Source of the DNA: Tribonema minus
Taxonomy: Eukaryota; Sar; Xanthophyceae; Tribonematales; Tribonemataceae
DNA: 64,000 nucleotides
NCBI GenBank assembly: GCA_017506865.1
Contig: JAFCMP010000098.1
Location: forward strand, 1-64,000
Direction: 5' to 3'
Each line of letters starts with the position of its first letter. Positions within the stretch are counted from its first letter, which is position 1. Positions 1 through 64,000 of the stretch are shown piece after piece. The notes under the pieces were generated by a model. The model had not been told where the DNA came from. It did not search any database and saw only the letters and a program-made list of their open reading frames with translations. A program made the translations under genes and the position numbers.

Positions 1-3000
1 TGCGCTGGCTCGCGGCGGGCGTGAGCCTGGGCGCGCTGGTGGCAATATGGCTCGTGCTGGTGGACAACGGGCGGCACATCGCGGGCGACGCGGCCGTGCT
101 CGCCGCGTTCGGCGTGTGCATGGCGGCGTGCGCGGCGCTCGCGTGGCACATGGAGGAGGTCAGTGCTCAGCTTCTTGTCTTCTTGAACATCAGGCACAAA
201 TAGACGATGCAATTGGGCGATGCTGTGTGCATGGCGGCGTGCGCAGCGCTCGCGTGGCACATGGAGGAGGTCAGTGCTCAGCGCGAAGTGTCATCGATGC
301 GCAGCTCCTTTGTGCGTCAGCGAAAGCAGCGACACGCATTCAAACCAGGCAGATGCAGTGATGGTCGCGTTTTCAGCGTGCGCGTGGCGGCGTGCGCGGC
401 GCTCGCGCGGCACATGGAGGAGGTCAGTGCTCAGTGCTTGCGCATGGCTCTGAAAAGTGATCGGGCTCGGGGTTCAGGACCGGCGTCGGCACTGCAAAAC
501 CTTGTGTCGGGTGTCACCGGTATGGTAGTGATGATGTGGTGACGTGGTGCTGTGCGCGTGGCAGCGTGCGCGGTGCTCGTGTGGCACGTGGAGGATGTCA
601 GTGCTCAGCGTGTGTCCTCAACGCCGGCTGCGTTCAATCACCGCAAAAGCACTTCGGCAGTGCAAGGCGGTCAAGGTCGTCAGAGCGTGCGGCTCTGATT
701 GCGCTGCGAGTGCGCAGGGAAGGGAGTGCTCTGAAGTACCTTAGTGTCGGAATGCACAACCATATTCTGAAGTTGCGAACGAGAGTGCAGGGTCCACAGC
801 TGAGCATCGCACGCACACGCAAGCCCTGCCCTGCATTGCAACGTAACGAACGCAGACGCCACGTTGGAGTCCAGGTCAGCGCACAGCGGACACGTGTATG
901 CTAGACCTCGAAACCGCCGTGTATGCTGGTGTCCAAGATGATGAAGTATGCTGTTGAAGTTGAAGCAGCGCTGCGCCGGCAGCGCAGCTTGTTGAAGTTG
1001 TGGTCTGATGTGCAGATGCGGCGATGGCTGATACGCGTACACAGGGCCCTGGATGAAGATTGACGGCGCGCCCTTGTGAAGGGCGGATCGTTGCAGCGCG
1101 TGTCCCCTGCATTGCATGTGCTCCCGTCACTCCCACCCCGGATCACAAGGCAGCTCCGCCAGAGCAGTTTTATGTCATCCATCTAAGGGTCAAAGCAGCC
1201 CCGGCATTGTCAAAGCGCACGTGGTGGTGCCCTTGGATTAGGGCTAGGGTAAGAGTTAGGGCTCTGCTGAGCGTTGCCACTCCACCATCAGCGCTGACTC
1301 TGCGATCATGCCATGGCACCGTCATGCAGAGTGCGTCGGGGCTGGGCTAGGGTTAGCCCATGCGTTCGAAACAGAACAACCTCATGAAGCAACAATGGTG
1401 ATGTGGGGTGATGTGGGGATTTCCTAGGGTTAGGTTTAGGGTGAGGGCTGCCAACGCCTGGCAGGCTTGCGGGCCGTGCCCATGTGGTGCATGTGATACT
1501 TCTTCCTATGTGAAGAGGAACTGTTTCGCTGGTGCCAACTTCACATTTGAGGTTACACCCCGCCATTCTCGACATGTGCTTCTGACCTGCACCCAACGTC
1601 ACCGCGTCAGCCATATAAACTGCCGCTCGAAGCGGAGTGCATATGTGTTGTCGCCAATGTATACCTGCCCATGCGCACATTGTGGTTGAGCGCTGCATGC
1701 CTGCACTCATTTTGCCGGTGCTGGCAGGTGTCGATGCTCGCTGCCTTCTCGGCGTTCGGCGCGCTGCTCATCAGGTATGAAAATGCCACTCTATGTATGT
1801 ACACATGCATGTATGCGCATGCGGACATCGCTTTCCGTTTTGCCTGGTCATCATACGCTTTTGCACAAGATACCATAATTAGTATGCATACACACATCAG
1901 TGATGCACTCCAATGCATATTGTGGAAGTATGTCACCGCAGTTTTGTATGCGTGCGTGCAGCCGATCCACCGATCGATAGCTCCAACATCCACCTAATGA
2001 TATTCCCCCTGCTGCCTCCTCGTCAGCTACGGTCTGGACGTGCTGCTGGGCGGCAGCCTCCTCCTGGACACAGGCGTCGTGCTGCAGCTCAAGTGGCCGC
2101 ACGGCGCGCACTGGCCTTGGCATCATGATACCATCATCAGTATGCATACAACCATTCGTCATGTACTTCAAAGTAGATGCATATGCCCGCAAGTACGTCA
2201 TTACAGTTGCCCAATGCACCGATCAGTGGAATCCGTCTTTTGCTCATCAGTATCCCCCCTAAACGCCTCCCCCCTCAGCTACGGTCTGGACGTGCTGCTG
2301 GGAGGCAGTCTCCTACTCGACACGGGCGTCGTGCTGCAGCTCAAGTGGCCGCATGGCGCGCACTGCCAGGGCGACTGCTACATGCAGGAGCTGCTCGGCG
2401 TGTGGGCGGTGCTGGCAGTGCTCGGCTTCCTCTTCCAGGGGCACGCGTCGGGCGCCAGCTCCGTGGCAGCGCTCTGCGGGTACGTATGCATGTATGTATG
2501 CTCACACGCGGCATGTATACCTACCTGCACACGTTCCAGGGGCACGCGTCAGGCGCCAGCTCCGTGGCAGCGCTCTGCACGTGCGAATGTATGTATAAAT
2601 GTTTACATGTGGCAGGTATACCTACCTGCACACATTCCAGGGACATGCGTCGGGCGCGAGCTCCGTGGCAGCGCTCTGCGGGTGCGTTCATATGTATGTA
2701 CCTCTATGTATGTGCAAATGCGGCGTGCATGCGTACCTGCGCATGTTCCAGGGGCATGCGTCGGGCGCGAGCTCCATGGCAGCGCTCTGCGGGTGCGTAT
2801 GTATGCATGCATCTGTGTATGTATGTTCACACACGACGCACTACGTGCACTCAACGCAAGCTCTCTGTGGCAGCGCCCTGCGCCAGCAAAGTGCACACGC
2901 TACTGCGCGACGACCTGTATATCTTTTATGCCTGCGCACGCGCGTCTGGCGTGCCGCGGCTACACCCCCCCCACTCCCCCAACCGCCTCTGCGCCAGTGG

Positions 3001-6000
3001 ATGCTCGTCGACGACCGCCGTATCCGATTGTATGCAACCAACTGCCCACACCCGGCTGTATTCTCAGTGCTCATGCACAAAACCTGATACAGGCGCTGCA
3101 CGGAGGGCGACGTCCCTCCCTTGCATGCCTACTTGCAACAGCCTATACCGCAACGAATTCTCGTAGACGACTGCCACTGCTTGCAACTGCCCACAGCTGA
3201 TCGTGTTCTTGTGTGCGTGCACCCGCCTTAGGTGCTGCATGGAGAGCTACATACCCCCCCCCCTCAACTGTCTACATTCAACTGCCTTCCCCTTAGTGGA
3301 ACCCCTTCGACGACTGCCGTATATCACTTACGCCGGCCCGCAGCTGATCGCATTCTCCTTGCTCATGCGCGCGTCCATACAGGCGCTGCACGGAAGGCTA
3401 TGTGCCCATTCCCGAGGCCGCCAAGGAGGAGTCGTCCTTTGGCATCAACGGCACGGGCCAGAAGACCTTCACGTACCCCGTCAACCAGGCCTACAACTAC
3501 TTCCACCCGGACCGGCTGCCTCCCGCGCTGCAGGCTTACGCGGAGGTCACCTACTTCACCGCCGAGCAGCTGGCCAACTTCTTCGGGTTCCAGGTACTGT
3601 TTGCACTTTTGACCCTGTGTGGTTTGCGCTGGCTAGGACGGCAGCGCAGAGGGTGTCGGTAGGTGCAAACGCATTTGATTTTGTCCACAGCGGTGCAGCC
3701 ACAGGCTGACGCGGAGGTCACCAACTTAACCGCCGAGCAGCTGACCAAGTTCTTCGGGTACCCGGGTACTCGCCCCCGATTCTGTCTTGTTTGCGCTGGC
3801 TAGGCCGGCATGTTGGTAGGTGCAAACGCATTTGTGTTGTCCACCTACTTCACCGCCGAGCAGCTGGCCAATCTCTTCGGGTTTCAGGTGCGCACTGCCC
3901 CTGTTGTTCGTCTGCGGGCTAGGTCAATAGCGCAAGAGGTAGGTGCAAATGCATTGTGTTGCCCACCGCAGAGCAGCTGCAGGTGCGCGCAAAGGTCACC
4001 TACTTCACCGCCGAGCAGCTGGCATCCTTCTTCGGATTTCATGAGCCATGAACGATCAAGCTTGCACTAGCTAGGCTGACATAGCAAATGGCTTTGGTAG
4101 GTGTGACTGGGGGAGCATTGCGGTTGATCTTGACAGGCGTAAACGCATGTGTAATTGTCACATCACGGTGCAGCCGCAGGTGAACGTGGAGGTCGCCAAC
4201 TTTTCCGCCGAGCAGCTGCCATTTCCTCTATACTGCATGAGCCATGAACTATGCAATTGCGCTTGCGCTGTCGCGTTGCGTAGGACGCCAGCGTGCCCAA
4301 CCTGCGACGTTCACGTCGCCAGCGAGCCCTGACCCCAGTTGTCGCGCTGCGCAGGTTGGCAGGGCAGGCGCAAGAAATGTTCTCACAAGCAGACAACACA
4401 AATCCGTGTGATTGAACGCCCGGATATGCTTGTGAGCCTAGGAATTTATTAATACATAATTCATTCCTCGACTGCTACTGGCTCTGTGGTGTCGCGCCGC
4501 ACAGGACGACGACTTGCTTTTATCGCCGTCGCCAGTGCGCCCCAACCTCAGTTGTCGCGCTGCGCAGGTCGACAGCGCGCGTGCGATTTTGTAGCGCGCA
4601 AGCAGAAAACGCAGCTCCGCGTGATTAAGCGCTGAGACGCTTGTGACCACAAAAGTAGAATTATATGCAGTGGCACTGTTTGACTCGTGGCCAGTTGCCG
4701 CTGCAGCGGCGATCACGCTCATTGGTGAAAGGTACTTCGAGGTGTTCAATTTGACGGCTACTACACCTTGTCACTCAGAGCTCTACGATCTTTTGATCCG
4801 TTTCCACATGAATAAATCATCAATTGATTGCAATTGGTGCTGCGGTGTCGCGCCGCGCGCAGGACGACAACGTGCGCAACCAGGTGGAGCACATACTGAG
4901 CCTGGTGGCGAACCACCGCCGCTTCTGCGACGCGCCGACGGCGTACGAGCCCTTCGACTTGCTGCCTTCCACGGGCGTCCACTCGCTGCACGCGCGGCTC
5001 TTTGAGAACTACAGGTGAGCCGCATGGCACCCTTGAAACACTGCGTGCAATCAAGGGGGTGTCGGCGTGCACTCGGCTCTTCGAGTACTACAGTGCAAAT
5101 ACAGGTCAGCGTTGCACGCGCGGCGCTGTCAGGAACTACAGGCCCGCCCAAGCGCCGAAGTCATTGGCTCGCGGCCGCGTTCAGGCCCGTACTTTTCTGG
5201 GGTATTGCACACATCCAAGGGGTGTCGGCGTGCACTCGCTGCACGCGTGGCTCTTTGAGAACTACAGGTGAGCCGCGCTGCAAACTCTGAAACACACATG
5301 ATAGATACATGCGTACCTTGAGAGTGTGACCTTTTCATTGTCACTTAGGGCACAAAAAAACCCAGATGGTGGACGTCCAGCTTGCTAACAGAATCCGCAT
5401 GCACTTTGTGCACACCTTGAAAATGTCTCAATGCGCGTTGACGATCACTTCTACACGACATGGCCAAAAGTGTACTTCAAGTATGATGATGAATGTTCCT
5501 CAAGAATTTGAGACTGCAGGTCGGGTGCAGCTCTCATCACCCTGGATGCCGAAATCCGTACGCAGACGCTCACGTGCTCCTGCAGACGAGGTATGGCGTA
5601 TTGTTGAAGTATACCTACCCAAAACGTGTGCTCAACGGGTGTCCGCTTGCTGCACGGGCTGCTCCGTGGAGACTACAGTGGTCAGCCACAGCTGCTCTGC
5701 CTTACTTTACAGTATAGGCTGTAGTCAAGCCAGGTTCCGGTGCTCACGCCTGTAAACTCCGTTGACAGCTCATGTGGGCGCATTCAGCACGGCTGCGTCA
5801 GGGTTAGGGTAAGGGTAAACCCTGTCTGCACGGATAACATCGCCTTTCACCCCCCTTGCTTCCCGTGTGCAGAGGCACATGGCGTGCGTCGCTGCTGCGC
5901 GCAGGGTCTGTCTGCAGTACGCTGAATGTGACGCCAAGACAGCAATCGTGCAGAAGCTTGCAGTATCTCAAGTAGATCTCGTGTGCGCACTCACTCTGCC

Positions 6001-9000
6001 CCCCCGCCCCCCCCCCTCCCCCCCACGATGCAGGGGGTGGTGCAAGACGCTCAATGTGCAGCCCAAGTTCACGCCGACGCGCGGCGGCGGCGCGCGCCGC
6101 GGCGGCAGCAGCAGCGGCGGCGGCGGCAGCGCCTTCGCTACGCCCACCAACCAGCAGGACGAGGTCTCTTCGCTCATGACGGACGTCATGCTGTACATGT
6201 GCGTCTGGGGCGAGGCGGCGAACCTGCGCCACATGCCCGAGAGCCTGTGCTTCCTGTACCACAAGATGATGCAGGAGTTCCTCGTGCACCGCGACGCGAC
6301 GGGCGAGCAGGCGGCGCTCTACGCGGGGTACTTCCTGGACCACGTCGTCACGCCGATCTGGGAGGTCGTGCTGCGCCACCACAAGGTCAAGGGCGACCAC
6401 GTCAAGGTGCGTCGCAAGGTTGGGTTGAAGTTGGGGTTAGGGTTAGGGTTAAGGTTACGGTTGAAGTTAGCGAGCAGGCGGCGCTGTACGCGGGGTACTT
6501 TCTGGACCACGTGGTGACGCCGATTTAGGAGGTCGTGCTGCGCCACCACAAGGTCAAGGGCGACCATGTCAAGGTAGGTTTTGGGTTTGAGATTAGGGTT
6601 GAAGTTGGGGTTAGGGTTGAGGTTAGGGCTGAAGTTAGCGAGCAGGCGGCGCTGTACGCGGGCCTCTTCCTGGACCATGTCGTCACGCCCATCTGGGAGG
6701 TTGTGCTGCGCCACCACAAGGTCAGGGGCGACCATGTCGAGGTGCGTCGCACCGGTAGGAGATTGAGTTGAAGGTAGGGGTTAGGGCTAGGGTTGAAGTC
6801 AACAAGCAGGCGACGGTGTACACACGGGGGCCACTGATTCGATCGCGCCGTGGCCAAGGTGTAGCAGGTCGTGCCACGCCAGCACAAGGTCAAGGGCAAC
6901 CACGTCAAGGTCAGTAATGAGCATGAGTGTGTAAGGTAGTGTCGGCGTTAGCCGACGGCTTAGCGTATTTGCCGCAGAAATGCGGGCACCTACCTTTGTA
7001 GGTGCGAGCGTGGTCGTGACATGCTCCTCCGTTTCTTTTGCATGCATGCATGCAGCCTTGCCTTCCTCATGCTCATCCGCCGTGCTTCAACTTTTCCCCT
7101 TTGTCGTGCAGGCTCGCAACTATGACGACTTCAACGAGTTCTTCTGGAGCCCTGCGTGCCTCAAGTACTCGTACCGCGACATTGACCAGGACGCCGTGCC
7201 GATGAGCGCTGCAAGCGCTCTTAGTAAGGTATGTATGCATGCCACAACAGACCTGGAGGAGGGCAAACATCGTGCTGCCGCCTGTCCACAGCGTTCGCTT
7301 TTGCTGTACATGTGTCCTGTTCAACAGATGTCACTGTGAAGTACTGCCAAATTAACTGTCAAGTAGAAGCGCATTTGTGACATGCGTCATCTCACGCGTG
7401 CGGGGTCCAAGTGCTTGTTCTGTTGATTGGCTGCAGCCAATGGCAGGTCCTCTTGTCGGTTTCACACTCCGAGATCAGTGAGATGCTGTGGGTAACTCGA
7501 AAAAACATGGTGGGCGCTGCTGCCGAGTCGTTTCGCACTGCTCTCAAGAACCGCCCCGGTACTGTTCCAGGCTCCTCAGCTTGGGTTGTCCCTGTCCTTT
7601 CTGCGTGTTCACCATCTGCGTTCCTGACCTCCCGCATTCACCGCGCTTCACCGCACGCCCACGCAAGCAGCTCCGCATGTCTTCGCCCCACCACCGAACT
7701 TGCACACCCCACCGCAGCCCAGCTCAGTTCGTCAATTGTGGAGCATCATCGCCTGTACACCAGAGCTTGTTCATACGCCTTCCACAGAGCACTCACGTAC
7801 CGCATCGTACGTGCCCCCCTCCCCCGTCTCTTTTACCCCCCCCCCCCCCCCCTCTGAGGTATCATACCTCCGGCTTGTTTGCCATCATTCGTCCGTCCTT
7901 CACAGAGCACTTACATACCGTATCGCCCGTGCCCCCCCCCCCCCCCCCCCCCCCCGCCCCCCTCTTCCCCCCTCTCTCCGGGGTATCCGGGGTATTTATA
8001 GGGGTACGGTCCGCCGCCGACGCTGCCCGTCGTTCCCGTCCACAAGGCGCTGGTCCGCGCGCCCAAGACCTTTCTTGAGAAACGTTCTCTGCTGAGCGCG
8101 GTCCTCACCTTCAACCGCATCCTCGAGTTCCACATCGTGACCTTCTACCTGTGCGGCATGTACGCGTTCGGCGACCTGCTCGTGTGGGACGCGCCCTACA
8201 TGCTGCAGATGCTGTCGTCCGTGTTCATAATCATCAACCTGCTGGGGCTCTGCTGGTGAGGCGACTTTCTTTCCTTTCGCGCTAGCGCATGTTGCAAGTT
8301 GGTAATGGCGTTGCATAGTGGTAGGCTCGGGTTGGCGCGCATGCATGCGGCGACGTGCGTGCCCTACATGCTGCAGATGCTGTCGTCCGTGTTCATCATC
8401 ATCAACCTGCTGGGCCTCTGCTGGTGAGCAATGGTGGTCGCATGCGCTTTCGCAACTCTCGCTAGTGTTGCTGAGCGGTAGCGCCAGGGTTAGGGTTAGG
8501 GTTTGCATGTACGCATTCGGCGACCTGCTCGTGTGGGACGCGCCGTACATGCTGCAGACGCTGTCGTCCGTGTTCATCATCATCAACCTGCTGGGACTCT
8601 GCTGGTGAGCGATTGTTTTTTCTTTCACACTAGCGCATGTCTCAAGTGTGAGATCAAAGATGCAAAGCGGCAAGTTAGGGTCGGGGACAGGGTAAGAGTG
8701 AGGGTAAGCAGATATGTGTTTTGGTGACCTGCTCATGTCGGACGCGCCCTACGTGCTGCAAATGCTGTCGCCCCGTGTTCATCGTCCGTGCTCAAGTTAG
8801 CTTGTTGTCAGGTATCATCTGGTGGAGTAATACCCCCCCCCCCCCACACACACACATGCACCACACACACAACCAGCCCGTGACCCCGTACACGACCATC
8901 TCATGGAATTAATACCACCCGCCCCCCCCCCCACACACACGCGCGCACCGCGTGCGCAGGTGCATGCTGGAGGTGTGGCAGGCGTTCCCCGGCATCAACA

Positions 9001-12000
9001 TCAGCGGCACGGCCAAGGCGGGCTTCCTGGTGCGACTGGGAACGCGCTTCCTCGTCCTCGTCTACCAGGTGAGCGCTGCTGCTTCTCAGTGTTGTTGATG
9101 ACGCAAGTACGGTTAGCGACGCAAGTACGCGTAACGACGCAAGTACGCAGGATTCTGGGTGATGACGGCAAACCCTAGTTGCTGCCATGTCCTAATTTTG
9201 GCCCTGACTCTGACTCAGCATAGGGTTAGATTGTGCTCATCTACCATGTGAGCGCTGCTGCTGCCGCTGTGGCACGTCTCAGCGCGTCTGCTGCAGTGAT
9301 ACGGTTTTGTGTTGCTGCGGCGGTGTACACGCGTCCATAGGTGATTTTTGTACTTAGCTTTCGCAAGGTCTGGGGGTAGTGCTGATGAGCACTGACGTGC
9401 GTCTACCAGGTGAGCGCTGCTTTTGCTGTGTCACGCCTCAGCGCGGCTGCTGCAGTGATATGGTTCGTGTTGGTGTGGCGGTGTACACTTGTCTGCTGGT
9501 GATAGTAACAGCTTTTGCGCCGTCTAGGGTTGAAGCTGGTGAGCGCTGACGTGAGCGGTGCACATCCAGTTCAACTTTCAGTCGCTGCACTTCAAGCGGA
9601 GCGTCAAGACGGAGAGCGACCAGTTTAAGCTTCCTCGCGTGTTGGTGCTGTTGCTGTACTGTATGCGCAGCACCTTGACGCCCCGAGATGAATGCGCTCC
9701 CCTTACCGTGACCCTGCCCTAACCTCAATGCTAATCCTACCCCTCCCCATGCCAGTTGCTGTGTGTCATGCGATGCATCGCGACGCACGTTGAGATTCTG
9801 ACAGTTTTTCATTGCTGTTTAACCCTAACCCTTACCTACCTGCCTCGTCATGCGAAGCGCCTTGGCGCACGTCGAAATTCTGACAATTGTTGTCGCTGTC
9901 CAAGCCTAGCCCCTCACGCTTACACCCCCCCCCCCCACTGCGCCCAGTCGCTGTACTTCATGTGGAGCGTCGAAACACACGTCCAGGTCCTGACGTATTT
10001 TGTCGCTGTTCGAGCCTAACCCCTCACCCTTCCCCCTACCTACCTCCCCCCCCCCCCCGCCAGTCGCTGTACTTCATGTGGAGCGTTGAGACGGAGAGCG
10101 ACAAGGCGGGCATGGTCATGCAGGGCCCTCCGCTCTACTGGTGGTGGCAGTACCTGTGGCTGAGCGCTGTCATCATGTTCAGCTACTTCGTCGAGGGCTT
10201 CTTCCAGATTGTGCCGTGGCTCACGACGTACGTGTGCACGCGCGACAACGACTACGTGAACGCCTTCCTCAACCTGTGCTTCCCTCTCAGGTGAGCTTCG
10301 GGTTGGGGTTAGGTTTAGATGAGGGTTCAGGTTAGAGTGAGGGTCAGGGCAGACTTACAATGTATTTGCAGGGTCAGAATCACAATGTATGTACGTGTGC
10401 ACGCGCGACAACGACTACGTCAACGCCTTCCTCAACCTGTGCTTCCCTCTCAGGTGAGCTTTGGGGTTGGGGTTAGGTCATGGTTGAGATCAGGGTTTCA
10501 GCTTGGGTGAGGATTAGGCTCACGAGGTATGTGTGCAGGCGCAACAACGATGATGTCAACGCGTTCCTGAACCTGCGCTTCCCTCTCAGGTGAGCCTCGG
10601 GTTGGGTTTAGGTTATGGTAGGCATGAGAAGCTTACGATGTATGTGTGCAAGCAGCAATGACGGTGTCAACGCCTTCCTGAACCTGTGCTTCCCTCTCAG
10701 GTGAGCTGCGGATAGGATTAAATTAGGGCACAGATCGGGGATCAGATTAGGGGGAGGATCAGGCTCGCGACGTACGTATGCACGCGCGCCAACGACTACA
10801 TCAACGGTTTCCTGAACCTGCGCTTTCCCTGAGGTGAAAAGTTATTGTGAGGGTAAGGGTTAGGGTGAGGTGTAGAGGCTGATGACAGATGTGTGCACGC
10901 GCGACAACAGCCTCAGCAACGCCTTCCTAAATCCGTGGTTTTTGCTGAGACGATATTCTTGGGGGGCAAGATGCACTTGAGTCAGGGCTGGGGTAAGGGC
11001 GCGGCTCACGATGAATGCGTGCACAATGCAACGATGACCGCAACAACACCTTCCTTCTCTTATACTGTGCATCACTCTGAGGTGAAAGGGAGCAGTGCAG
11101 CCCTTCTCGAATGCGTCCTGCTTTGTGCGGCGAGAGCGCTGCACTGCCCTGATAGCTGTGTAACGCCGCGGTCGAGAGTCAGAAGTCTCAGTCTGGGTCG
11201 CTGCCTCTGCCTGAGCGCTACTATTCGAGGCAGCGCTTTGGCGCAGACACGCGCGGTCACGGGACGTCGGGCGTTGCCGAATGCGTGCTCCCTTGAGGTT
11301 CTGGTGCTGCCGCGACAGAGGGCGCCGAGCACTGCTGCTGCCGTCGAGGCTCTGCCGCTGCTGCCGCTGCAGTCCCTCCCCTCTCTCGTGCAGCGCCGCG
11401 CCGCCGCCGGGCCGGTTCATGAGGCACCGCGCAATGCCATGCATCCTGGCGAACGCAGCGGTTGCTGCGCCTGCCTGCCTGTGCACGGGCCGCCAGCGGC
11501 GTCGCGGTAGTGTTCGCCAGAGTTGAGAGGGCAGTACGTGCCGCCGTACGGCATCGGCGCGTGAGCCGTCGTGCGCACGGCGCGCTTCGTCTGCCGCGCG
11601 CTGTATCACCGGATTGTGCTGCCTTTGTTGGTTCCTTCGCGGCGCGCTTCGTCCGATGTGCGCTGAATGACCGGGTTGCGCCGCCTTTGTGCGTTCCCGT
11701 CTCCTCCAGCGCGTCCTCCGCCCACGTCAGGTCCCCTGGTGTTCGCAGCGTCTGTGCGGAGTCCGCCCCTGGGGCCGCAATGCCCCCGGACGTTCACGGT
11801 TCGGTGCACGCAGCGCTCCTCTCTCGCACGGCAGGCGAAGCTGCTCTCCGTGCGGGGGTCGTCTTCAGTCGGCTGTTGTCGGCCGTAATCCTGATACCTT
11901 GCTGGCTGCTGCTGCTGCGCATGTTCGCGCATCACGAGCTGCGCCGTTAACAGGGACACATCTCGATGAACCGGGCTCACGCGCACTAATATACCTTCCA

Positions 12001-15000
12001 GCTGCTCATCTCTCGAGCCGGGCTGCCGCTCCCCCCGCCCCACCTCGTCCCCCCATTGAACTCCCCCCCCCCTCGCCCCCTTGACCCCCCCCCCCCCTCC
12101 GCGCCCCCCCTGCAGCCGCCTGTACGTGGGCAAGGCAGTGCACGAGTCGCTGCGCAACGCGCTCAAGTACGCGTTCTTCTGGTCGACGCTCCTGGCGTGG
12201 AAGATCTGGTTCTCGTACCAGTACGAGGTCCGCATCCTCATCTCGCCGACCATCGAGATCTTCGACGACTACGTCAACTTCCCAGACCAGAGCTTCGTGC
12301 GCGTCTTCTCGCTCATCGTGCTGCGCTGGGTGCCGCAGGTGCGCATGTCTTATCAGTCAGGGTACTGCTATGTATATGCACTCTTGGTGAATGCGCAGTG
12401 CATAGTGCGTCGTGCACAGCGGCAGCAACTGTGCTGAAATGAAACATTCTTAGATGAGCGCTGGGTGCAGCAGGTATGCGCGCGCGTTGCTTGTCTCACA
12501 TAATGCCGAGTTCACGCATTGCCAGATGCCGTTGACGTCTGCGCAGCGCGCTGTTTGAGTCTATAGTCAGCTGTGTGCGGCAACGAACTAGAAGTACCGG
12601 AGCTTTGTGCGCGTCTTCTCCCTCGTCGTGCTGCGCTGGGTGCCGCAGGTGTGCATGCCTGCTGTGGCGAAGAGTCGATGCTCACGTTCACGCTTGTGAC
12701 TGTGGGAGCGCACTGCTAACGACACAAACAGCAATCTGCGTGTGTATGCTTATAAATATACCTTTACGCATCTCAAGACCATGCTGGTTGGCGTGACGAT
12801 GCGCGTGCCCCTCGTGACTGCGAGAGCATATCGCTAATGACACACACATGGTGTCCATGTCCGCAGGTGTTCATCTACCTCATCGACACGAGCATCTGGT
12901 TTGCGTGCTGGAGCGTGCATACCTAAGTACCTATACATACCTATACACATCTTAGAAGACCATGCTGGGTGGCCTGGCGATGCGTTTGCCCCTTGTGACT
13001 GCGAGAGTTCCTGCTAATAATAATGACACGAAACCGCTCTGACTTCTGCAGGCGTTCATCTACCTCATCGACACGAGCATCTGGTTTGCGTGCTGGAGCG
13101 CCATCGCGGGCAGCGTCATTGGCTTCCAGAAGCGCCTCGGCGAAGTGCGTGACTTTGCCACCATGCGTGCGGCCTTCATGCGCATACCGGAGGAGTTCTG
13201 CAGCAAGGTGTGTATTGGTAGGGTCGGGGTTAGCCTCACCCTAGTTCTGACCGTAACCCTTACCCTAACCATTGTGCACGTATAATATGAAGTTCAAGTA
13301 GCGTAATGTGATTTGAGATGTCATGCCGCCACGCGCGCGGCGTTCATGTGCATCCCGGAGGAGTTCTGCACCAAGGTGTGAATGTTGTGCATGTTCATGT
13401 TTGAGTTGAGGTGGCACAACGGCGTATCCAGGCGGTAAAACATGTGCATGTATTTTGTGTGTCTGTACTGATGGGGTGGGGGAGGACGCGAAGGTCAAGC
13501 ACCACACCGGCACCTTGACGTCATCTTGGGCTTTTGTGCCATTCGTGCAGGAGTCGTACGGACGGCTGGGCAAGCAGACAAGCCTTTTTGTTAAGGAGTT
13601 GGCAATGCACTCAGCACTGTGCTCAGGGGGGGGGAAGGCAGATGTGTTACGCAAGGCCGGGTTAGCTAAGCGTCAGATCCTCATTGAGCTGAGCATATCG
13701 CTGGCGCGGGAGTTGGCGGAGCGCGTCATGGCGTACACACGTGGAGCGCGAATGCTGGGCTGTGTTGCGGCGCCGGTATCCAAGCTCCTAGGGCACAGCG
13801 CAGACTAGGCTGCTGCGTTGACGCAAGCTTTTCGATTGCATAGGCAACCCGGCCTCCCTTGGGCCTTTATAAATACAAGTCCATACGTACTGAAATAATA
13901 ACAAAAGCTTCAAATACAGTCAAAGCTAAAGATAAAGTTACGACCAAATGTCATGCGTATCCCGGAAGAGTTCTGCGGCAAGGTGTGACGCCGTTGCAGC
14001 ACGAGGAAAGCCGCACGTACGGTATTGTGGAAGTAGCCTGAACAATGTTGTGTAGCAATGATGTAGTTGAGGCAGTGATGCTTCGGTCGTGGCATTACAC
14101 GCCCAGCCTTCGCGTGCATTCCTGAAGGAGTTTTGACCGCAGCGGGCGTGCCTGTGTGCGCGCGGCAAGTTCCTGCCTCTTGAAGCAGGGTGAAGGGTTA
14201 GGGTTAGGGTAAGCCCTAACCCTAACCCTAAGCACACCGCAGTCCCACGGTAACATTGTGTGCCTGCCTTTCCGCGCGCGCTTGCGCAGATTGTGTGCGA
14301 GGAGATCACCTCGCGCGACATGGCCATGGTGAACGCCTGCCCCGCCATGATATGTTGACGAATATCGCCTCACCTTCCATGTCGACACAGCACTGCGGTC
14401 TGATAACCCAGTTCCGTTTCTCACCAACATCGACAATGTGTGCTCACGCCACGTCCTCTCCACTCGCGCGTTCGCAGATTGTGTGCGAGAAGATCACCTC
14501 GCGCGACGTGTCCATGGTGGACCTCCCGTCCGCCATAATATACACTTCAAAGTATGATGGCATCGAGCATCGACTCATCTCCCATGTCATCACAGCAACG
14601 CGCGGTCCGATGACCCAACTTTGTTCCACACATCATGTGATTCAAACTTCAACGCAGATCGTGTGCGAGAAGATCACCTCGCGCGACGTGTCCATGGTGG
14701 ACCTCCCGTCCGCCATACCACTTAGGTTGTTGTGCATGGCTTCATCTCACCTGGTGAACCTCGGCCCCGCCATTACATCTTATTGAGCATCGATGCATTG
14801 TCCGTCTAGTCCGGTAACCCGTTTTTGTGCCCCCCGCCACCTCCATTTCGTACGCGCACAGATTGTGTGTGAGAAGATACCTCGCGCGACGTGTCCATGG
14901 TGGACCTCCCTTCTGCCACAAATTGTATTGACACATGTCCCATGCCGCCAAAGCACCGCGATCCGATACCAAAGTCTGCATGCTCGCGCCACGTTCTCCG

Positions 15001-18000
15001 CGCGCGCTTGCCCAGATTGTGTGCGAGAAGATCACCTCGCGCGACGTGTCCATGGTGGACCTCCCGTCCGCGGCTGCGCCGCCCAAGACCAACGGCGGCG
15101 GCGACGCCAACGCCTCCGAGACCACCAGCCTGCTCGCTGCCGCTAGGGCGGAGATCGCCGGCCTCATGTGAGTGCTGCAGATTTTGTTTTAGAATTATCG
15201 CAAAAGGCCGTGTTCCATGGCGTAATCGGGGCGTGAAATATCGGGCCGAAACGCTCCCTCGTTCCCCACGCCAGAGGCGAAGGAAAGTGGCCCTGGGCAC
15301 TCCCTGGAAATGAGGACAAGAAATCGGGCGACGCAATTGGGCAGGCACCTCTCGAAGAGAATGCTGACGTTCGGATGGTGCAGGCCAATGCGGCGACGCC
15401 CAATCCTTACTGAGTGGCACTTTGTTCCCTGTGAAAGGCGGCCGGCCTTAGGGCGCGAAAGACCTCAGTCAAGCTTGCTACCGCAAGCTACGCGTTCCTT
15501 GCAGAAACCTGACGGTGTCTCAGTGCGCGTCGACGATCAGTGTCCTGTACTGGCGTGCGTGTGCTGCTCTGCAGCACATGATTTGGCTGCGTTGTACATT
15601 ATGGTTTCTGAGTACACGCTTCTGGCGTGTGCATGTTTTAGGGTTAGGGTTAGTATTAGGGTTAGACGCTGCCGTCGTTCGTGTAAGCGCGCTGGCCCCA
15701 GGTCGCGGCACGCTCTTTTGGGGTGCGCACGCGAAAGCGCGCGGCGTTCTACACAGCATACACTACCAAGGTCCTTAGATCATGCACGTAAACTACCTAC
15801 AAGTACATTGAGCAAGTCCATGGACATCCACCATCTGGGCTTTTTCATGCCCTGAGCGAGAATCGTACAAAAGTACAATATACTCTCATGTATAATTATC
15901 CATGTATGCGCGCAGGCCCCACACGTGCAGATTGGCAGCTGAGGGTTTTTGAATTTCGCATCGTGCATGTTGTTTGGCAGCTGAGAAGAAGCATGCTCCT
16001 TCTCACACATGACGGCTAAGCAGTCTCCCGTCTGCACTCGCTCCCGCTGCGTGGAGCGCGGTGGCTCTAAACAAGTTGTGAAATAGTGTGTGGCGGGGCA
16101 CGTCACGCACCGCTCGGGGCGGCAGATCGCGGGCGGCGCGCTTTCTCAAGGAAGGGCACTTTGAATCGGGCGGTGTTTTATGCAGTGTACACTTTCAAGC
16201 ACCAGTATAGTTACCACCTGGGCGTATGCACGTAAAAGTATCATGTTGATCATATTCACACGCCACCGTCCACGTATGCGCGCAGGCCCCAACGCCAGAT
16301 CGCGGCGTGCTTCCTCGAGGTGCGCATGCAGAAGTGGGCGGCGTTGTACACAATGTACACTTGTAAGCACGAGTCTAAACGTTACCTGAAAATATAAGTC
16401 ATACTCTGTACTCACATGCGAAATAATCGTGTATGCACGCAGGCCCCAGCGGCAGATCGCGGCGCACTTCCTCAAGGTGCACACGCAGAAGCGGGTGGCG
16501 TTCTACATACTGTACACACTGACGTATATGTTGATATACTGCCTTGTAGTATGCATTGCACTCACAAGCCATCACTGACGTATGCGCGTGCAGGCCCCAG
16601 CGCCAGATTGCGGCGCGCTTCCTCGAGGTGCGCACGCAGAAGTGGGCGGCGTTCGCGGCGGTGTGGAACGAGGTCATCAACAAGATGCGCGAGAGCGACG
16701 TCATCTCCAACGAGGAGCGCGACATGTTGAAGTTCCACAAGTTCGTGGGCTTCATGAAGCCCGTCTACCTGCCCATCTTCCAGACGGCGGGCAGCGTCGA
16801 GCGCGCCGTGCACACCATGGCTGACGAGGTATGTTACCGTATGCATGTAAGCTGCAAGTATCGCTCATCATACCATACATACCCTAGTCCTAAGCGCACG
16901 ACCCTGACCGTCCATGGTGTGTATGCAGCGTCACACCATACCCTAGTCCTAAGCGCACGACCCTAAGCTGTCCACACCATGGCCGACGAGGTATGCATGA
17001 TGCTGCCAGTACCGTGTTCCCTAGTCCTGGGTAGGAGGTCCCTAACCCTAGCCTAAGGTCCTGCTGCATTTGAGCTGACGTCCAACGGAGTGCGTGCCTT
17101 GCGATGTGTTGCCGAAAATTTGGGGGCGCAAACTACGTCGATCTGCACATGTGATGCTGCTGCCCGCGAATGCCATTACGCACCTTCTGTGAGGTTCGTG
17201 CATCTGGCTATCTGTCAATCGGTGGGCGCCACTCGAGCGTGCATCCGCACCGTGGTCGTCGAGGCATGCATGTATCGAGCAGCAAAGACTGAATTCCCAC
17301 TTGGCCCCCGACGCATCAAGGTGTTCTCGCTGCGCGATGATGCACGGACCGGATGTCACCGCATCATATTGTTGAGGTTTCCACAGCAAAATTGATCATT
17401 GCACGACCGCAGCACCTGCCCATCATTACAGCAAGCAACTGTAAGTGCATCACACTATTGTCCTTGGACAGGGGGGCAGCAGGGCATGTCTGAGGCGCTT
17501 GGCACATCATGCACTGTCTCCGCAGCACGTTGCTTTACGGAGTTTCAAGTGTGCATGCGGCTCAGCGCTGCCGCACCTTGCTAGTGTTGACGTTGCTTCA
17601 CAACTCATGTTCGGACTTGCCTTGTGGAAAACCTATTTTTTTTCGGCGTGTCCTCAGGCAGCGATGCTCAACGCGGAGGACGCCGGCGACGGCGCGGCAG
17701 CGCGGCGCCACGAGGCAGCGCTCAAGGCGCGCATCGACAGCGACATCACCGTCACAGAGGCTGTCAGCGAGGTGAGACGCAGGATAATGAAATGTGAAAA
17801 CTTGGTACGTAAAAAAAGAACGTGTAAGTATGGGTACAAAGCGGTGACGTTGACCACGGTAAACAACTGTGACAGACGCGCGGCGCCACGAGGCAGTGCT
17901 CAAGGCGCGCATCGACAGCGACATCACAGTCACAGAGGCCGTCAGCGAGGTGCGCTGCTGCGGCAAAAAAAAACATTTATCAACGTCTTTTTTGTTTTCT

Positions 18001-21000
18001 CGTATTCCAGAAAGTTTGAAACCTCCGTGTGCACTTGACGCAGTGCTGTTTTCGCGGTGCCGCATCGACTTTGACAGAGTGCGACATCGCCGTCAGGAGA
18101 GGCTGTCAGCGAGGTGCGCCGCCGCACATGAAAGCATCGGCAACGTCCTTCCTCTTGCTTGCCGCATTCAGGCTACTTTCAAAGTGTTTGTGCATACACA
18201 CACGTGGAGGGTGCCACTGTCTCATCCTCGACCGACATGCAGCGCAGCCATCAGCGAGGCCCCGTCGGCGACGTTTGCTGCGGTGCGCAGCCACAAGACA
18301 CCCTTCCTGTTTTCCTGCGCAAGCCTGAAGGAGTTGTGCGCATGCGGCGCGGCACTGTTCTGTGGCGCCGTGACGGCTTTGCCTGAGCGCGACCGTCAGC
18401 GCGGTGCGCTGACACACGGCCCCGTGGCGTCCGTCGCTTTCCTTTCATTTATTGTGTTATTGAGGGGTGATTCTGAGGTGCTGCGTCACCGTTCAGGGGA
18501 TCCCCTTGAATGATGCTGGACCACACCGGCGGGGCAGTGACAAAATATATGTATAGTTTGACTCGTGGCCAATGACTGCAGTAGTGGCGACCACGGTTAT
18601 TGGTGGAAGGCACTCGCGGCTAACCATCCCTTGTCACCTAGAGCTCTACGATCTTTTGATTCGTTTTTCGTATATAGAACATGATAATACTTCTACATCT
18701 TTATACATGTGAGCACCTGAGGAAGGCGAGTCAGCTTGCCTCGCCGTACCACCCGAAGAGTCAGCTTGCCTCGCCGTACCACCCGAAGGCGTCAACGCCG
18801 GTCTCTTCACGGCACAACGGCGACACGGAAAGAGGCGAGCAGATACCACAATACGACGGCATAGCGCGTATTGCGCAAATGTACGAGGCGAGCATGCGCT
18901 GCTGGTGCTTGCGCCTTCTCCTCTGCGCGCGCGCGCCAGGCGTGCAAAAATCCTATGCAAATGACTCTCAAGGGAAGGACACGAAAAATCCCCATGTACT
19001 ATAGAGCCTGCACGACAAGTCACGTATTGATTGCGTAACGCCCCTTTCCCCTCTGGGCGCACGAGCCAGGCGTGTGAGCTCTGCTGCCGGTTGTATCCTG
19101 CGGCACCTACTCACGCCATCGCACGAGTCATCACCGACAGAACTACCATAGACTGCTCCAAATTTACATTGAAGACTAGACTGAGGGGGCACGACAAACC
19201 GCATCGCAGCGCTCTGCGACAACCTCACTTGCCACTGCACAACACACCCCTCCCCCTTGCTACCAACATTTGCGCGCTCGGCATGGGAGCTCTGCTGCTG
19301 ATTCCTGCGGCGCCTGCTGGGGCCGTTGCACAAATTTATGCTAGTCTAACTACCTGCAACCCACTCTGACGGAAGGGCATGGAAAAACCCTGACCTGCCG
19401 ATGACCTTGCACGATAACCTACGTGCTGACCACATAACGCCCCTTCCCCTCTCTGCGCACGCACATGCGGCAGGCCTGGGAGCTCTGCTGCTGGTTTCTA
19501 CGGCACCTGCTGGGGCCGCTGCACGAGTCGGAGATCGGGCGCGTGGAGGCCACGGTGTCGTCGTGGCTCGCTTCTGGGGATGTTATGGCCAACGTGCGCC
19601 TCGAGAAGATGCCGAGCGTCATGGCGGACGCGACGGCGATCGTGTCCATACTGCACGCGGCGCTGCCCAAGCGCTCCATCAGGTGCGTGAACTTGAACTT
19701 GAAGTTTTCCAGGGACTGTAGTGGTTCCGTGCTTGCTGCGATCCGGACCATACTGCGCACGGCGCTGCCCAAGCGCACAATTAGGTGCGTGACCGTGAAG
19801 TCAAAGTTGAAGTTTGCTACGCGTGGCACGTGGCGATCGTGTACATGCTGCACGCGGCGCTGCCCAGGCGCACCATCAGGTACTTGAAGTTCTTGGCGAT
19901 GCCCCCGAATTACCATGATGGCAGCAGCACGACAGCAGCTCCTGCGTCTGAGGGGATGCTGAGCGCTCGAGTATCACTGTTGGAGCGCACAATTACATGT
20001 GCATCTTTAGTATATTCACTTCAGAAGCATGATGCCCGCATGCCTTGCAGTCGACGCACATCGCGTCATAACTGACGGACCACTTGGTGCGCAACCATTT
20101 GCAGTAAATTCCGCGGCGAAGTGCCGCCCTTGCCAGCCCCCACCCCCAGCAGCTTGGCAGCTTCAGCCCTGCCTAACACAACTGCTTGTGGCATCCCGTG
20201 CGTTCATTCGCAGCACACCGGACAAAAGGGGGTCGCCGCCGCCCCCCCCTGCCGCCCCCGCCGCCGCCACCACCCCCCGCCCGCGCGGCAGCTGCGCCCC
20301 TGCTTTTCAGACATCACAAGTCCTTCTGCCCTGCCTAATATCACAACTCCTTGTTTCACCCCATGCGTTTATTCGCAGCAAACCGGATGAAGGGGGCGCG
20401 CCCCCGCCGCCCCCGCCCCCGCCCCCGCCACTACCCCCGCCTGCGCGGCACTGCCTGATATTACAACTGCACGTGTCACCCCATGTGTTCATTCGCAGCA
20501 AACCAGATGAAGGGGGCTCGCCCCAGCCCCCCCCGCCGCCCCCGCCGCCGCCACCACCCCCCGCCCGCGCGGCAGCTTCGGACTGCGGCGTGCCTCCAGC
20601 ACGAGCGGACTGTCCGAGCTGCAGACGGCCAGCACCAGCGACGGCAGCCGCGGCAGCGGCAGCAGCGGCGGCGGCGGTGACTTCATTGTCGCGGCGGAGG
20701 CGCCGCTGTCGGTGCGCCACGGCAACCTGCGGCCGCGCAGCGCGGTGACGGCGATCCCCGACAAGACGCGCGATCAGGTGCGCGTGTGTGCGCGTGAGGT
20801 TGTGATTGGCGATGGCGTGCGGAAGGTGCTATGTCGTGGGTCAGTGACCTGAGGCTGCGAGCAAGCCGCAGCGACGTTGTGCAAGCGCAGGCAAAACAAG
20901 GACGGCGTGCGGGTTCGTTCCGCTTGCTGGTGTCACGGGACCTGCGGTCGCGCAGCGCGGTGGCGGCGGTCCGCGGCGCGACGCGCGCACGGTCGTGACG

Positions 21001-24000
21001 GCGATTCACGCTCGTTCGTGCCTTCACACTCTTCCGTCCGTCCCCTTCCGTCCCCTCTCAGGTCCGCGACAAGCTGCGGCCGTTGCTCAACAATGTCCGC
21101 GGCATGAGAAAGTCCGCGGTCGGCAACTTGAGCCCTCATGCCAACACACGCCTTCTTTCATCACATGATCTCTCCGTTCGTGCCTCAAACAAACCTACTT
21201 ACCCCCCCCCCCCCCCCCCCCCCCCCACCCCCCACCCCTCACCCCCCCTTCCTTCCAGGTCCGCGACAAGCTGCGGCCGCTGCTCAACAACATCCGCGGC
21301 ATGATGAAGTCCGCGGTCGGCGACGCGGGCGCCGTGCAGGACCTGCTGAGCTTTGTGCTGTCCATGGAGCAGGGCTTCATGTGGGACGACGCGTACGCTA
21401 CGGCACGGCTCGACAGGCTGTCCGAGCACGCCCTCACCAAGTCGATACTGTCCAAGCTGTACGGGCTGCTGGCGATTCAGGTGCGCGCGTGCCGGCGGCG
21501 CTGAGCGGTGTGAAGCGGTGCAGCACGCCTCAACACATCTCTCACGTTCCACACATGATAATTGTCATTGCGTTTCTCCGCACGCTGCCAGAGCCCCTGC
21601 ATCACTCAAGATGCCCTTGTCGTGAAGAAGTTTCTTCTTGAGATGGAGTTTTGATGCGAGTACATCACGCGGGCGAACACTAAAGCATGTCAACTGCGTG
21701 TCTGCTTGGTGGCGAGCACGCTTTGACATGAGGTATGCGGTCTGTCGAGCGCTGACGCATGCGCTGCAGCACGCCTCGGCGCATCATCCGTGGCCACCCC
21801 TTCAGCAGGGCCATGTAACTGCCGGTATGTACCTGCTGTCGCGTCCGATGTTTGCGTGCCGAGCGCTGTAGACAGGCGCGCCTCGGCGGCGCCTGACGTT
21901 CTTCGCAGCTGCCCCGTCGCTTCCCTGCCCACCTCCGGCATCTGCCCCACCGATGCTTGCTGCACACCTTATGCGCCCTCTTCACATGCCAACATGTACG
22001 CATGTATGCATGCCAACATATATGCATATATGCTATGCGTGTTTCCCGCTGACCCCTTTAACGTCTGCGTGTTGCTCACTGCTGCCGCATCGACAGGCGG
22101 GCGACGCGGAGCCGGCGTCGCCCGAGGCGCGGCGGCGCCTGACGTTCTTCGTCAACTCGCTGTTCATGGACATGCCGCGCGCGCCGCAGCTCGCCAACAT
22201 GCTGTCGTGGTCGTGCGTGACGCCGTACTACAGGTGCGCCCTAGGTACATACCTACAGTAGTTCATTCGTAAGTGTGACGCCGTACCACAGGTGCGCCCT
22301 ACATACATACCTACATCAGTTACATTCGTAACCGCGTTTTTCGTCAACGCGCTGTTCATGGACATGCCGCGCGCGCCGCAGCTCGCCGACATGCTGTCGT
22401 GGTCGTGCGTGACGCCGTACTACAGGTGCGTGCATATACTTGCCGCAGGTTTGGCTGCATCCGTACTGCAAGCAAAGTAATTCTAGTATGATGTTGTCAA
22501 TGCGCGCGTGCAGTTGTCTCGGCGTGATTTCCGTGTCGCTGCACGAGAAGCATTGCGTGCGCCGCAGTTGGGCAACATGCTGTCGTGGTCGTGCGTGCCG
22601 CCTTACTACATATACAGTATGTACACGCTACCTACATGCCTACAGTAGTTATTTACGATGCGCTCCTCATGGCGCAGGTGCGGTCGCGTGCCTCAACTGA
22701 ATCATCGCAACGATGAGCACTGTTTTGGAACCGCGTGCGTACAGTTGTCGCGGCCTGATTTCCATGCCGTAGCGGCGAGAAGAATAGCGTGGGCTGAGTG
22801 AGACATACGTGGGCATTTATGGAGAGGTGTGTACGTACTCATCTACCGCGCGTTCCGTCTGAACCACTTCATGAAGCAGTCTGTTAACGTGGGGTTCAAC
22901 GTGTCTGGGGGCTTGCAACGCATGTCACTGGATCGCCGTCTTGCGTGCATGCCGCGTGCTCCGTTGCTGGCGTGCGTGCTGCATGCGTGCTGGCCCTAAC
23001 CTTAACCCTAGCTCCATGTGTGCGCGCTGCGGCGGTCCGGCTGCAGGACGGCGCCAGTGCCGCGGCGGGTTCAAGCGTGCATTGCAGTAATGAGAACCCT
23101 AAGATTGTACTTGCTATTGATTCTTGCTCAGGGCGCGAAAAAACCCAGATGATTGACATCAAAGCTTGAAAGTGTCCCAATGGCAAGTACTTCTAAACGA
23201 CGTCGCCGAAAGGTTGTGCTTCAAAGTAGCTTGTTACTCTGTCTCAGATGCTCACTGTCGCTGCAGCTCTCAGCAGGCAGCAGTGTGATGCTGGGCCTGT
23301 CATAATCAATTGGCGTCTGCCCCCCCCCCCCCCCCCCCCCCCCCTCGCGCCCAGTGAGGACGTGCTGTACGGCCGCAAGGACCTGGAGAAGCGCAACGAG
23401 GACGGCCTCAGCATGCTCATGTACCTGCAGGTCAGTCACGCTCAACATCGGCAATGCTCAGCTCGTCTAGCTGCATATTCAACAATGTGAAGTAGCGCTC
23501 AGGCTCATGTAAGGGCGGGTCGGTCAGTGCGGAGTACCTTGAGTGCTCAGTTTTTTGTGCCCGCTGGCCAGGCAATGCTCTCAGTCAGCGCTCTGGCACC
23601 ATCGTCAGTGCTCAGCTCGTGTGTGCCTGCAGGCCAGCCAGCGCTTGGCTGATGCATCTACAGGCCAGTCAGCAGCGCAGTTCGCGCACTGCAGGCCAGT
23701 CAGTGCGAGGCACCATCAGTGCTCGACTAGCATAACTACAGAAGTAGTGTACTAGCCTCCCCCCGCCCCCCCCCCTTGTGCTAGACGAGCGCGTCGACGT
23801 GCTGGACGGTATGTACGTATGTATGTTTGCTGACACTAGCGTGCTGAAACCGCCCACTCTGCCACGGTGGGGGTCACCAGCACCTCTAGCTGCACCGCCA
23901 ACGCGAACCTCACGGCGCCATGTGCTGGCCCTGTCCAAGCACGACTGCGTCAAGCATTTTCCTTACTCTCGCCGCGAATCTTCGACGTACTTTTCATTCT

Positions 24001-27000
24001 TGCCATGCAGGGAGGTTCATCTCAGCGACCCCCTTTGCAGGGCTGACAACGTCTTCCCTAGCCTCATGGTTACCCTAGTTCTGTTGTTGCGGCGGCGGGC
24101 AGGCCCTGTACAAGCACGACTGGCACAACATTCCGAGCATAGCTCTCACTCTTGTCATGTAGGGAGGGACGTCCAAGGCCCCCCCCCCGTCCCTAGAAAT
24201 GTCAATTGCGTGTGACCCCAACCCTACTTCTGTTCTTGCAGGCCCTGTACAAGCACGACTGGCACAACCTTCTGAGCCTACATCTCACGTTTGTCATGTA
24301 GAGAAGTACGCCCAAAGCCGCCCCGCCCCCCTTTGCAAGGTAAATGACGCCTGACCCCAACCCTACCCCTTTTCTTGCGGCGATGTGCAGGCACTGTACA
24401 AGCACGACTGGCACAATTTCCTGGAGCGCAACGGCATATCGGACGAGCAGCAGATCTGGTCCAAGAAGCACTTCCAGGAGCTGCGCCTGTGGGCGTCGAT
24501 GCGCGCGCAGACGCTCAGCCGCACCGTCGAGGGCATGATGTACTACGAGGCAGCGCTCAGGCTGCTGGCGCTGCTGGAGAAGGTCCCCCAGGAGCAGGTG
24601 CGCGCTGGCACACTCGTCAATTACCATTACTGGTAACTGTACTTCAAGTACCAGGCGTATATTGTTATGCAGGCATGATGTACTACGAGGCAGCGCTCAG
24701 GCTGCTGGCGCTGCTCGAGATGCCCCCGCCCCGCCCCCTCGTCCCCCCATCTTGCCCCTGCGCAGCCTCACTTTTTTCATGGCCTCCTCTCCACCCGCCA
24801 ATCCTGCCCTGCCCAGCCTCACATAGCCAAAATCATGACGCCCCCCCCCCCCCCCCCCCTCAATCCCTGGCAGGTGGTCTGCTGTTGTGCACAAAGCCCA
24901 CTCCATTTCATGCACATGAGATCCCTCGCGTGCGCAAGGAAAACCCCATGAGACCCAGTCTTAACCGGGTACGCTCAGCGAACATGGGGGACCGAACATG
25001 AGGAAGTCGCCTTTTTCGTGTTGACGTGGCCGAGTACTTGTGCTCAAATCTTGAAAACAAACGACAGCAACGAAAGGCAAGCTGAATTGGGCAAACAGTC
25101 TCTGGGGACCTCATGTGTACCAAAGGTCGCGAACAGAGGCTTCTGATTGGAGAGAGAGGTGCGCGCGGCGCCCGCGAGGCACGAAGTTTGATGAGCTCGG
25201 GCAAAAGCAGTGCCGGTTAAGACGACTGCCAAAACTTATTCGGGAATGTGGCCTTTGGTCGAATCCGGTTAAGACTGGGTCTGACACACTTGTGAACACG
25301 CAACCACCATCTCCCCCTCCCCCCCCCCCCCATAATCCTGCCCAGCCCCAGGGGCTCACATCACCAACACCATGACCCCCCCCCCACCCACCCCAATCCT
25401 GCCCTGCGTAGCCTCACATCATCAACACCATGACCCCCCCCCCCCCCCCCCATTTCTGGCAGGTGGAGGCGCTGATTCGGCGCAAGTTCCAGTTCGTGGT
25501 GTCGTGCCAGGTGTACGGGCGCATGAAGAAGATACAGGACCCCAAGGCGGACGACATCGACCGCCTGCTCAAGCGTTACGAGAACCTGCGTATTGCGTAC
25601 ATTGACGAGGTGAGTGGCGAGTCACTCGTGCGTGCGAGTGACTTATGCATGCGAGTGAGTCATGCATAAACTACCCCAATGCAGACGACATTGACTGCCT
25701 GCTGAAGCGCTACGAGAACCTGCGCATTGCCTACATCGACGAGGTGAGCCGCGAGCCACTCACGCGTGCGAGTGCGAGTGAGCTGCGAGTCACTCAAGCA
25801 TGCGAGTGACCAATGCATGCAAGGTGACTCATGCGTGAGGAAGTGAGTCACGCATGCTAGCGCGCGCACCAAATTGCCTCGTATTTCCTGGTGCCAGCTG
25901 AGTGTTGCACGCGTCATCGCGATCTGAGACTTAGTCAGGGCTGTGTCGCTGCTTGAGGTATGCCATTTCACAAGCGCATCGACGTTGTCGAGGCGAGCTG
26001 CATCTTCTCACAACAGCATGATGCAATCAGGAACATAACTTTTATATCACGAGGATTGCTCCAATGACCCAGTTCTGATGCTATAAGCGAATATGCTCGC
26101 TTGAGTGCAGTATCCTGCGAATGTGCGTTGCTTGAATGTAGCACCATGCAAACTTGCGCATCGCCTTCATTGATGAGGTGAGTCGCGCATACGCACGACT
26201 CGCCCTTGAGCAAGTGACTCACTGTGCGACTGACTCATATTATTTGCTGCCTAGTGTCGTCAATACCCCATGTTCGCGACGTACAACACAGGGCTGTGAC
26301 GCTGGCTGATGATGTGGTTATGATTATCAACAATAGTTCTTCTTGAAGTACTACTTATCACTGAAGTTTGAAGCCTTGCAAGACTTTGTTTGCCGTAAGT
26401 CCGTTCCGCGGCACTGAACTTCAACTTGAGGTGCGCGCTTGATGGCATCAAGCCCCCCTTGCATCTGTCGTGTACACACCGCTGTGTACAGGTCCAGGTC
26501 GGGCGCGAGGGGCAGAACGAGTACTTCATATGTGCCTATTAAAAGCCGTTAAGACTGTGTGCAACTCATGCCACGAAGCCTATTGTAAACTTTTCTGGCG
26601 CACACGCTTATGTCACTACGCCTGTTGTACACTCTTCTGGCGCACACGCAAACAGGTCCAGGTGGGCCGCGAGGGGCAGAACGAGTACTTCAGTGTGCTC
26701 ATCAAGGCCGCCGAGGACCGGCAGACCATTGAGGAGGTCTACAGGATCAAGGTGAGCACAAGCACATACGGCAGCGGCCGCGCACAGGGGTTCAGCGGTC
26801 AGGCACGGGGGTTCACAGCACTTGTAGCTGGATTCAGTACATAGGTGTGGAGGTCTAGGAGATTGATTTACTGCATAGGTGAGAAGGTCTACAGGATCAA
26901 GGTGAGTACAAGCGCATACGCGGCAGTAGGGCACAGGATTTGCAGTACTGGTAGATTGATTTCCTACACAGGTGAGGAGGCATACAGAACGAAGGTGAGC

Positions 27001-30000
27001 ACAAGCACAAACGGCGGTCAGTCACACGGGTTTTGTGGTCGGTTACAGGTGTCCGCAGCACTTGTAGATTGATTCGCTACACAGGCGAGAAGGACCGGCA
27101 GACTTAATCTGCACGCTAAGACCATCGAGGAGGTTGATAGGATCAAGGTGAGCACAAGTACATGCCGAAGCGATCGTCAATGCGCATGGAGACACTTGAA
27201 GGTGTTCACAAAGACACATGCAGATTCTGGTTGCAATTTCATGGACATCGACCATCTGGGCTTTTTTTGCGCCCTTATAAGTACATACTGCCCTCTTTGT
27301 TAGTGTGAATGTTAAGGGCTGCCGCTGCTGCCGCAATCTGCTCGACACACCCACCTTCTCAAGTGCCCATGTCCCACAGCGCCCCCACTGCCGCAATGTG
27401 CTCACCACAATAGCCACCTGCTCGCACACCGACGCGCCCCCATTGCTCAGCTTCCCGGCAACCCCGTCATCGGCGAGGGCAAGCCATTTATTCCTCGCAA
27501 CTGTCCGGCGAACTACTGGTCACCGCGCCCTCAAGTGCCGCAGTGCGCTCACCGCCTTGTTCACATGCACTTGCGCCCGCACCCCCCCGTCGCCGCAATA
27601 CTCTCACCGCATTGTCCGCCTGCCTGCACATTCGTGCCCCATTGCTCAGCTGCCCGGCAACCCCGTCATCGGCGAGGGCAAGCCGGAGAACCAGAACCAC
27701 GCACTCATCTTCACGCGCGGCGAGCACGTCCAGGCCATCGACATGAACCAGGAGGGATACTTTGAGGAGGCCATCAAGATGCGCTGCCTGCTGCAGGAGT
27801 TCCTGGTGAGTGGCAACGTTGAGCGCTGAGGCAAGGGGGGGGGGGGGGGGGTCACGAAGAACGACGCGCATAGTGAAGTGCAAGTTACGGTATCAAGATG
27901 CGCTGCCTGCTGCAGGAGTTTCTGGTAAGTGGTCGCTTTGCGGGGGAAGGGGGGGGCGAGGGAGTGCTGTTTCAGGGAGGGTGACGTGCATATTGAAGTG
28001 CTTGTTGAGGGTGCCATTGAGATGCGCTGCCTGCTGCAGGAGTTCCTGGTGATTGGCATCGCTGAGCGCTGAGGCAGGGGGGGGGGGGGGGGGGGGGGGG
28101 GGCTGGGGGGCTGGGCGTTGCTCCGCCGCACTGCCGCCACAAAACTGCGCACCTGTTGCGGATCTGCAAGCCGCACTGCGTAGGCGAGACCGTGTACATC
28201 GCGGTCGCTGCGGTGCTGTCGTGGCACAAGTGGAGGCGCTCCTACCCATGTCTCAACTCTACAATCTCAACTCAACATTCTCAACTTGAGGCAACGTAGA
28301 GAGCTCTTGCTCACTACCATGTTGCTCCACACTGGCAGAGGCAGACATCAAGGTGACCAATGCAACAGAAGACCGACGTCAGTCGTGTGCTGCTAGAAGT
28401 GCATGTATGTAGTCTGTCTAGTAGTACGTACCTAGGGCTAACCATAACCCTAGTAATGAGCATGTCAACTCAACGAAGCCCCAATCTCTTGCTAACTGGG
28501 TGCGTTGCTGCCCTACAACAAAACCGTGAGCATTGCACGCATTGCTCCCGCTGCGTTACTTGCCGCAGCCCAAGATCGCTGCCACTCTGAGCCTCCCTCT
28601 ACTGTTTGCGTACCTATGGCTGCTTTACATCAAAAAACCTTGAACCGTGCTCCTGCACTGCCTGCCGCAGCGCAAGAGGGACCCGCCCACGACCATCGTG
28701 GGCTTCCGGGAGCACATCTTCACGGGCAGCGTGAGCTCGCTGGCCAATTACATGGCGCTGCAAGAGCTGAGCTTTGTCACCATAGGGCAGCGAGTGCTCG
28801 ATGACCCGCTGCGCATACGCATGCACTACGGCCACCCCGACCTCTTTGACAAGGTAATGATGAAAGTAGTACTTGTACTTTGATTTACTCCGATAACGTC
28901 AGAGTATTGATGTACTTGTCTACTCTTGCAATGACAACCAACGGCTTCAATCTTATCCAGTGACACGTGATACGGGCTATATGGCTGTGCATACGCATGC
29001 ACTACGGCCACCCGGACCTCTTTGATAAGGTTAACACTTCTTGAAGGATGAAAGTACTTTTTTGCATATTGGAGCCAAGGGGAGGGCTAGAACGGCAGCA
29101 CAGTACTGGTACCAGATAAATCCACTTTTCCTGGAGTGGACGCAATCATCCTGCCACCCCGCCCAGTGTCAGATTCATCTTCGACCAAAGTTGAAGTGGA
29201 CGAGATTGAGTTGCTGCAGTTCACCGTCAGTGGGGACGACAAAAAGCTGAAGCGGCCCGCACACTGGCCAAGCTGCCCACACACTGGCCATGATGGCCGC
29301 ACTGGCCATGAGCGGCCCACACACTGGCCCACACACTGGCCGCTCATGGCCAGTATGGCCATGGCCAGTATGTGGGCCGCTTGGCCAGTGTGTGGGCCGC
29401 TTCAGCTTGTTGTTGATCTTTGAACAAAGTTGAGGTGGACGAGATTGAGTTGGTGCAGTTCACCGTCAGTGGGGACAAAACAAAGCTGATGCGGCCCACA
29501 CACTGGCCATCTTCACAGCACTGGCCATTGCTGTGGCCATGGCCAGTGTGTGGGCCGCATCAGCTTTTTTATGTCCCCACTGATGGTGAACTGCAGCAAC
29601 TCAATCTCGTCCACCTCAACTTTGTTCTTGTCCGAGCGACTTTAGTGCCATCTTGATGTGTTGCTGCTGTGACATGGCCCTGATAGTATATGCCGCAGCT
29701 GCGTGAGCACTGCGGGTCCTCAGATGCCGGGGTTGACCGTGTCGCCGACTCAGTCCCACAGAGGCACGATGGGTGTTTGTCTCATTGACAAGCAGCGTCG
29801 CTGTCAGATGCTTTAGCGCTGAAGTGACCTTGTGATTCAGAAGTCTTTGAAAGCATTATGTCGATGGTCACTGAACACCACAACGTAATTGCTGCTGCAA
29901 CATGGGGTTAGGGTTAGGGTTAGGGTGAGCTGCTGCCGGTCCTCTGCATGTCATAGCATGTCAAAAGCTGATTATCATGTAGAGGTGTTCTCAGCTCGCG

Positions 30001-30951
30001 TGTACTCATGCCAAGATATACAACGAGTATCTTCTCAAAAAGCTGTCGACCTGCTCTTGCACTCGCTCTGGCAAAAACGCCGTCTAGCAGTGATCCAGGC
30101 ATTCAATACTCTTCAACAACTGCCAAACACGGAAGCATTGACCGGGCAGCCACTAAAGCCACTCACGGTGGATGCCATAACGTCCGACAAGGAAGCTAAT
30201 TTCCGGAGAAGCTCCTTTCTGCACATGCAGCTGGGCACTGACACCAGTGCTACAGGCGACCTAGTTCGTAAATATCAAAGTAATACTGTGAATCACTCCA
30301 ACAACGTCAAAGCATTGATGCGCGTTGAGGTACAATCCTCCAATAACGTCAAAGTGTCGATGAGGTTCGTTTACTCTTGCAATCAACAGCGGTGATGTTG
30401 TCCAGTGTCGCGTGGTATGGGCTACTATGTAGTTGCACCAGTTGCGCATACGCATGCACAACGGCCACCCCGACCTCTTTGACAAGGTAACGATGAATAT
30501 GTATGCAGTCCACTGAAGTCATAGCGGTTGCGAAGTATGATGGCAGTTCTCTTCTTGAAGTACCTACTCTTCCAAATAGGACAAATGATATTTAACGCTC
30601 GTCCAGTGGTGCGTGGTACAACTCCATGCCTGCTACAGCTGCGCATACGCATGCACTGTGGCCACGGACGACCTCTTTGACCAGGAAAATATGGATGTGG
30701 TGCTCCAATAACATCAACGCATTGATGGAAATTATCACCTCTTGCAATGAAGACAAATGACTTTACTCTTGTCCAGTAACACGTTGTAACGCGTGTTAAT
30801 CGCATGGCTGCTACCGCGGCGCATACACATGCGCTATGGCCACCCCGACCTGTATCACACGCAGCGGCATGTCAGTTTTCCTTTTCGGACTCTTCTCTTG
30901 CGGCGCATGCGTGATCATGACTTGACAGTCTGCTGCTGCCGCCGCCGCCGC

Positions 30952-30990
<39 letters not shown>

Positions 30991-33900
30991 AGCCGCTGCT
31001 GCTGCCGCTGCTTCGATCGCGCTTTGCGATAATGCAGGTGTCCTTCATGACACGCGGCGGCATGTCAATTTCTGTTTTATCTCTTCTCTTGGCGGTGCGC
31101 AACCATGACCTGACAGTCTGCTGCCGCTGCTGCTGCTGCCGCTGCTTCGATTGCGCTTTGCGACGCTGCAGGTGTTCTTCATGACGCGCGGCGGCATGTC
31201 CAAGGCGTCCAAGGGCATCAACCTCTCTGAGGACATCTTTGCGGGCTACAACAACACCATCAGGGGCGGCCAGGTCAGCATCGCTCAGCCCCCTTGCCTG
31301 CATACATGCGCGTCCTCGCACGGGCACGTCAACCTCACCATCTTCAATGACCTTGACCCCTCTGTCAGCGCTTCCCACACACACGCGCGTGCACCCTGCA
31401 CTTCAAGTTCAATTTCATCATCGACCTCGTGCCCCGGCCTTACCGCTGCATCTCGTTTGGCTCTGTAAATCTAAACAGCACACTTGGGCCGGCCATATTC
31501 TTGCGCGAGAGAACATCAAGCATCCTTATCACCCTTGTCTCCTGCTTGTATGATGGACGCATGCGCACGGCTGCCTCCTGTTCAGCTCCCGAAGACATTA
31601 TCGGCACGAATGGCCCGCGATGTAACACGCACGGCAAAAAAACATTGACCGCTTTCCATGCCTCACGTGCGTCATGCGCGCCATGTATGCATCTGGTAAC
31701 CAGTTGAAATGTGTTGTGGTTGTAGTTTGTATTTCTTATCAAGAAAGAAACAACAATGCGTCAGTTTTTCTTTGCCCTGACGCTCGTGCATCCGCTGCTG
31801 CTGATGTTGATGTTGATGTTTGTGGCAGGTGGTATTCTGCGAGTACGCGCAGGTCGGCAAGGGGCGTGACGTCGGCATGCAGCAGATATACAAGTTTGAG
31901 GCAAAACTGGCGCAGGTGAGCCACTTGAAATCCTGCTGCTGCCTGTGCTAGCACCAGGGAGCCACTGAGCAGTCTGTGTAGCCTCATGTGTAGTTAGGGT
32001 TAGCTTAAGGTTAGAGTTGCGGTTAGAGTTGCATCCCTCCTATCTCTGCCTGCTGCTGCCTCCGCTCGCACCAGAGTGCTGCTGAGCAGTCGCTACTGCG
32101 TTTGGTTCGTGAAGCGCTCTCGTGTGCGCTGGTTGCTACCGTTGGTGGTTGCATCTGAGTGCTACCGAGCACCCGCTGTTGCGCATACCAATGGTCATAA
32201 CACACGCACCGCGAGGCGCTTTAAATGGGTCATCTTTGAGTCGTGAGTCATCTTTGAGTCGTGAGTCGCAGTGAGAGTGTACAGAAGCGGACCTTGAAGC
32301 CTTCCGCCAAGGGGGACCAAGGCTTAGCGCGTCCATACGGGAGGAGCATCAGCCTGCTGCGATACCTACTGTATCCGTTTTGTGTAGCCAAGTGTTATTG
32401 TTTTAGATCTGCAGGCGAAGGAGAACGCTGACTGAACTGCAATTGAGGGTTTTTCCTGCTGCCTCTACTCGCACACCCCACTTGCATCAGGGCGCTACCG
32501 AGCACCCGCTCTTGCGCAGACCAACAAGTGCGAAAGTATGTGCACTGAGGCGCTCTCATCCGTGCCTGCTGCTGCGTCTACCCGCACCCTCTATTCACAT
32601 CTCTACCCGCACCCTCTGTTCCATTCAGGGCGCTGCGGAGCAGTCGCTGTCGCGCGACGTGAACCGCCTGGGCGCGCGCCTGGACTTCTTCCGCCTTGTC
32701 TCCTTCTACTTTGGTGGCCTCGGCTACTACATTGGCAACTTCATCACCATCGTCACCATCGTCTTTGTGGTCTACTTCATGCTCGCGCTCTCGGTGAGTC
32801 TTTTGCTTCGTTGATTGTGCAAATCGTTTTGCCGAGCGTCGCGCGCTGCTGTCATCATCACTCTTGTCACCAGTTGTCTTCGTGGTCTACGTCATGCTCG
32901 CGCTCGGTGGCGCTCGCGATGCGCGCGAGCGCAGCGCTGCGCTGAGCATCATGCACTGCATCTGCATCGCAGTTGCTCTGGAGTTCACGCTCGTCGCTGT
33001 CGCTGCCCTGCAAACATCGGCCCGGCCCGATTTTGCTAAGCGTGCCTCTCGTGTATCATTGTCTTCGCCTCTCTGGCAGCATGACACTTTGCAGACCCAG
33101 TGACAGCGGACATGACCAGGTTTCCTTTATAGGGTTAGGGTTAGGTCTACCCCTAACCATAGTGCCAGCCACACCTCTCTGCGACCTTGGCGCAGCAAGA
33201 AGGCCTCACGGAAGAGCTCGCACTGGCAGTGCACCCGCTGCTTGCGATGCTCGTGATGATTATCACCCTCCTTCATCCCCCAGTGTCGGCGTTGCCCTTG
33301 CTGAGTGTTGCGAGCGGTTAGGTCAGGGTTAGAGTCAGACCTAACCTCAAACCCTAATCCACTGCATGCAACTTCCATCATGATGCCGTGCTGCAAAAAC
33401 TCATGCAACTGCACAGCCCGTTGAAACCGCAAGGAGTCGATTCTGAGCCAGCATGCCATGTGGCGCTTGTAACGCACTTGTGCTGAAGCAGTGCTCCTGC
33501 ACTGTCTGCCGTGTGCGCACATTTGCACGCACGTTTACTCAGGTCTTCCAAGCGGAGAAGATTGGCGAGCGCAAGATCACCCCCGAGGGCACGCTGCAGA
33601 TGCTGCTGGCGGGCATGGGTGAGCGCTGCCTTGCTGTGTACTTCAATTGCTTCGCTGTGAACTTCAACCGCTTTGCTACGTTCTTCAACTTCTTCGCAGT
33701 GTACTTTAACTGCTACGCTGTGGACTTCAACACCCCCATGTACGCATCTGCCTCCAAGCACTCCAGTGCAGAAGGCCCGCGTACTCATAAATGATGACAC
33801 TGTGGTAGCACGTGCCGTTTTGTGTCGAGCGTCATGTGCAATGAGTGTCGCGAGCATTGGCGTCCACGTACCAGAGTGTATATAGGAGCTCGAGCGTCGA

Positions 33901-36900
33901 TGTGTAAGAGTGCCTCGGACACCTGTATCCAGCCTGGCTGCACTCAACTTGAAGGAGGGCCTTGCACTGAATCTTGCTGAGTAACTGCAAGCATGCACGG
34001 TGCTGCGCCAGTGCGACGCCCCTCCCGTCAATTGCCAGGCGTTTGCTGGAGGTCGAGAGTCCGAATGGGCCATAGCGCAACCAAGCGGCGAGGGCCTCTC
34101 CCGCTGAAGGCACGCCGCTAGGCGACTGTCCACGCAACCAGGAGTACTGAACGCTCGCTTTGCGCGTGAAGATACACCGGCCGGCGCAGCTCTCAGCGAA
34201 CTGCCCCCAGCTCGAGTGGCGGTAGTAGAGGACACGCATGTAGATATGTTACGCCCGCTGAAGTGCACATGCACATTACCCTTTGGCAGACGGTCGAGAC
34301 CGATCCAGATGAATTTCAGCATGTTGCCCCGTCGTACCACAGCACCTTAAACCACAGCATGTTATCCGTCGCACGATCAAGGCCCCATTCATACCCCCCC
34401 CCCCCCCCCCACCCCACCTCCCCTTGTGCGCTGGTACCCCCCCCCAGGTGTCCTGAACACACTGCCCATGCTGGCGACGCTGATGGTGGAGAAGGGTCTC
34501 AGGGCAGCGCTAATCACGGTGGGGCAGGTCTTTGTCAGCGGCGGCCCCATGTACTTCATGTTTCACATCCAGACGCGCGCGCACTACTTCTACCAGACGC
34601 TCCTCGCCGGCGGCGCGCAGTACAGGTGAGTCCAGCGCTGGACTCAGTTACAGTACTTCCATGTACCAGACGCTCCTCGCTTGAACTCAGTCACAGTATT
34701 CATGGACTGCATGTACCAGACGCTCCTCGCCGGCGGCGCGCAGTACAGGTGAGTCCGCTGCTGGACTCAGTTAGAATTCATGGCTGAACTCCATGCACCA
34801 GACGCTCGTCGCCGGCGGCACGCGGTACGATGTAAGTCCACCGCTGAACTAATTCGGCGGTACGCAGTTTGATGTTCACCGCGTCTCATCAGGCGTCTGT
34901 GTCGTGCTGAGCGCGCTTGCGACGGAAGCGCTTATGCGACGCTCCCATACGGCCGTTCTCCACAGCGCATTGCTTGCCATTTGTCGCTTGGCATGCCGTC
35001 GTCTGCTGCTCCGCGACACAAATAAGCCCTAGGGCCGGCATCGTACCTAGGGTCAGGGTTAGGGTTTAGCATGCCGCACTGCAAGCAGAGACACTTTTGC
35101 GTGTTCTGCCACCGCACCTGCTGGTGACAGCCACTGCTGCGGCATATTGCATGTGCTTCCTGGGCAATCTGCCACTTCCCTCCCTTTGTTCCTGGAGTGT
35201 AAGGCAGAGTGCTTCGCTTGAACTGCGCCGATTGTGATGACAGGCGCACTCGCCGCTGCCGCGGCTTGCCGCCACTGCCGCCGCCGCCTCTGCTGCTGCT
35301 GCCGCTTCGAAGACGCATTCGTACATCTTCCTCTTCGATGTATGAATCGCAAGAGGTCATGTGCTGCCACATCCACACATCTCGGCCTGACCAGACCATT
35401 GCTGCACCAGAATGTGCATGCAGACAGGTGCACTGCTATGCTTTTTTTTCTTGCATTGCGCTCGTCACTGCCGCTACCTACATGCGCATGTAACTGCCGC
35501 GCTACCGCTGCTGCCGCCGCCGCTGCTGCTCGTTCTGCGCGCGTGCGCCGCCGCCGCCAGGGCCACCGGGCGCGGCTTCGTCACGCACCACTCTTCCTTC
35601 GATGACCTCTACCGCTTCTTTGCGACGAGCCACTTCTACCTGGGCTTTGAACTCGGTGTCGCGCTGGTGATCATGGCCTTCATGACTTCTGCACACCAGT
35701 ACTTCGGCCGCACGTGGTCGCTGTGGCTGGCGTGCGTCTCGTTCCTCTTCGCGCCGTTCTGGTTCAACCCGCTGTCGTTCGAGTGGGGCAAGTGCATGGA
35801 CGACTACCGGCGGTGGTGAGCGCTGCTGAACGGTAACCCTAATAATGCTAGCCCTACACGTAGGAACTACCTCGCTGTGGCTGGCGTGCATATGGTTCCT
35901 CTTTGCGCGCCTCTGGTACAGCTTGATGTTCTTTGAGTGGGGCAAGTGCATGGGCGACTACAGGCGGTGGTGAGCACTGCTTAACCGTAACTCCCATCTT
36001 GAAGCTAACCTTGAGGCTAGGGCTGCATTCGGCCGCTGTTGCTAGCGTGCGTGTCATGGCTCTTCTCGCAATTCTGATTCAACTCGCATTTGAGTTGAAG
36101 TGGGCACGTGCATGGACGATAGCAGTGGTGTCTCACCTTTCCAACGATGAAATCAAGCCGTTTCTGTAATCAACAGTTGACTCTTCTTACCGGCGTCGGT
36201 GATCAGTGCTGCACATGGGCCCAGCCTCCCGCATGGACTGTGTATGTACTCATTTCGCGGCTCAGCTTAAGAGGAAGCCTCTGCTTGTAGTGATGCTCCG
36301 AGCACACAGGATGCCGTTCACGTACTGTGTACTCCTTTGACTGAACAGTGTGTACTGCGAATGTACTGCCCTGTGTGATGCTCCATTTGCGGCAGCGCTG
36401 TTCCTTGCGCACACGGCACGATGAATCCGCCGTGTACTGTGTACTGTTCACCTGAACCGTATGCACTGCAGCTGTACTGTGCACTCGCTGTACTCATTCA
36501 AATGAAGCGTGTGCACTGCAGCTGTGCGGCTCGCTGTGGCTCTCGGGTCATGATCGCGGTGCAAAACGCCTGAGATGTCCTGTGCCCTGCGTTGCTGTAT
36601 CTTCATGTCACCATGTGGTGACAATGCTCTATGTTGTGCAGTCACGGTAAGCTGCATTGAGCACTGCGGTTCTGTTTCTCCTGATGATAGTGCTCTGCGC
36701 GCGCAGTGCAAGTTGTGTTGTGCACCCAGACTGAGCGGTGTCATGCGTGATCGCCCTATGTCTTCATCTATTTTTGATGACAAAGAAGGATTTCAATTTG
36801 TACTTCATGTATATCCGTGAACGTTTAGTTTATACTTCTATGAAATGAAAATAATACTTCGAAGTATATACGAGCATACCAGTCACCAAACAACAAACGT

Positions 36901-39900
36901 ACCAGTAACCCACTGCGGTTGCCTCATATTGTCGATGCATGCGCAGGGTGCGGTAGATGAGTGGCACGGGGGGGGTAGTTATCTGTTATTGACAAGAAAT
37001 GACTTTACGTTTGTACTTGTATGTACTTTCCGTGAAGGCCTTAACTTACTTTAAATAGAAACAATATATACGAGCATCACCGTCACCAAACAACAAACCT
37101 ACCAACGACCCGCCTTGGGTACCTCATTTTATCGATGCTCTCGCTGCGTGCGCAGGGTGCGGTGGATGAGCGGCACGGGGGGCTCCAGCAGCAACAGCTG
37201 GGACGTCTGGTGGCGCGAGGAGAACCTGTACGTGAGCAAGTTTGGCCTTGGACAGAAGCTGCAGTGCATGCTCAAGCCCGCCTTCTATCTGGTGGTCGGG
37301 GTGAGTGCCTTAAGGAGCGCACTTTGCTGCACGATTTGTGTGAAGTATGTCTTGAAGTATACACAGGTAGCACACGTAGCATAATGACAGCGTAAGTGTC
37401 GTCTTCATTCATGGTACAAAGTTCACCCTCACTCATTCATTCATGAGCGATTGTGCCGCGTGGGGCACAACATCCCCGTTGGTCTGAAAATGCATCAGGC
37501 ATTTCAGGACAGCGCAAAGTACTTCTTTGTGGATACAGAGTTCCCCTCACTCACTCAGTCATGAATGATTCATGAATGATTCATGAATGATGGTGCGCAT
37601 CTCAGGTGGGCATCGCCGCGCCCAAGCTGGCCAGCCTGCAGGGCCTCAAGCCCAAGGAGTACTGGGCGATAGGGGAGATGAGCGCGCTGGCGCTGTTCCT
37701 GCTGGTGGGCTACTACATCATCGACCGCTGCGGCCAGAGCTTCGCGCCGTGGGTGCGCCGCTCGGGTGAGGAGCGCTGCTGCCAATGCACAGGCTTCGAC
37801 TTTCATTCTACGTACATATCATGTATTTATCAGTAGTCAGGTCTCACGCGTAGTCTAAGTAGAGCGTCGCGCCGTGGGTGCGCCACTCGGGTGAGGAGCA
37901 CTGCCGATTTATGCGCTTCGATCCGCAGTGTCACGTTTCTCGATAGTCAAGACTGCTGCTGATATACGTGCAGCGGCCTTCAGTTCATATAAAGTACATA
38001 CTTGCAGCTTCATGCTTCTCAATAGTCAAGCCTCACGCGTACGTCCTTCGTGTGGAAAGTGCTGATCCTGATGAATAACTGCCGCAAAGGATGTGGTGAC
38101 GTAGCTCAACACAACGTGGCAGTGTTGTACTTCAGAAGCACTTGGAAGCAGGCAATGTTGATACTACCCAGTGCGTCACAGAGCCTGCCTGACCTCGAAC
38201 CTCCGGCACCACTGCATACAATGCTTCAGCAGATTATCATCAGTTCTCTGTGCTCACACAGCCTCGCATTTCAACTCGTGCCACCCGCTTGCCAGGGAAA
38301 CTGCTAATCTCGACGGCCGTGTTCTACGGCGGCGTGTACCTCATGGTCACCGAGTACGAGTACATCCGCATCGCCATCGGCCTCTACTACGTCATCTCCG
38401 CGGTCGGCAGCGTGAGCGTGCTGCTGGGCTTCGAGGGCATCCGACACGCATACCACATCCACGACTTCATACTGGGCAACATCATGTTCCTGGTGCTCTT
38501 CGTAAGTGACCGCGCGCATGCAACCTGTCTGCGCTGTTGCAACTCGCTGGTGCTGTTGCATTTTCCTGGCGCTCTTCGCAAGTGGCTGCGCGCGTGCGAC
38601 CTGTCTGTGCTGTTGCGCGTGCCCTGCGTGAAGTTGAAGGTACAACTTCAGGAAGGTGCACGCAGCTGCCATTGCGCTGTGTATAGCTCGCTGCCATCGT
38701 GTGCCACTGAGTGGGGTGTGATCTGCGCGCAGGGTGGCCACGCCCCGAATACACACATAGACACTGACGAAACTAAACACCGTGGCAGAGTAGGACACCC
38801 AAGGTGGACCCAATGCAAAGCACTAGACCAGGGCAGGCTGGTATTGCAAAGAAGTGATTATTATGTAGATGCTTGTGCAAGTGGAGAAACAGTCCTGACG
38901 CAGGGTCGGAATGGTGCTGAACTGGTGCTGGACCAGTACATGGTGGACTAACAAGAGTAACTCCACTGTGGTGAGAACCTAAAAAAAAGTACTGTGCAGG
39001 TATGTAGGCACATGCAAGTAGGGTATGTAGGTTTCATACTCCGTCAGACACATACACACATACCCCCGTGCACGCCCACAATGTGCCCAATGTCATGGCA
39101 GCGGCTGCGTCGCAATGCAGCTGCGGCTGTGTGAGGCGTTCGAGCGCCCGAGAGCAGACGAAGTGCGTAGGCACTGCATCGTTCAAGAACGCAATGCTTT
39201 GTAAGCGACAGCCCACTGCTACCTCTATCACGACCCTCTCTGCCTTTGCGGCGACATGGTGTTTCGCTTTCATGAACGTAATGCTCATGTGCGCTACTTT
39301 ACAGTACAGCAAACTGCTACTGTACTTCTATCATAACCCCCTGTGCCCGTGGTGTTTGTGCCCGTGGTGCTCCGCTTGTAAAAACGTGATGCTTGTGTGA
39401 GCTACAGTCGACTGCTATCATAACACTCCATCCCTGCGTGGCGACGTAATGTTCCATTGCAGTTCTTTGCGGCGCTGCAGCTGCGACCACGGTTATAGGT
39501 GCAAGGCATCCAATTTGGCTAACCACACCTTGTCACTTAGAACTCTACAATGTTTTGATTCGTTTCCATAACCCTCCGTGCCTGCGTGGCAACGTGATGT
39601 TCTGTCACAGATCTTTGCGATGCTCACGTAAGCCACAGCCAACTGCTACTTCTATCATAACCCCATGTGCCTGTGGCGTTCCGCTTTCAAGAACGTGATG
39701 CTTGTGTGAGCTACAGTCAACTGCTACTATAACCTTCCGTGCCTACGTGGCGACGTGGTGTTCCACTTTCAAGAACTTGAGTTACAGTCAATTGCTATTT
39801 TAACTCCTCCGTGCGTGTGTGGCGACGTGGTTTTCTGCCGCAGATCTTTGCGATGCTCATGTAAGCTACAGCCAATTGCTACTTCTATCATAACCCTATG

Positions 39901-42208
39901 TGCCTGTGGCGTTCCGCTTTCAAATACGTGATGCTCATGCGAGCTACAGTCAACTGCTTTCATAACCTTCCGTGCCTGCGCGGCGATGTGATGTTCCACT
40001 TTCAAGTCCGCGGTGCTCCACTTTCAAAAACTTGAGCTACAGTCCACTGCTATAATAGCGCTTCATGCCTATGTGCCTACGTGTTGTTCCATTGCAGATC
40101 TTTGCGGCGCTGCAGCTGCCCAAGAACGTGCAGACGTGGCTGCTGTTCCACAATGCGCTGAGCCAGGGCGTGGTCATCGAGGACATTCTCAAGTACGCGC
40201 GCCGCACGCAGGAGCAGAGCAAGAGCGAGGACGTGGACGACACGGCGATTCTCAAAAAGTACCTCAGGACGCAGGTGCGGATACACCACGCACACACACA
40301 CACATACGAAGTGCTTATTTTGAAGTATGTGCATGTGCTTCTGTATACTTTGAAGTGCAAGGCATGCTGGGTTGTTGATCAGAGGACGTGGATGACACGG
40401 CAATCCTCAAAAAGTACCTCAGGACGCAGGTGCGCATACATGCCACACGTTCGCCACATACTTGTACCTCGTAGTTTTTGTGTACTTTGAAAGACAAGAC
40501 ACGGATCAAAGGACGTCATACGTACATTACTTTGTTGTTATGTACATTTTGAAGTACAACACATGGTGGATTGTTGTGGAGCAGAGCAAGAGCGAGGACG
40601 TGGACGACACGGCAGTTCTCAAAAAGTACCTCAGGACGCAGGTGCGCATACATCACACACACATAGAAGTATATGTATATATACATACGTGCACTTGTAT
40701 ACTTTAAAGTTCAAGACAGTAGATGAGAGGATGTAGATGAAGCTGCAACGCCCAAGAAGTACCTCAGGACGCAGGTGCGCATACATGCCACACACATAGA
40801 AGTATACATGTATATATATACATGTATATATATACATGTGTGTACTTTGACCTATGAAACGTGGTGGGTAGTTGAGGATCAGAGGACGTTACACGGCAAC
40901 GCTCAGGGAAGTACCTCAGGACGCAGGTGCGCGTACGTGACACACGTACACCATATGTCTCTACCCGTATTTGATGTATTCTGTAGTTTATGCATATTTA
41001 GAAGTACAAGACGTGGTGATTGATTGTGGATGAGAGGATTGACGACACGGCGATGCTCAAGAAGCACCTCAGGGCGCAGGTGCGCATACATCACACACAC
41101 ATATATACTGAGATGTACCCGAACATTGTATATACCTCAGAAGTATATGTATGCTTGCAGGGCAAGTCGTGGTGCAAATTCACAGATCAGCTGTCTCCTG
41201 CTATTCCATCCACAGCAAGATCAGCCAAGAATCCAGGATGCTGCTCCATGAACACCTCAGGGCGCAGTGAGCACTGCAAGAATTACCTGGAAGTGAAGCA
41301 GTCGTTGGGCTCAGCCGAAAGTGAAGCAGCAGGTTTGGTGGTCTGCTTGCTTGCTGAGCGAGCGCACCTGCTGACCATCATCATGGCGACCAGGCTAGGC
41401 TAGCGAAATTGTGCACTATTGGGCGTACATCCTGAGCGTTTCAGCAGCATCAGCGCTGCCAGCAGCGCGCGTGGACTTGCAAACACGAAGGCTTGCGTCG
41501 AGAGGCAGTTGCAAGCATTCAATGCCCACCGCTCCGCCCCATACCAGACCACGCACTGTTGGTCTGCAATCACACACCCAAGACCTAGTGCACCATCTGC
41601 GGACTCCGCCTCTGCGCCGTCACCACCATCCACTGCAACCGCACGACTACATCAGTGGCGCACTCAGCACTGCCTGCTCTCATTCAAGAGCAATGTACTT
41701 TTGACATACTTCTATGGAATACAGTCCGCACGTCACACATACACATTCACATGATTGAACGGTGCACGTTCCGACAGCCATCGTCAACTGGCGCTGACCC
41801 CCCCCCTTCCTCCCCCCCCCCCCCCCCCGGAATCGGCAGGAGCAAATGCTGCAGAAGCTCCTGGCAGACAGCGGCGATGTCCTGGGGCCAGACGACGTCA
41901 TCATCACCAATGGCAGCAGCGCTCAGTTTGGCGGCGGCGGCGGCGGCGGCGCTGCGCCCGCGCCGTTCCTCACCATGGACCTGGCCATGGAGGAGGAGGG
42001 GGGCGAGGGGGACGGCGGCAGCAGCGTTCAGCAGGCGAGCATGATGCGCGCGTCCAAGAGCACGCTGGACCTGTCGCAGATGGCGTCGATCAGCACGCGG
42101 CGGCAGCAGGCGGAGGCTGCGGCGGCGGCGGCGGCGGCGGCTGCGGAGGGCGGCGGGGGGGCGTACTCGTTCAGGGGTCCCAGCGAGTTTCCCCCCAGAG
42201 ATGCGTAA
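1..42208 (+). CDS. 1,3-beta-glucan (callose) synthase, GT48/FKS family, 5'-truncated by window, 36 exons
   Basis: Integral plasma-membrane enzyme polymerising UDP-glucose into 1,3-beta-glucan. Exons: 1-158, 1728-1774, 2279-2479, 3383-3593, 4863-5014, 6034-6406, 7112-7228, 8002-8255, 8960-9068, 10064-10290, 12116-12338, 13052-13207, 15016-15167, 16594-16828, 17658-17771, 19474-19682, 20576-20777, 21259-21480, 22097-22233, 23355-23430, 24391-24597, 25463-25609, 26656-26751, 27650-27805, 28671-28853, 31172-31273, 31829-31915, 32629-32793, 33543-33618, 34448-34625, 35561-35815, 37156-37300, 37606-37765, 38296-38501, 40098-40274, 41840-42208. All use GT-AG and all phases agree, giving about 2,093 codons to a TAA. 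Plant callose synthases are about 1,950 residues. Family hallmarks seen: [12 protein letters not shown] (FKS1 domain 1), [74 protein letters not shown]. The start lies upstream of the window. Exon copies inside introns complicate prediction; isoforms are possible. Confidence 0.95.
159..1727 (+). repeat. Intron 1 with three decayed copies of exon 1's 3' edge
   Basis: Copies of the last ~45 coding bases plus the GTCAGTGCTCAG donor lie at about 225-282, 377-435 and 548-609. They get less exact with distance from the exon. Short GGGTTAG-type runs occur near 1230-1262, 1345-1360 and 1420-1443. I see nothing else in the remaining ~1 kb. Confidence 0.85.
1868..2378 (+). repeat. 252-bp tandem duplication covering intron 2 end and exon 3 start
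   Basis: The acceptor CAG and first ~95 bases of exon 3 (real copy from 2279) are also present from 2027, and intron sequence ahead of each (GATACCAT near 1869 and 2128) is duplicated too. Offset between exon starts is 252. The first copy has no donor, so it probably competes only as an alternative acceptor. Confidence 0.85.
2480..3382 (+). repeat. Intron 3: four copies of exon 3's 3' end, then acceptor-side copies of exon 4
   Basis: Donor-side copies at about 2533-2582, 2632-2688, 2746-2797 and (partial) 2862-2886. Acceptor-side copies of the intron end and exon 4 start begin near 2990, 3165 and 3300; the one at 3089 repeats GCGCTGCACGG of the real exon start at 3383. The six-frame reading through this array is open by chance because the units repeat in one frame. 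Confidence 0.85.
3594..4862 (+). repeat. Intron 4: four copies of exon 4's 3' end and a copy of exon 5's acceptor
   Basis: Copies of the segment coding [14 protein letters not shown] occur at about 3707-3770, 3841-3895, 3990-4045 and 4166-4220. A copy of the exon 5 acceptor (CGCCGCACAGGACGACGAC) is at 4493-4511. The stretch 4677-4810 is a dispersed repeat listed separately. Confidence 0.85.
4677..4810 (+). repeat. Dispersed repeat family A, copy 1
   Basis: Starts near GTTTGACTCGTGGCCA and ends near CTCTACGATCTTTTGATCCG. The same order of blocks is found at 18552-18668 and, shortened, at 39482-39570. Confidence 0.7.
5015..6033 (+). repeat. Intron 5: copies of exon 5's 3' end
   Basis: Copies of the [16 protein letters not shown] end lie near 5061-5095, 5110-5147, 5220-5285 (best, donor retained) and 5635-5690. 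A dispersed repeat occupies about 5345-5480. GGGTTAGGGTAAGGG is at 5801-5816, and a C-rich tract at 6000-6025 precedes the acceptor. Confidence 0.8.
5345..5480 (+). repeat. Dispersed repeat family B, copy 1
   Basis: GGGCACAAAAAAACCCAGATGGTGGACGTC core followed by AAAATGTCTCAATG and ACACGACATGGCC blocks. A similar order occurs at 23128-23225. Confidence 0.6.
6407..7111 (+). repeat. Intron 6: three ~100-bp copies of exon 6's 3' end, separated by TTAGGG-like runs
   Basis: Copies at about 6470-6576, 6640-6743 and 6805-6912 repeat the [31 protein letters not shown] region and donor with rising divergence. Each spacer is a degenerate GGGTTAGGG/GTTGAAG run (for example 6433-6462, 6595-6630). Confidence 0.85.
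7229..8001 (+). repeat. Intron 7: duplicated pyrimidine-rich acceptor region
   Basis: Two related blocks, about 7774-7858 and 7888-7975, each have CACAGAGCACT, a CCGTATCGCCCG-like stretch and then a long C tract. No copy of a coding edge was seen in 7229-7770. Confidence 0.6.
8256..8959 (+). repeat. Intron 8: three copies of exon 8's 3' end
   Basis: About 8340-8430, 8502-8612 (near-exact over ~100 bases with donor) and 8705-8800 (decayed). They repeat the [16 protein letters not shown] and following helix-coding region. GGGTTAGGGTTAGGGTTT occurs at 8489-8503. Two C tracts followed by CACACA lie at 8830-8870 and 8920-8945. Confidence 0.85.
9069..10063 (+). repeat. Intron 9: donor-side copies of exon 9 and acceptor-side copies of exon 10
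   Basis: The CTACCAGGTGAGCGCTGCTG donor recurs at about 9240-9262 and 9404-9425. Copies of the exon 10 start ([10 protein letters not shown]) appear at about 9574-9635, 9750-9805, 9840-9890 and 9945-10000, improving towards the real exon at 10064. Confidence 0.8.
10291..12115 (+). repeat. Intron 10: six tandem copies of exon 10's 3' end; long unexplained remainder
   Basis: Copies of the [23 protein letters not shown] edge plus GTGAGC donor start near 10385, 10530, 10645, 10775, 10890 and 11010, period about 115-145. From 11100 to 12050 I see no exon copy, only a ~64-bp direct duplication around 11578-11705 (GCGCGCTTCGTC...). C tracts at 12063-12110 precede the acceptor. Confidence 0.85.
12339..13051 (+). 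repeat. Intron 11: copies of exon 11's end and exon 12's start
   Basis: Donor-side copy at about 12598-12655. Acceptor-side copy of exon 12 (CAGGTGTTCATCTACCTC onward) at about 12864-12922, followed by a duplicated intron segment (CATACCTAAGTACC near 12920). Confidence 0.8.
13538..13808 (+). pseudogene. Intronic ORF remnant, possibly the C-terminal end of a retroelement protein
   Basis: An open frame inside intron 12 reads [20 protein letters not shown] and ends in KLLGHSAD* at 13808, without an upstream partner domain. The PF-x-E-S-x-GRLG pattern and the helical, Ala/Leu/Arg-rich remainder remind me of the end of reverse-transcriptase ORFs in algal non-LTR elements, but this is a weak recollection, not a match I can verify. 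It differs from its surroundings in having no exon-copy content. Confidence 0.35.
14193..14231. repeat. Head-to-head telomere-like palindrome
   Basis: GGGTTAGGGTTAGGGTAAG is followed directly by CCCTAACCCTAACCCTAAG, i.e. inverted TTAGGG arrays of about three units each in intron 12. Confidence 0.85.
15168..16593 (+). repeat. Intron 13: acceptor-side copies of exon 14
   Basis: Copies of CAGGCCCCAGCGCCAGATCG and following coding bases at about 16283-16350 and 16438-16510, with poorer ones near 15690-15770, 15912-15940 and 16105-16200. Each is followed by a GTACAC...CACTTG spacer. The block 15190-15480 matches nothing I recognise. GGGTTAGGGTTAG lies at 15641-15665. Confidence 0.8.
15815..15870 (-). 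repeat. Dispersed repeat family B, inverted core
   Basis: CATGGACATCCACCATCTGG and GCTTTTTCATGCCCTGAGCGAGAA match the reverse complement of the family B core at 23128. Confidence 0.55.
16829..17657 (+). repeat. Intron 14: short copy of exon 14's donor
   Basis: CACACCATGGCCGACGAGGTATGCATG at about 16974-16999 repeats the end of exon 14. Nothing else recognisable was seen in 17000-17650. Confidence 0.6.
17772..19473 (+). repeat. Intron 15: copies of exon 15 and acceptor-side copies of exon 16
   Basis: A near-exact 74-base copy of exon 15 at 17876-17949 has both AG and GT, but 74 is not a multiple of three, so inclusion would shift the frame. Poorer copies lie at 18040-18120, 18220-18275 and 18345-18412. 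Acceptor-side copies of exon 16 lie near 18895-18945, 19046-19112 and 19270-19330. A perfect 30-bp direct duplication sits at 18728-18787. Confidence 0.85.
18552..18668 (+). repeat. Dispersed repeat family A, copy 2
   Basis: Shares GTTTGACTCGTGGCCAATG, a GGCGACCACGGTTATTGGTG block and CTAGAGCTCTACGATCTTTT with copy 1 in the same order and orientation. Confidence 0.7.
19683..20575 (+). repeat. Intron 16: exon 16 donor copies and three CCG-rich acceptor copies
   Basis: Donor-side copies at about 19738-19790 and 19848-19885. Three tandem blocks starting near 20205, 20373 and 20490 share CATTCGCAGCA, ACCGGAYRAAGGGGG and a CCCCCGCCGCC tract; the last one runs into the real acceptor at 20574-20575. 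Confidence 0.8.
20778..21258 (+). repeat. Intron 17: copies of exon 17's end and exon 18's start
   Basis: About 20935-21002 repeats the [16 protein letters not shown] end; about 21045-21135 repeats the acceptor and first ~75 bases of exon 18 ([11 protein letters not shown]). A C tract at 21201-21230 precedes the real acceptor. Confidence 0.8.
21481..22096 (+). repeat. Intron 18: short acceptor-side copy of exon 19
   Basis: GGCGGCGCCTGACGTTCTTCG at about 21886-21907 repeats part of exon 19 (RRLTFFV). Also CATGTATGCATGCCAAC-type short repeats at 21985-22035. Confidence 0.6.
22234..23354 (+). repeat. Intron 19: near-exact copy of most of exon 19
   Basis: About 22330-22430 repeats the [21 protein letters not shown] region through the donor with very few changes. 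A donor-only fragment lies at 22272-22296 and a decayed copy at 22540-22620. No acceptor is evident immediately upstream of the best copy. A dispersed repeat lies at 23110-23230 and a C tract at 23318-23344. Confidence 0.85.
23128..23225 (+). repeat. Dispersed repeat family B, copy 2
   Basis: GGGCGCGAAAAAACCCAGATG core, then AAAGTGTCCCAATGGCAAGTAC and AAACGACGTCGCCG. Its core is found inverted at 15819-15855 and 27238-27283. Confidence 0.6.
23431..24390 (+). repeat. Intron 20: donor-side repeats and acceptor-side copies of exon 21
   Basis: GCAATGCTCAGCTCGT / GTCAGTGCTCAGCTCGT-like units recur at 23440-23735. Copies of the exon 21 start (ALYKHDWHN) at about 23920-23955, 24098-24145 and 24238-24290 come before the real exon at 24391. 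Confidence 0.8.
24598..25462 (+). repeat. Intron 21: copy of exon 21's end, a MITE-like insert and triplicated C tract
   Basis: About 24672-24722 repeats the [22 protein letters not shown] sequence. A MITE-like element is at 24949-25281. The motif CCTCACATCA(C/T)CAACACCATGACC followed by C runs is repeated near 25352-25383 and 25411-25450. Confidence 0.8.
24949..25281. mobile_element. MITE-like element with terminal inverted repeats
   Basis: AGACCCAGTCTTAACCGG at the left end is the exact reverse complement of CCGGTTAAGACTGGGTCT at the right end, ~330 bp apart, inside intron 21. The interior has no transposase-sized ORF and lacks the C tracts and exon copies that surround it. I could not find a clear target-site duplication. 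Confidence 0.65.
25610..26655 (+). repeat. Intron 22: copy of exon 22 with both splice sites; copy of exon 23 start
   Basis: 25685-25743 repeats the [26 protein letters not shown] part and is flanked by AG and GTGAGC; its 59 bases would shift the frame. A decayed copy is at 26145-26180. An acceptor-side copy of exon 23 ([12 protein letters not shown]) is at about 26490-26530. GTGCGAGTGA-type units recur between 25610 and 25860. Confidence 0.8.
26752..27649 (+). repeat. Intron 23: exon 23 donor copies and an exon 24 acceptor copy
   Basis: AAGGTCTACAGGATCAAGGTGAG at about 26884-26906, and decayed copies near 26972-27000 and 27120-27155. The exon 24 start ([11 protein letters not shown]) is repeated at about 27446-27484, before the real exon at 27650. 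Confidence 0.85.
27236..27290 (-). repeat. Dispersed repeat family B, inverted core
   Basis: GACATCGACCATCTGGGCTT followed by a T run and GCGCCC matches the reverse complement of the core at 23128. Confidence 0.55.
27806..28670 (+). repeat. Intron 24: two in-frame 27-base copies of exon 24's end
   Basis: 27898-27924 and 28022-28048 each repeat the [15 protein letters not shown] end, are flanked by AG and GT, and are 27 bases in phase 0, so either could be spliced without breaking the frame. G tracts at 27836-27850 and 28077-28102 separate them. Confidence 0.8.
29184..29624. repeat. Nested foldback (inverted repeat) element
   Basis: The outer arm at 29184-29237 (AAGTGGACGAGATTGAGTTG through GTCAGTGGGGAC) recurs inverted at 29571-29624 and directly at 29423-29475. 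Two inner hairpins, 29245-29409 and 29482-29567, have arms AAGCTGAWGCGGCCC...CACTGGCCA and their complements. The internal CACACTGGCC/CATGGCC motifs repeat many times. Confidence 0.85.
30953..30991. repeat. CTG trinucleotide microsatellite
   Basis: About 13 consecutive CTG units in intron 25; neighbouring DNA at 30940-31015 and 31118-31145 is also CTG/CCG-rich. Confidence 0.9.
31274..31828 (+). other. Intron 26: no recognisable content
   Basis: No exon copy, repeat or coding segment was recognised between exons 26 and 27 here. Confidence 0.5.
31916..32628 (+). repeat. Intron 27: acceptor-side copies of exon 28
   Basis: Weak copies of GGCGCTGCGGAGCAGTCGCTG occur near 32078-32100, 32153-32175 and 32489-32515, with related flanks (CTGCTGCCTSTRCTCGCAC). 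GGTTAG-like runs lie at 31993-32030. Confidence 0.65.
32794..33542 (+). repeat. Intron 28: decayed copy of exon 28's end
   Basis: About 32870-32915 repeats the [17 protein letters not shown] end. GGGTTAGGGTTAGG is at 33131-33145 and a related run at 33317-33360. Confidence 0.65.
33619..34447 (+). repeat. Intron 29: short tandem units and an unexplained block
   Basis: A ~19-base unit (TACTTCAATTGCTTCGCTG and variants) is repeated five times at 33638-33732. The block 33885-34225 is unlike its surroundings and carries a 136-codon minus-strand reading that I cannot identify. A C tract at 34396-34412 precedes the acceptor. Confidence 0.6.
34626..35560 (+). repeat. Intron 30: three copies of exon 30's end
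   Basis: Copies of the [18 protein letters not shown] end lie at about 34662-34681, 34710-34755 (near-exact with GTGAGTCC) and 34794-34838. GGGTTAGGG occurs at 35056-35065, and CTG/GCC triplet-rich DNA at 35255-35310 and 35500-35560. Confidence 0.85.
35816..37155 (+). repeat. Intron 31: copies of exon 31's end and exon 32's start
   Basis: About 35870-35985 repeats the [15 protein letters not shown] to RRW region and donor; about 36035-36140 is a more decayed copy. Near the 3' side, 36820-36985 and 37035-37195 are a tandem pair that includes the acceptor and start of exon 32. Variants of TGTACTG recur at 36320-36520. Confidence 0.85.
37301..37605 (+). repeat. Intron 32: short tandem ATGAATGATTC
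   Basis: Three consecutive ATGAATGATTC units at about 37561-37592 lie just before the acceptor. Confidence 0.7.
37766..38295 (+). repeat. Intron 33: copy of exon 33's end
   Basis: CGTCGCGCCGTGGGTGCGCCACTCGGGTGAGGAGC-like sequence at about 37866-37901 repeats the FAPWVRRS end and donor. Confidence 0.8.
38502..40097 (+). repeat. Intron 34: tandem array of exon 35 acceptor region
   Basis: From about 39215 to 40085 a degenerate unit recurs many times: CCGTGCCTGCGTGGCGACGTG, GTTCCACTTTCAAGAACGTGATG, then CTACAGTCAACTGCTAC and ATCATAACCC. Several units contain the CAG|ATCTTTGCG start of exon 35 (39456-39480, 39608-39625, 39839-39858). A donor-side copy of exon 34's end is near 38556-38586. Confidence 0.85.
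39482..39570 (+). repeat. Dispersed repeat family A, copy 3 (5'-short)
   Basis: Begins at GCGACCACGGTTATAGGTG and continues through CCTTGTCACTTAGAACTCTA to TTTTGATTCGTTTCC, lacking the first ~30 bases of the other copies. Confidence 0.65.
40275..41839 (+). repeat. Intron 35: array of exon-35-like micro-exons
   Basis: Segments 40385-40429 (45 bases), 40585-40641 (57), 40730-40774 (45) and 40885-40926 (42) repeat the end of exon 35. All start after AG, end at GTGCGC, are multiples of three and are open in phase 0. A further copy at 41037-41085 is out of frame, and 41250-41270 is a fragment. An ATATACATGT dinucleotide-like run lies at 40806-40842 and a C tract at 41800-41828. Confidence 0.85.
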
Positions 42209-44102
42209 GGGGGGGGCGCGGGGGTATGGGGGATGCAGGGGGGTTAGGGGGCGGGGTTCAGGATAGGGCAGCGCGCGCTAGATGTAATGATAGGATGTCA
42301 CACTACTACAGTCTCTGTGTGGGGAATCTCGTGGGCTGACGCTCTCTGACGGCAACGGACGCTACGTCAGCGGCGTACTGTGTAGGGCCTAGGCGCGGCA
42401 GCGCGGCGGCGGCGGCGGCGCGGGCGGTGCTGCAGTTCTTCTGCGCCCCCCGCGCGCGGCTGCGTGTGCCACGCACCAGAGCGTCGGCGCGCGGACTGAG
42501 CACATAGCTCGCCATGACTGGTCCATTGAGCGTGATCGGCTTGGCGGACCACACGGCTTGGCGTATCACACGTGCACAATGTTTGCCGCGCCGGCTGATG
42601 AATTATAACTTCCTCTTTGCTGCTTGCGACTGGCTCGGGAAGCGGCGTCTTGTGTGGTAGCCTGTGTTTAATGCTTGCACCGGGTGCCTCAAATGCCTTG
42701 TATGATGTTTACGGCGATAATGGTCAGCATGTGGAGCTCATCGAAGCTGCGCGGCAGACGTGTGTGCACCATGAACAGAGCAGTGGATATGGTGAACTGT
42801 GGCCATGAATGCCAAATATTCATCAGCAGGTTTGGAGTGCACTGCTTTCTGAGCTTTGCGTGATCGTTACCTTTCATTGCATCATGAACAGGTTTGGAGT
42901 GCACTGCTTTCTGAGCTTTGCGTGATTTGACATCATCTTTCGTTGCATCAAGCGTGACTTGTCGTGTCGAACTGCACCATCACGCTTGAGCTCCACGATC
43001 ATCTCATCATTGCGTCCTGGCTCATAGATGCCGCATTGGCTCTGCAGCTGATGTCAGGTGAATGTGGTCCATGAGTGGAGCGCCATCTCGCATCAGCCTT
43101 TCAGTGCGCTGAAAATGGCCGTACAAGCTGCAGAGTTGCGTGCCCTTGGCTGCTTGTGCCTGTAAAAGGCAGGACTGCGTGGGACTGGTCCGCCATCAGA
43201 GCACGCTGCGCCACAATGCTAACTGACTCTGGTGTAGTGAAAGGGTCGTTCAGGTATGGCCAGACTGAAACGATGACAGCATTCACTCTGAATATCATAC
43301 CACCAAAGTACTTTTTATTAATTCTCGCTCAGGGCCAGTGTTCTTTTTTTTATTTCGCTTCGCAAGGGGCGCGAAAAGCCCGCTCTGTGGATGTGCTCTC
43401 AATGCAACATTCCTTCTCCGAAGAGAGACTCAAACGCAAACAGGCTTCCCCCTCTTCACACTACCACCAACACCCCACAACCAAACCCTACTTAGGGTTG
43501 CCCAGCCGTGAGGGACACTTGTCCTGTCTTGGAAAAGATTTATGCAGGCCTGGGTCGCCTTTGACAGCGCCCAGAACTGAGGACCATGCTGACACGTCTG
43601 AATCACGCCTCTAGGCAAAATGATCACTGGGCACCAGGCACTGGTGCTAAAGGTATCAATGCTGTTGCTACGAAGAGTCCGACCCAACCCCAACACCCCC
43701 CACCCAAACCCTGATTGGTCCCCACTATCATGCTGCACCAAAGTGCCTAAGCTACTGCCTCTACACGACCAGACCCACTTCAAGGCCTCCCGTGTCTCTG
43801 CCAAAATGGTCCTAACCGTGAACAGCTTTGTGCTGGCCTGGGCTACTGTTAGCAGCGCCCAGAACTGAAGACAATGGTCACGGACTCATTATTAGCACAA
43901 AGGTAAAAATAAAAAACACTACTACTAGGTTCCTGCTCATGTGATCACAATCAGTCCAACTTCCATCTCTTATTTGAGAAGATTTGGTTGCTGGAATCTC
44001 AGATTCCCAACTTCTCTCTTGGATCCTCCGGAGGAGCAGTTGTTGCTTGCAGCTTCTTGCCGGTGCTGTGGCTACTGCTGTCAGGGGCTGCTGCCTGCGG
44101 CC
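42209..44102. other. Intergenic region between glucan synthase and GARP gene
   Basis: Must hold the glucan synthase 3' end and the GARP gene promoter. A perfect direct repeat (AGGTTTGGAGTGCACTGCTT and following ~17 bases) occurs at 42829-42865 and 42889-42925. A looser direct repeat includes CCCAACACC..CCAAACCCT (43473, 43690) and CAGCGCCCAGAACTGA (43567, 43853). No convincing gene was seen. Confidence 0.6.
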
Positions 44103-46378
44103 ATGTCAGTGCTTGATGTGCTCCGCGAGGTGTACACCAACCTCTCCTCCAGCAGCACCTTGCCAAGTCACCACCATCATCAGCACCAGCAACATGCACC
44201 TCTGCACTCCCTGCCACCGGTGGATGACGGTGGCGGCGGCGGTGCTGGCGGAGAGTCCCTGGATGACGCGGTGAGCTTTGATGCAATGGGAGGCAGCAGA
44301 CGAGGGCGCGAACAATCCGGCAGCGGCGTCAAGCCGGAACCCAGGACTCTGAGGGAACGGCCTCCGGCAAGCACCGCCGGGCTGCGGTCTGGTGGCACTG
44401 GCAGAAAACGCAAACGCGCCAGGGACGACCGCTCTGGAGACACCAGTTACTTTGAGTGGAGCGAGGAGTTGATGTCGGAGGTGCTGCCGGACGCACTGGA
44501 AAGCAGATTTGCCACAGCGGTCTTCGAGTTGGGGTTGAGACATTCAAGCCCTAAAGTGAGTGTTGCGTTGTTGGCAACGGCAGTGCTGGCACTGTTGCAA
44601 CATACACGGGTATTTGCTAGCTTCACTGAACCAGTTGCCCAGACAAAAAAATCTATTCAACGTGGATCTGTAACTGTTTTGTGTCACACGCACCAACATT
44701 TCAGGAATGTTGCTCAGAGACCCTGATGGCAGTCATTCACTGTTTCCTGGTTCGAATGTGCTCAGACTTCACATGTATCGAACTTACTGCTGCTTTTGAC
44801 ATATTTTTCTGCCAGGTACTCATGAAGCTCATGCCCAACACCGAGAAGCTGACCACGGAGCACATCAAGAGCCACCTGCAGAAGTACCGCCTGCACTACG
44901 CGCGCAGCAAAGACGAGTTCCTGGAGTTTTTTGAGCTGCGGCTAAAGGAGAAGTTCGGCACATTTTGCGCCGGCCACATGTGGCGCAATCTCCCGCCTCA
45001 TTTGGCAGACGAGGATGCAGCAGGTCGGTCAGCTTCGCACTTCAATTTGAACTTCAAGCAACGTCAAGCGGCAGGGGCTGTACTCATGAGGAACTGCGCA
45101 GCACCTACCTGTCAGGAGTGCTCTTGCGCGCGTTGTACGCAGGCACACCACGTGCACCCACCACATCGCCAGGTTGCAAAGTTGAAGTTGAAACTGACGT
45201 GGTGTGACGCTCCTGCTGCTTCGCCGCACCTGGCTGGTTGAACCACGCCACCGCACACAACTCGTAGCCCCCTGATGCTTGCCACCTTCTAGTGCAACAA
45301 TCTTTTGATGTGTGCTGAGCAATGCTGATTCACTGCCTGACGTCCACTCCCTGACGTGCTCTCGCGCTGCGCCGCCGCTGCGACAGAGGAGGACATGGAG
45401 GAGCAGCTGGGCGGTCTACTGGACTGGCAGAACATGGCGGAACTGCAGGAGCTCAGCGCGCAGGTTGGTCATCGGCAGAGTGTACTGTGTGTGCTTTGGA
45501 CAACAATTGATGTGGTTTCTGTTCGGCACATAGCCTTCACAATGTGCCATGGACCGCAATCGCGATGGCCACCGTTCAGTACATAGGCAGAGCTTGAACG
45601 GTGTGCATGGTGTATGGCACAAGAGTCGACTGCAGCCCTGCCAACCCAAGACCATGTGCAAGCCGTGAGTGTTCGGTGCTGACGGGGGCGGGCACAAGGA
45701 CACGCAGCATGCCCTGTTGCTAACCAGGAGGGCAGGTCGGTATAGGTAGGCATGGCAGTGGCACGTACAGTAGTCGTTGTGCTCAGGGTATCATGACCTT
45801 GGCATCTGTGCGTCTTGCACTCATTGACTTGTTCACACACATACACACTTCAAGTACAAAGACACAGCAACATATTGCATGTTGAGCTCTGATCTGCATC
45901 AAGTGCTCTGGTGACCATCGGTCCCAAGCCCCGCCCTCAGTCAACGAGGCTGCAGCGGTGCGCGCCGTGTGCCTTTGTCGCAATGGTGTGCGCCCCTGTG
46001 TGACCACACACCAGCGACAGTGCCATGCATTGTGTACAAGATGAGATTAGGCAACAGCCGTCCGCACGCATGCCACGCCCTTCAAACATTGGTTCTTTCC
46101 GAGTCTTGTCGGTGGCTACCACTGGCTTGCGACTGTTGGAGTGCACTTCAACAAAGCAAAAAGCGATTTGTGTGGCGCAGCGTGTCTCTCGCCTGCAATT
46201 GCAGCCTCCTGCAAATCGCATCAGTTGCTGACACATCACATGCCCTCATGCCCCCCCCCAGGTGGTGCGCGAGCAGATGCAACTTCAACAAGTTCTCCAG
46301 GGCCACATCATGGCTCAGGTCAAGCTCCAGCGCCAACTGCAAGACCAAGTGTCTGCAGGGTTAGCCAAAGACTCATGA
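44103..46378 (+). CDS. GARP/MYB-like (SHLQKY-type) transcription factor with C-terminal coiled coil, 4 exons
   Basis: Nuclear DNA-binding regulator. Exons 44103-44555, 44816-45023, 45387-45463, 46262-46378 have compatible phases and GT-AG ends. The protein is about 284 residues. Residues 1-115 are low-complexity with His/Gln and Gly runs, then a basic GRKRKRARDD stretch that could be a nuclear signal. The GARP domain follows (about 119-178): a W-x-E-E-L start, FxxAVxxLG, then after the intron LMKLMPN and TTEHIKSHLQKYRLHY, with the recognition-helix SHLQKYR intact. The last exons carry EEQLGGLLDWQNMAELQEL and a Gln/Leu coiled coil (MQLQQVLQGHIMAQVKLQRQ) resembling the LHEQLE coiled coil of MYB-CC/phosphate-starvation regulators. 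A role in phosphate response is only suggested by that architecture. The first ATG after an in-frame upstream stretch was chosen; an upstream exon is possible. Confidence 0.85.
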
Positions 46379-47035
46379 CTCGTGACTCCCACTTTGAAGT
46401 AGTTCAGAAGGATGCCTGCATGCACACATAGCACACAGCAGCATAGCCATCACAAGAGCAGAGGGCGGAGCGCCTCGCATTCGCGAAGCGCGGCCTCCCG
46501 AAGTGCACCACGGTGCCGACCTGCACTGCATAGACCTTTGAGTACCTTTGCCTACCCTGAACAATACATACCTGTTGATTGTGCATACCCTTTCCCATTT
46601 ATACCCCTTTTTGCAACCGTCGAGTGGTCTCTGCGGGCTCATGATGACATGATCGCCGTTCGCCTCCGCGATGCTATCTCATTGAGAACTTCAACTGCGC
46701 TGCATGCGCAATGCGAGTACCACTACTAACTGCCGTTGAGGTCTGTGCGGGCTTCATGTCGGTGGCGCGCATGTCATGTGCAGCAGCTGGAGAGAGAGCA
46801 TTTGCAGAGTGGAGCAGTGCTGCCGCCACAGACGGATACATAGTTTGCCTTCCCTAGAGCGTCCACATGAGCTGTGATGCACCATCGTTATCGCTATCCA
46901 GACCTGACACGCAAGCAATGCGCAATGCATGCGCTGAACAATGCATCCGCAGCAGCAGCAAACCTCTCCAAACGCAGCAGTTCCACTTGAATATCGCAAA
47001 TATAAATTAATATGTGTTGCAACGTAATGCTTGTG
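46379..47035. other. Convergent intergenic region between GARP and Maf genes
   Basis: Both neighbouring genes end here, so it should hold two 3' untranslated regions. No coding segment or repeat was recognised. Confidence 0.6.
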
Positions 47036-50000
47036 TCACACTTTGCCGCTCTCTATGAGCTTCGCCAAGCACGTGCCAAACTTGCTCATGGGGAAGCCCA
47101 TGACGTTGAAGTAGCAGCCCTCCACTCCCTTGACAAACTGGCCGCCCAGCCCTTGTATGCCGTACGCCCCTGCCTTGTCCTGCACACGCATGCCGAGTCA
47201 ACAGGAAAGGAGTCGTCAGTGCACGTGATGTGATCTGACAGCGGAGGGATGAAGCGAGTTGAGCACTGACATCGAGCGTCGTCGTCTGCCTTGTGGGGGC
47301 TTTCGGGCCATGTAGGGTTAGAGCACTAGAGGCAGCAGGCAATGGAGTCATCAGCACACTTGACGTGATAGACTCATAACCGTTGGGAATACGCACACGT
47401 AGTGCAGGGAGACAAAAGGCAGACCGGCCGCAGGCAGCCAGCGTAGGTGCCAGACCCGAACAACGATTAGTAGATTTGTCAAGAGAAATGTAATCGTAAT
47501 GTAACGGCCATTCAACGGCCATTCTCAGCATGTAGTTGCAAGTACGTCATCACGTAACGTCAACTGATGAGTGCTGATACTGAATCAACACCAAAATATG
47601 AGTGAGGTTCATATTTCAGTAGTGATCCGACAGCGGAGGGATGAAGCGCACCGAGCACTGTTGCACAGATCGTCGAGCGTTGTCACCTGCCTTCAAGGGA
47701 CACCAGGACTAGGGTTTGAGCATGTGCACATGTGGCACGCGGGAAATCTGAAATCTGCCCGCTAGTAACAACTTGTATGATCGACACTGATGCGCCGCCA
47801 ACCTGCTTGCCGCATGCACCTGCTTCAACTTCAAGCGCTGAACAGTGAGGTCTTGAAGTTACTGTCGTGTGAACCAAAGGCCGGTTCTTGACGCAGCCAC
47901 TACTTTTTGCTGAGACATGCTGCACTGACATGTGCCATGCTGCATGCCAGTGCACTAATGATGACTGCTGCTTGCTACCACTAGGTATATCATGTGAGCA
48001 AGCAGCTGCAAAATAAATTGTTGTGCTGCAAAGTACTTCTTCAATAAGCCTGGCGTGCCAGATGCAGTCCTCTTGCTTGGCATGCTGCACCAATACACAT
48101 GCACACGCGCGCCATGCTGCCGCCACACGATAGAGCACACCTATCTGAATTGCCGCTTGTTAAATTGTCTCAAGTCAACAGCACACAGCAGCTGCGCAGC
48201 GATGCAGAGACTCACATACTTCGAGGCACGGAACCACAAAGGCTCTGCTGAGGGCCATTCACACCTTGTATTGCAAGCCAGCAAACTTACAGAAACCCTG
48301 TCATGTCAGAACATTCCACAGAGATAGATTTTCATTGAAACGTAACCCTAAGCCTAAATCTAACCCTAAATCAAGGCAATCGCAGTCTAACAGACATGCA
48401 AAGCTCTACAGTACATGTTTTTTCCTTCTGTTTTCGCCAGTACACCAACATGCGTGATCTGCTCCCGCTCCGTCCTGAAACATGTGATGCTGCAGGCGGC
48501 GCATCCCAGTATCACTGGTTTGCCTAGACTATCAAGGTCAGACCAACTAGCATCGACAGATCAAGAGTTCAGTGAGCACGATACGCTTTGACTCGGCATA
48601 GCAGCCCTGATGCTTATTACTTCAAAGTATATGGGCTTTCTTCTGACTGTTTGGGTTTTCTCGCGCGCTGATCGCGAGCTGAACAGCAAACGTGAAGCCG
48701 AAACACAGACGCACCACTACCACAACCACCGCAGAGCAATTCACTACTTCGACATCAGCACTCGCCCGTACTTCCACTCTGCCTCTCACAGCCGAGCTAC
48801 AAGAGTCACTAATTACAAAAGTCCAGCGAGCAACATCACTACTTCAAGACAACTACTTCAACATCACTACTTCAATACCAATCTTCAACAGCCAGCAGCG
48901 CTCACCATCGGCTCGCCAGACTCGACGTACGCCCAGATCTCCGCATCGCTCATGCGCAGAAACACCACGGGCGTATGTAGTGTCGAGCCAGCACGCCGTG
49001 GGCTGAGCGCTGCCGCACGCGCCCGTGAACTGCAACACCACTACTTTAACATCACTACCTGCAACACCAATACTTCAACAGCCAGCAGCGCTCACCATCG
49101 GCTCGCCGGACTCGACGTATGCCCAGATCTTGTCGTCGCTCGTTCGCAAAAACTCCACGGACGTCGTATCGTACCAGCACGCCGCGGGCTGAGCGCTGAA
49201 AGTCCAACGACGCAGCATCACTACTTCCACACCACTACTTCAACAACAGCAGCGCTCACCATCGGCTCGCCGGACTCCACATACGCCCAGATCTCGTCGT
49301 CGCTCATCGCCAAAAACTCCACGGAAGTCGTGTCGTACCAACACGCCGCCGGTTGAGCGCTGCCGCAAGCGCCCGTGAACACGGCGACGCCCGAGTGCAC
49401 AAGGTGGCGGCGCCCGCTCAGGCTCTTGAGCATGCGGAATGCGTGCTGCGCGTCGTCGGGCTTCTCCAGGATGGTGCCGTCGAGCTCCACGATGGTGTCG
49501 CTGCCGACGACAATGGTCGGGCGGTTGTCGCTGCGTGCCGGCAGCACCTTGGCGGCCACCTCTGCGGCCTGCGGGAGGGCGCAAGTGCGCGCGCGTGCAG
49601 GGTAACGACAGTTACACTTCTGTCCTCTGCCTTTGCTCTGCTCTGCATTAATGGGCATGAGGATTGCGGCCACATCGCTGCCGACGACGATGGTCGGGCG
49701 GGCCTCGCGTGCCGTCAGCACCTTGGCGGCAACTTCCGCGGCCTGCGGGAACGAGCCCGTGCATGTGAAGGAAATGACTGTTGCACGTTATGTGCCTGGG
49801 TACATATGCTGCCGTCATGGGCATGCGGGTAACGCCGTCGAGCTCCACGGTGGTGTCGCCGCCGCCGCTGACGGCACTTCGCGGCCACTTGCGAAGGTGC
49901 GTGTGTGACGGCAGTACCACCATACATATCCTACTTGAAGTCATAACTACAGTAGGTCATGAGTTGGAGTCGCGACTTGACGACTGGGGGACAGGGGGGG

Positions 50001-51676
50001 CGGGGGCACTGCGGCGGCCACCACCTCCGTGCCCGCATGACAACGGGTGATGAAAGCGACAGCTGCAAGACACGCCGTACACGCAAAGTACATCGCGCTG
50101 ATAACGTCGTTTGACGGCCGCAAGCACATGTATGGACGGTCGTGAGACAAGCACTGGCGCTTCGGTGGCCAACTCTGCGGTCTGCGGGTGCGCGTACGCA
50201 ATGCGCGGGCGTCGCACTTCCTATGGTATACTTCAAGTCTATATACCTTACTTCAAGTCATGACATGGAGACCGAATCCTAGAGCACTGAGCAGGGCAGC
50301 CAGAAATGCCGCCACGTTGAGACCGCCAGGCACTCGGGCGTCATGAACACCTCTGTCCACATCGGACGCACCCACGGCGTGATAAGAGGCTTTTACTTGC
50401 ACCGTTGATCAGCACACGCACACTCAAAGAACACAACAGTCGGGATCGGGATCGGGATCGGCGACTCGTAGCTGAGCACTGAGGCTGCGGCCTCAGCGGC
50501 GTGCGCTGGCACGCACGGCAGCAGCCAGCGCTCAGCACCGCCTGGCACATCAAGCGTCTGCATTTGTAATGTGCATCTGGTGGCGCCTGCTGCATCAAGG
50601 ATCCGCAACTCTGACTGCGCGTCTGTGTGCGTGTACGTCATATACTGCACACGCGCAGCGCACAATCATCGCGTCGGACCTACTCGTAGCCCAACACCCA
50701 CACCTGATCCTAACCTTAGTGTGCGCTGTGGGGCACCAGCATTTATGAGCATTTGGCTGCGGGAGTCCACCACTTGATACACACGATTCGTGTATGCGCA
50801 AGTGTTATGCCATTCTTCGCAGACACATGTCTGATGCAGTCGGCGAGGCATGGCTCCTGGAAATAGAAAGTCTGAATGGTGCGCAGTCCTGACGCAAGAA
50901 GGCAACAAGGGCTCAAACCACACGCGCTCGCGCGCAGACCAGCTACTTAGCGTGCCGCCGTCTACAGGTGGTGCACAATGGCCACAATTCACCAAATCAC
51001 TCACCAAATCACCTGGGTGGGTGCGACATGTTGAATATCTTGACTTTGCAGGGGCCGATGGACATTTGGAATACCTTGAACTTTGCAGTGGCAGCAGCAT
51101 AGTCCCCCGGCTGCGGGAAGTCCGCTTTCCTGAGATCCTCTTCAAACTCAGAGACGATAACCTCCAGCCGCTCATCCAGTCCCATCAATCCAAATATCTG
51201 CCCGCACAGAGAGAGCGACGCGTTGTCCGAATTCATTGATGCCGCGGCTAGTGCATTGATATTGGCATGGCGCTTGGGAGCAGGAATGCGCAGCACACAG
51301 CGGAATCCACGCACAGCGGAAATGTGTCCATGCGTTAATGATGACGCATCTAACGCATGGATGTTGCCATGGCACTTGGGAGCAATCACACGTGCAGGCA
51401 GATATTTTGCACCGCCAACAATTGCAAGTGCATGAACCGCAAGGGTGCTTTGACCTCAGACTCTCAAATGATGGCAGCAGCAACGGTAGCAGCGGCGCGC
51501 CATCAAGTTGGCGTGCGTGTCCCTGGTCGTAGAAAGTGCAGGCTCTGCATTTGCTCAGCTGAGTGCTCAGCTCGGTGCGACTTCTGTCGTGAGCGCTGCC
51601 CGTGCAAGCTTAGGTATGTATGTACCTCTTTGCGGCGCGGGCTCTTGCTGGCGAGCACCACTCTGCACCCGTCCAT
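47036..51676 (-). CDS. Maf/HAM1-like nucleotide pyrophosphatase, 4 exons
   Basis: House-cleaning enzyme that hydrolyses modified or non-canonical NTPs to NMP and pyrophosphate. Exons in reading order: 51626-51676, 51075-51197, 49260-49568, 47036-47179, all phase 0, giving 208 residues, normal for the family (about 190-230). Motifs in order: [12 protein letters not shown] at the N terminus (substrate loop), [39 protein letters not shown] with the conserved Asp, [44 protein letters not shown] and [11 protein letters not shown] near the end. No targeting peptide is apparent at the chosen ATG. Introns contain decayed copies of exon 3 on both of its sides, the same habit as in the glucan synthase gene. 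Confidence 0.92.
48850..49200 (-). repeat. Two decayed copies of the Maf exon 3 donor side
   Basis: About 49080-49195 and 48895-49010 repeat, on the minus strand, the segment from [16 protein letters not shown] to the GEPM donor. They lie downstream of the real exon end at 49260 at a period near 185. Confidence 0.85.
49569..49920 (-). repeat. Two decayed copies of the Maf exon 3 acceptor side
   Basis: About 49665-49760 repeats AAEVAAKVL...PTIVVGSD on the minus strand upstream of the real exon; a more decayed copy is at 49835-49900 (VELDG region). Confidence 0.8.
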
Positions 51677-51953
51677 GAATGCCTTGTGTGCCAGGAGCGT
51701 CGAATGTTGCTGCGTGGCGGCGCTGCTGCGGATGAACCAGCCAAGGGCAATGTTTGCAGGCATAAGGTCAATGGGGTTGCAGGCTGCCAGCACACAGCGT
51801 GGTGCTGTGTGAGTTGGCGTCCGTGACTCATAGTTCAAGTTTTGTGCAGGCTAGTCGTAGTCACAACACACAAGATAGCACTACGTCAGTGCACGCAATT
51901 CGAGTCATGCTCACCATCGCACATACAGCACAAGAGTCTCACTACACTGGCGT

Positions 51954-52346
51954 TCACTGATGTCGCTTTTCACGCAGGATCCTCGCGATCTTCTTAGTTT
52001 GCGAGAAATGTACCTCATCATCGTTGCTCGTGCTCGCAATCTCAGCCCCGCCACGCCCTGCCGCGCCAGTAGAGGTAGAAATATGATAGCTGCAGTTCTC
52101 GGCAGGGCATGCATCGCAGGCTCCGTCCGCAGCGCCACTTGCTTTTAGGTTAAAGTTCAAGTTGAGGTTAAAGTTCAAGTTAAAGAAGAACTTCTTGAAG
52201 TTGAAGTTGTAAGTTGGTGTGGGCGCTTTGAAGCCTCTTCCACGTTTTTTGGCTGGCAGCAACCTGCCCTGCTTCGGTGCTCGATCATGCCTTTTTAAAA
52301 ATTCAGTCATCTTCATAACATTGTCCGCATTGATTTGCTGTACCAT
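51954..52346 (-). CDS. Hypothetical small basic protein (130 residues)
   Basis: An ATG-initiated open frame ending in TGA, same strand as Maf and 278 bp upstream of its ATG. The first 45 residues are basic (FLKRHDRAPKQGRLLPAKKR). The middle is an Asn/Phe/Leu run encoded by AACTTCAACTT-like DNA (52143-52210), and the end has KKIARILREKRHQ. No family recognised. The simple-sequence middle suggests either a repeat-expanded coding region or two exon ends around a repeat; it may not be a gene at all. Confidence 0.35.
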   Translation of the reverse strand: MVQQINADNVMKMTEFLKRHDRAPKQGRLLPAKKRGRGFKAPTPTYNFNFKKFFFNLNFNLNLNFNLKASGAADGACDACPAENCSYHISTSTGAAGRGGAEIASTSNDDEVHFSQTKKIARILREKRHQ

Positions 52347-53631
52347 CCTTGTCGGTAAGAGTTACCATTTATGGTCCATCAGGCCAGTCAGTGTATTGAC
52401 CCTTCGCACGGTAAACGGAAGGACATGCCAGATCACAATCGCGTCCACTACATACACCCACTCTTGGTCAATTCTTATAGCATGATCTGCATGCGGCAAC
52501 GCTCAACCACAAATGTGACACAGGTACCGAGCCGCAAGTGACGTGCTACATGTATACACTGATGTGTAGCATGGAAAAACGTGCAGTAGCCCAATGGTGG
52601 CGCCAGCTGCACAGGTGCTCGTCGGCTCAGGTCTCTCGGGCTACAAGCATCGGGCGATGAGACGCAGCAGCGCTCTGGGTCTGGCAGATTGCCAGCCGTG
52701 TGCTGCCCACCATCAGCACACACACACACAACTGCTGCAAGCACCGCACAAGCCACTGCAACGGCACATTCGTATTGACAACTAACTTCGAGGCATAGAT
52801 GCCGTGACATATGCATGCACACCTCAGCGAAGAAAGAGCAGTGACCCTGTCAACGTTGTATAATCATGTGGCATGTGATGTCATCACTGAGGGTTGGTTC
52901 TTCAGACGTCATGACGCACACCGCAAACGATGTGCAGCGTGGTTTGCCCAATGAAATTCAAGGTAAACACCTCGATGCCCTTTTTTTTTTCTCATTCACA
53001 TTCATGAGAAACCATCGTTCACAACAACAGGCCACCAGGATACACTGCTGCCAAAACCCAGCTGCCACTCGTGATTAATCCAAAAGCCAGCTGCCACTCA
53101 TGGTGATCAACCACAGGTACAATCCTGCTTCAGCAGCGCATGTCATCGACCAGGCTCAACTTGAAGGTGGTGCTGAGCATTTTGTGCTGCGAGACTCGTA
53201 TGTGTGGTAGCACTTGACTGTGCGTAGTGGCGAGTCATGACTCATGATCATGGCACCACGGAGAACCTACAGTGCAAACAGAAGCTGTACCCGCTTTGCG
53301 TGCAGACGCCATGAACTGTTGTACCCGAGACCTTCTGAGATTTCCCTATGTGGTTTCAAGTACATACCATGACAACTGTGAATCAGCGATGAAGTTGGTG
53401 GCTGGGCATCCAGTGATGCACACCCACCGGAGCTCACCTGCACTGATACACCAAGCCGCACACGCATCTTCTGTCACTGTTGGCACTAGGCCAGGACCGC
53501 AGCTGATCTGCAGCACGTCTTGCAGCAGCATTACTAGACAGCAACCGGTGAAACAGCCGCGCAACCACCAGCCTATGCAGATCACTTGGACTACAGGATC
53601 ATTACCGCTATTAGTGAAGTTCTTGCCGCTA
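52347..53631. other. Region without a recognised gene
   Basis: May contain further exons of the unrecognised minus-strand gene. CAGCTGCCACTC is repeated at 53059 and 53087 with an AATCCAAAA-like flank. Nothing else was recognised. Confidence 0.4.
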
Positions 53632-54189
53632 CATGAATGCTAAAACCACATACAACCTGCACCTCCGGCAATCGGGTGAGCCACCAATACTATCACGCCA
53701 GCATGCCACTACGAGCTGCAAGACGTGCTCTGTGTTCCAGGCACCCCATGGACCGTAGCAGATGCACCCATGTATAATGCCTTCAGTGGATGACATGACA
53801 CGGAATCCGCTTTGGGCCTGTGCAAATGGTAACTTCCTTTTGCTGCAGCCCGCAATGACCTCTTCTGTGTTGGAAATCCCTACGCCTCGCAGTGCCCATA
53901 GACGACAAGCCGTACACGTGCAGCAAAAAAGAGCGTCTGCAGCGTCTGATGCACTGACGGTGTACCCATGAGATCTACTTGTGCTGCGCAGGCCGCCTCG
54001 TTACTGCTTGCCTGTGTTGGCGGTGATCGGGAACCCACTGCACTTCCATGGAAGGCAGGCGCGCGGGTGTGGCACAAAGTGGCAGTTGCAAGCAAGTGCA
54101 CTTACCGGCATGACTGCACCGCGACACGCACGCCAACCTCTACATCCAATTCGAGCGCTCTTGCTGGCGGGCGATTGAGCGTTCTGTCA
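53632..54189 (-). CDS. Unrecognised partial gene: two exon-like open segments
   Basis: Minus-strand 54106-54189 reads DRTLNRPPARALELDVEVGV... and ends at a GTAAGT donor in phase 2. Minus 53632-53983 starts after CAG, is open for 117 codons in the matching phase and reads, for example, ISNTEEVIAGCSKRKLPFAQ and IIHGCICYGPWGAWNTEHVL. It is Cys/Trp-rich. No domain was recognised; neither the start nor the true end could be placed, and a donor may fall before the stop at 53629. A further exon-like stretch with AG and GTGAGC sites lies at 53439-53510. Confidence 0.3.
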
Positions 54190-54664
54190 CTGCATTTCAA
54201 CAGCTCTGTTCAAGTATCGCAGCAACGGACTTCAATTTCCGGCACCCCTCCAGGCTGAGATCTGCAAGGCATGCGATAGCCTAAAAGATTGCCAACTTGG
54301 ACGAATAGTGTCACATACGATGTAGCCCAGAAAAAAGTCGGCGATCCTCACAGAAACAACCGCTGTCAGCAAGTGGGGAACCAAGCGGACAAATGCGCCA
54401 ACTGCCAACAACGTACACACGAGAAACCGACTCTCGAATGACAATAAAAAGAGATTCGTTAATAGCGAGTCGTGCAGGGATGTGTGTGGCGTACCAGTTG
54501 GCGGCCGCTGTGCTGTCCAATCGCCAGTGCCAACGGGCAGGGGTGCCCGAGCAAGATACGCGAGGGGCCCCCTTCGTAGCGCGCCGCTGGCGCCGACCGC
54601 AGCTGGCAGAAAAAAGCCTCCCTTCCCGTGAGTTCGCCTGTGAACACGCTTTGCTCCATCCAGA

Positions 54665-54871
54665 TCAAGCGTTCTTGGGGTTCTCCTTCGCCGTCTTCCA
54701 GCGCTGTGCCACCAGCTTGAATTTCTCGCTATGTGGCAGGTCAGGCTTTTCGGTCTTGAGCTTGGCGAGCTCGTTCTTCATGAAGGTGTTGTATGCCGTG
54801 ACCTTCTTGCCGCCTCCCTTGCCCTTCTTGGCGGGCGCCTTGGCCTTGGGCTCTGCTGCGTCCTTCGCCAT
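54665..54871 (-). CDS. YABBY/HMG-box-like mini-protein (68 residues)
   Basis: Probable small nuclear DNA-binding protein. One uninterrupted exon, ATG to stop. Residues 1-22 are a Lys/Ala/Gly-rich basic tail (AKAPAKKGKGGGKK). Residues 23-66 read TAYNTFMKNELAKLK...PDLPHSEKFKLVAQRWKTAKEN, matching the helix-loop-helix of the YABBY C-terminal/HMG-like box (SAYNRFIKEEIQRIK, ISHREAFSxAAKNW). The YABBY zinc finger is absent. This single-domain form is known from algae; its function is not established. It is transcribed away from the GTPase gene. Confidence 0.85.
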   Translation of the reverse strand: MAKDAAEPKAKAPAKKGKGGGKKVTAYNTFMKNELAKLKTEKPDLPHSEKFKLVAQRWKTAKENPKNA

Positions 54872-55162
54872 CGTGTGTTGGTGTAGCTTCCTCGACTCTG
54901 TAGTAGTGTTGGATTATTTGGTGTTCCTGCTTGGGGCGGCACACCAGGGAGGGGTGACCGGCAAGACAGAAAGAGTCAGAAGCAACCTTCATGCATGCGC
55001 AGGCATCGTGAGGGGCATGACTCTGCGTGGGCACCCTGCATCTCTTCAACGAGGATACGCTTGCTGTTGGAAAACTGACACTAAAGGGCAAGGATAGCAG
55101 GGCGACGACAGCACAAGAGGAGCCCCCAAGTCGCTAGAGGCAGGCACGAACACCTGAAGACC
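54872..55162. promoter_or_regulatory. Divergent promoter region between HMG-like and GTPase genes
   Basis: Only 291 bp separate the two ATGs, so both 5' untranslated regions and promoters must share this space. I see no TATA box or other motif I would trust. Confidence 0.5.
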
Positions 55163-57916
55163 ATGGCTCTCACCGATCGCAGGGTCGCTTACCTTGTTGG
55201 CGTGGCTTTATCAGGCTGTGTTTGCTTCACCTTTTCTCTTTTTGCTCAAAAGAGCCATTTGAGCACTGGGGCATCAATCGCGCCAAAGGTGGACCGTTCT
55301 GTTGATTTCAAAAAGTGAAGTCCTCGGTGGTGTGCGCTGCAGTGCTTGCCTGGCTGCGCAGCAAAGACAGGGAGTTGGCACTGCAGAGGCACCTGCAGCA
55401 TTTTGTCGTTGCCGAACTGCACTGGCGCCTCTTTGGTAATCGATTGCCCCTCTTCGCGGACATGCTCCAGGCCGCCGCCAGGACGCGGGCCTCTGCGGCA
55501 GCCACCCTGCTGCGACTGCCCATGATTGCACAGGGCGTGCCGTCCCTGCGAATAAATCCGCGGGTACTGTCCACCAGGGACAGCGCCGCCACGCTGGACA
55601 CGAGCCTGCAGGCCGAGATCATGTCCAAGTGCGAGGATCTAAGCAGCAAGTTCATTCAGCCCCTGAATGACAGGCTGCGAGGGCCCCTAGACAAGAGCAG
55701 CAGCGGCGGCTACAGGACCACGAAACTGCCATTTGTTTTCGTTCTTGGCAACCACAGCTCCGGTGAGTCCACTCAGAGGTGACGGTGATGAAACTGGCAG
55801 CGTCAACTGTGGGAGCTTTTGTAAGTGACCACACATGGTGGATGCAGTCATGTTCTGCACATCTGCATATTATTGATGGTGGCCCTGCTGCCTGAAACTT
55901 TGCTGATCTGCAACTGCATCGGTCAACGCAGGTCATTCGCTGTCTCTGCTCAGCCTTCAAACGATGCCTGCTGTCCACGTCTTGCATCGCTGCTGCACAC
56001 AGGCAAGAGCAGCTTCATCAACCACTGCATCGGGCGGACCATTCAGACCACGGGCGTGGCGCCAACAGACGACAGTTTCACCATCATTGCGCCTGGACCC
56101 AAGGACATTGACCAGGATGGACCTGCGTTGATAGGCGACCCGGACATGGGGTTCTCAGGGTAAGTCGCAGCCCGCCAACTTGCACGCTGAGCAGTCAAGC
56201 CTTTGAGGACAGAACAGGAGAGCCAACAGTCAGCTTGTCAGCTGAATGCGGGGGCGACACTGGGCTACTGCGAACAAGTGACTGCGCCATATGCAAGGGT
56301 GTTACTATCAATGAAGGAATGTCGCAGTGCACCTCGGGGCTTGGGCTGCCTTGTATATGCTTTGCTGTTGATCACGACGCAGAGCAAGGCGTAGAGGCAC
56401 GCTGCAGAAGTCATACGCAACACATCAACCCTCGCCACCAATACTGTGCCAGTGCCAGCGCATCGTGATGTGACAGCCTCTACATGCGACTGTGTGACAT
56501 CAGGCGTTTCCCATCCTGTCCAGTGCTGATCTCGCATCATGCCCGGCCGCACCACCTTCTTCTACCGCCGCACCACGACGCACTCCCTGGCCGACCCGTT
56601 TCCTCGCCGTCTCCTCACCGCGCGTCGCAGGCTGCGGCAGTTCGGACCGGCGCTCATCCACCACACCTGCCTCAAGGTGCGGCGCGACATCGCCACGAGC
56701 ACCTTCATGATGGTGGACTCGCCGGGCATGATAGACTCGCCCGTGACGCGCGCGAGCGCGTTCGACAGCGGCGGCGGCGCTCATAACCGCTCGCTCTCCG
56801 ACCGCGGCTACGACTTTGAGGCCGTCGTGAAGTGGTTCGCGGACCGCGCGGACGTCATCCTGCTCTTCTTCGACCCCGACAAGCCCGGGACGACGGGCGA
56901 GACGCTGAGCATCCTGACGAACTCGCTCCCCGGCCTCGACCACAAGCTGTACATCGTGCTCAACAAGGCGGACAAGTTTGAGCGCATCCACGACTTTGCG
57001 CGCGCGTTCGGCTCGCTGTGCTGGAACCTGAGCAAGGTCATCCAGCGCAAGGACCTGCCGCGCATCTACACCATGTGCCTGCCGGAGGCGGACCGGCAGC
57101 AGCAGCCGGCGGCGCAGCAGCAGTACGCGGCGGCGGGGGGGGCGGGCGGCGACGCGGGGGAGAGCTCGCGCCTCGGCAGCGGCCTGCAGGTCCGTGCGCT
57201 CGCGTTGACTTACCTCCAGTGTATTACGTGCTGTCGCTGCTGCTCGCACTGCACCGCATGACAGGGTTTGTGACATGATACACGTAGTGCAACGGTCTGC
57301 CGCGTTGTGCCGTGTATCTGTTGGATTCGGACCGTCCGCAGCAACCTGCAGCATAGCAGCAGTACGTGGCGGTGGGGGGCGGCGCAGGCGGCGATGGGGG
57401 GGACAGCTCGCGCCTCGGCAGCGGCCTGCAGGTCCGTGCCTTTGTATCGAACTGCCCTTTTGTGTGTATGTGTGCTGCCACTGCTACCTGAAGTTTACCA
57501 AAGTTATGGATCGTGACGCGTAATGCGTATTGCAGCAGTCCGCCGCGCCTGAGTGGTGCATCATCCGGACTTGGATCGACGGCAGCAGCCTGGGGCATCG
57601 CAGCATTACGCGGCAGCGGGGGGGGGTGGGGGCGCTGTCGCGGGAGAACTCGCATCTTGGCAGGCCCGCAAGCCCATGCGCTACCATCACCATACATTGC
57701 GGTGGTACTCACATGCTGCCGCCGGTGTTACGGTGCGCTACCACTGTTGTTATGGGGCGCGTTCCCAACATGAGTATTTTAAAGTGAATGCGTGCGGCGA
57801 GGTGACGCGCCTTTACCGAAGGCCCAGTGACAATGGCGTCGGCAGCAGTGGCGCGCGGCGCAGCGGCAACACCACCACCACCAGCAGCAGCACCAGCACC
57901 AGCACGAGCTGAGGAG

Positions 57917-57963
<47 letters not shown>

Positions 57964-60900
57964 ACAACTCGCGCCTCAGCAGCCGCCGGCACGCAGAAAC
58001 GGGTGATCGCTGCCGTCTACACTGCATGGCTGCAGGGCTACGCATTGATGCGCACATATGAAGAACTGCTGTTCATCTCTGCCATGCAGCTGCTTGATGT
58101 GCCGTGCAATATCCGCTGCTGCCGGCTCACTCGCGGTCTGCGCTCCGCCGCTGCTGCCGGCCCCGCAGGATCTGGAGAGCACGCGCGTGACGGTGCTGTC
58201 GGAGGTCTTCAAGGCGCCCAAGCGGCGCATCGACAACATCATCACCCGCCTCACCGACTCCGTCCACCTGCTGCAAGTGCACGCCACGGTGAGGAGCTGC
58301 GCAGCGCAGCGCAACGCGCGGCACTGGGCGCTGCGATGCGTGTGCGCTAGGACTCGCGACGCGCTTTGTCTGTTTCAATCAGGAACAGGGCGCCCGCATG
58401 TGTTGCAGACTTGTCTGTCCCAAAGTGCATTGTGCACCCGCAGTCATTTGACAGGTAAATACGTGCCTCCAACAGAGTCGCTATTCGTCAGAGCGGATTG
58501 CAGGCTGTCCCCTCTCCGGCTGTAGACGCTAAGGCCTGAATGGGCCTCATGCTGTCTGTGGTACCACTCAAGGCGCAGGCCACTGTGGCTGCAAATGCGC
58601 ACCAAACTCACCCACAGGGTCGATTGCAGTGCTTGCAAATGCCATTCGGATGTGCCCGAAATGTATTGTGAGGTAGAGTTGGAGTTAGGGTTAGAGTTGG
58701 GGTCGCTTCACTCAAGTTTACCTGTCAAGTGCGGCTCTTCTCACGTGCATCAAAACTGTCCCCCTTCAAGCAGATAGTGGAGGATCTGCAGCGGGATTAC
58801 AGGCGCGCAAAGTGGGGTCAGAGGGGGACGACGCTGGCGGTGGTGGGCGCTGGAGCGGGAGCAGCGGGCGCGAGCATGTACTTGAGCGCGCCCTTGGAGG
58901 TGAGCGCTGTGGCAGCATCTTCACATGTTGAAGTATGCATGCATGAACTTCAAGACGCTCGCACCGTGCCCTCGAGCATTGTGGCAGCATCTTGATATGT
59001 TAAGGTATACATACATGAACTTTAAGGGTGCTTGCACAGTGTCCTCATATTGCGCGCGCAGGAAGGTAAGCGCTGCGCTGCGGCAGCGCTCCTGTAAACA
59101 CTTGTTAACGCGCATAGTTCAGAGGTAGAACACTGCTTCACGCCTTCAGGCTTATCGTTGCGCATAACGCATTGCACTTGCACTAGACCTTCTGACGTGA
59201 CCTCTGATACGAGCGCGCAGCCCAGCGCTGAGCGCTGAGCGCGTCCGCGCAATACTGGCCTTGAACTTGAAGTTTGAATTTAAAGTTTGACCACCATCAA
59301 TTGCAGTCAGCGGTGCCGCTGCTGGTGGATTGACCCCTCCATACAATTTTTTTTACGTTTTTCATGGCACGCTTGCCGTGGGCTGCAATGACATCATGCG
59401 ACGCTCACACCTGAATTACGCTCATGGATTATGAGGTGAGGTAGAGTGATTGAGCTAGCCCTTTCTAGGCACGCTGCTGTCGGTCGTGCACCCTTCTCGA
59501 CATCCTCACCATCAGCGTTTGCGACACTGAAGCAGTACAATGTCAGGCGCCCAAAGTATTGTCTGATGCTGATGAATTGCCCAGTGTTAGGGTTTGGGTG
59601 ACCGATGTAGCCCTAACTCTACCCCTCATCCTGACCTCTAGCTGGAAGCGCAGGCTGTCCTGTGAGTATGCTGAGCGCTGAGCACAGGACTCTGAGGTTT
59701 TTTTGCTCGCTGAGTGAGTGCGACTTCAGTTGAAGAGGTATCATGACCAAACTGAAGAAGTGACTGAGCGTAGCCACCCACCCGCATTGGATAACATGCC
59801 ACTTGCCTCAACGATCACACCTGGTGACACTCGCATGCGATGTGATGCCGACTGCTCATGCCAGCATTTGTTACATGAGCCAGCCGACACGAGGCTCTTC
59901 AAAAACAGGTCACTTTTGCTCCTTCATCAATCCTGCCACCGTCGTTTCCTGTCATTGATGAACAAGAACACACCTCGAAGAAGAAGCATATGGCTTCTTT
60001 GATGCAAGCCTTGAAGCACATACTTCCTTGTCAAATACAGCATTGAATGTAGCATTTGCGCTCTGGCCTGCCTGCCTGATTGTCCAGCTACCGGCGGCTG
60101 TGGGGGTGCTTACGGTGCTGTTAGCGGGCGGGGTGCACTTCATGACCAGCAGGACGCTGCGGCAAAAAGAGGAGCACATGCTGAGCGTTGAGGTGAGCGC
60201 AGCCAACTCTAGTTGTCATGCAATAAAAAAAAATGATAAAAGTTGAAGTTGAAGTTGAAGTGCACTTCATGACAAGCAGGACGCTGCGGCAAAAAGAGGA
60301 GCACATGTTGAGCGTTGAGGTGAGCGCAGCCAACTCTTTCTGTCATGTAACAGTAGTACGCGTTGAAGTTGAAGTTCAAGCTGTGACCTATGAATGCGAA
60401 GAGGAGCATGTGCTGAGCGTTGAAGTGAGCACAGGCCGCGCCTGCTTCATGATGGTTTGGTACTTGAGAGTTATTCCTGCCTTTCTCAATTGCATGTATG
60501 TGGTGGGGGTCCGTTGCAGCTGAAGCTGAAGTTGTGCACAAAAGGGCAAAGTGGTGAGTGTTGAGGTGATCGCAGTGGCCTGCGCACAGCCATTACTTGG
60601 AATCAACTCATGCAGCGGCCGATCTGTGTGCAGTTTCAGGAGAGTAAAACGGCGGTCACTTTGCTGTATGGATTTTGCTCCCATATTTATATCGTGCACA
60701 TTTCTGGACCCCCAGATGGCAAGCCAATGCAGCCCAGAAGAAGAATCAATACTAATGTCAGCAAAGCAGTTCATAGGCTGTGTGCCGTGAGCTACTGGCG
60801 CACATTTCGTGTTTGCAAATCAAGGCGTAGCTCAGCGCGCCGTTGTCACGTACCTAACACGCAGCTCAAACTTTCTCTCGTGTGCTGCGCCACAGGGGCT

Positions 60901-61875
60901 GAACATGCGGTTCAGCAAATGTTATGCCACGGAGCTTGCCGAAGGGGATGAGATGATCAACTCCGTTTGGAAACGCATCAGGTACGGCACCTGAGAATGT
61001 CAACTTCAATACCGCAGCTGCGGTGAAAAGCGTGGACAAGTGTTGAGGTTACTGCGGCGCATGCGGCATCGGGCTGCTCAAGGCCTCGCGCGACGTGTTG
61101 ACCTTTTTTTCTGGCTCAAAATCAGTGTTACGATCAGGGTTACCCCTGACCCTCAGGGTTGCTCTAACCTTTGTTACGATCAGGGTTACCCCTGACCCTC
61201 AGGGTTGCTCTAAAACTTGTCCTGGGTTTGGTCGCCTGACCCTGCTACTTCTTACCAGTGGTTATTCGGCGTCTCTTCACCTGTTGTTGATCTTTTTATC
61301 TCTTTCTCACCATGTAAACATTTGTCGCACAGCCAAAGCACAATTTCAAATGCCTGCCCGTCACCAACTGCCACAGCTTGCCAGACTTCGCGCAGGGAGA
61401 GCAGATCTCGTCACCGACCATGTCATCGTGCTTAAGAGTTGAACACTGTAGCTGCTCCAGACACGCCAATCCGCAGACGCTCTGTCACTCACCCATGCAC
61501 ACAACAAGCTGCATCAGCTGCGTCGCAAGCCCTGTGTTGCCCTCCTTGTCATTTGTAGAGTTTGCTCTCCTTGCATACCACTCAAGCGTTTTTGCCCGCA
61601 GCACAACTTCAACGCCTGCCCGCCACAACCGCCACTTTACCCGCAGGGAAAGCTTGAAGTTGACGCTCGGAACTTCAGGGCTCAACGCCATCCCGTCCGT
61701 CAAGGCCAACGACCTCAAGCAGCTGCAGCGCATACTTGACCAGGACATACCGTCGCTGCGGCGTAGCGCGGCGCCTGTGCAGTTCACCTACGAAGGCGCA
61801 AAAGCTGCCAGCGAAAAACCGACAGGGGAGCGGCTGAGGGACAGGGTGCATAGCAGCCCGAATCTCAATTTGTAG
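55163..61875 (+). CDS. EHD/sarcalumenin-like dynamin-family GTPase, 8 exons, apparent frameshift in exon 1
   Basis: Predicted membrane-remodelling GTPase. Exons 55163-55762, 56003-56159, 56631-57189, 58169-58288, 58774-58899, 60088-60192, 60896-60981, 61647-61875; phases agree, about 660 residues. Residues 1-30 form a hydrophobic signal or anchor (LVGVALSGCVCFTFSLF). The G domain has FVLGNHSSGKSSF (P-loop, split by intron 1), MVDSPGMID (DxxG), FFDPDKPGTTGETLSIL and LNKAD (G4), the order and wording of EHD and sarcalumenin proteins. No EH domain is seen. Two C-terminal hydrophobic segments (exons 5 and 6) suggest membrane insertion. The frame breaks at the A run 55310-55314: the N-terminal frame stops at TGA 55316 while the long frame has no ATG; one extra A would join them. 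It could be a sequencing error, a real frameshift, or a mispredicted first exon. Confidence 0.85.
57190..58168 (+). repeat. GTPase intron 3: copies of exon 3's end and a CTG microsatellite
   Basis: About 57350-57436 repeats the QQYAAAGGAGG to GLQ end with its GTCCGTGC donor. A poorer copy is at 57590-57665 and a fragment follows at 57835-57860. A run of about 15 CTG units lies at 57918-57963, followed by a further ACAACTCGCGCCTCAGCAGC fragment of the same exon end. Confidence 0.8.
58900..60087 (+). other. GTPase intron 5
   Basis: A tandem pair (GCAGCATCTTSAYATGTTRA and CATGAACTTYAAG) occurs at 58912-58957 and 58983-59028. A CCCTAA-like run is at 59608-59630. Nothing coding was recognised. 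Confidence 0.5.
60193..60895 (+). repeat. GTPase intron 6: copies of exon 6's end
   Basis: About 60260-60335 repeats the HFMTSRTLRQKEEHMLSVE-coding end and donor almost exactly. Further copies lie at 60398-60432 and 60548-60575. Spacers contain GTTGAAGTTGAAG runs (60240-60260, 60363-60380). Confidence 0.85.
61127..61215. repeat. 45-bp perfect tandem duplication
   Basis: GTTACGATCAGGGTTACCCC TGACCCTCAGGGTTGCTCTA is present twice in a row inside GTPase intron 7, containing self-complementary AGGGT/ACCCT parts. Confidence 0.85.
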
Positions 61876-62876
61876 CGATCTGGTCTCTGTTGCTGTACAT
61901 CGTTGTTCCGTGGGTGCGTAATGGCCAAGGCACGTTTTGCATGCGTGGGTGTTTCTGCTTGTCGTTGCGTGTGCGTCAACTTGAAGTATCATTGTGCTGC
62001 TGGTCATGTAGGCATGCAATCGCGCATGATGTGAATCTGCAATGTTTGGCCCGGTTGTCTCACTTTCTTTGTTTGTCAGTGGGCCTTCTTGATGCTTCAA
62101 GAAAAGATGGCACTCTGCTGACAACACATGCCAGGAGCGTGAAGAAGTGGCTTTTGAGAAAAGGGTTTATGAATCCACACGTGATGCAAACAGCGTTTTT
62201 GTAGGCGTTGTTTGACTTTTCACGCAATGCATTCAGGCTCAGCAGTATCTCAGTGGCAACAAGTGCTAGTGACATGATGCATACAAAGCAGGTGTAGCGC
62301 CCGCAGAAGCGATGCCTGCACAATGAGTTGCGGCTGTCGAAAGTTGTTCGTGGGATTGAATATGCACCACGCCTAGTAGATCTGCTCTAGGAGTGGCACA
62401 TGTAGAAGCGGTTGTGAAAACGGAGGCGGTAAGATCATGCGCTTCCCATCAGCGGGCGGCGCAGACGCCCCAAATGCAATCACCAATATTGAAGTACCCG
62501 CAGACGCATGGCCGTTGCAACCAGATGACGCTGAAAGTCGAAGCTTCCTTTTTTGGGCTAGAGGCGCATGCAAGGCAAACAGTGTGAAGCAAACAATTCC
62601 CTTGAGAGCACACAACTTCTGTTGCACAGATCATAAAACGTCAATGGCTGTCCCAGCAGTACAGGCGCCATGGTAAGAGCAAAACGCCCCTCACTGCTGA
62701 TTACTGGTTTTTAAACAGGATTGCATTTGCGAAAGCGGCGCTGAACGGCGCCAGTGGTGTGGCGTGCACAGGCAGCCGGAATGCGCACAGCCGCTCTGTG
62801 CTGCGCCGTCGCGCATTACGCTGGACAATGGGGCTGCCATAAACTGCAGTCACGACGGGCTACTTCAACTGCAGAC
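61876..62876. other. Convergent intergenic region after the GTPase gene
   Basis: Expected to hold the 3' ends of two facing genes. No coding segment or repeat was recognised. Confidence 0.5.
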
Positions 62877-64000
62877 CTACACGGTCCCCACGTGCTGCCG
62901 CGCCGGGCTGGCGCTCTGACCGCGCCGCTGCTGCCGCTGCTGCTGCTGCCGCTGCGCATTCTGCTTGTCCGCAGGCGCGCTGGCGCGGCCGTTGCCGTGC
63001 GGCGCCGCCGCTGCCGCCTCGCGCATCGACGCCTTGGCTGTGCGCAGCGCGTGCTCCACCTGCCGCGGCGGTCAGCGGTAGCACGCGTCAGCTAACGTGC
63101 GCCCCGGTGTTGTCAACACTGTCGTACAGGTATCGAGGTGCATTGTAGCGACAACACCTGGGCGCACACTAACAGCGGCACGCACACTGCAGGAAGGAGG
63201 ATGCTTCTGCCCAGGGCACACCCTCGTGGCTCGGTGGGCGGGGTGCACTCTTGGTGGCGCAGTGGCGCGCGGTGATGGCCGCCAGCAGTCCAGACGCAAC
63301 TTGAAGACGATGAGAAGCATCTCAATGACTGGCACGCCAGTCTCGAGACATGGTGCTCGAGCAGTGCATGTCTTTGAGAGGCAGCCGGCAAGCAGCATTT
63401 TTGTACAGCGTCAACGGCAACAAACGTACTGCCGTAGCCCATATGATCAACACAAGGACTAGTCTACTCCGGTGTTCACGTTTGTACACACGTGTTTATA
63501 ACCACAAAAACTGGACTACTCTAAAGTTTACGTTCACAAGGGCAGCTGCTGGTCAAACGCATCAGCGCCCCCCGCCCAGCACAGTCTTAATGCACACAGG
63601 AATCTGTGTCACAGGTGTGGCCACAGCAGGAGCATACTTGGTGGTCCTGGGACCAAATTATCAGATTGGCGAGGAAATCAGCTCTCATCACTTCACACTC
63701 ACATCTTCCACAGTGTCGAGCACTGCCGCTCTCTCAGATGGTTGTAGTGCCACCGGAAGTTGCTGCAGTTTCTGAAATCTGCGGCAGCGCACGTTGCACC
63801 AGGCAAACAGGGATACTGTGAGAGAAGGGCGTGCACGGCACGAGTACCTTTGTACTGATGCATATACCTCGCTTGCCATGTCTTGATGAGGCATGTGCAG
63901 ACATGCACGAGCTGAGCGATGATGAGTCTGAGCACTGCCTCTCTGGCGACAGTTCGTCGTCGTATGGCCCGCAGCCGCGCACTGATGCAGCGCATCCCAT
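62877..64000 (-). CDS. Small protein starting Met-Gly-Cys (putative N-myristoylated), tentative 4-exon model
   Basis: Exons in reading order 63868-64000, 63703-63778, 63598-63646, 62877-63059 have GT-AG ends and compatible phases, giving about 146 residues. It begins MGCAASVRGC, the pattern for N-myristoylation at Gly2 and palmitoylation at the Cys, implying membrane attachment. A Ser/Cys-rich acidic stretch follows, then an Arg/His/Trp-rich NFRWHYNHLRERQ segment. The last exon reads VEHALRTAKASMREAAAAA and is Gln/Arg/Ala-rich. No family recognised. Exon 3 is the weakest part. The ATG sits at the window edge, so an upstream start is not excluded. Confidence 0.4.

Follow-up and report, generated by a model that had tools for sequence, protein, structure and literature searches.

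Exon-edge copies in the introns of a Tribonema minus glucan synthase gene: probable relics of serial tandem duplication across exon-intron borders

The introns of a glucan (callose-type) synthase gene of Tribonema minus contain copies of the exon edges that adjoin them, and our analysis confirmed that these copies are real. We hypothesize that the arrays arose by serial small tandem duplications, each spanning an exon-intron border, and are now relics of them, and we assign a probability of roughly 0.8 to this reading with the mechanism proposed below. The gene lies in the window analysed here, a stretch of 64,000 nucleotides corresponding to positions 1-64000 of contig C98 in an assembly of 158 Mb and 554 contigs.

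The gene model was obtained with a small gene finder trained on the window, and was then corrected by hand and with a paralogue on contig C334, where most exons from position 7112 on have a homologous exon and the exon 15016-15167 has none. The coding model of about 6.2 kb is without frame error and gives a 2055-codon open frame without the use of any copy, the model having been picked to keep the frame. Two submitted parts of the protein (719 and 697 residues, not the whole protein) matched FKS1_dom1 and Glucan_synthase in Pfam. At its start within the window (27-2438, the first three exons) the frame carries a TM7S3/TM198-like membrane domain (Pfam E 2.6e-7), which is either a fusion or a neighbour gene merged by the model. 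A 35-exon model underlies the first copy counts and the splice dinucleotides, and a 36-exon model all later analyses. Synonymous and frame counts, indels and private or shared sites refer to all 77 copies; spacer homology, simulation, flank identity and the strict intron count to the 69 copies no more than 6 nt from the edge; GT and AG retention to the 67 copies no more than 4 nt from it; and the outgroup analysis to the 51 copies with an exon counterpart in C334.

In a comparison of exons with introns by Blast (35-exon model), same-strand copies of the adjoining exon edge were found in 28 of the 34 introns tested. Donor-side copies, which repeat the 3' end of the upstream exon, occur in 23 introns, and acceptor-side copies, which repeat the 5' end of the downstream exon, in 14. 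The control set of 1122 non-adjacent exon-intron pairs produced one match, and 20 shuffles of all introns produced no adjacent match. Under the strict rule (a copy no more than 6 nt from the edge, 36-exon model) 27 of 35 introns hold 69 copies. The original prediction of about 30 of 35 introns was therefore right in kind and slightly high in number, and the shuffled-intron control proposed with it turned out in its favour. So did the self-comparison of the window, in which direct repeats dominate (149 pairs, 140 of which lie within 1 kb, compared with 5 inverted ones); dinucleotide shuffles, five per sequence, gave no repeat pairs. At 10291-11085, where six copies had been claimed, five lie beside the true edge and a sixth was not detected, while the four copies claimed at 14287-14920 were all found before the true exon at 15016. 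Before complexity filtering there were also 60 inverted matches, and the ten listed all join exon index 4 (6034-6406, GGC-rich) to introns 23 and 28. The low-complexity filter, applied only in the per-exon comparison of C98, C18, C334 and C533, left on C98 76 adjacent matches versus 3 elsewhere on the plus strand and 3 inverted ones. The direct orientation of the copies and their adjacency to the source are those expected of tandem genomic duplication. The copied exon parts have a median length of 47 bp (range 21-104), and the period of the units has a median of 164 bp (quartiles 134-193), close to the nucleosome repeat length. The arrays are listed in Table 1. Elsewhere in the window, the predicted exon 44816-44957 encodes a candidate MYB-like motif, which we take to be of the SHLQKY type.

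Table 1. Exon-edge copies in the glucan synthase gene and local repeats in two neighbouring genes (window positions; gene names of the neighbours as in the original prediction)
Feature	Coordinates	Strand	Remarks
Glucan (callose-type) synthase gene	27..42168	+	36 exons, 35 introns; 5' side cut by window start
Intron 0, three donor-side copies	225..596	+	of exon end at 158; 225-269, 355-422, 552-596
Intron 1, one acceptor-side copy	2027..2113	+	of exon starting 2279
Intron 2, three donor-side copies	2534..2792	+	period ~101-111
Intron 3, three edge-reaching donor-side copies	3702..4042	+	fourth truncated at 4173-4218
Intron 4, two donor-side copies	5227..5678	+	
Intron 5, three donor-side copies	6470..6909	+	period 168; telomere-like intron part
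Intron 7, two donor-side copies	8358..8604	+	exon part 95%; truncated third at 8720-8782
Intron 8, two acceptor-side copies	9582..9976	+	
Intron 9, five donor-side copies	10391..10940	+	near to far 98, 85, 81, 85, 75%
Intron 10, one donor-side and one acceptor-side copy	12596..12915	+	
Intron 11, two donor-side copies	13324..13982	+	
Intron 11, four acceptor-side copies	14290..14916	+	of exon starting 15016
Intron 12, two acceptor-side copies	16286..16503	+	
Intron 14, two donor-side copies	17878..18113	+	acceptor-side at 19070-19129, 19281-19331
Intron 15, two donor-side copies	19738..19879	+	
Intron 16, one donor-side and one acceptor-side copy	20940..21127	+	
Intron 18, 58-bp tandem duplication across donor, then two donor-side copies	22217..22611	+	
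Intron 19, two acceptor-side copies	24103..24267	+	
Intron 21, donor-side copy	25673..25743	+	134-bp tandem unit; acceptor-side copy 26492-26528
Intron 22, two donor-side and one acceptor-side copy	26880..27485	+	
Intron 23, two donor-side copies	27892..28048	+	
Intron 24, four donor-side and one acceptor-side copy	28984..31066	+	
Intron 27, one donor-side copy	32855..32908	+	
Intron 29, two donor-side copies	34706..34830	+	
Intron 30, donor-side and one acceptor-side copy	35872..36973	+	truncated second donor-side copy 36031-36119
Intron 32, one donor-side copy	37861..37890	+	
Intron 33, short acceptor-side copy	39463..39484	+	
Intron 34, five donor-side copies	40382..41079	+	
Maf-like gene, local direct tandem repeats	48818..49380	-	overlapping predicted exons
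GTPase-like gene, local direct tandem repeats	57071..57682	+	overlapping predicted exons

The copied unit includes intron as well as exon. Of 69 source-copy comparisons, 51 show homology in the intron part as well and the remaining 18 no recognisable intron part, and a local-alignment test of neighbouring units finds homology there in 42 of 69; most units are therefore tandem duplications that straddle the exon-intron border. Inside the exon the similarity ends abruptly, with a flank identity of 0.556 against a background of 0.568, a sharp end such as would be expected at a duplication breakpoint. With regard to a cryptic acceptor just 5' of the donor-side copies, AG is absent from the eight commonest preceding dinucleotides. 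No new intron position was seen in the exon-level comparison, where exons pair 1:1 across the 25 matched introns of C98 and C334. The copies are partial, and they lack the combination of full exon, both splice sites and open frame that marks mutually exclusive or duplicated exons. Dispersal of the introner type was searched for with two arrays: 10291-11085 matched only itself, an exon of the paralogue and, through its own telomere-like start, two short stretches, and 22143-22433 only itself, the neighbouring copy and the paralogue.

Judged from their alignments, the copies look like decaying relics. Over 3989 aligned columns of exon parts the 77 copies show 389 differences, of which 174 are synonymous, 210 are non-synonymous and 5 are changes to a stop; all 12 indels in the copied exon parts break the frame, none being a multiple of three. 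Of the 77 copies, 12 carry a stop or differ in net length by other than a multiple of three; in our reading of the alignment, the first copy of intron 5 has an in-frame stop. The claim that copies are most exact beside the exon and decay with distance was upheld, since, of the 21 arrays of at least two copies, 17 have a nearest copy that surpasses the farthest in exactness and 3 show the opposite (Wilcoxon p=0.0025); from one copy to the next outward, identity falls 19 times, rises 13 times and is unchanged twice. Copy ages vary (dispersion 1.88). With the C334 exons as outgroup (51 copies, 2525 sites), 175 changes fall on the copy side, 50 on the exon side and 37 elsewhere. At the 518 sites where the exons of C98 and C334 differ, the copy has the C98 base in 431 cases, the C334 base in 50 and neither in 37, and the copies are therefore younger than most of the divergence between the paralogues.

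Could the exon parts have been refreshed after they were duplicated? Over all 69 anchored copies the exon parts are 0.906 identical to their source and the spacers about 0.66, and in the 51 cases with homologous spacers the mismatch is 0.230 in the spacer and 0.093 in the exon part, a ratio of 2.48 (95% interval 2.07-3.06). Well-kept exon edges between poorly kept spacers may arise without any refreshing, because the exon is frozen while intron parts decay on both lineages; by our own arithmetic this predicts a ratio of 1.6-2, which the aligned value would exceed modestly rather than greatly. Decay of all parts at one equal rate was tried and rejected, as it leaves a residue: the spacer identity of about 0.66 is below the simulated 0.74-0.92, a gap that the evenly spread simulated ages exaggerate and that becomes modest once only homologous spacers are used. 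Two copies with exon parts of 96-97% (introns 14 and 18) have no recognisable spacer homology. In the alternative that we regard as possible but rather doubtful, tandem duplication was followed by ectopic gene conversion with the exon as donor, and conversion halted at the splice site because the intron parts were too diverged. Such conversion would agree with a spacer identity (0.66) that is nearly constant over all four classes of exon identity, with the predominance of private differences, and with the acceptor-side copies of intron 11, which equal the exon at 56/56 and 55/56 sites beside a spacer mismatch of 25-31% and appear in the alignment to have a common copy-specific junction. However, the differences show no mosaic clustering (longest clean run 0.380 versus a random 0.369 ± 0.012), all five copies of intron 9 have in common a base that is absent from the exon, and the ratio of 2.48 requires just a small extra effect.

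Whether the exon-intron border is a preferred place of duplication bears on the next alternative, in which duplication is not random but aimed at active borders through breakage coupled to splicing, chromatin or R-loops. Before masking, 35 border arrays stand against 10 clusters internal to introns, and differing sites in arrays of at least two copies are mostly private (240 versus 35 shared), as if each copy had been templated by the true edge and not by a copy made earlier. Exon edges owe part of their prominence to selection, under which the exon is frozen whereas the intron parts decay on both sides, and when exon-derived bases were masked, so that both kinds were equally detectable, the excess shrank, leaving 16 arrays at borders and 10 internal clusters (at a looser threshold, 22 and 12). 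If placement were random, 0.2-0.95 border arrays would be expected for each internal one, depending on the unit and the original intron length. Over this range, p for the border excess runs from 4e-6 (null 0.25) to 0.13 (null 0.95, the most generous) at the stricter threshold and from 2e-8 to 0.045 at the looser one. A true border preference is at most suggested by these counts, and we consider targeted breakage unlikely. We give similarly little credence to the wider idea that some genes experience a distinct, recurrent mutational regime, with breakage at working borders duplicating the border intronward, so that the introns form a one-way, age-ordered record of exon-edge duplications.

Serial duplication followed by decay also has to be weighed against function. 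The copies could serve as alternative exon ends or recursive splice sites, and indeed 39 of 47 donor copies retain GT and 19 of 20 acceptor copies retain AG, while the synonymous share of the differences is 0.45 in all 77 copies and 0.54 in the 47 copies of at least 90% identity, compared with 0.26 expected for a single neutral lineage. The GT retention, however, matches that of ordinary exon dinucleotides (0.81; the corresponding value for AG is 0.80), and the share of 0.45 lies roughly where it is expected (0.41, by our own arithmetic), because the exon itself gains synonymous changes; the share of 0.54 is somewhat higher than this expectation, and for it mild constraint or a codon-position mutation bias is possible. 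Together with the uniformly frame-breaking indels, the partial nature of the copies and a reading frame that is complete without them, this makes a functional role very improbable. Least credible is an artefact of assembly or of collapsed haplotypes: some near-identical contig pairs do seem to be present in the assembly (C70/C489 and C490/C296, with equal scores), but the 389 differences stand beside an error-free coding model of 6.2 kb, two genes are affected while two paralogues are nearly clean, and four queries from affected regions found no second full-length copy elsewhere in the assembly.

The duplications have left their mark on intron length. In the 25 matched introns the median is 862 bp in C98 and 406 bp in C334 (p=1.2e-5), and the excess over C334 rises with copy number (rho 0.58, p=0.002). 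This tracking of length by copy number and the homologous intron parts in 51 of 69 comparisons agree with the original proposal that introns grow by repeated tandem duplication across borders. As to such duplication being the main source of intron length, it does contribute, but by our own arithmetic 40 copies of 164 bp amount to about 6.6 kb and so cover about half of the 11.7 kb excess in these introns. Local direct repeats make up 13,183 of the 35,975 intron bases of the gene, and 3,608 bases are exon-derived.

The phenomenon is patchy. Copies were found for 28 of 36 exons in C98 and 13 of 15 in the paralogue on C18, versus 2 of 28 in C334 and 2 of 13 in C533, the exon lists of C18 and C533 being incomplete ones from homology and the gene finder. 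Counted by introns, C334 has a match in 2 of 27, one of which reaches the edge; one of the two matches in C533 stops short of it. Beyond the window, 203 kb plus small loci were sampled from the genome. The places of 11 loci were chosen blind to sequence; several are on contigs already known from earlier matches, and all are on contigs of more than 120 kb because 6 of the 12 places asked for lay beyond shorter contigs. Local direct repeats cover 26% of locus L017 and 21% of L021, and no more than 6.4% of each of the other nine. The idea of a genome-wide habit was not sustained by these loci and the two nearly clean paralogues.

Affected pieces tend to carry telomere-like repeats. The motif GGGTTAGGG occurs 22, 17, 9 and 9 times in four pieces of C18, 13 times in L017 and 6 times in L021, and its count is 0 in the pieces with the C334 and C533 paralogues. 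Over 25 pieces, repeat coverage correlates with its count (rho 0.73), pieces of one gene not being independent; among the 11 sampled loci alone rho is 0.40 (p=0.23), and L019 is clean despite 5 sites. Within the gene, 11 of 16 telomere-repeat clusters fall in array spans, which make up 48% of the intron bases, so that there is no clear excess. Genome-wide, GGGTTAGGGTTAGGGTTAGGG has 3848 forward and 4719 reverse overlapping matches, and a reversed control has 0; it is found inside contig C1 (31 places among the matches listed) and in an array starting contig C2, which opens with TTAGGG repeats. Poly-C and CTG words, too, are plentiful in the affected introns, and they are absent from the 25 commonest 9-mers of the C334 introns, and long poly-C in the introns of the gene accounts for 139 overlapping CCCCCCCCC words. 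We read poly-C, CTG and telomere repeats as a regime of fragile DNA in certain genes, and the co-occurring interstitial telomere repeats hint at break repair.

The sampled sequence held further features. Two short stretches, L017:8200-8270 and L017:8802-8891 (~70 and ~90 bp), have copies of 78-91% identity on dozens of contigs (at least 41 matches listed, with 40 of 174 candidates scored), and could be small mobile or introner-like elements. By eye, a predicted protein of L022 resembles a retroelement reverse transcriptase. The contig pairs C70/C489, C490/C296 and C1/C79 have equal or nearly equal matches to light-harvesting genes, which suggests uncollapsed haplotypes or recent duplication. 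The best matches of the light-harvesting proteins, by summed domains, were polyproteins of Euglena, followed by chains with the labels ACPI and CAC, which are probably cryptophyte; the phycoerythrin family PF02972 yielded no match, and neither did its control.

The mechanism that we propose for the arrays consists of serial tandem duplications of roughly 80-250 bp, whose two breaks lay in an exon and in the intron next to it. Splicing would presumably go on using the original, outer site every time and leave the protein unchanged, and the copy with its spare splice site would turn into intron. Purifying selection would then freeze the exon, so that an exon copy would decay along a single lineage, but the intron parts along two. 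New copies would come mostly from the exon edge itself, the exon being the probable usual template, and because they arise there, older copies would be pushed outward and the introns lengthened. The events appear concentrated in certain genes, in which interstitial TTAGGG repeats and simple repeats tend to be present. The probable trigger would be the repair, by fill-in and end joining, of fragile DNA that has suffered staggered breaks or paired nicks, and telomerase may occasionally add repeats during such repair. In plants, duplications arise from paired nicks or staggered breaks. The analysis provides support for this account in the border-spanning units, their decay, the loss of frame in many copies, their recency, the gene-wise patchiness and, over the compared pieces, the co-occurrence with telomere repeats.

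What makes introns longer where mobile elements play no part is a question that these arrays address. Next to every array the frozen exon serves as an internal reference, and it reveals old duplications otherwise lost. Because affected and nearly unaffected paralogues with corresponding introns share one genome, it is possible to date the process, to estimate its rate and to search for its trigger. The arrays also raise the question of how so many intact duplicate splice sites are passed over by the splicing machinery.

Repeats tied to splice sites are familiar from introner elements and from repeat-flanked introns. Introner elements form a dispersed family, whereas the copies described here are local and come from the edge of each exon itself. 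Among the open-licence PMC papers listed, no title or abstract beginning presented the serial duplication of borders as a general way in which introns become longer. An accepted way for genes to acquire introns is tandem duplication (PMC3443670). The systems in that source resemble ours in that small tandem genic duplications are absorbed by splicing with the protein unchanged; they make new introns, whereas here existing introns were lengthened on both sides, repeatedly and in most introns of the gene. The Drosophila cases of intron sliding and tandem duplication (PMC2891723) likewise show tandem duplication supplying intron sequence, but they are few isolated events in coding sequence. Telomere repeats are known to be inserted at double-strand breaks, with flanks duplicated at a few sites (PMC7215372). 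Common to both genomes are internal TTAGGG repeats, there sometimes with direct duplication of the flanks; duplication alone is given for 3 of the 66 loci tabulated in that paper, whereas here duplications are the main feature and telomere repeats their companion. The closest published case among these sources is the potato RdRp gene, where a new intron came from a tandem duplication that crosses from intron 1 into exon 2 (PMC4974935). There too the unit spans the border and carries splice signals; it was a single event that gave a new intron, while the glucan synthase gene holds dozens of copies and no new intron was seen.
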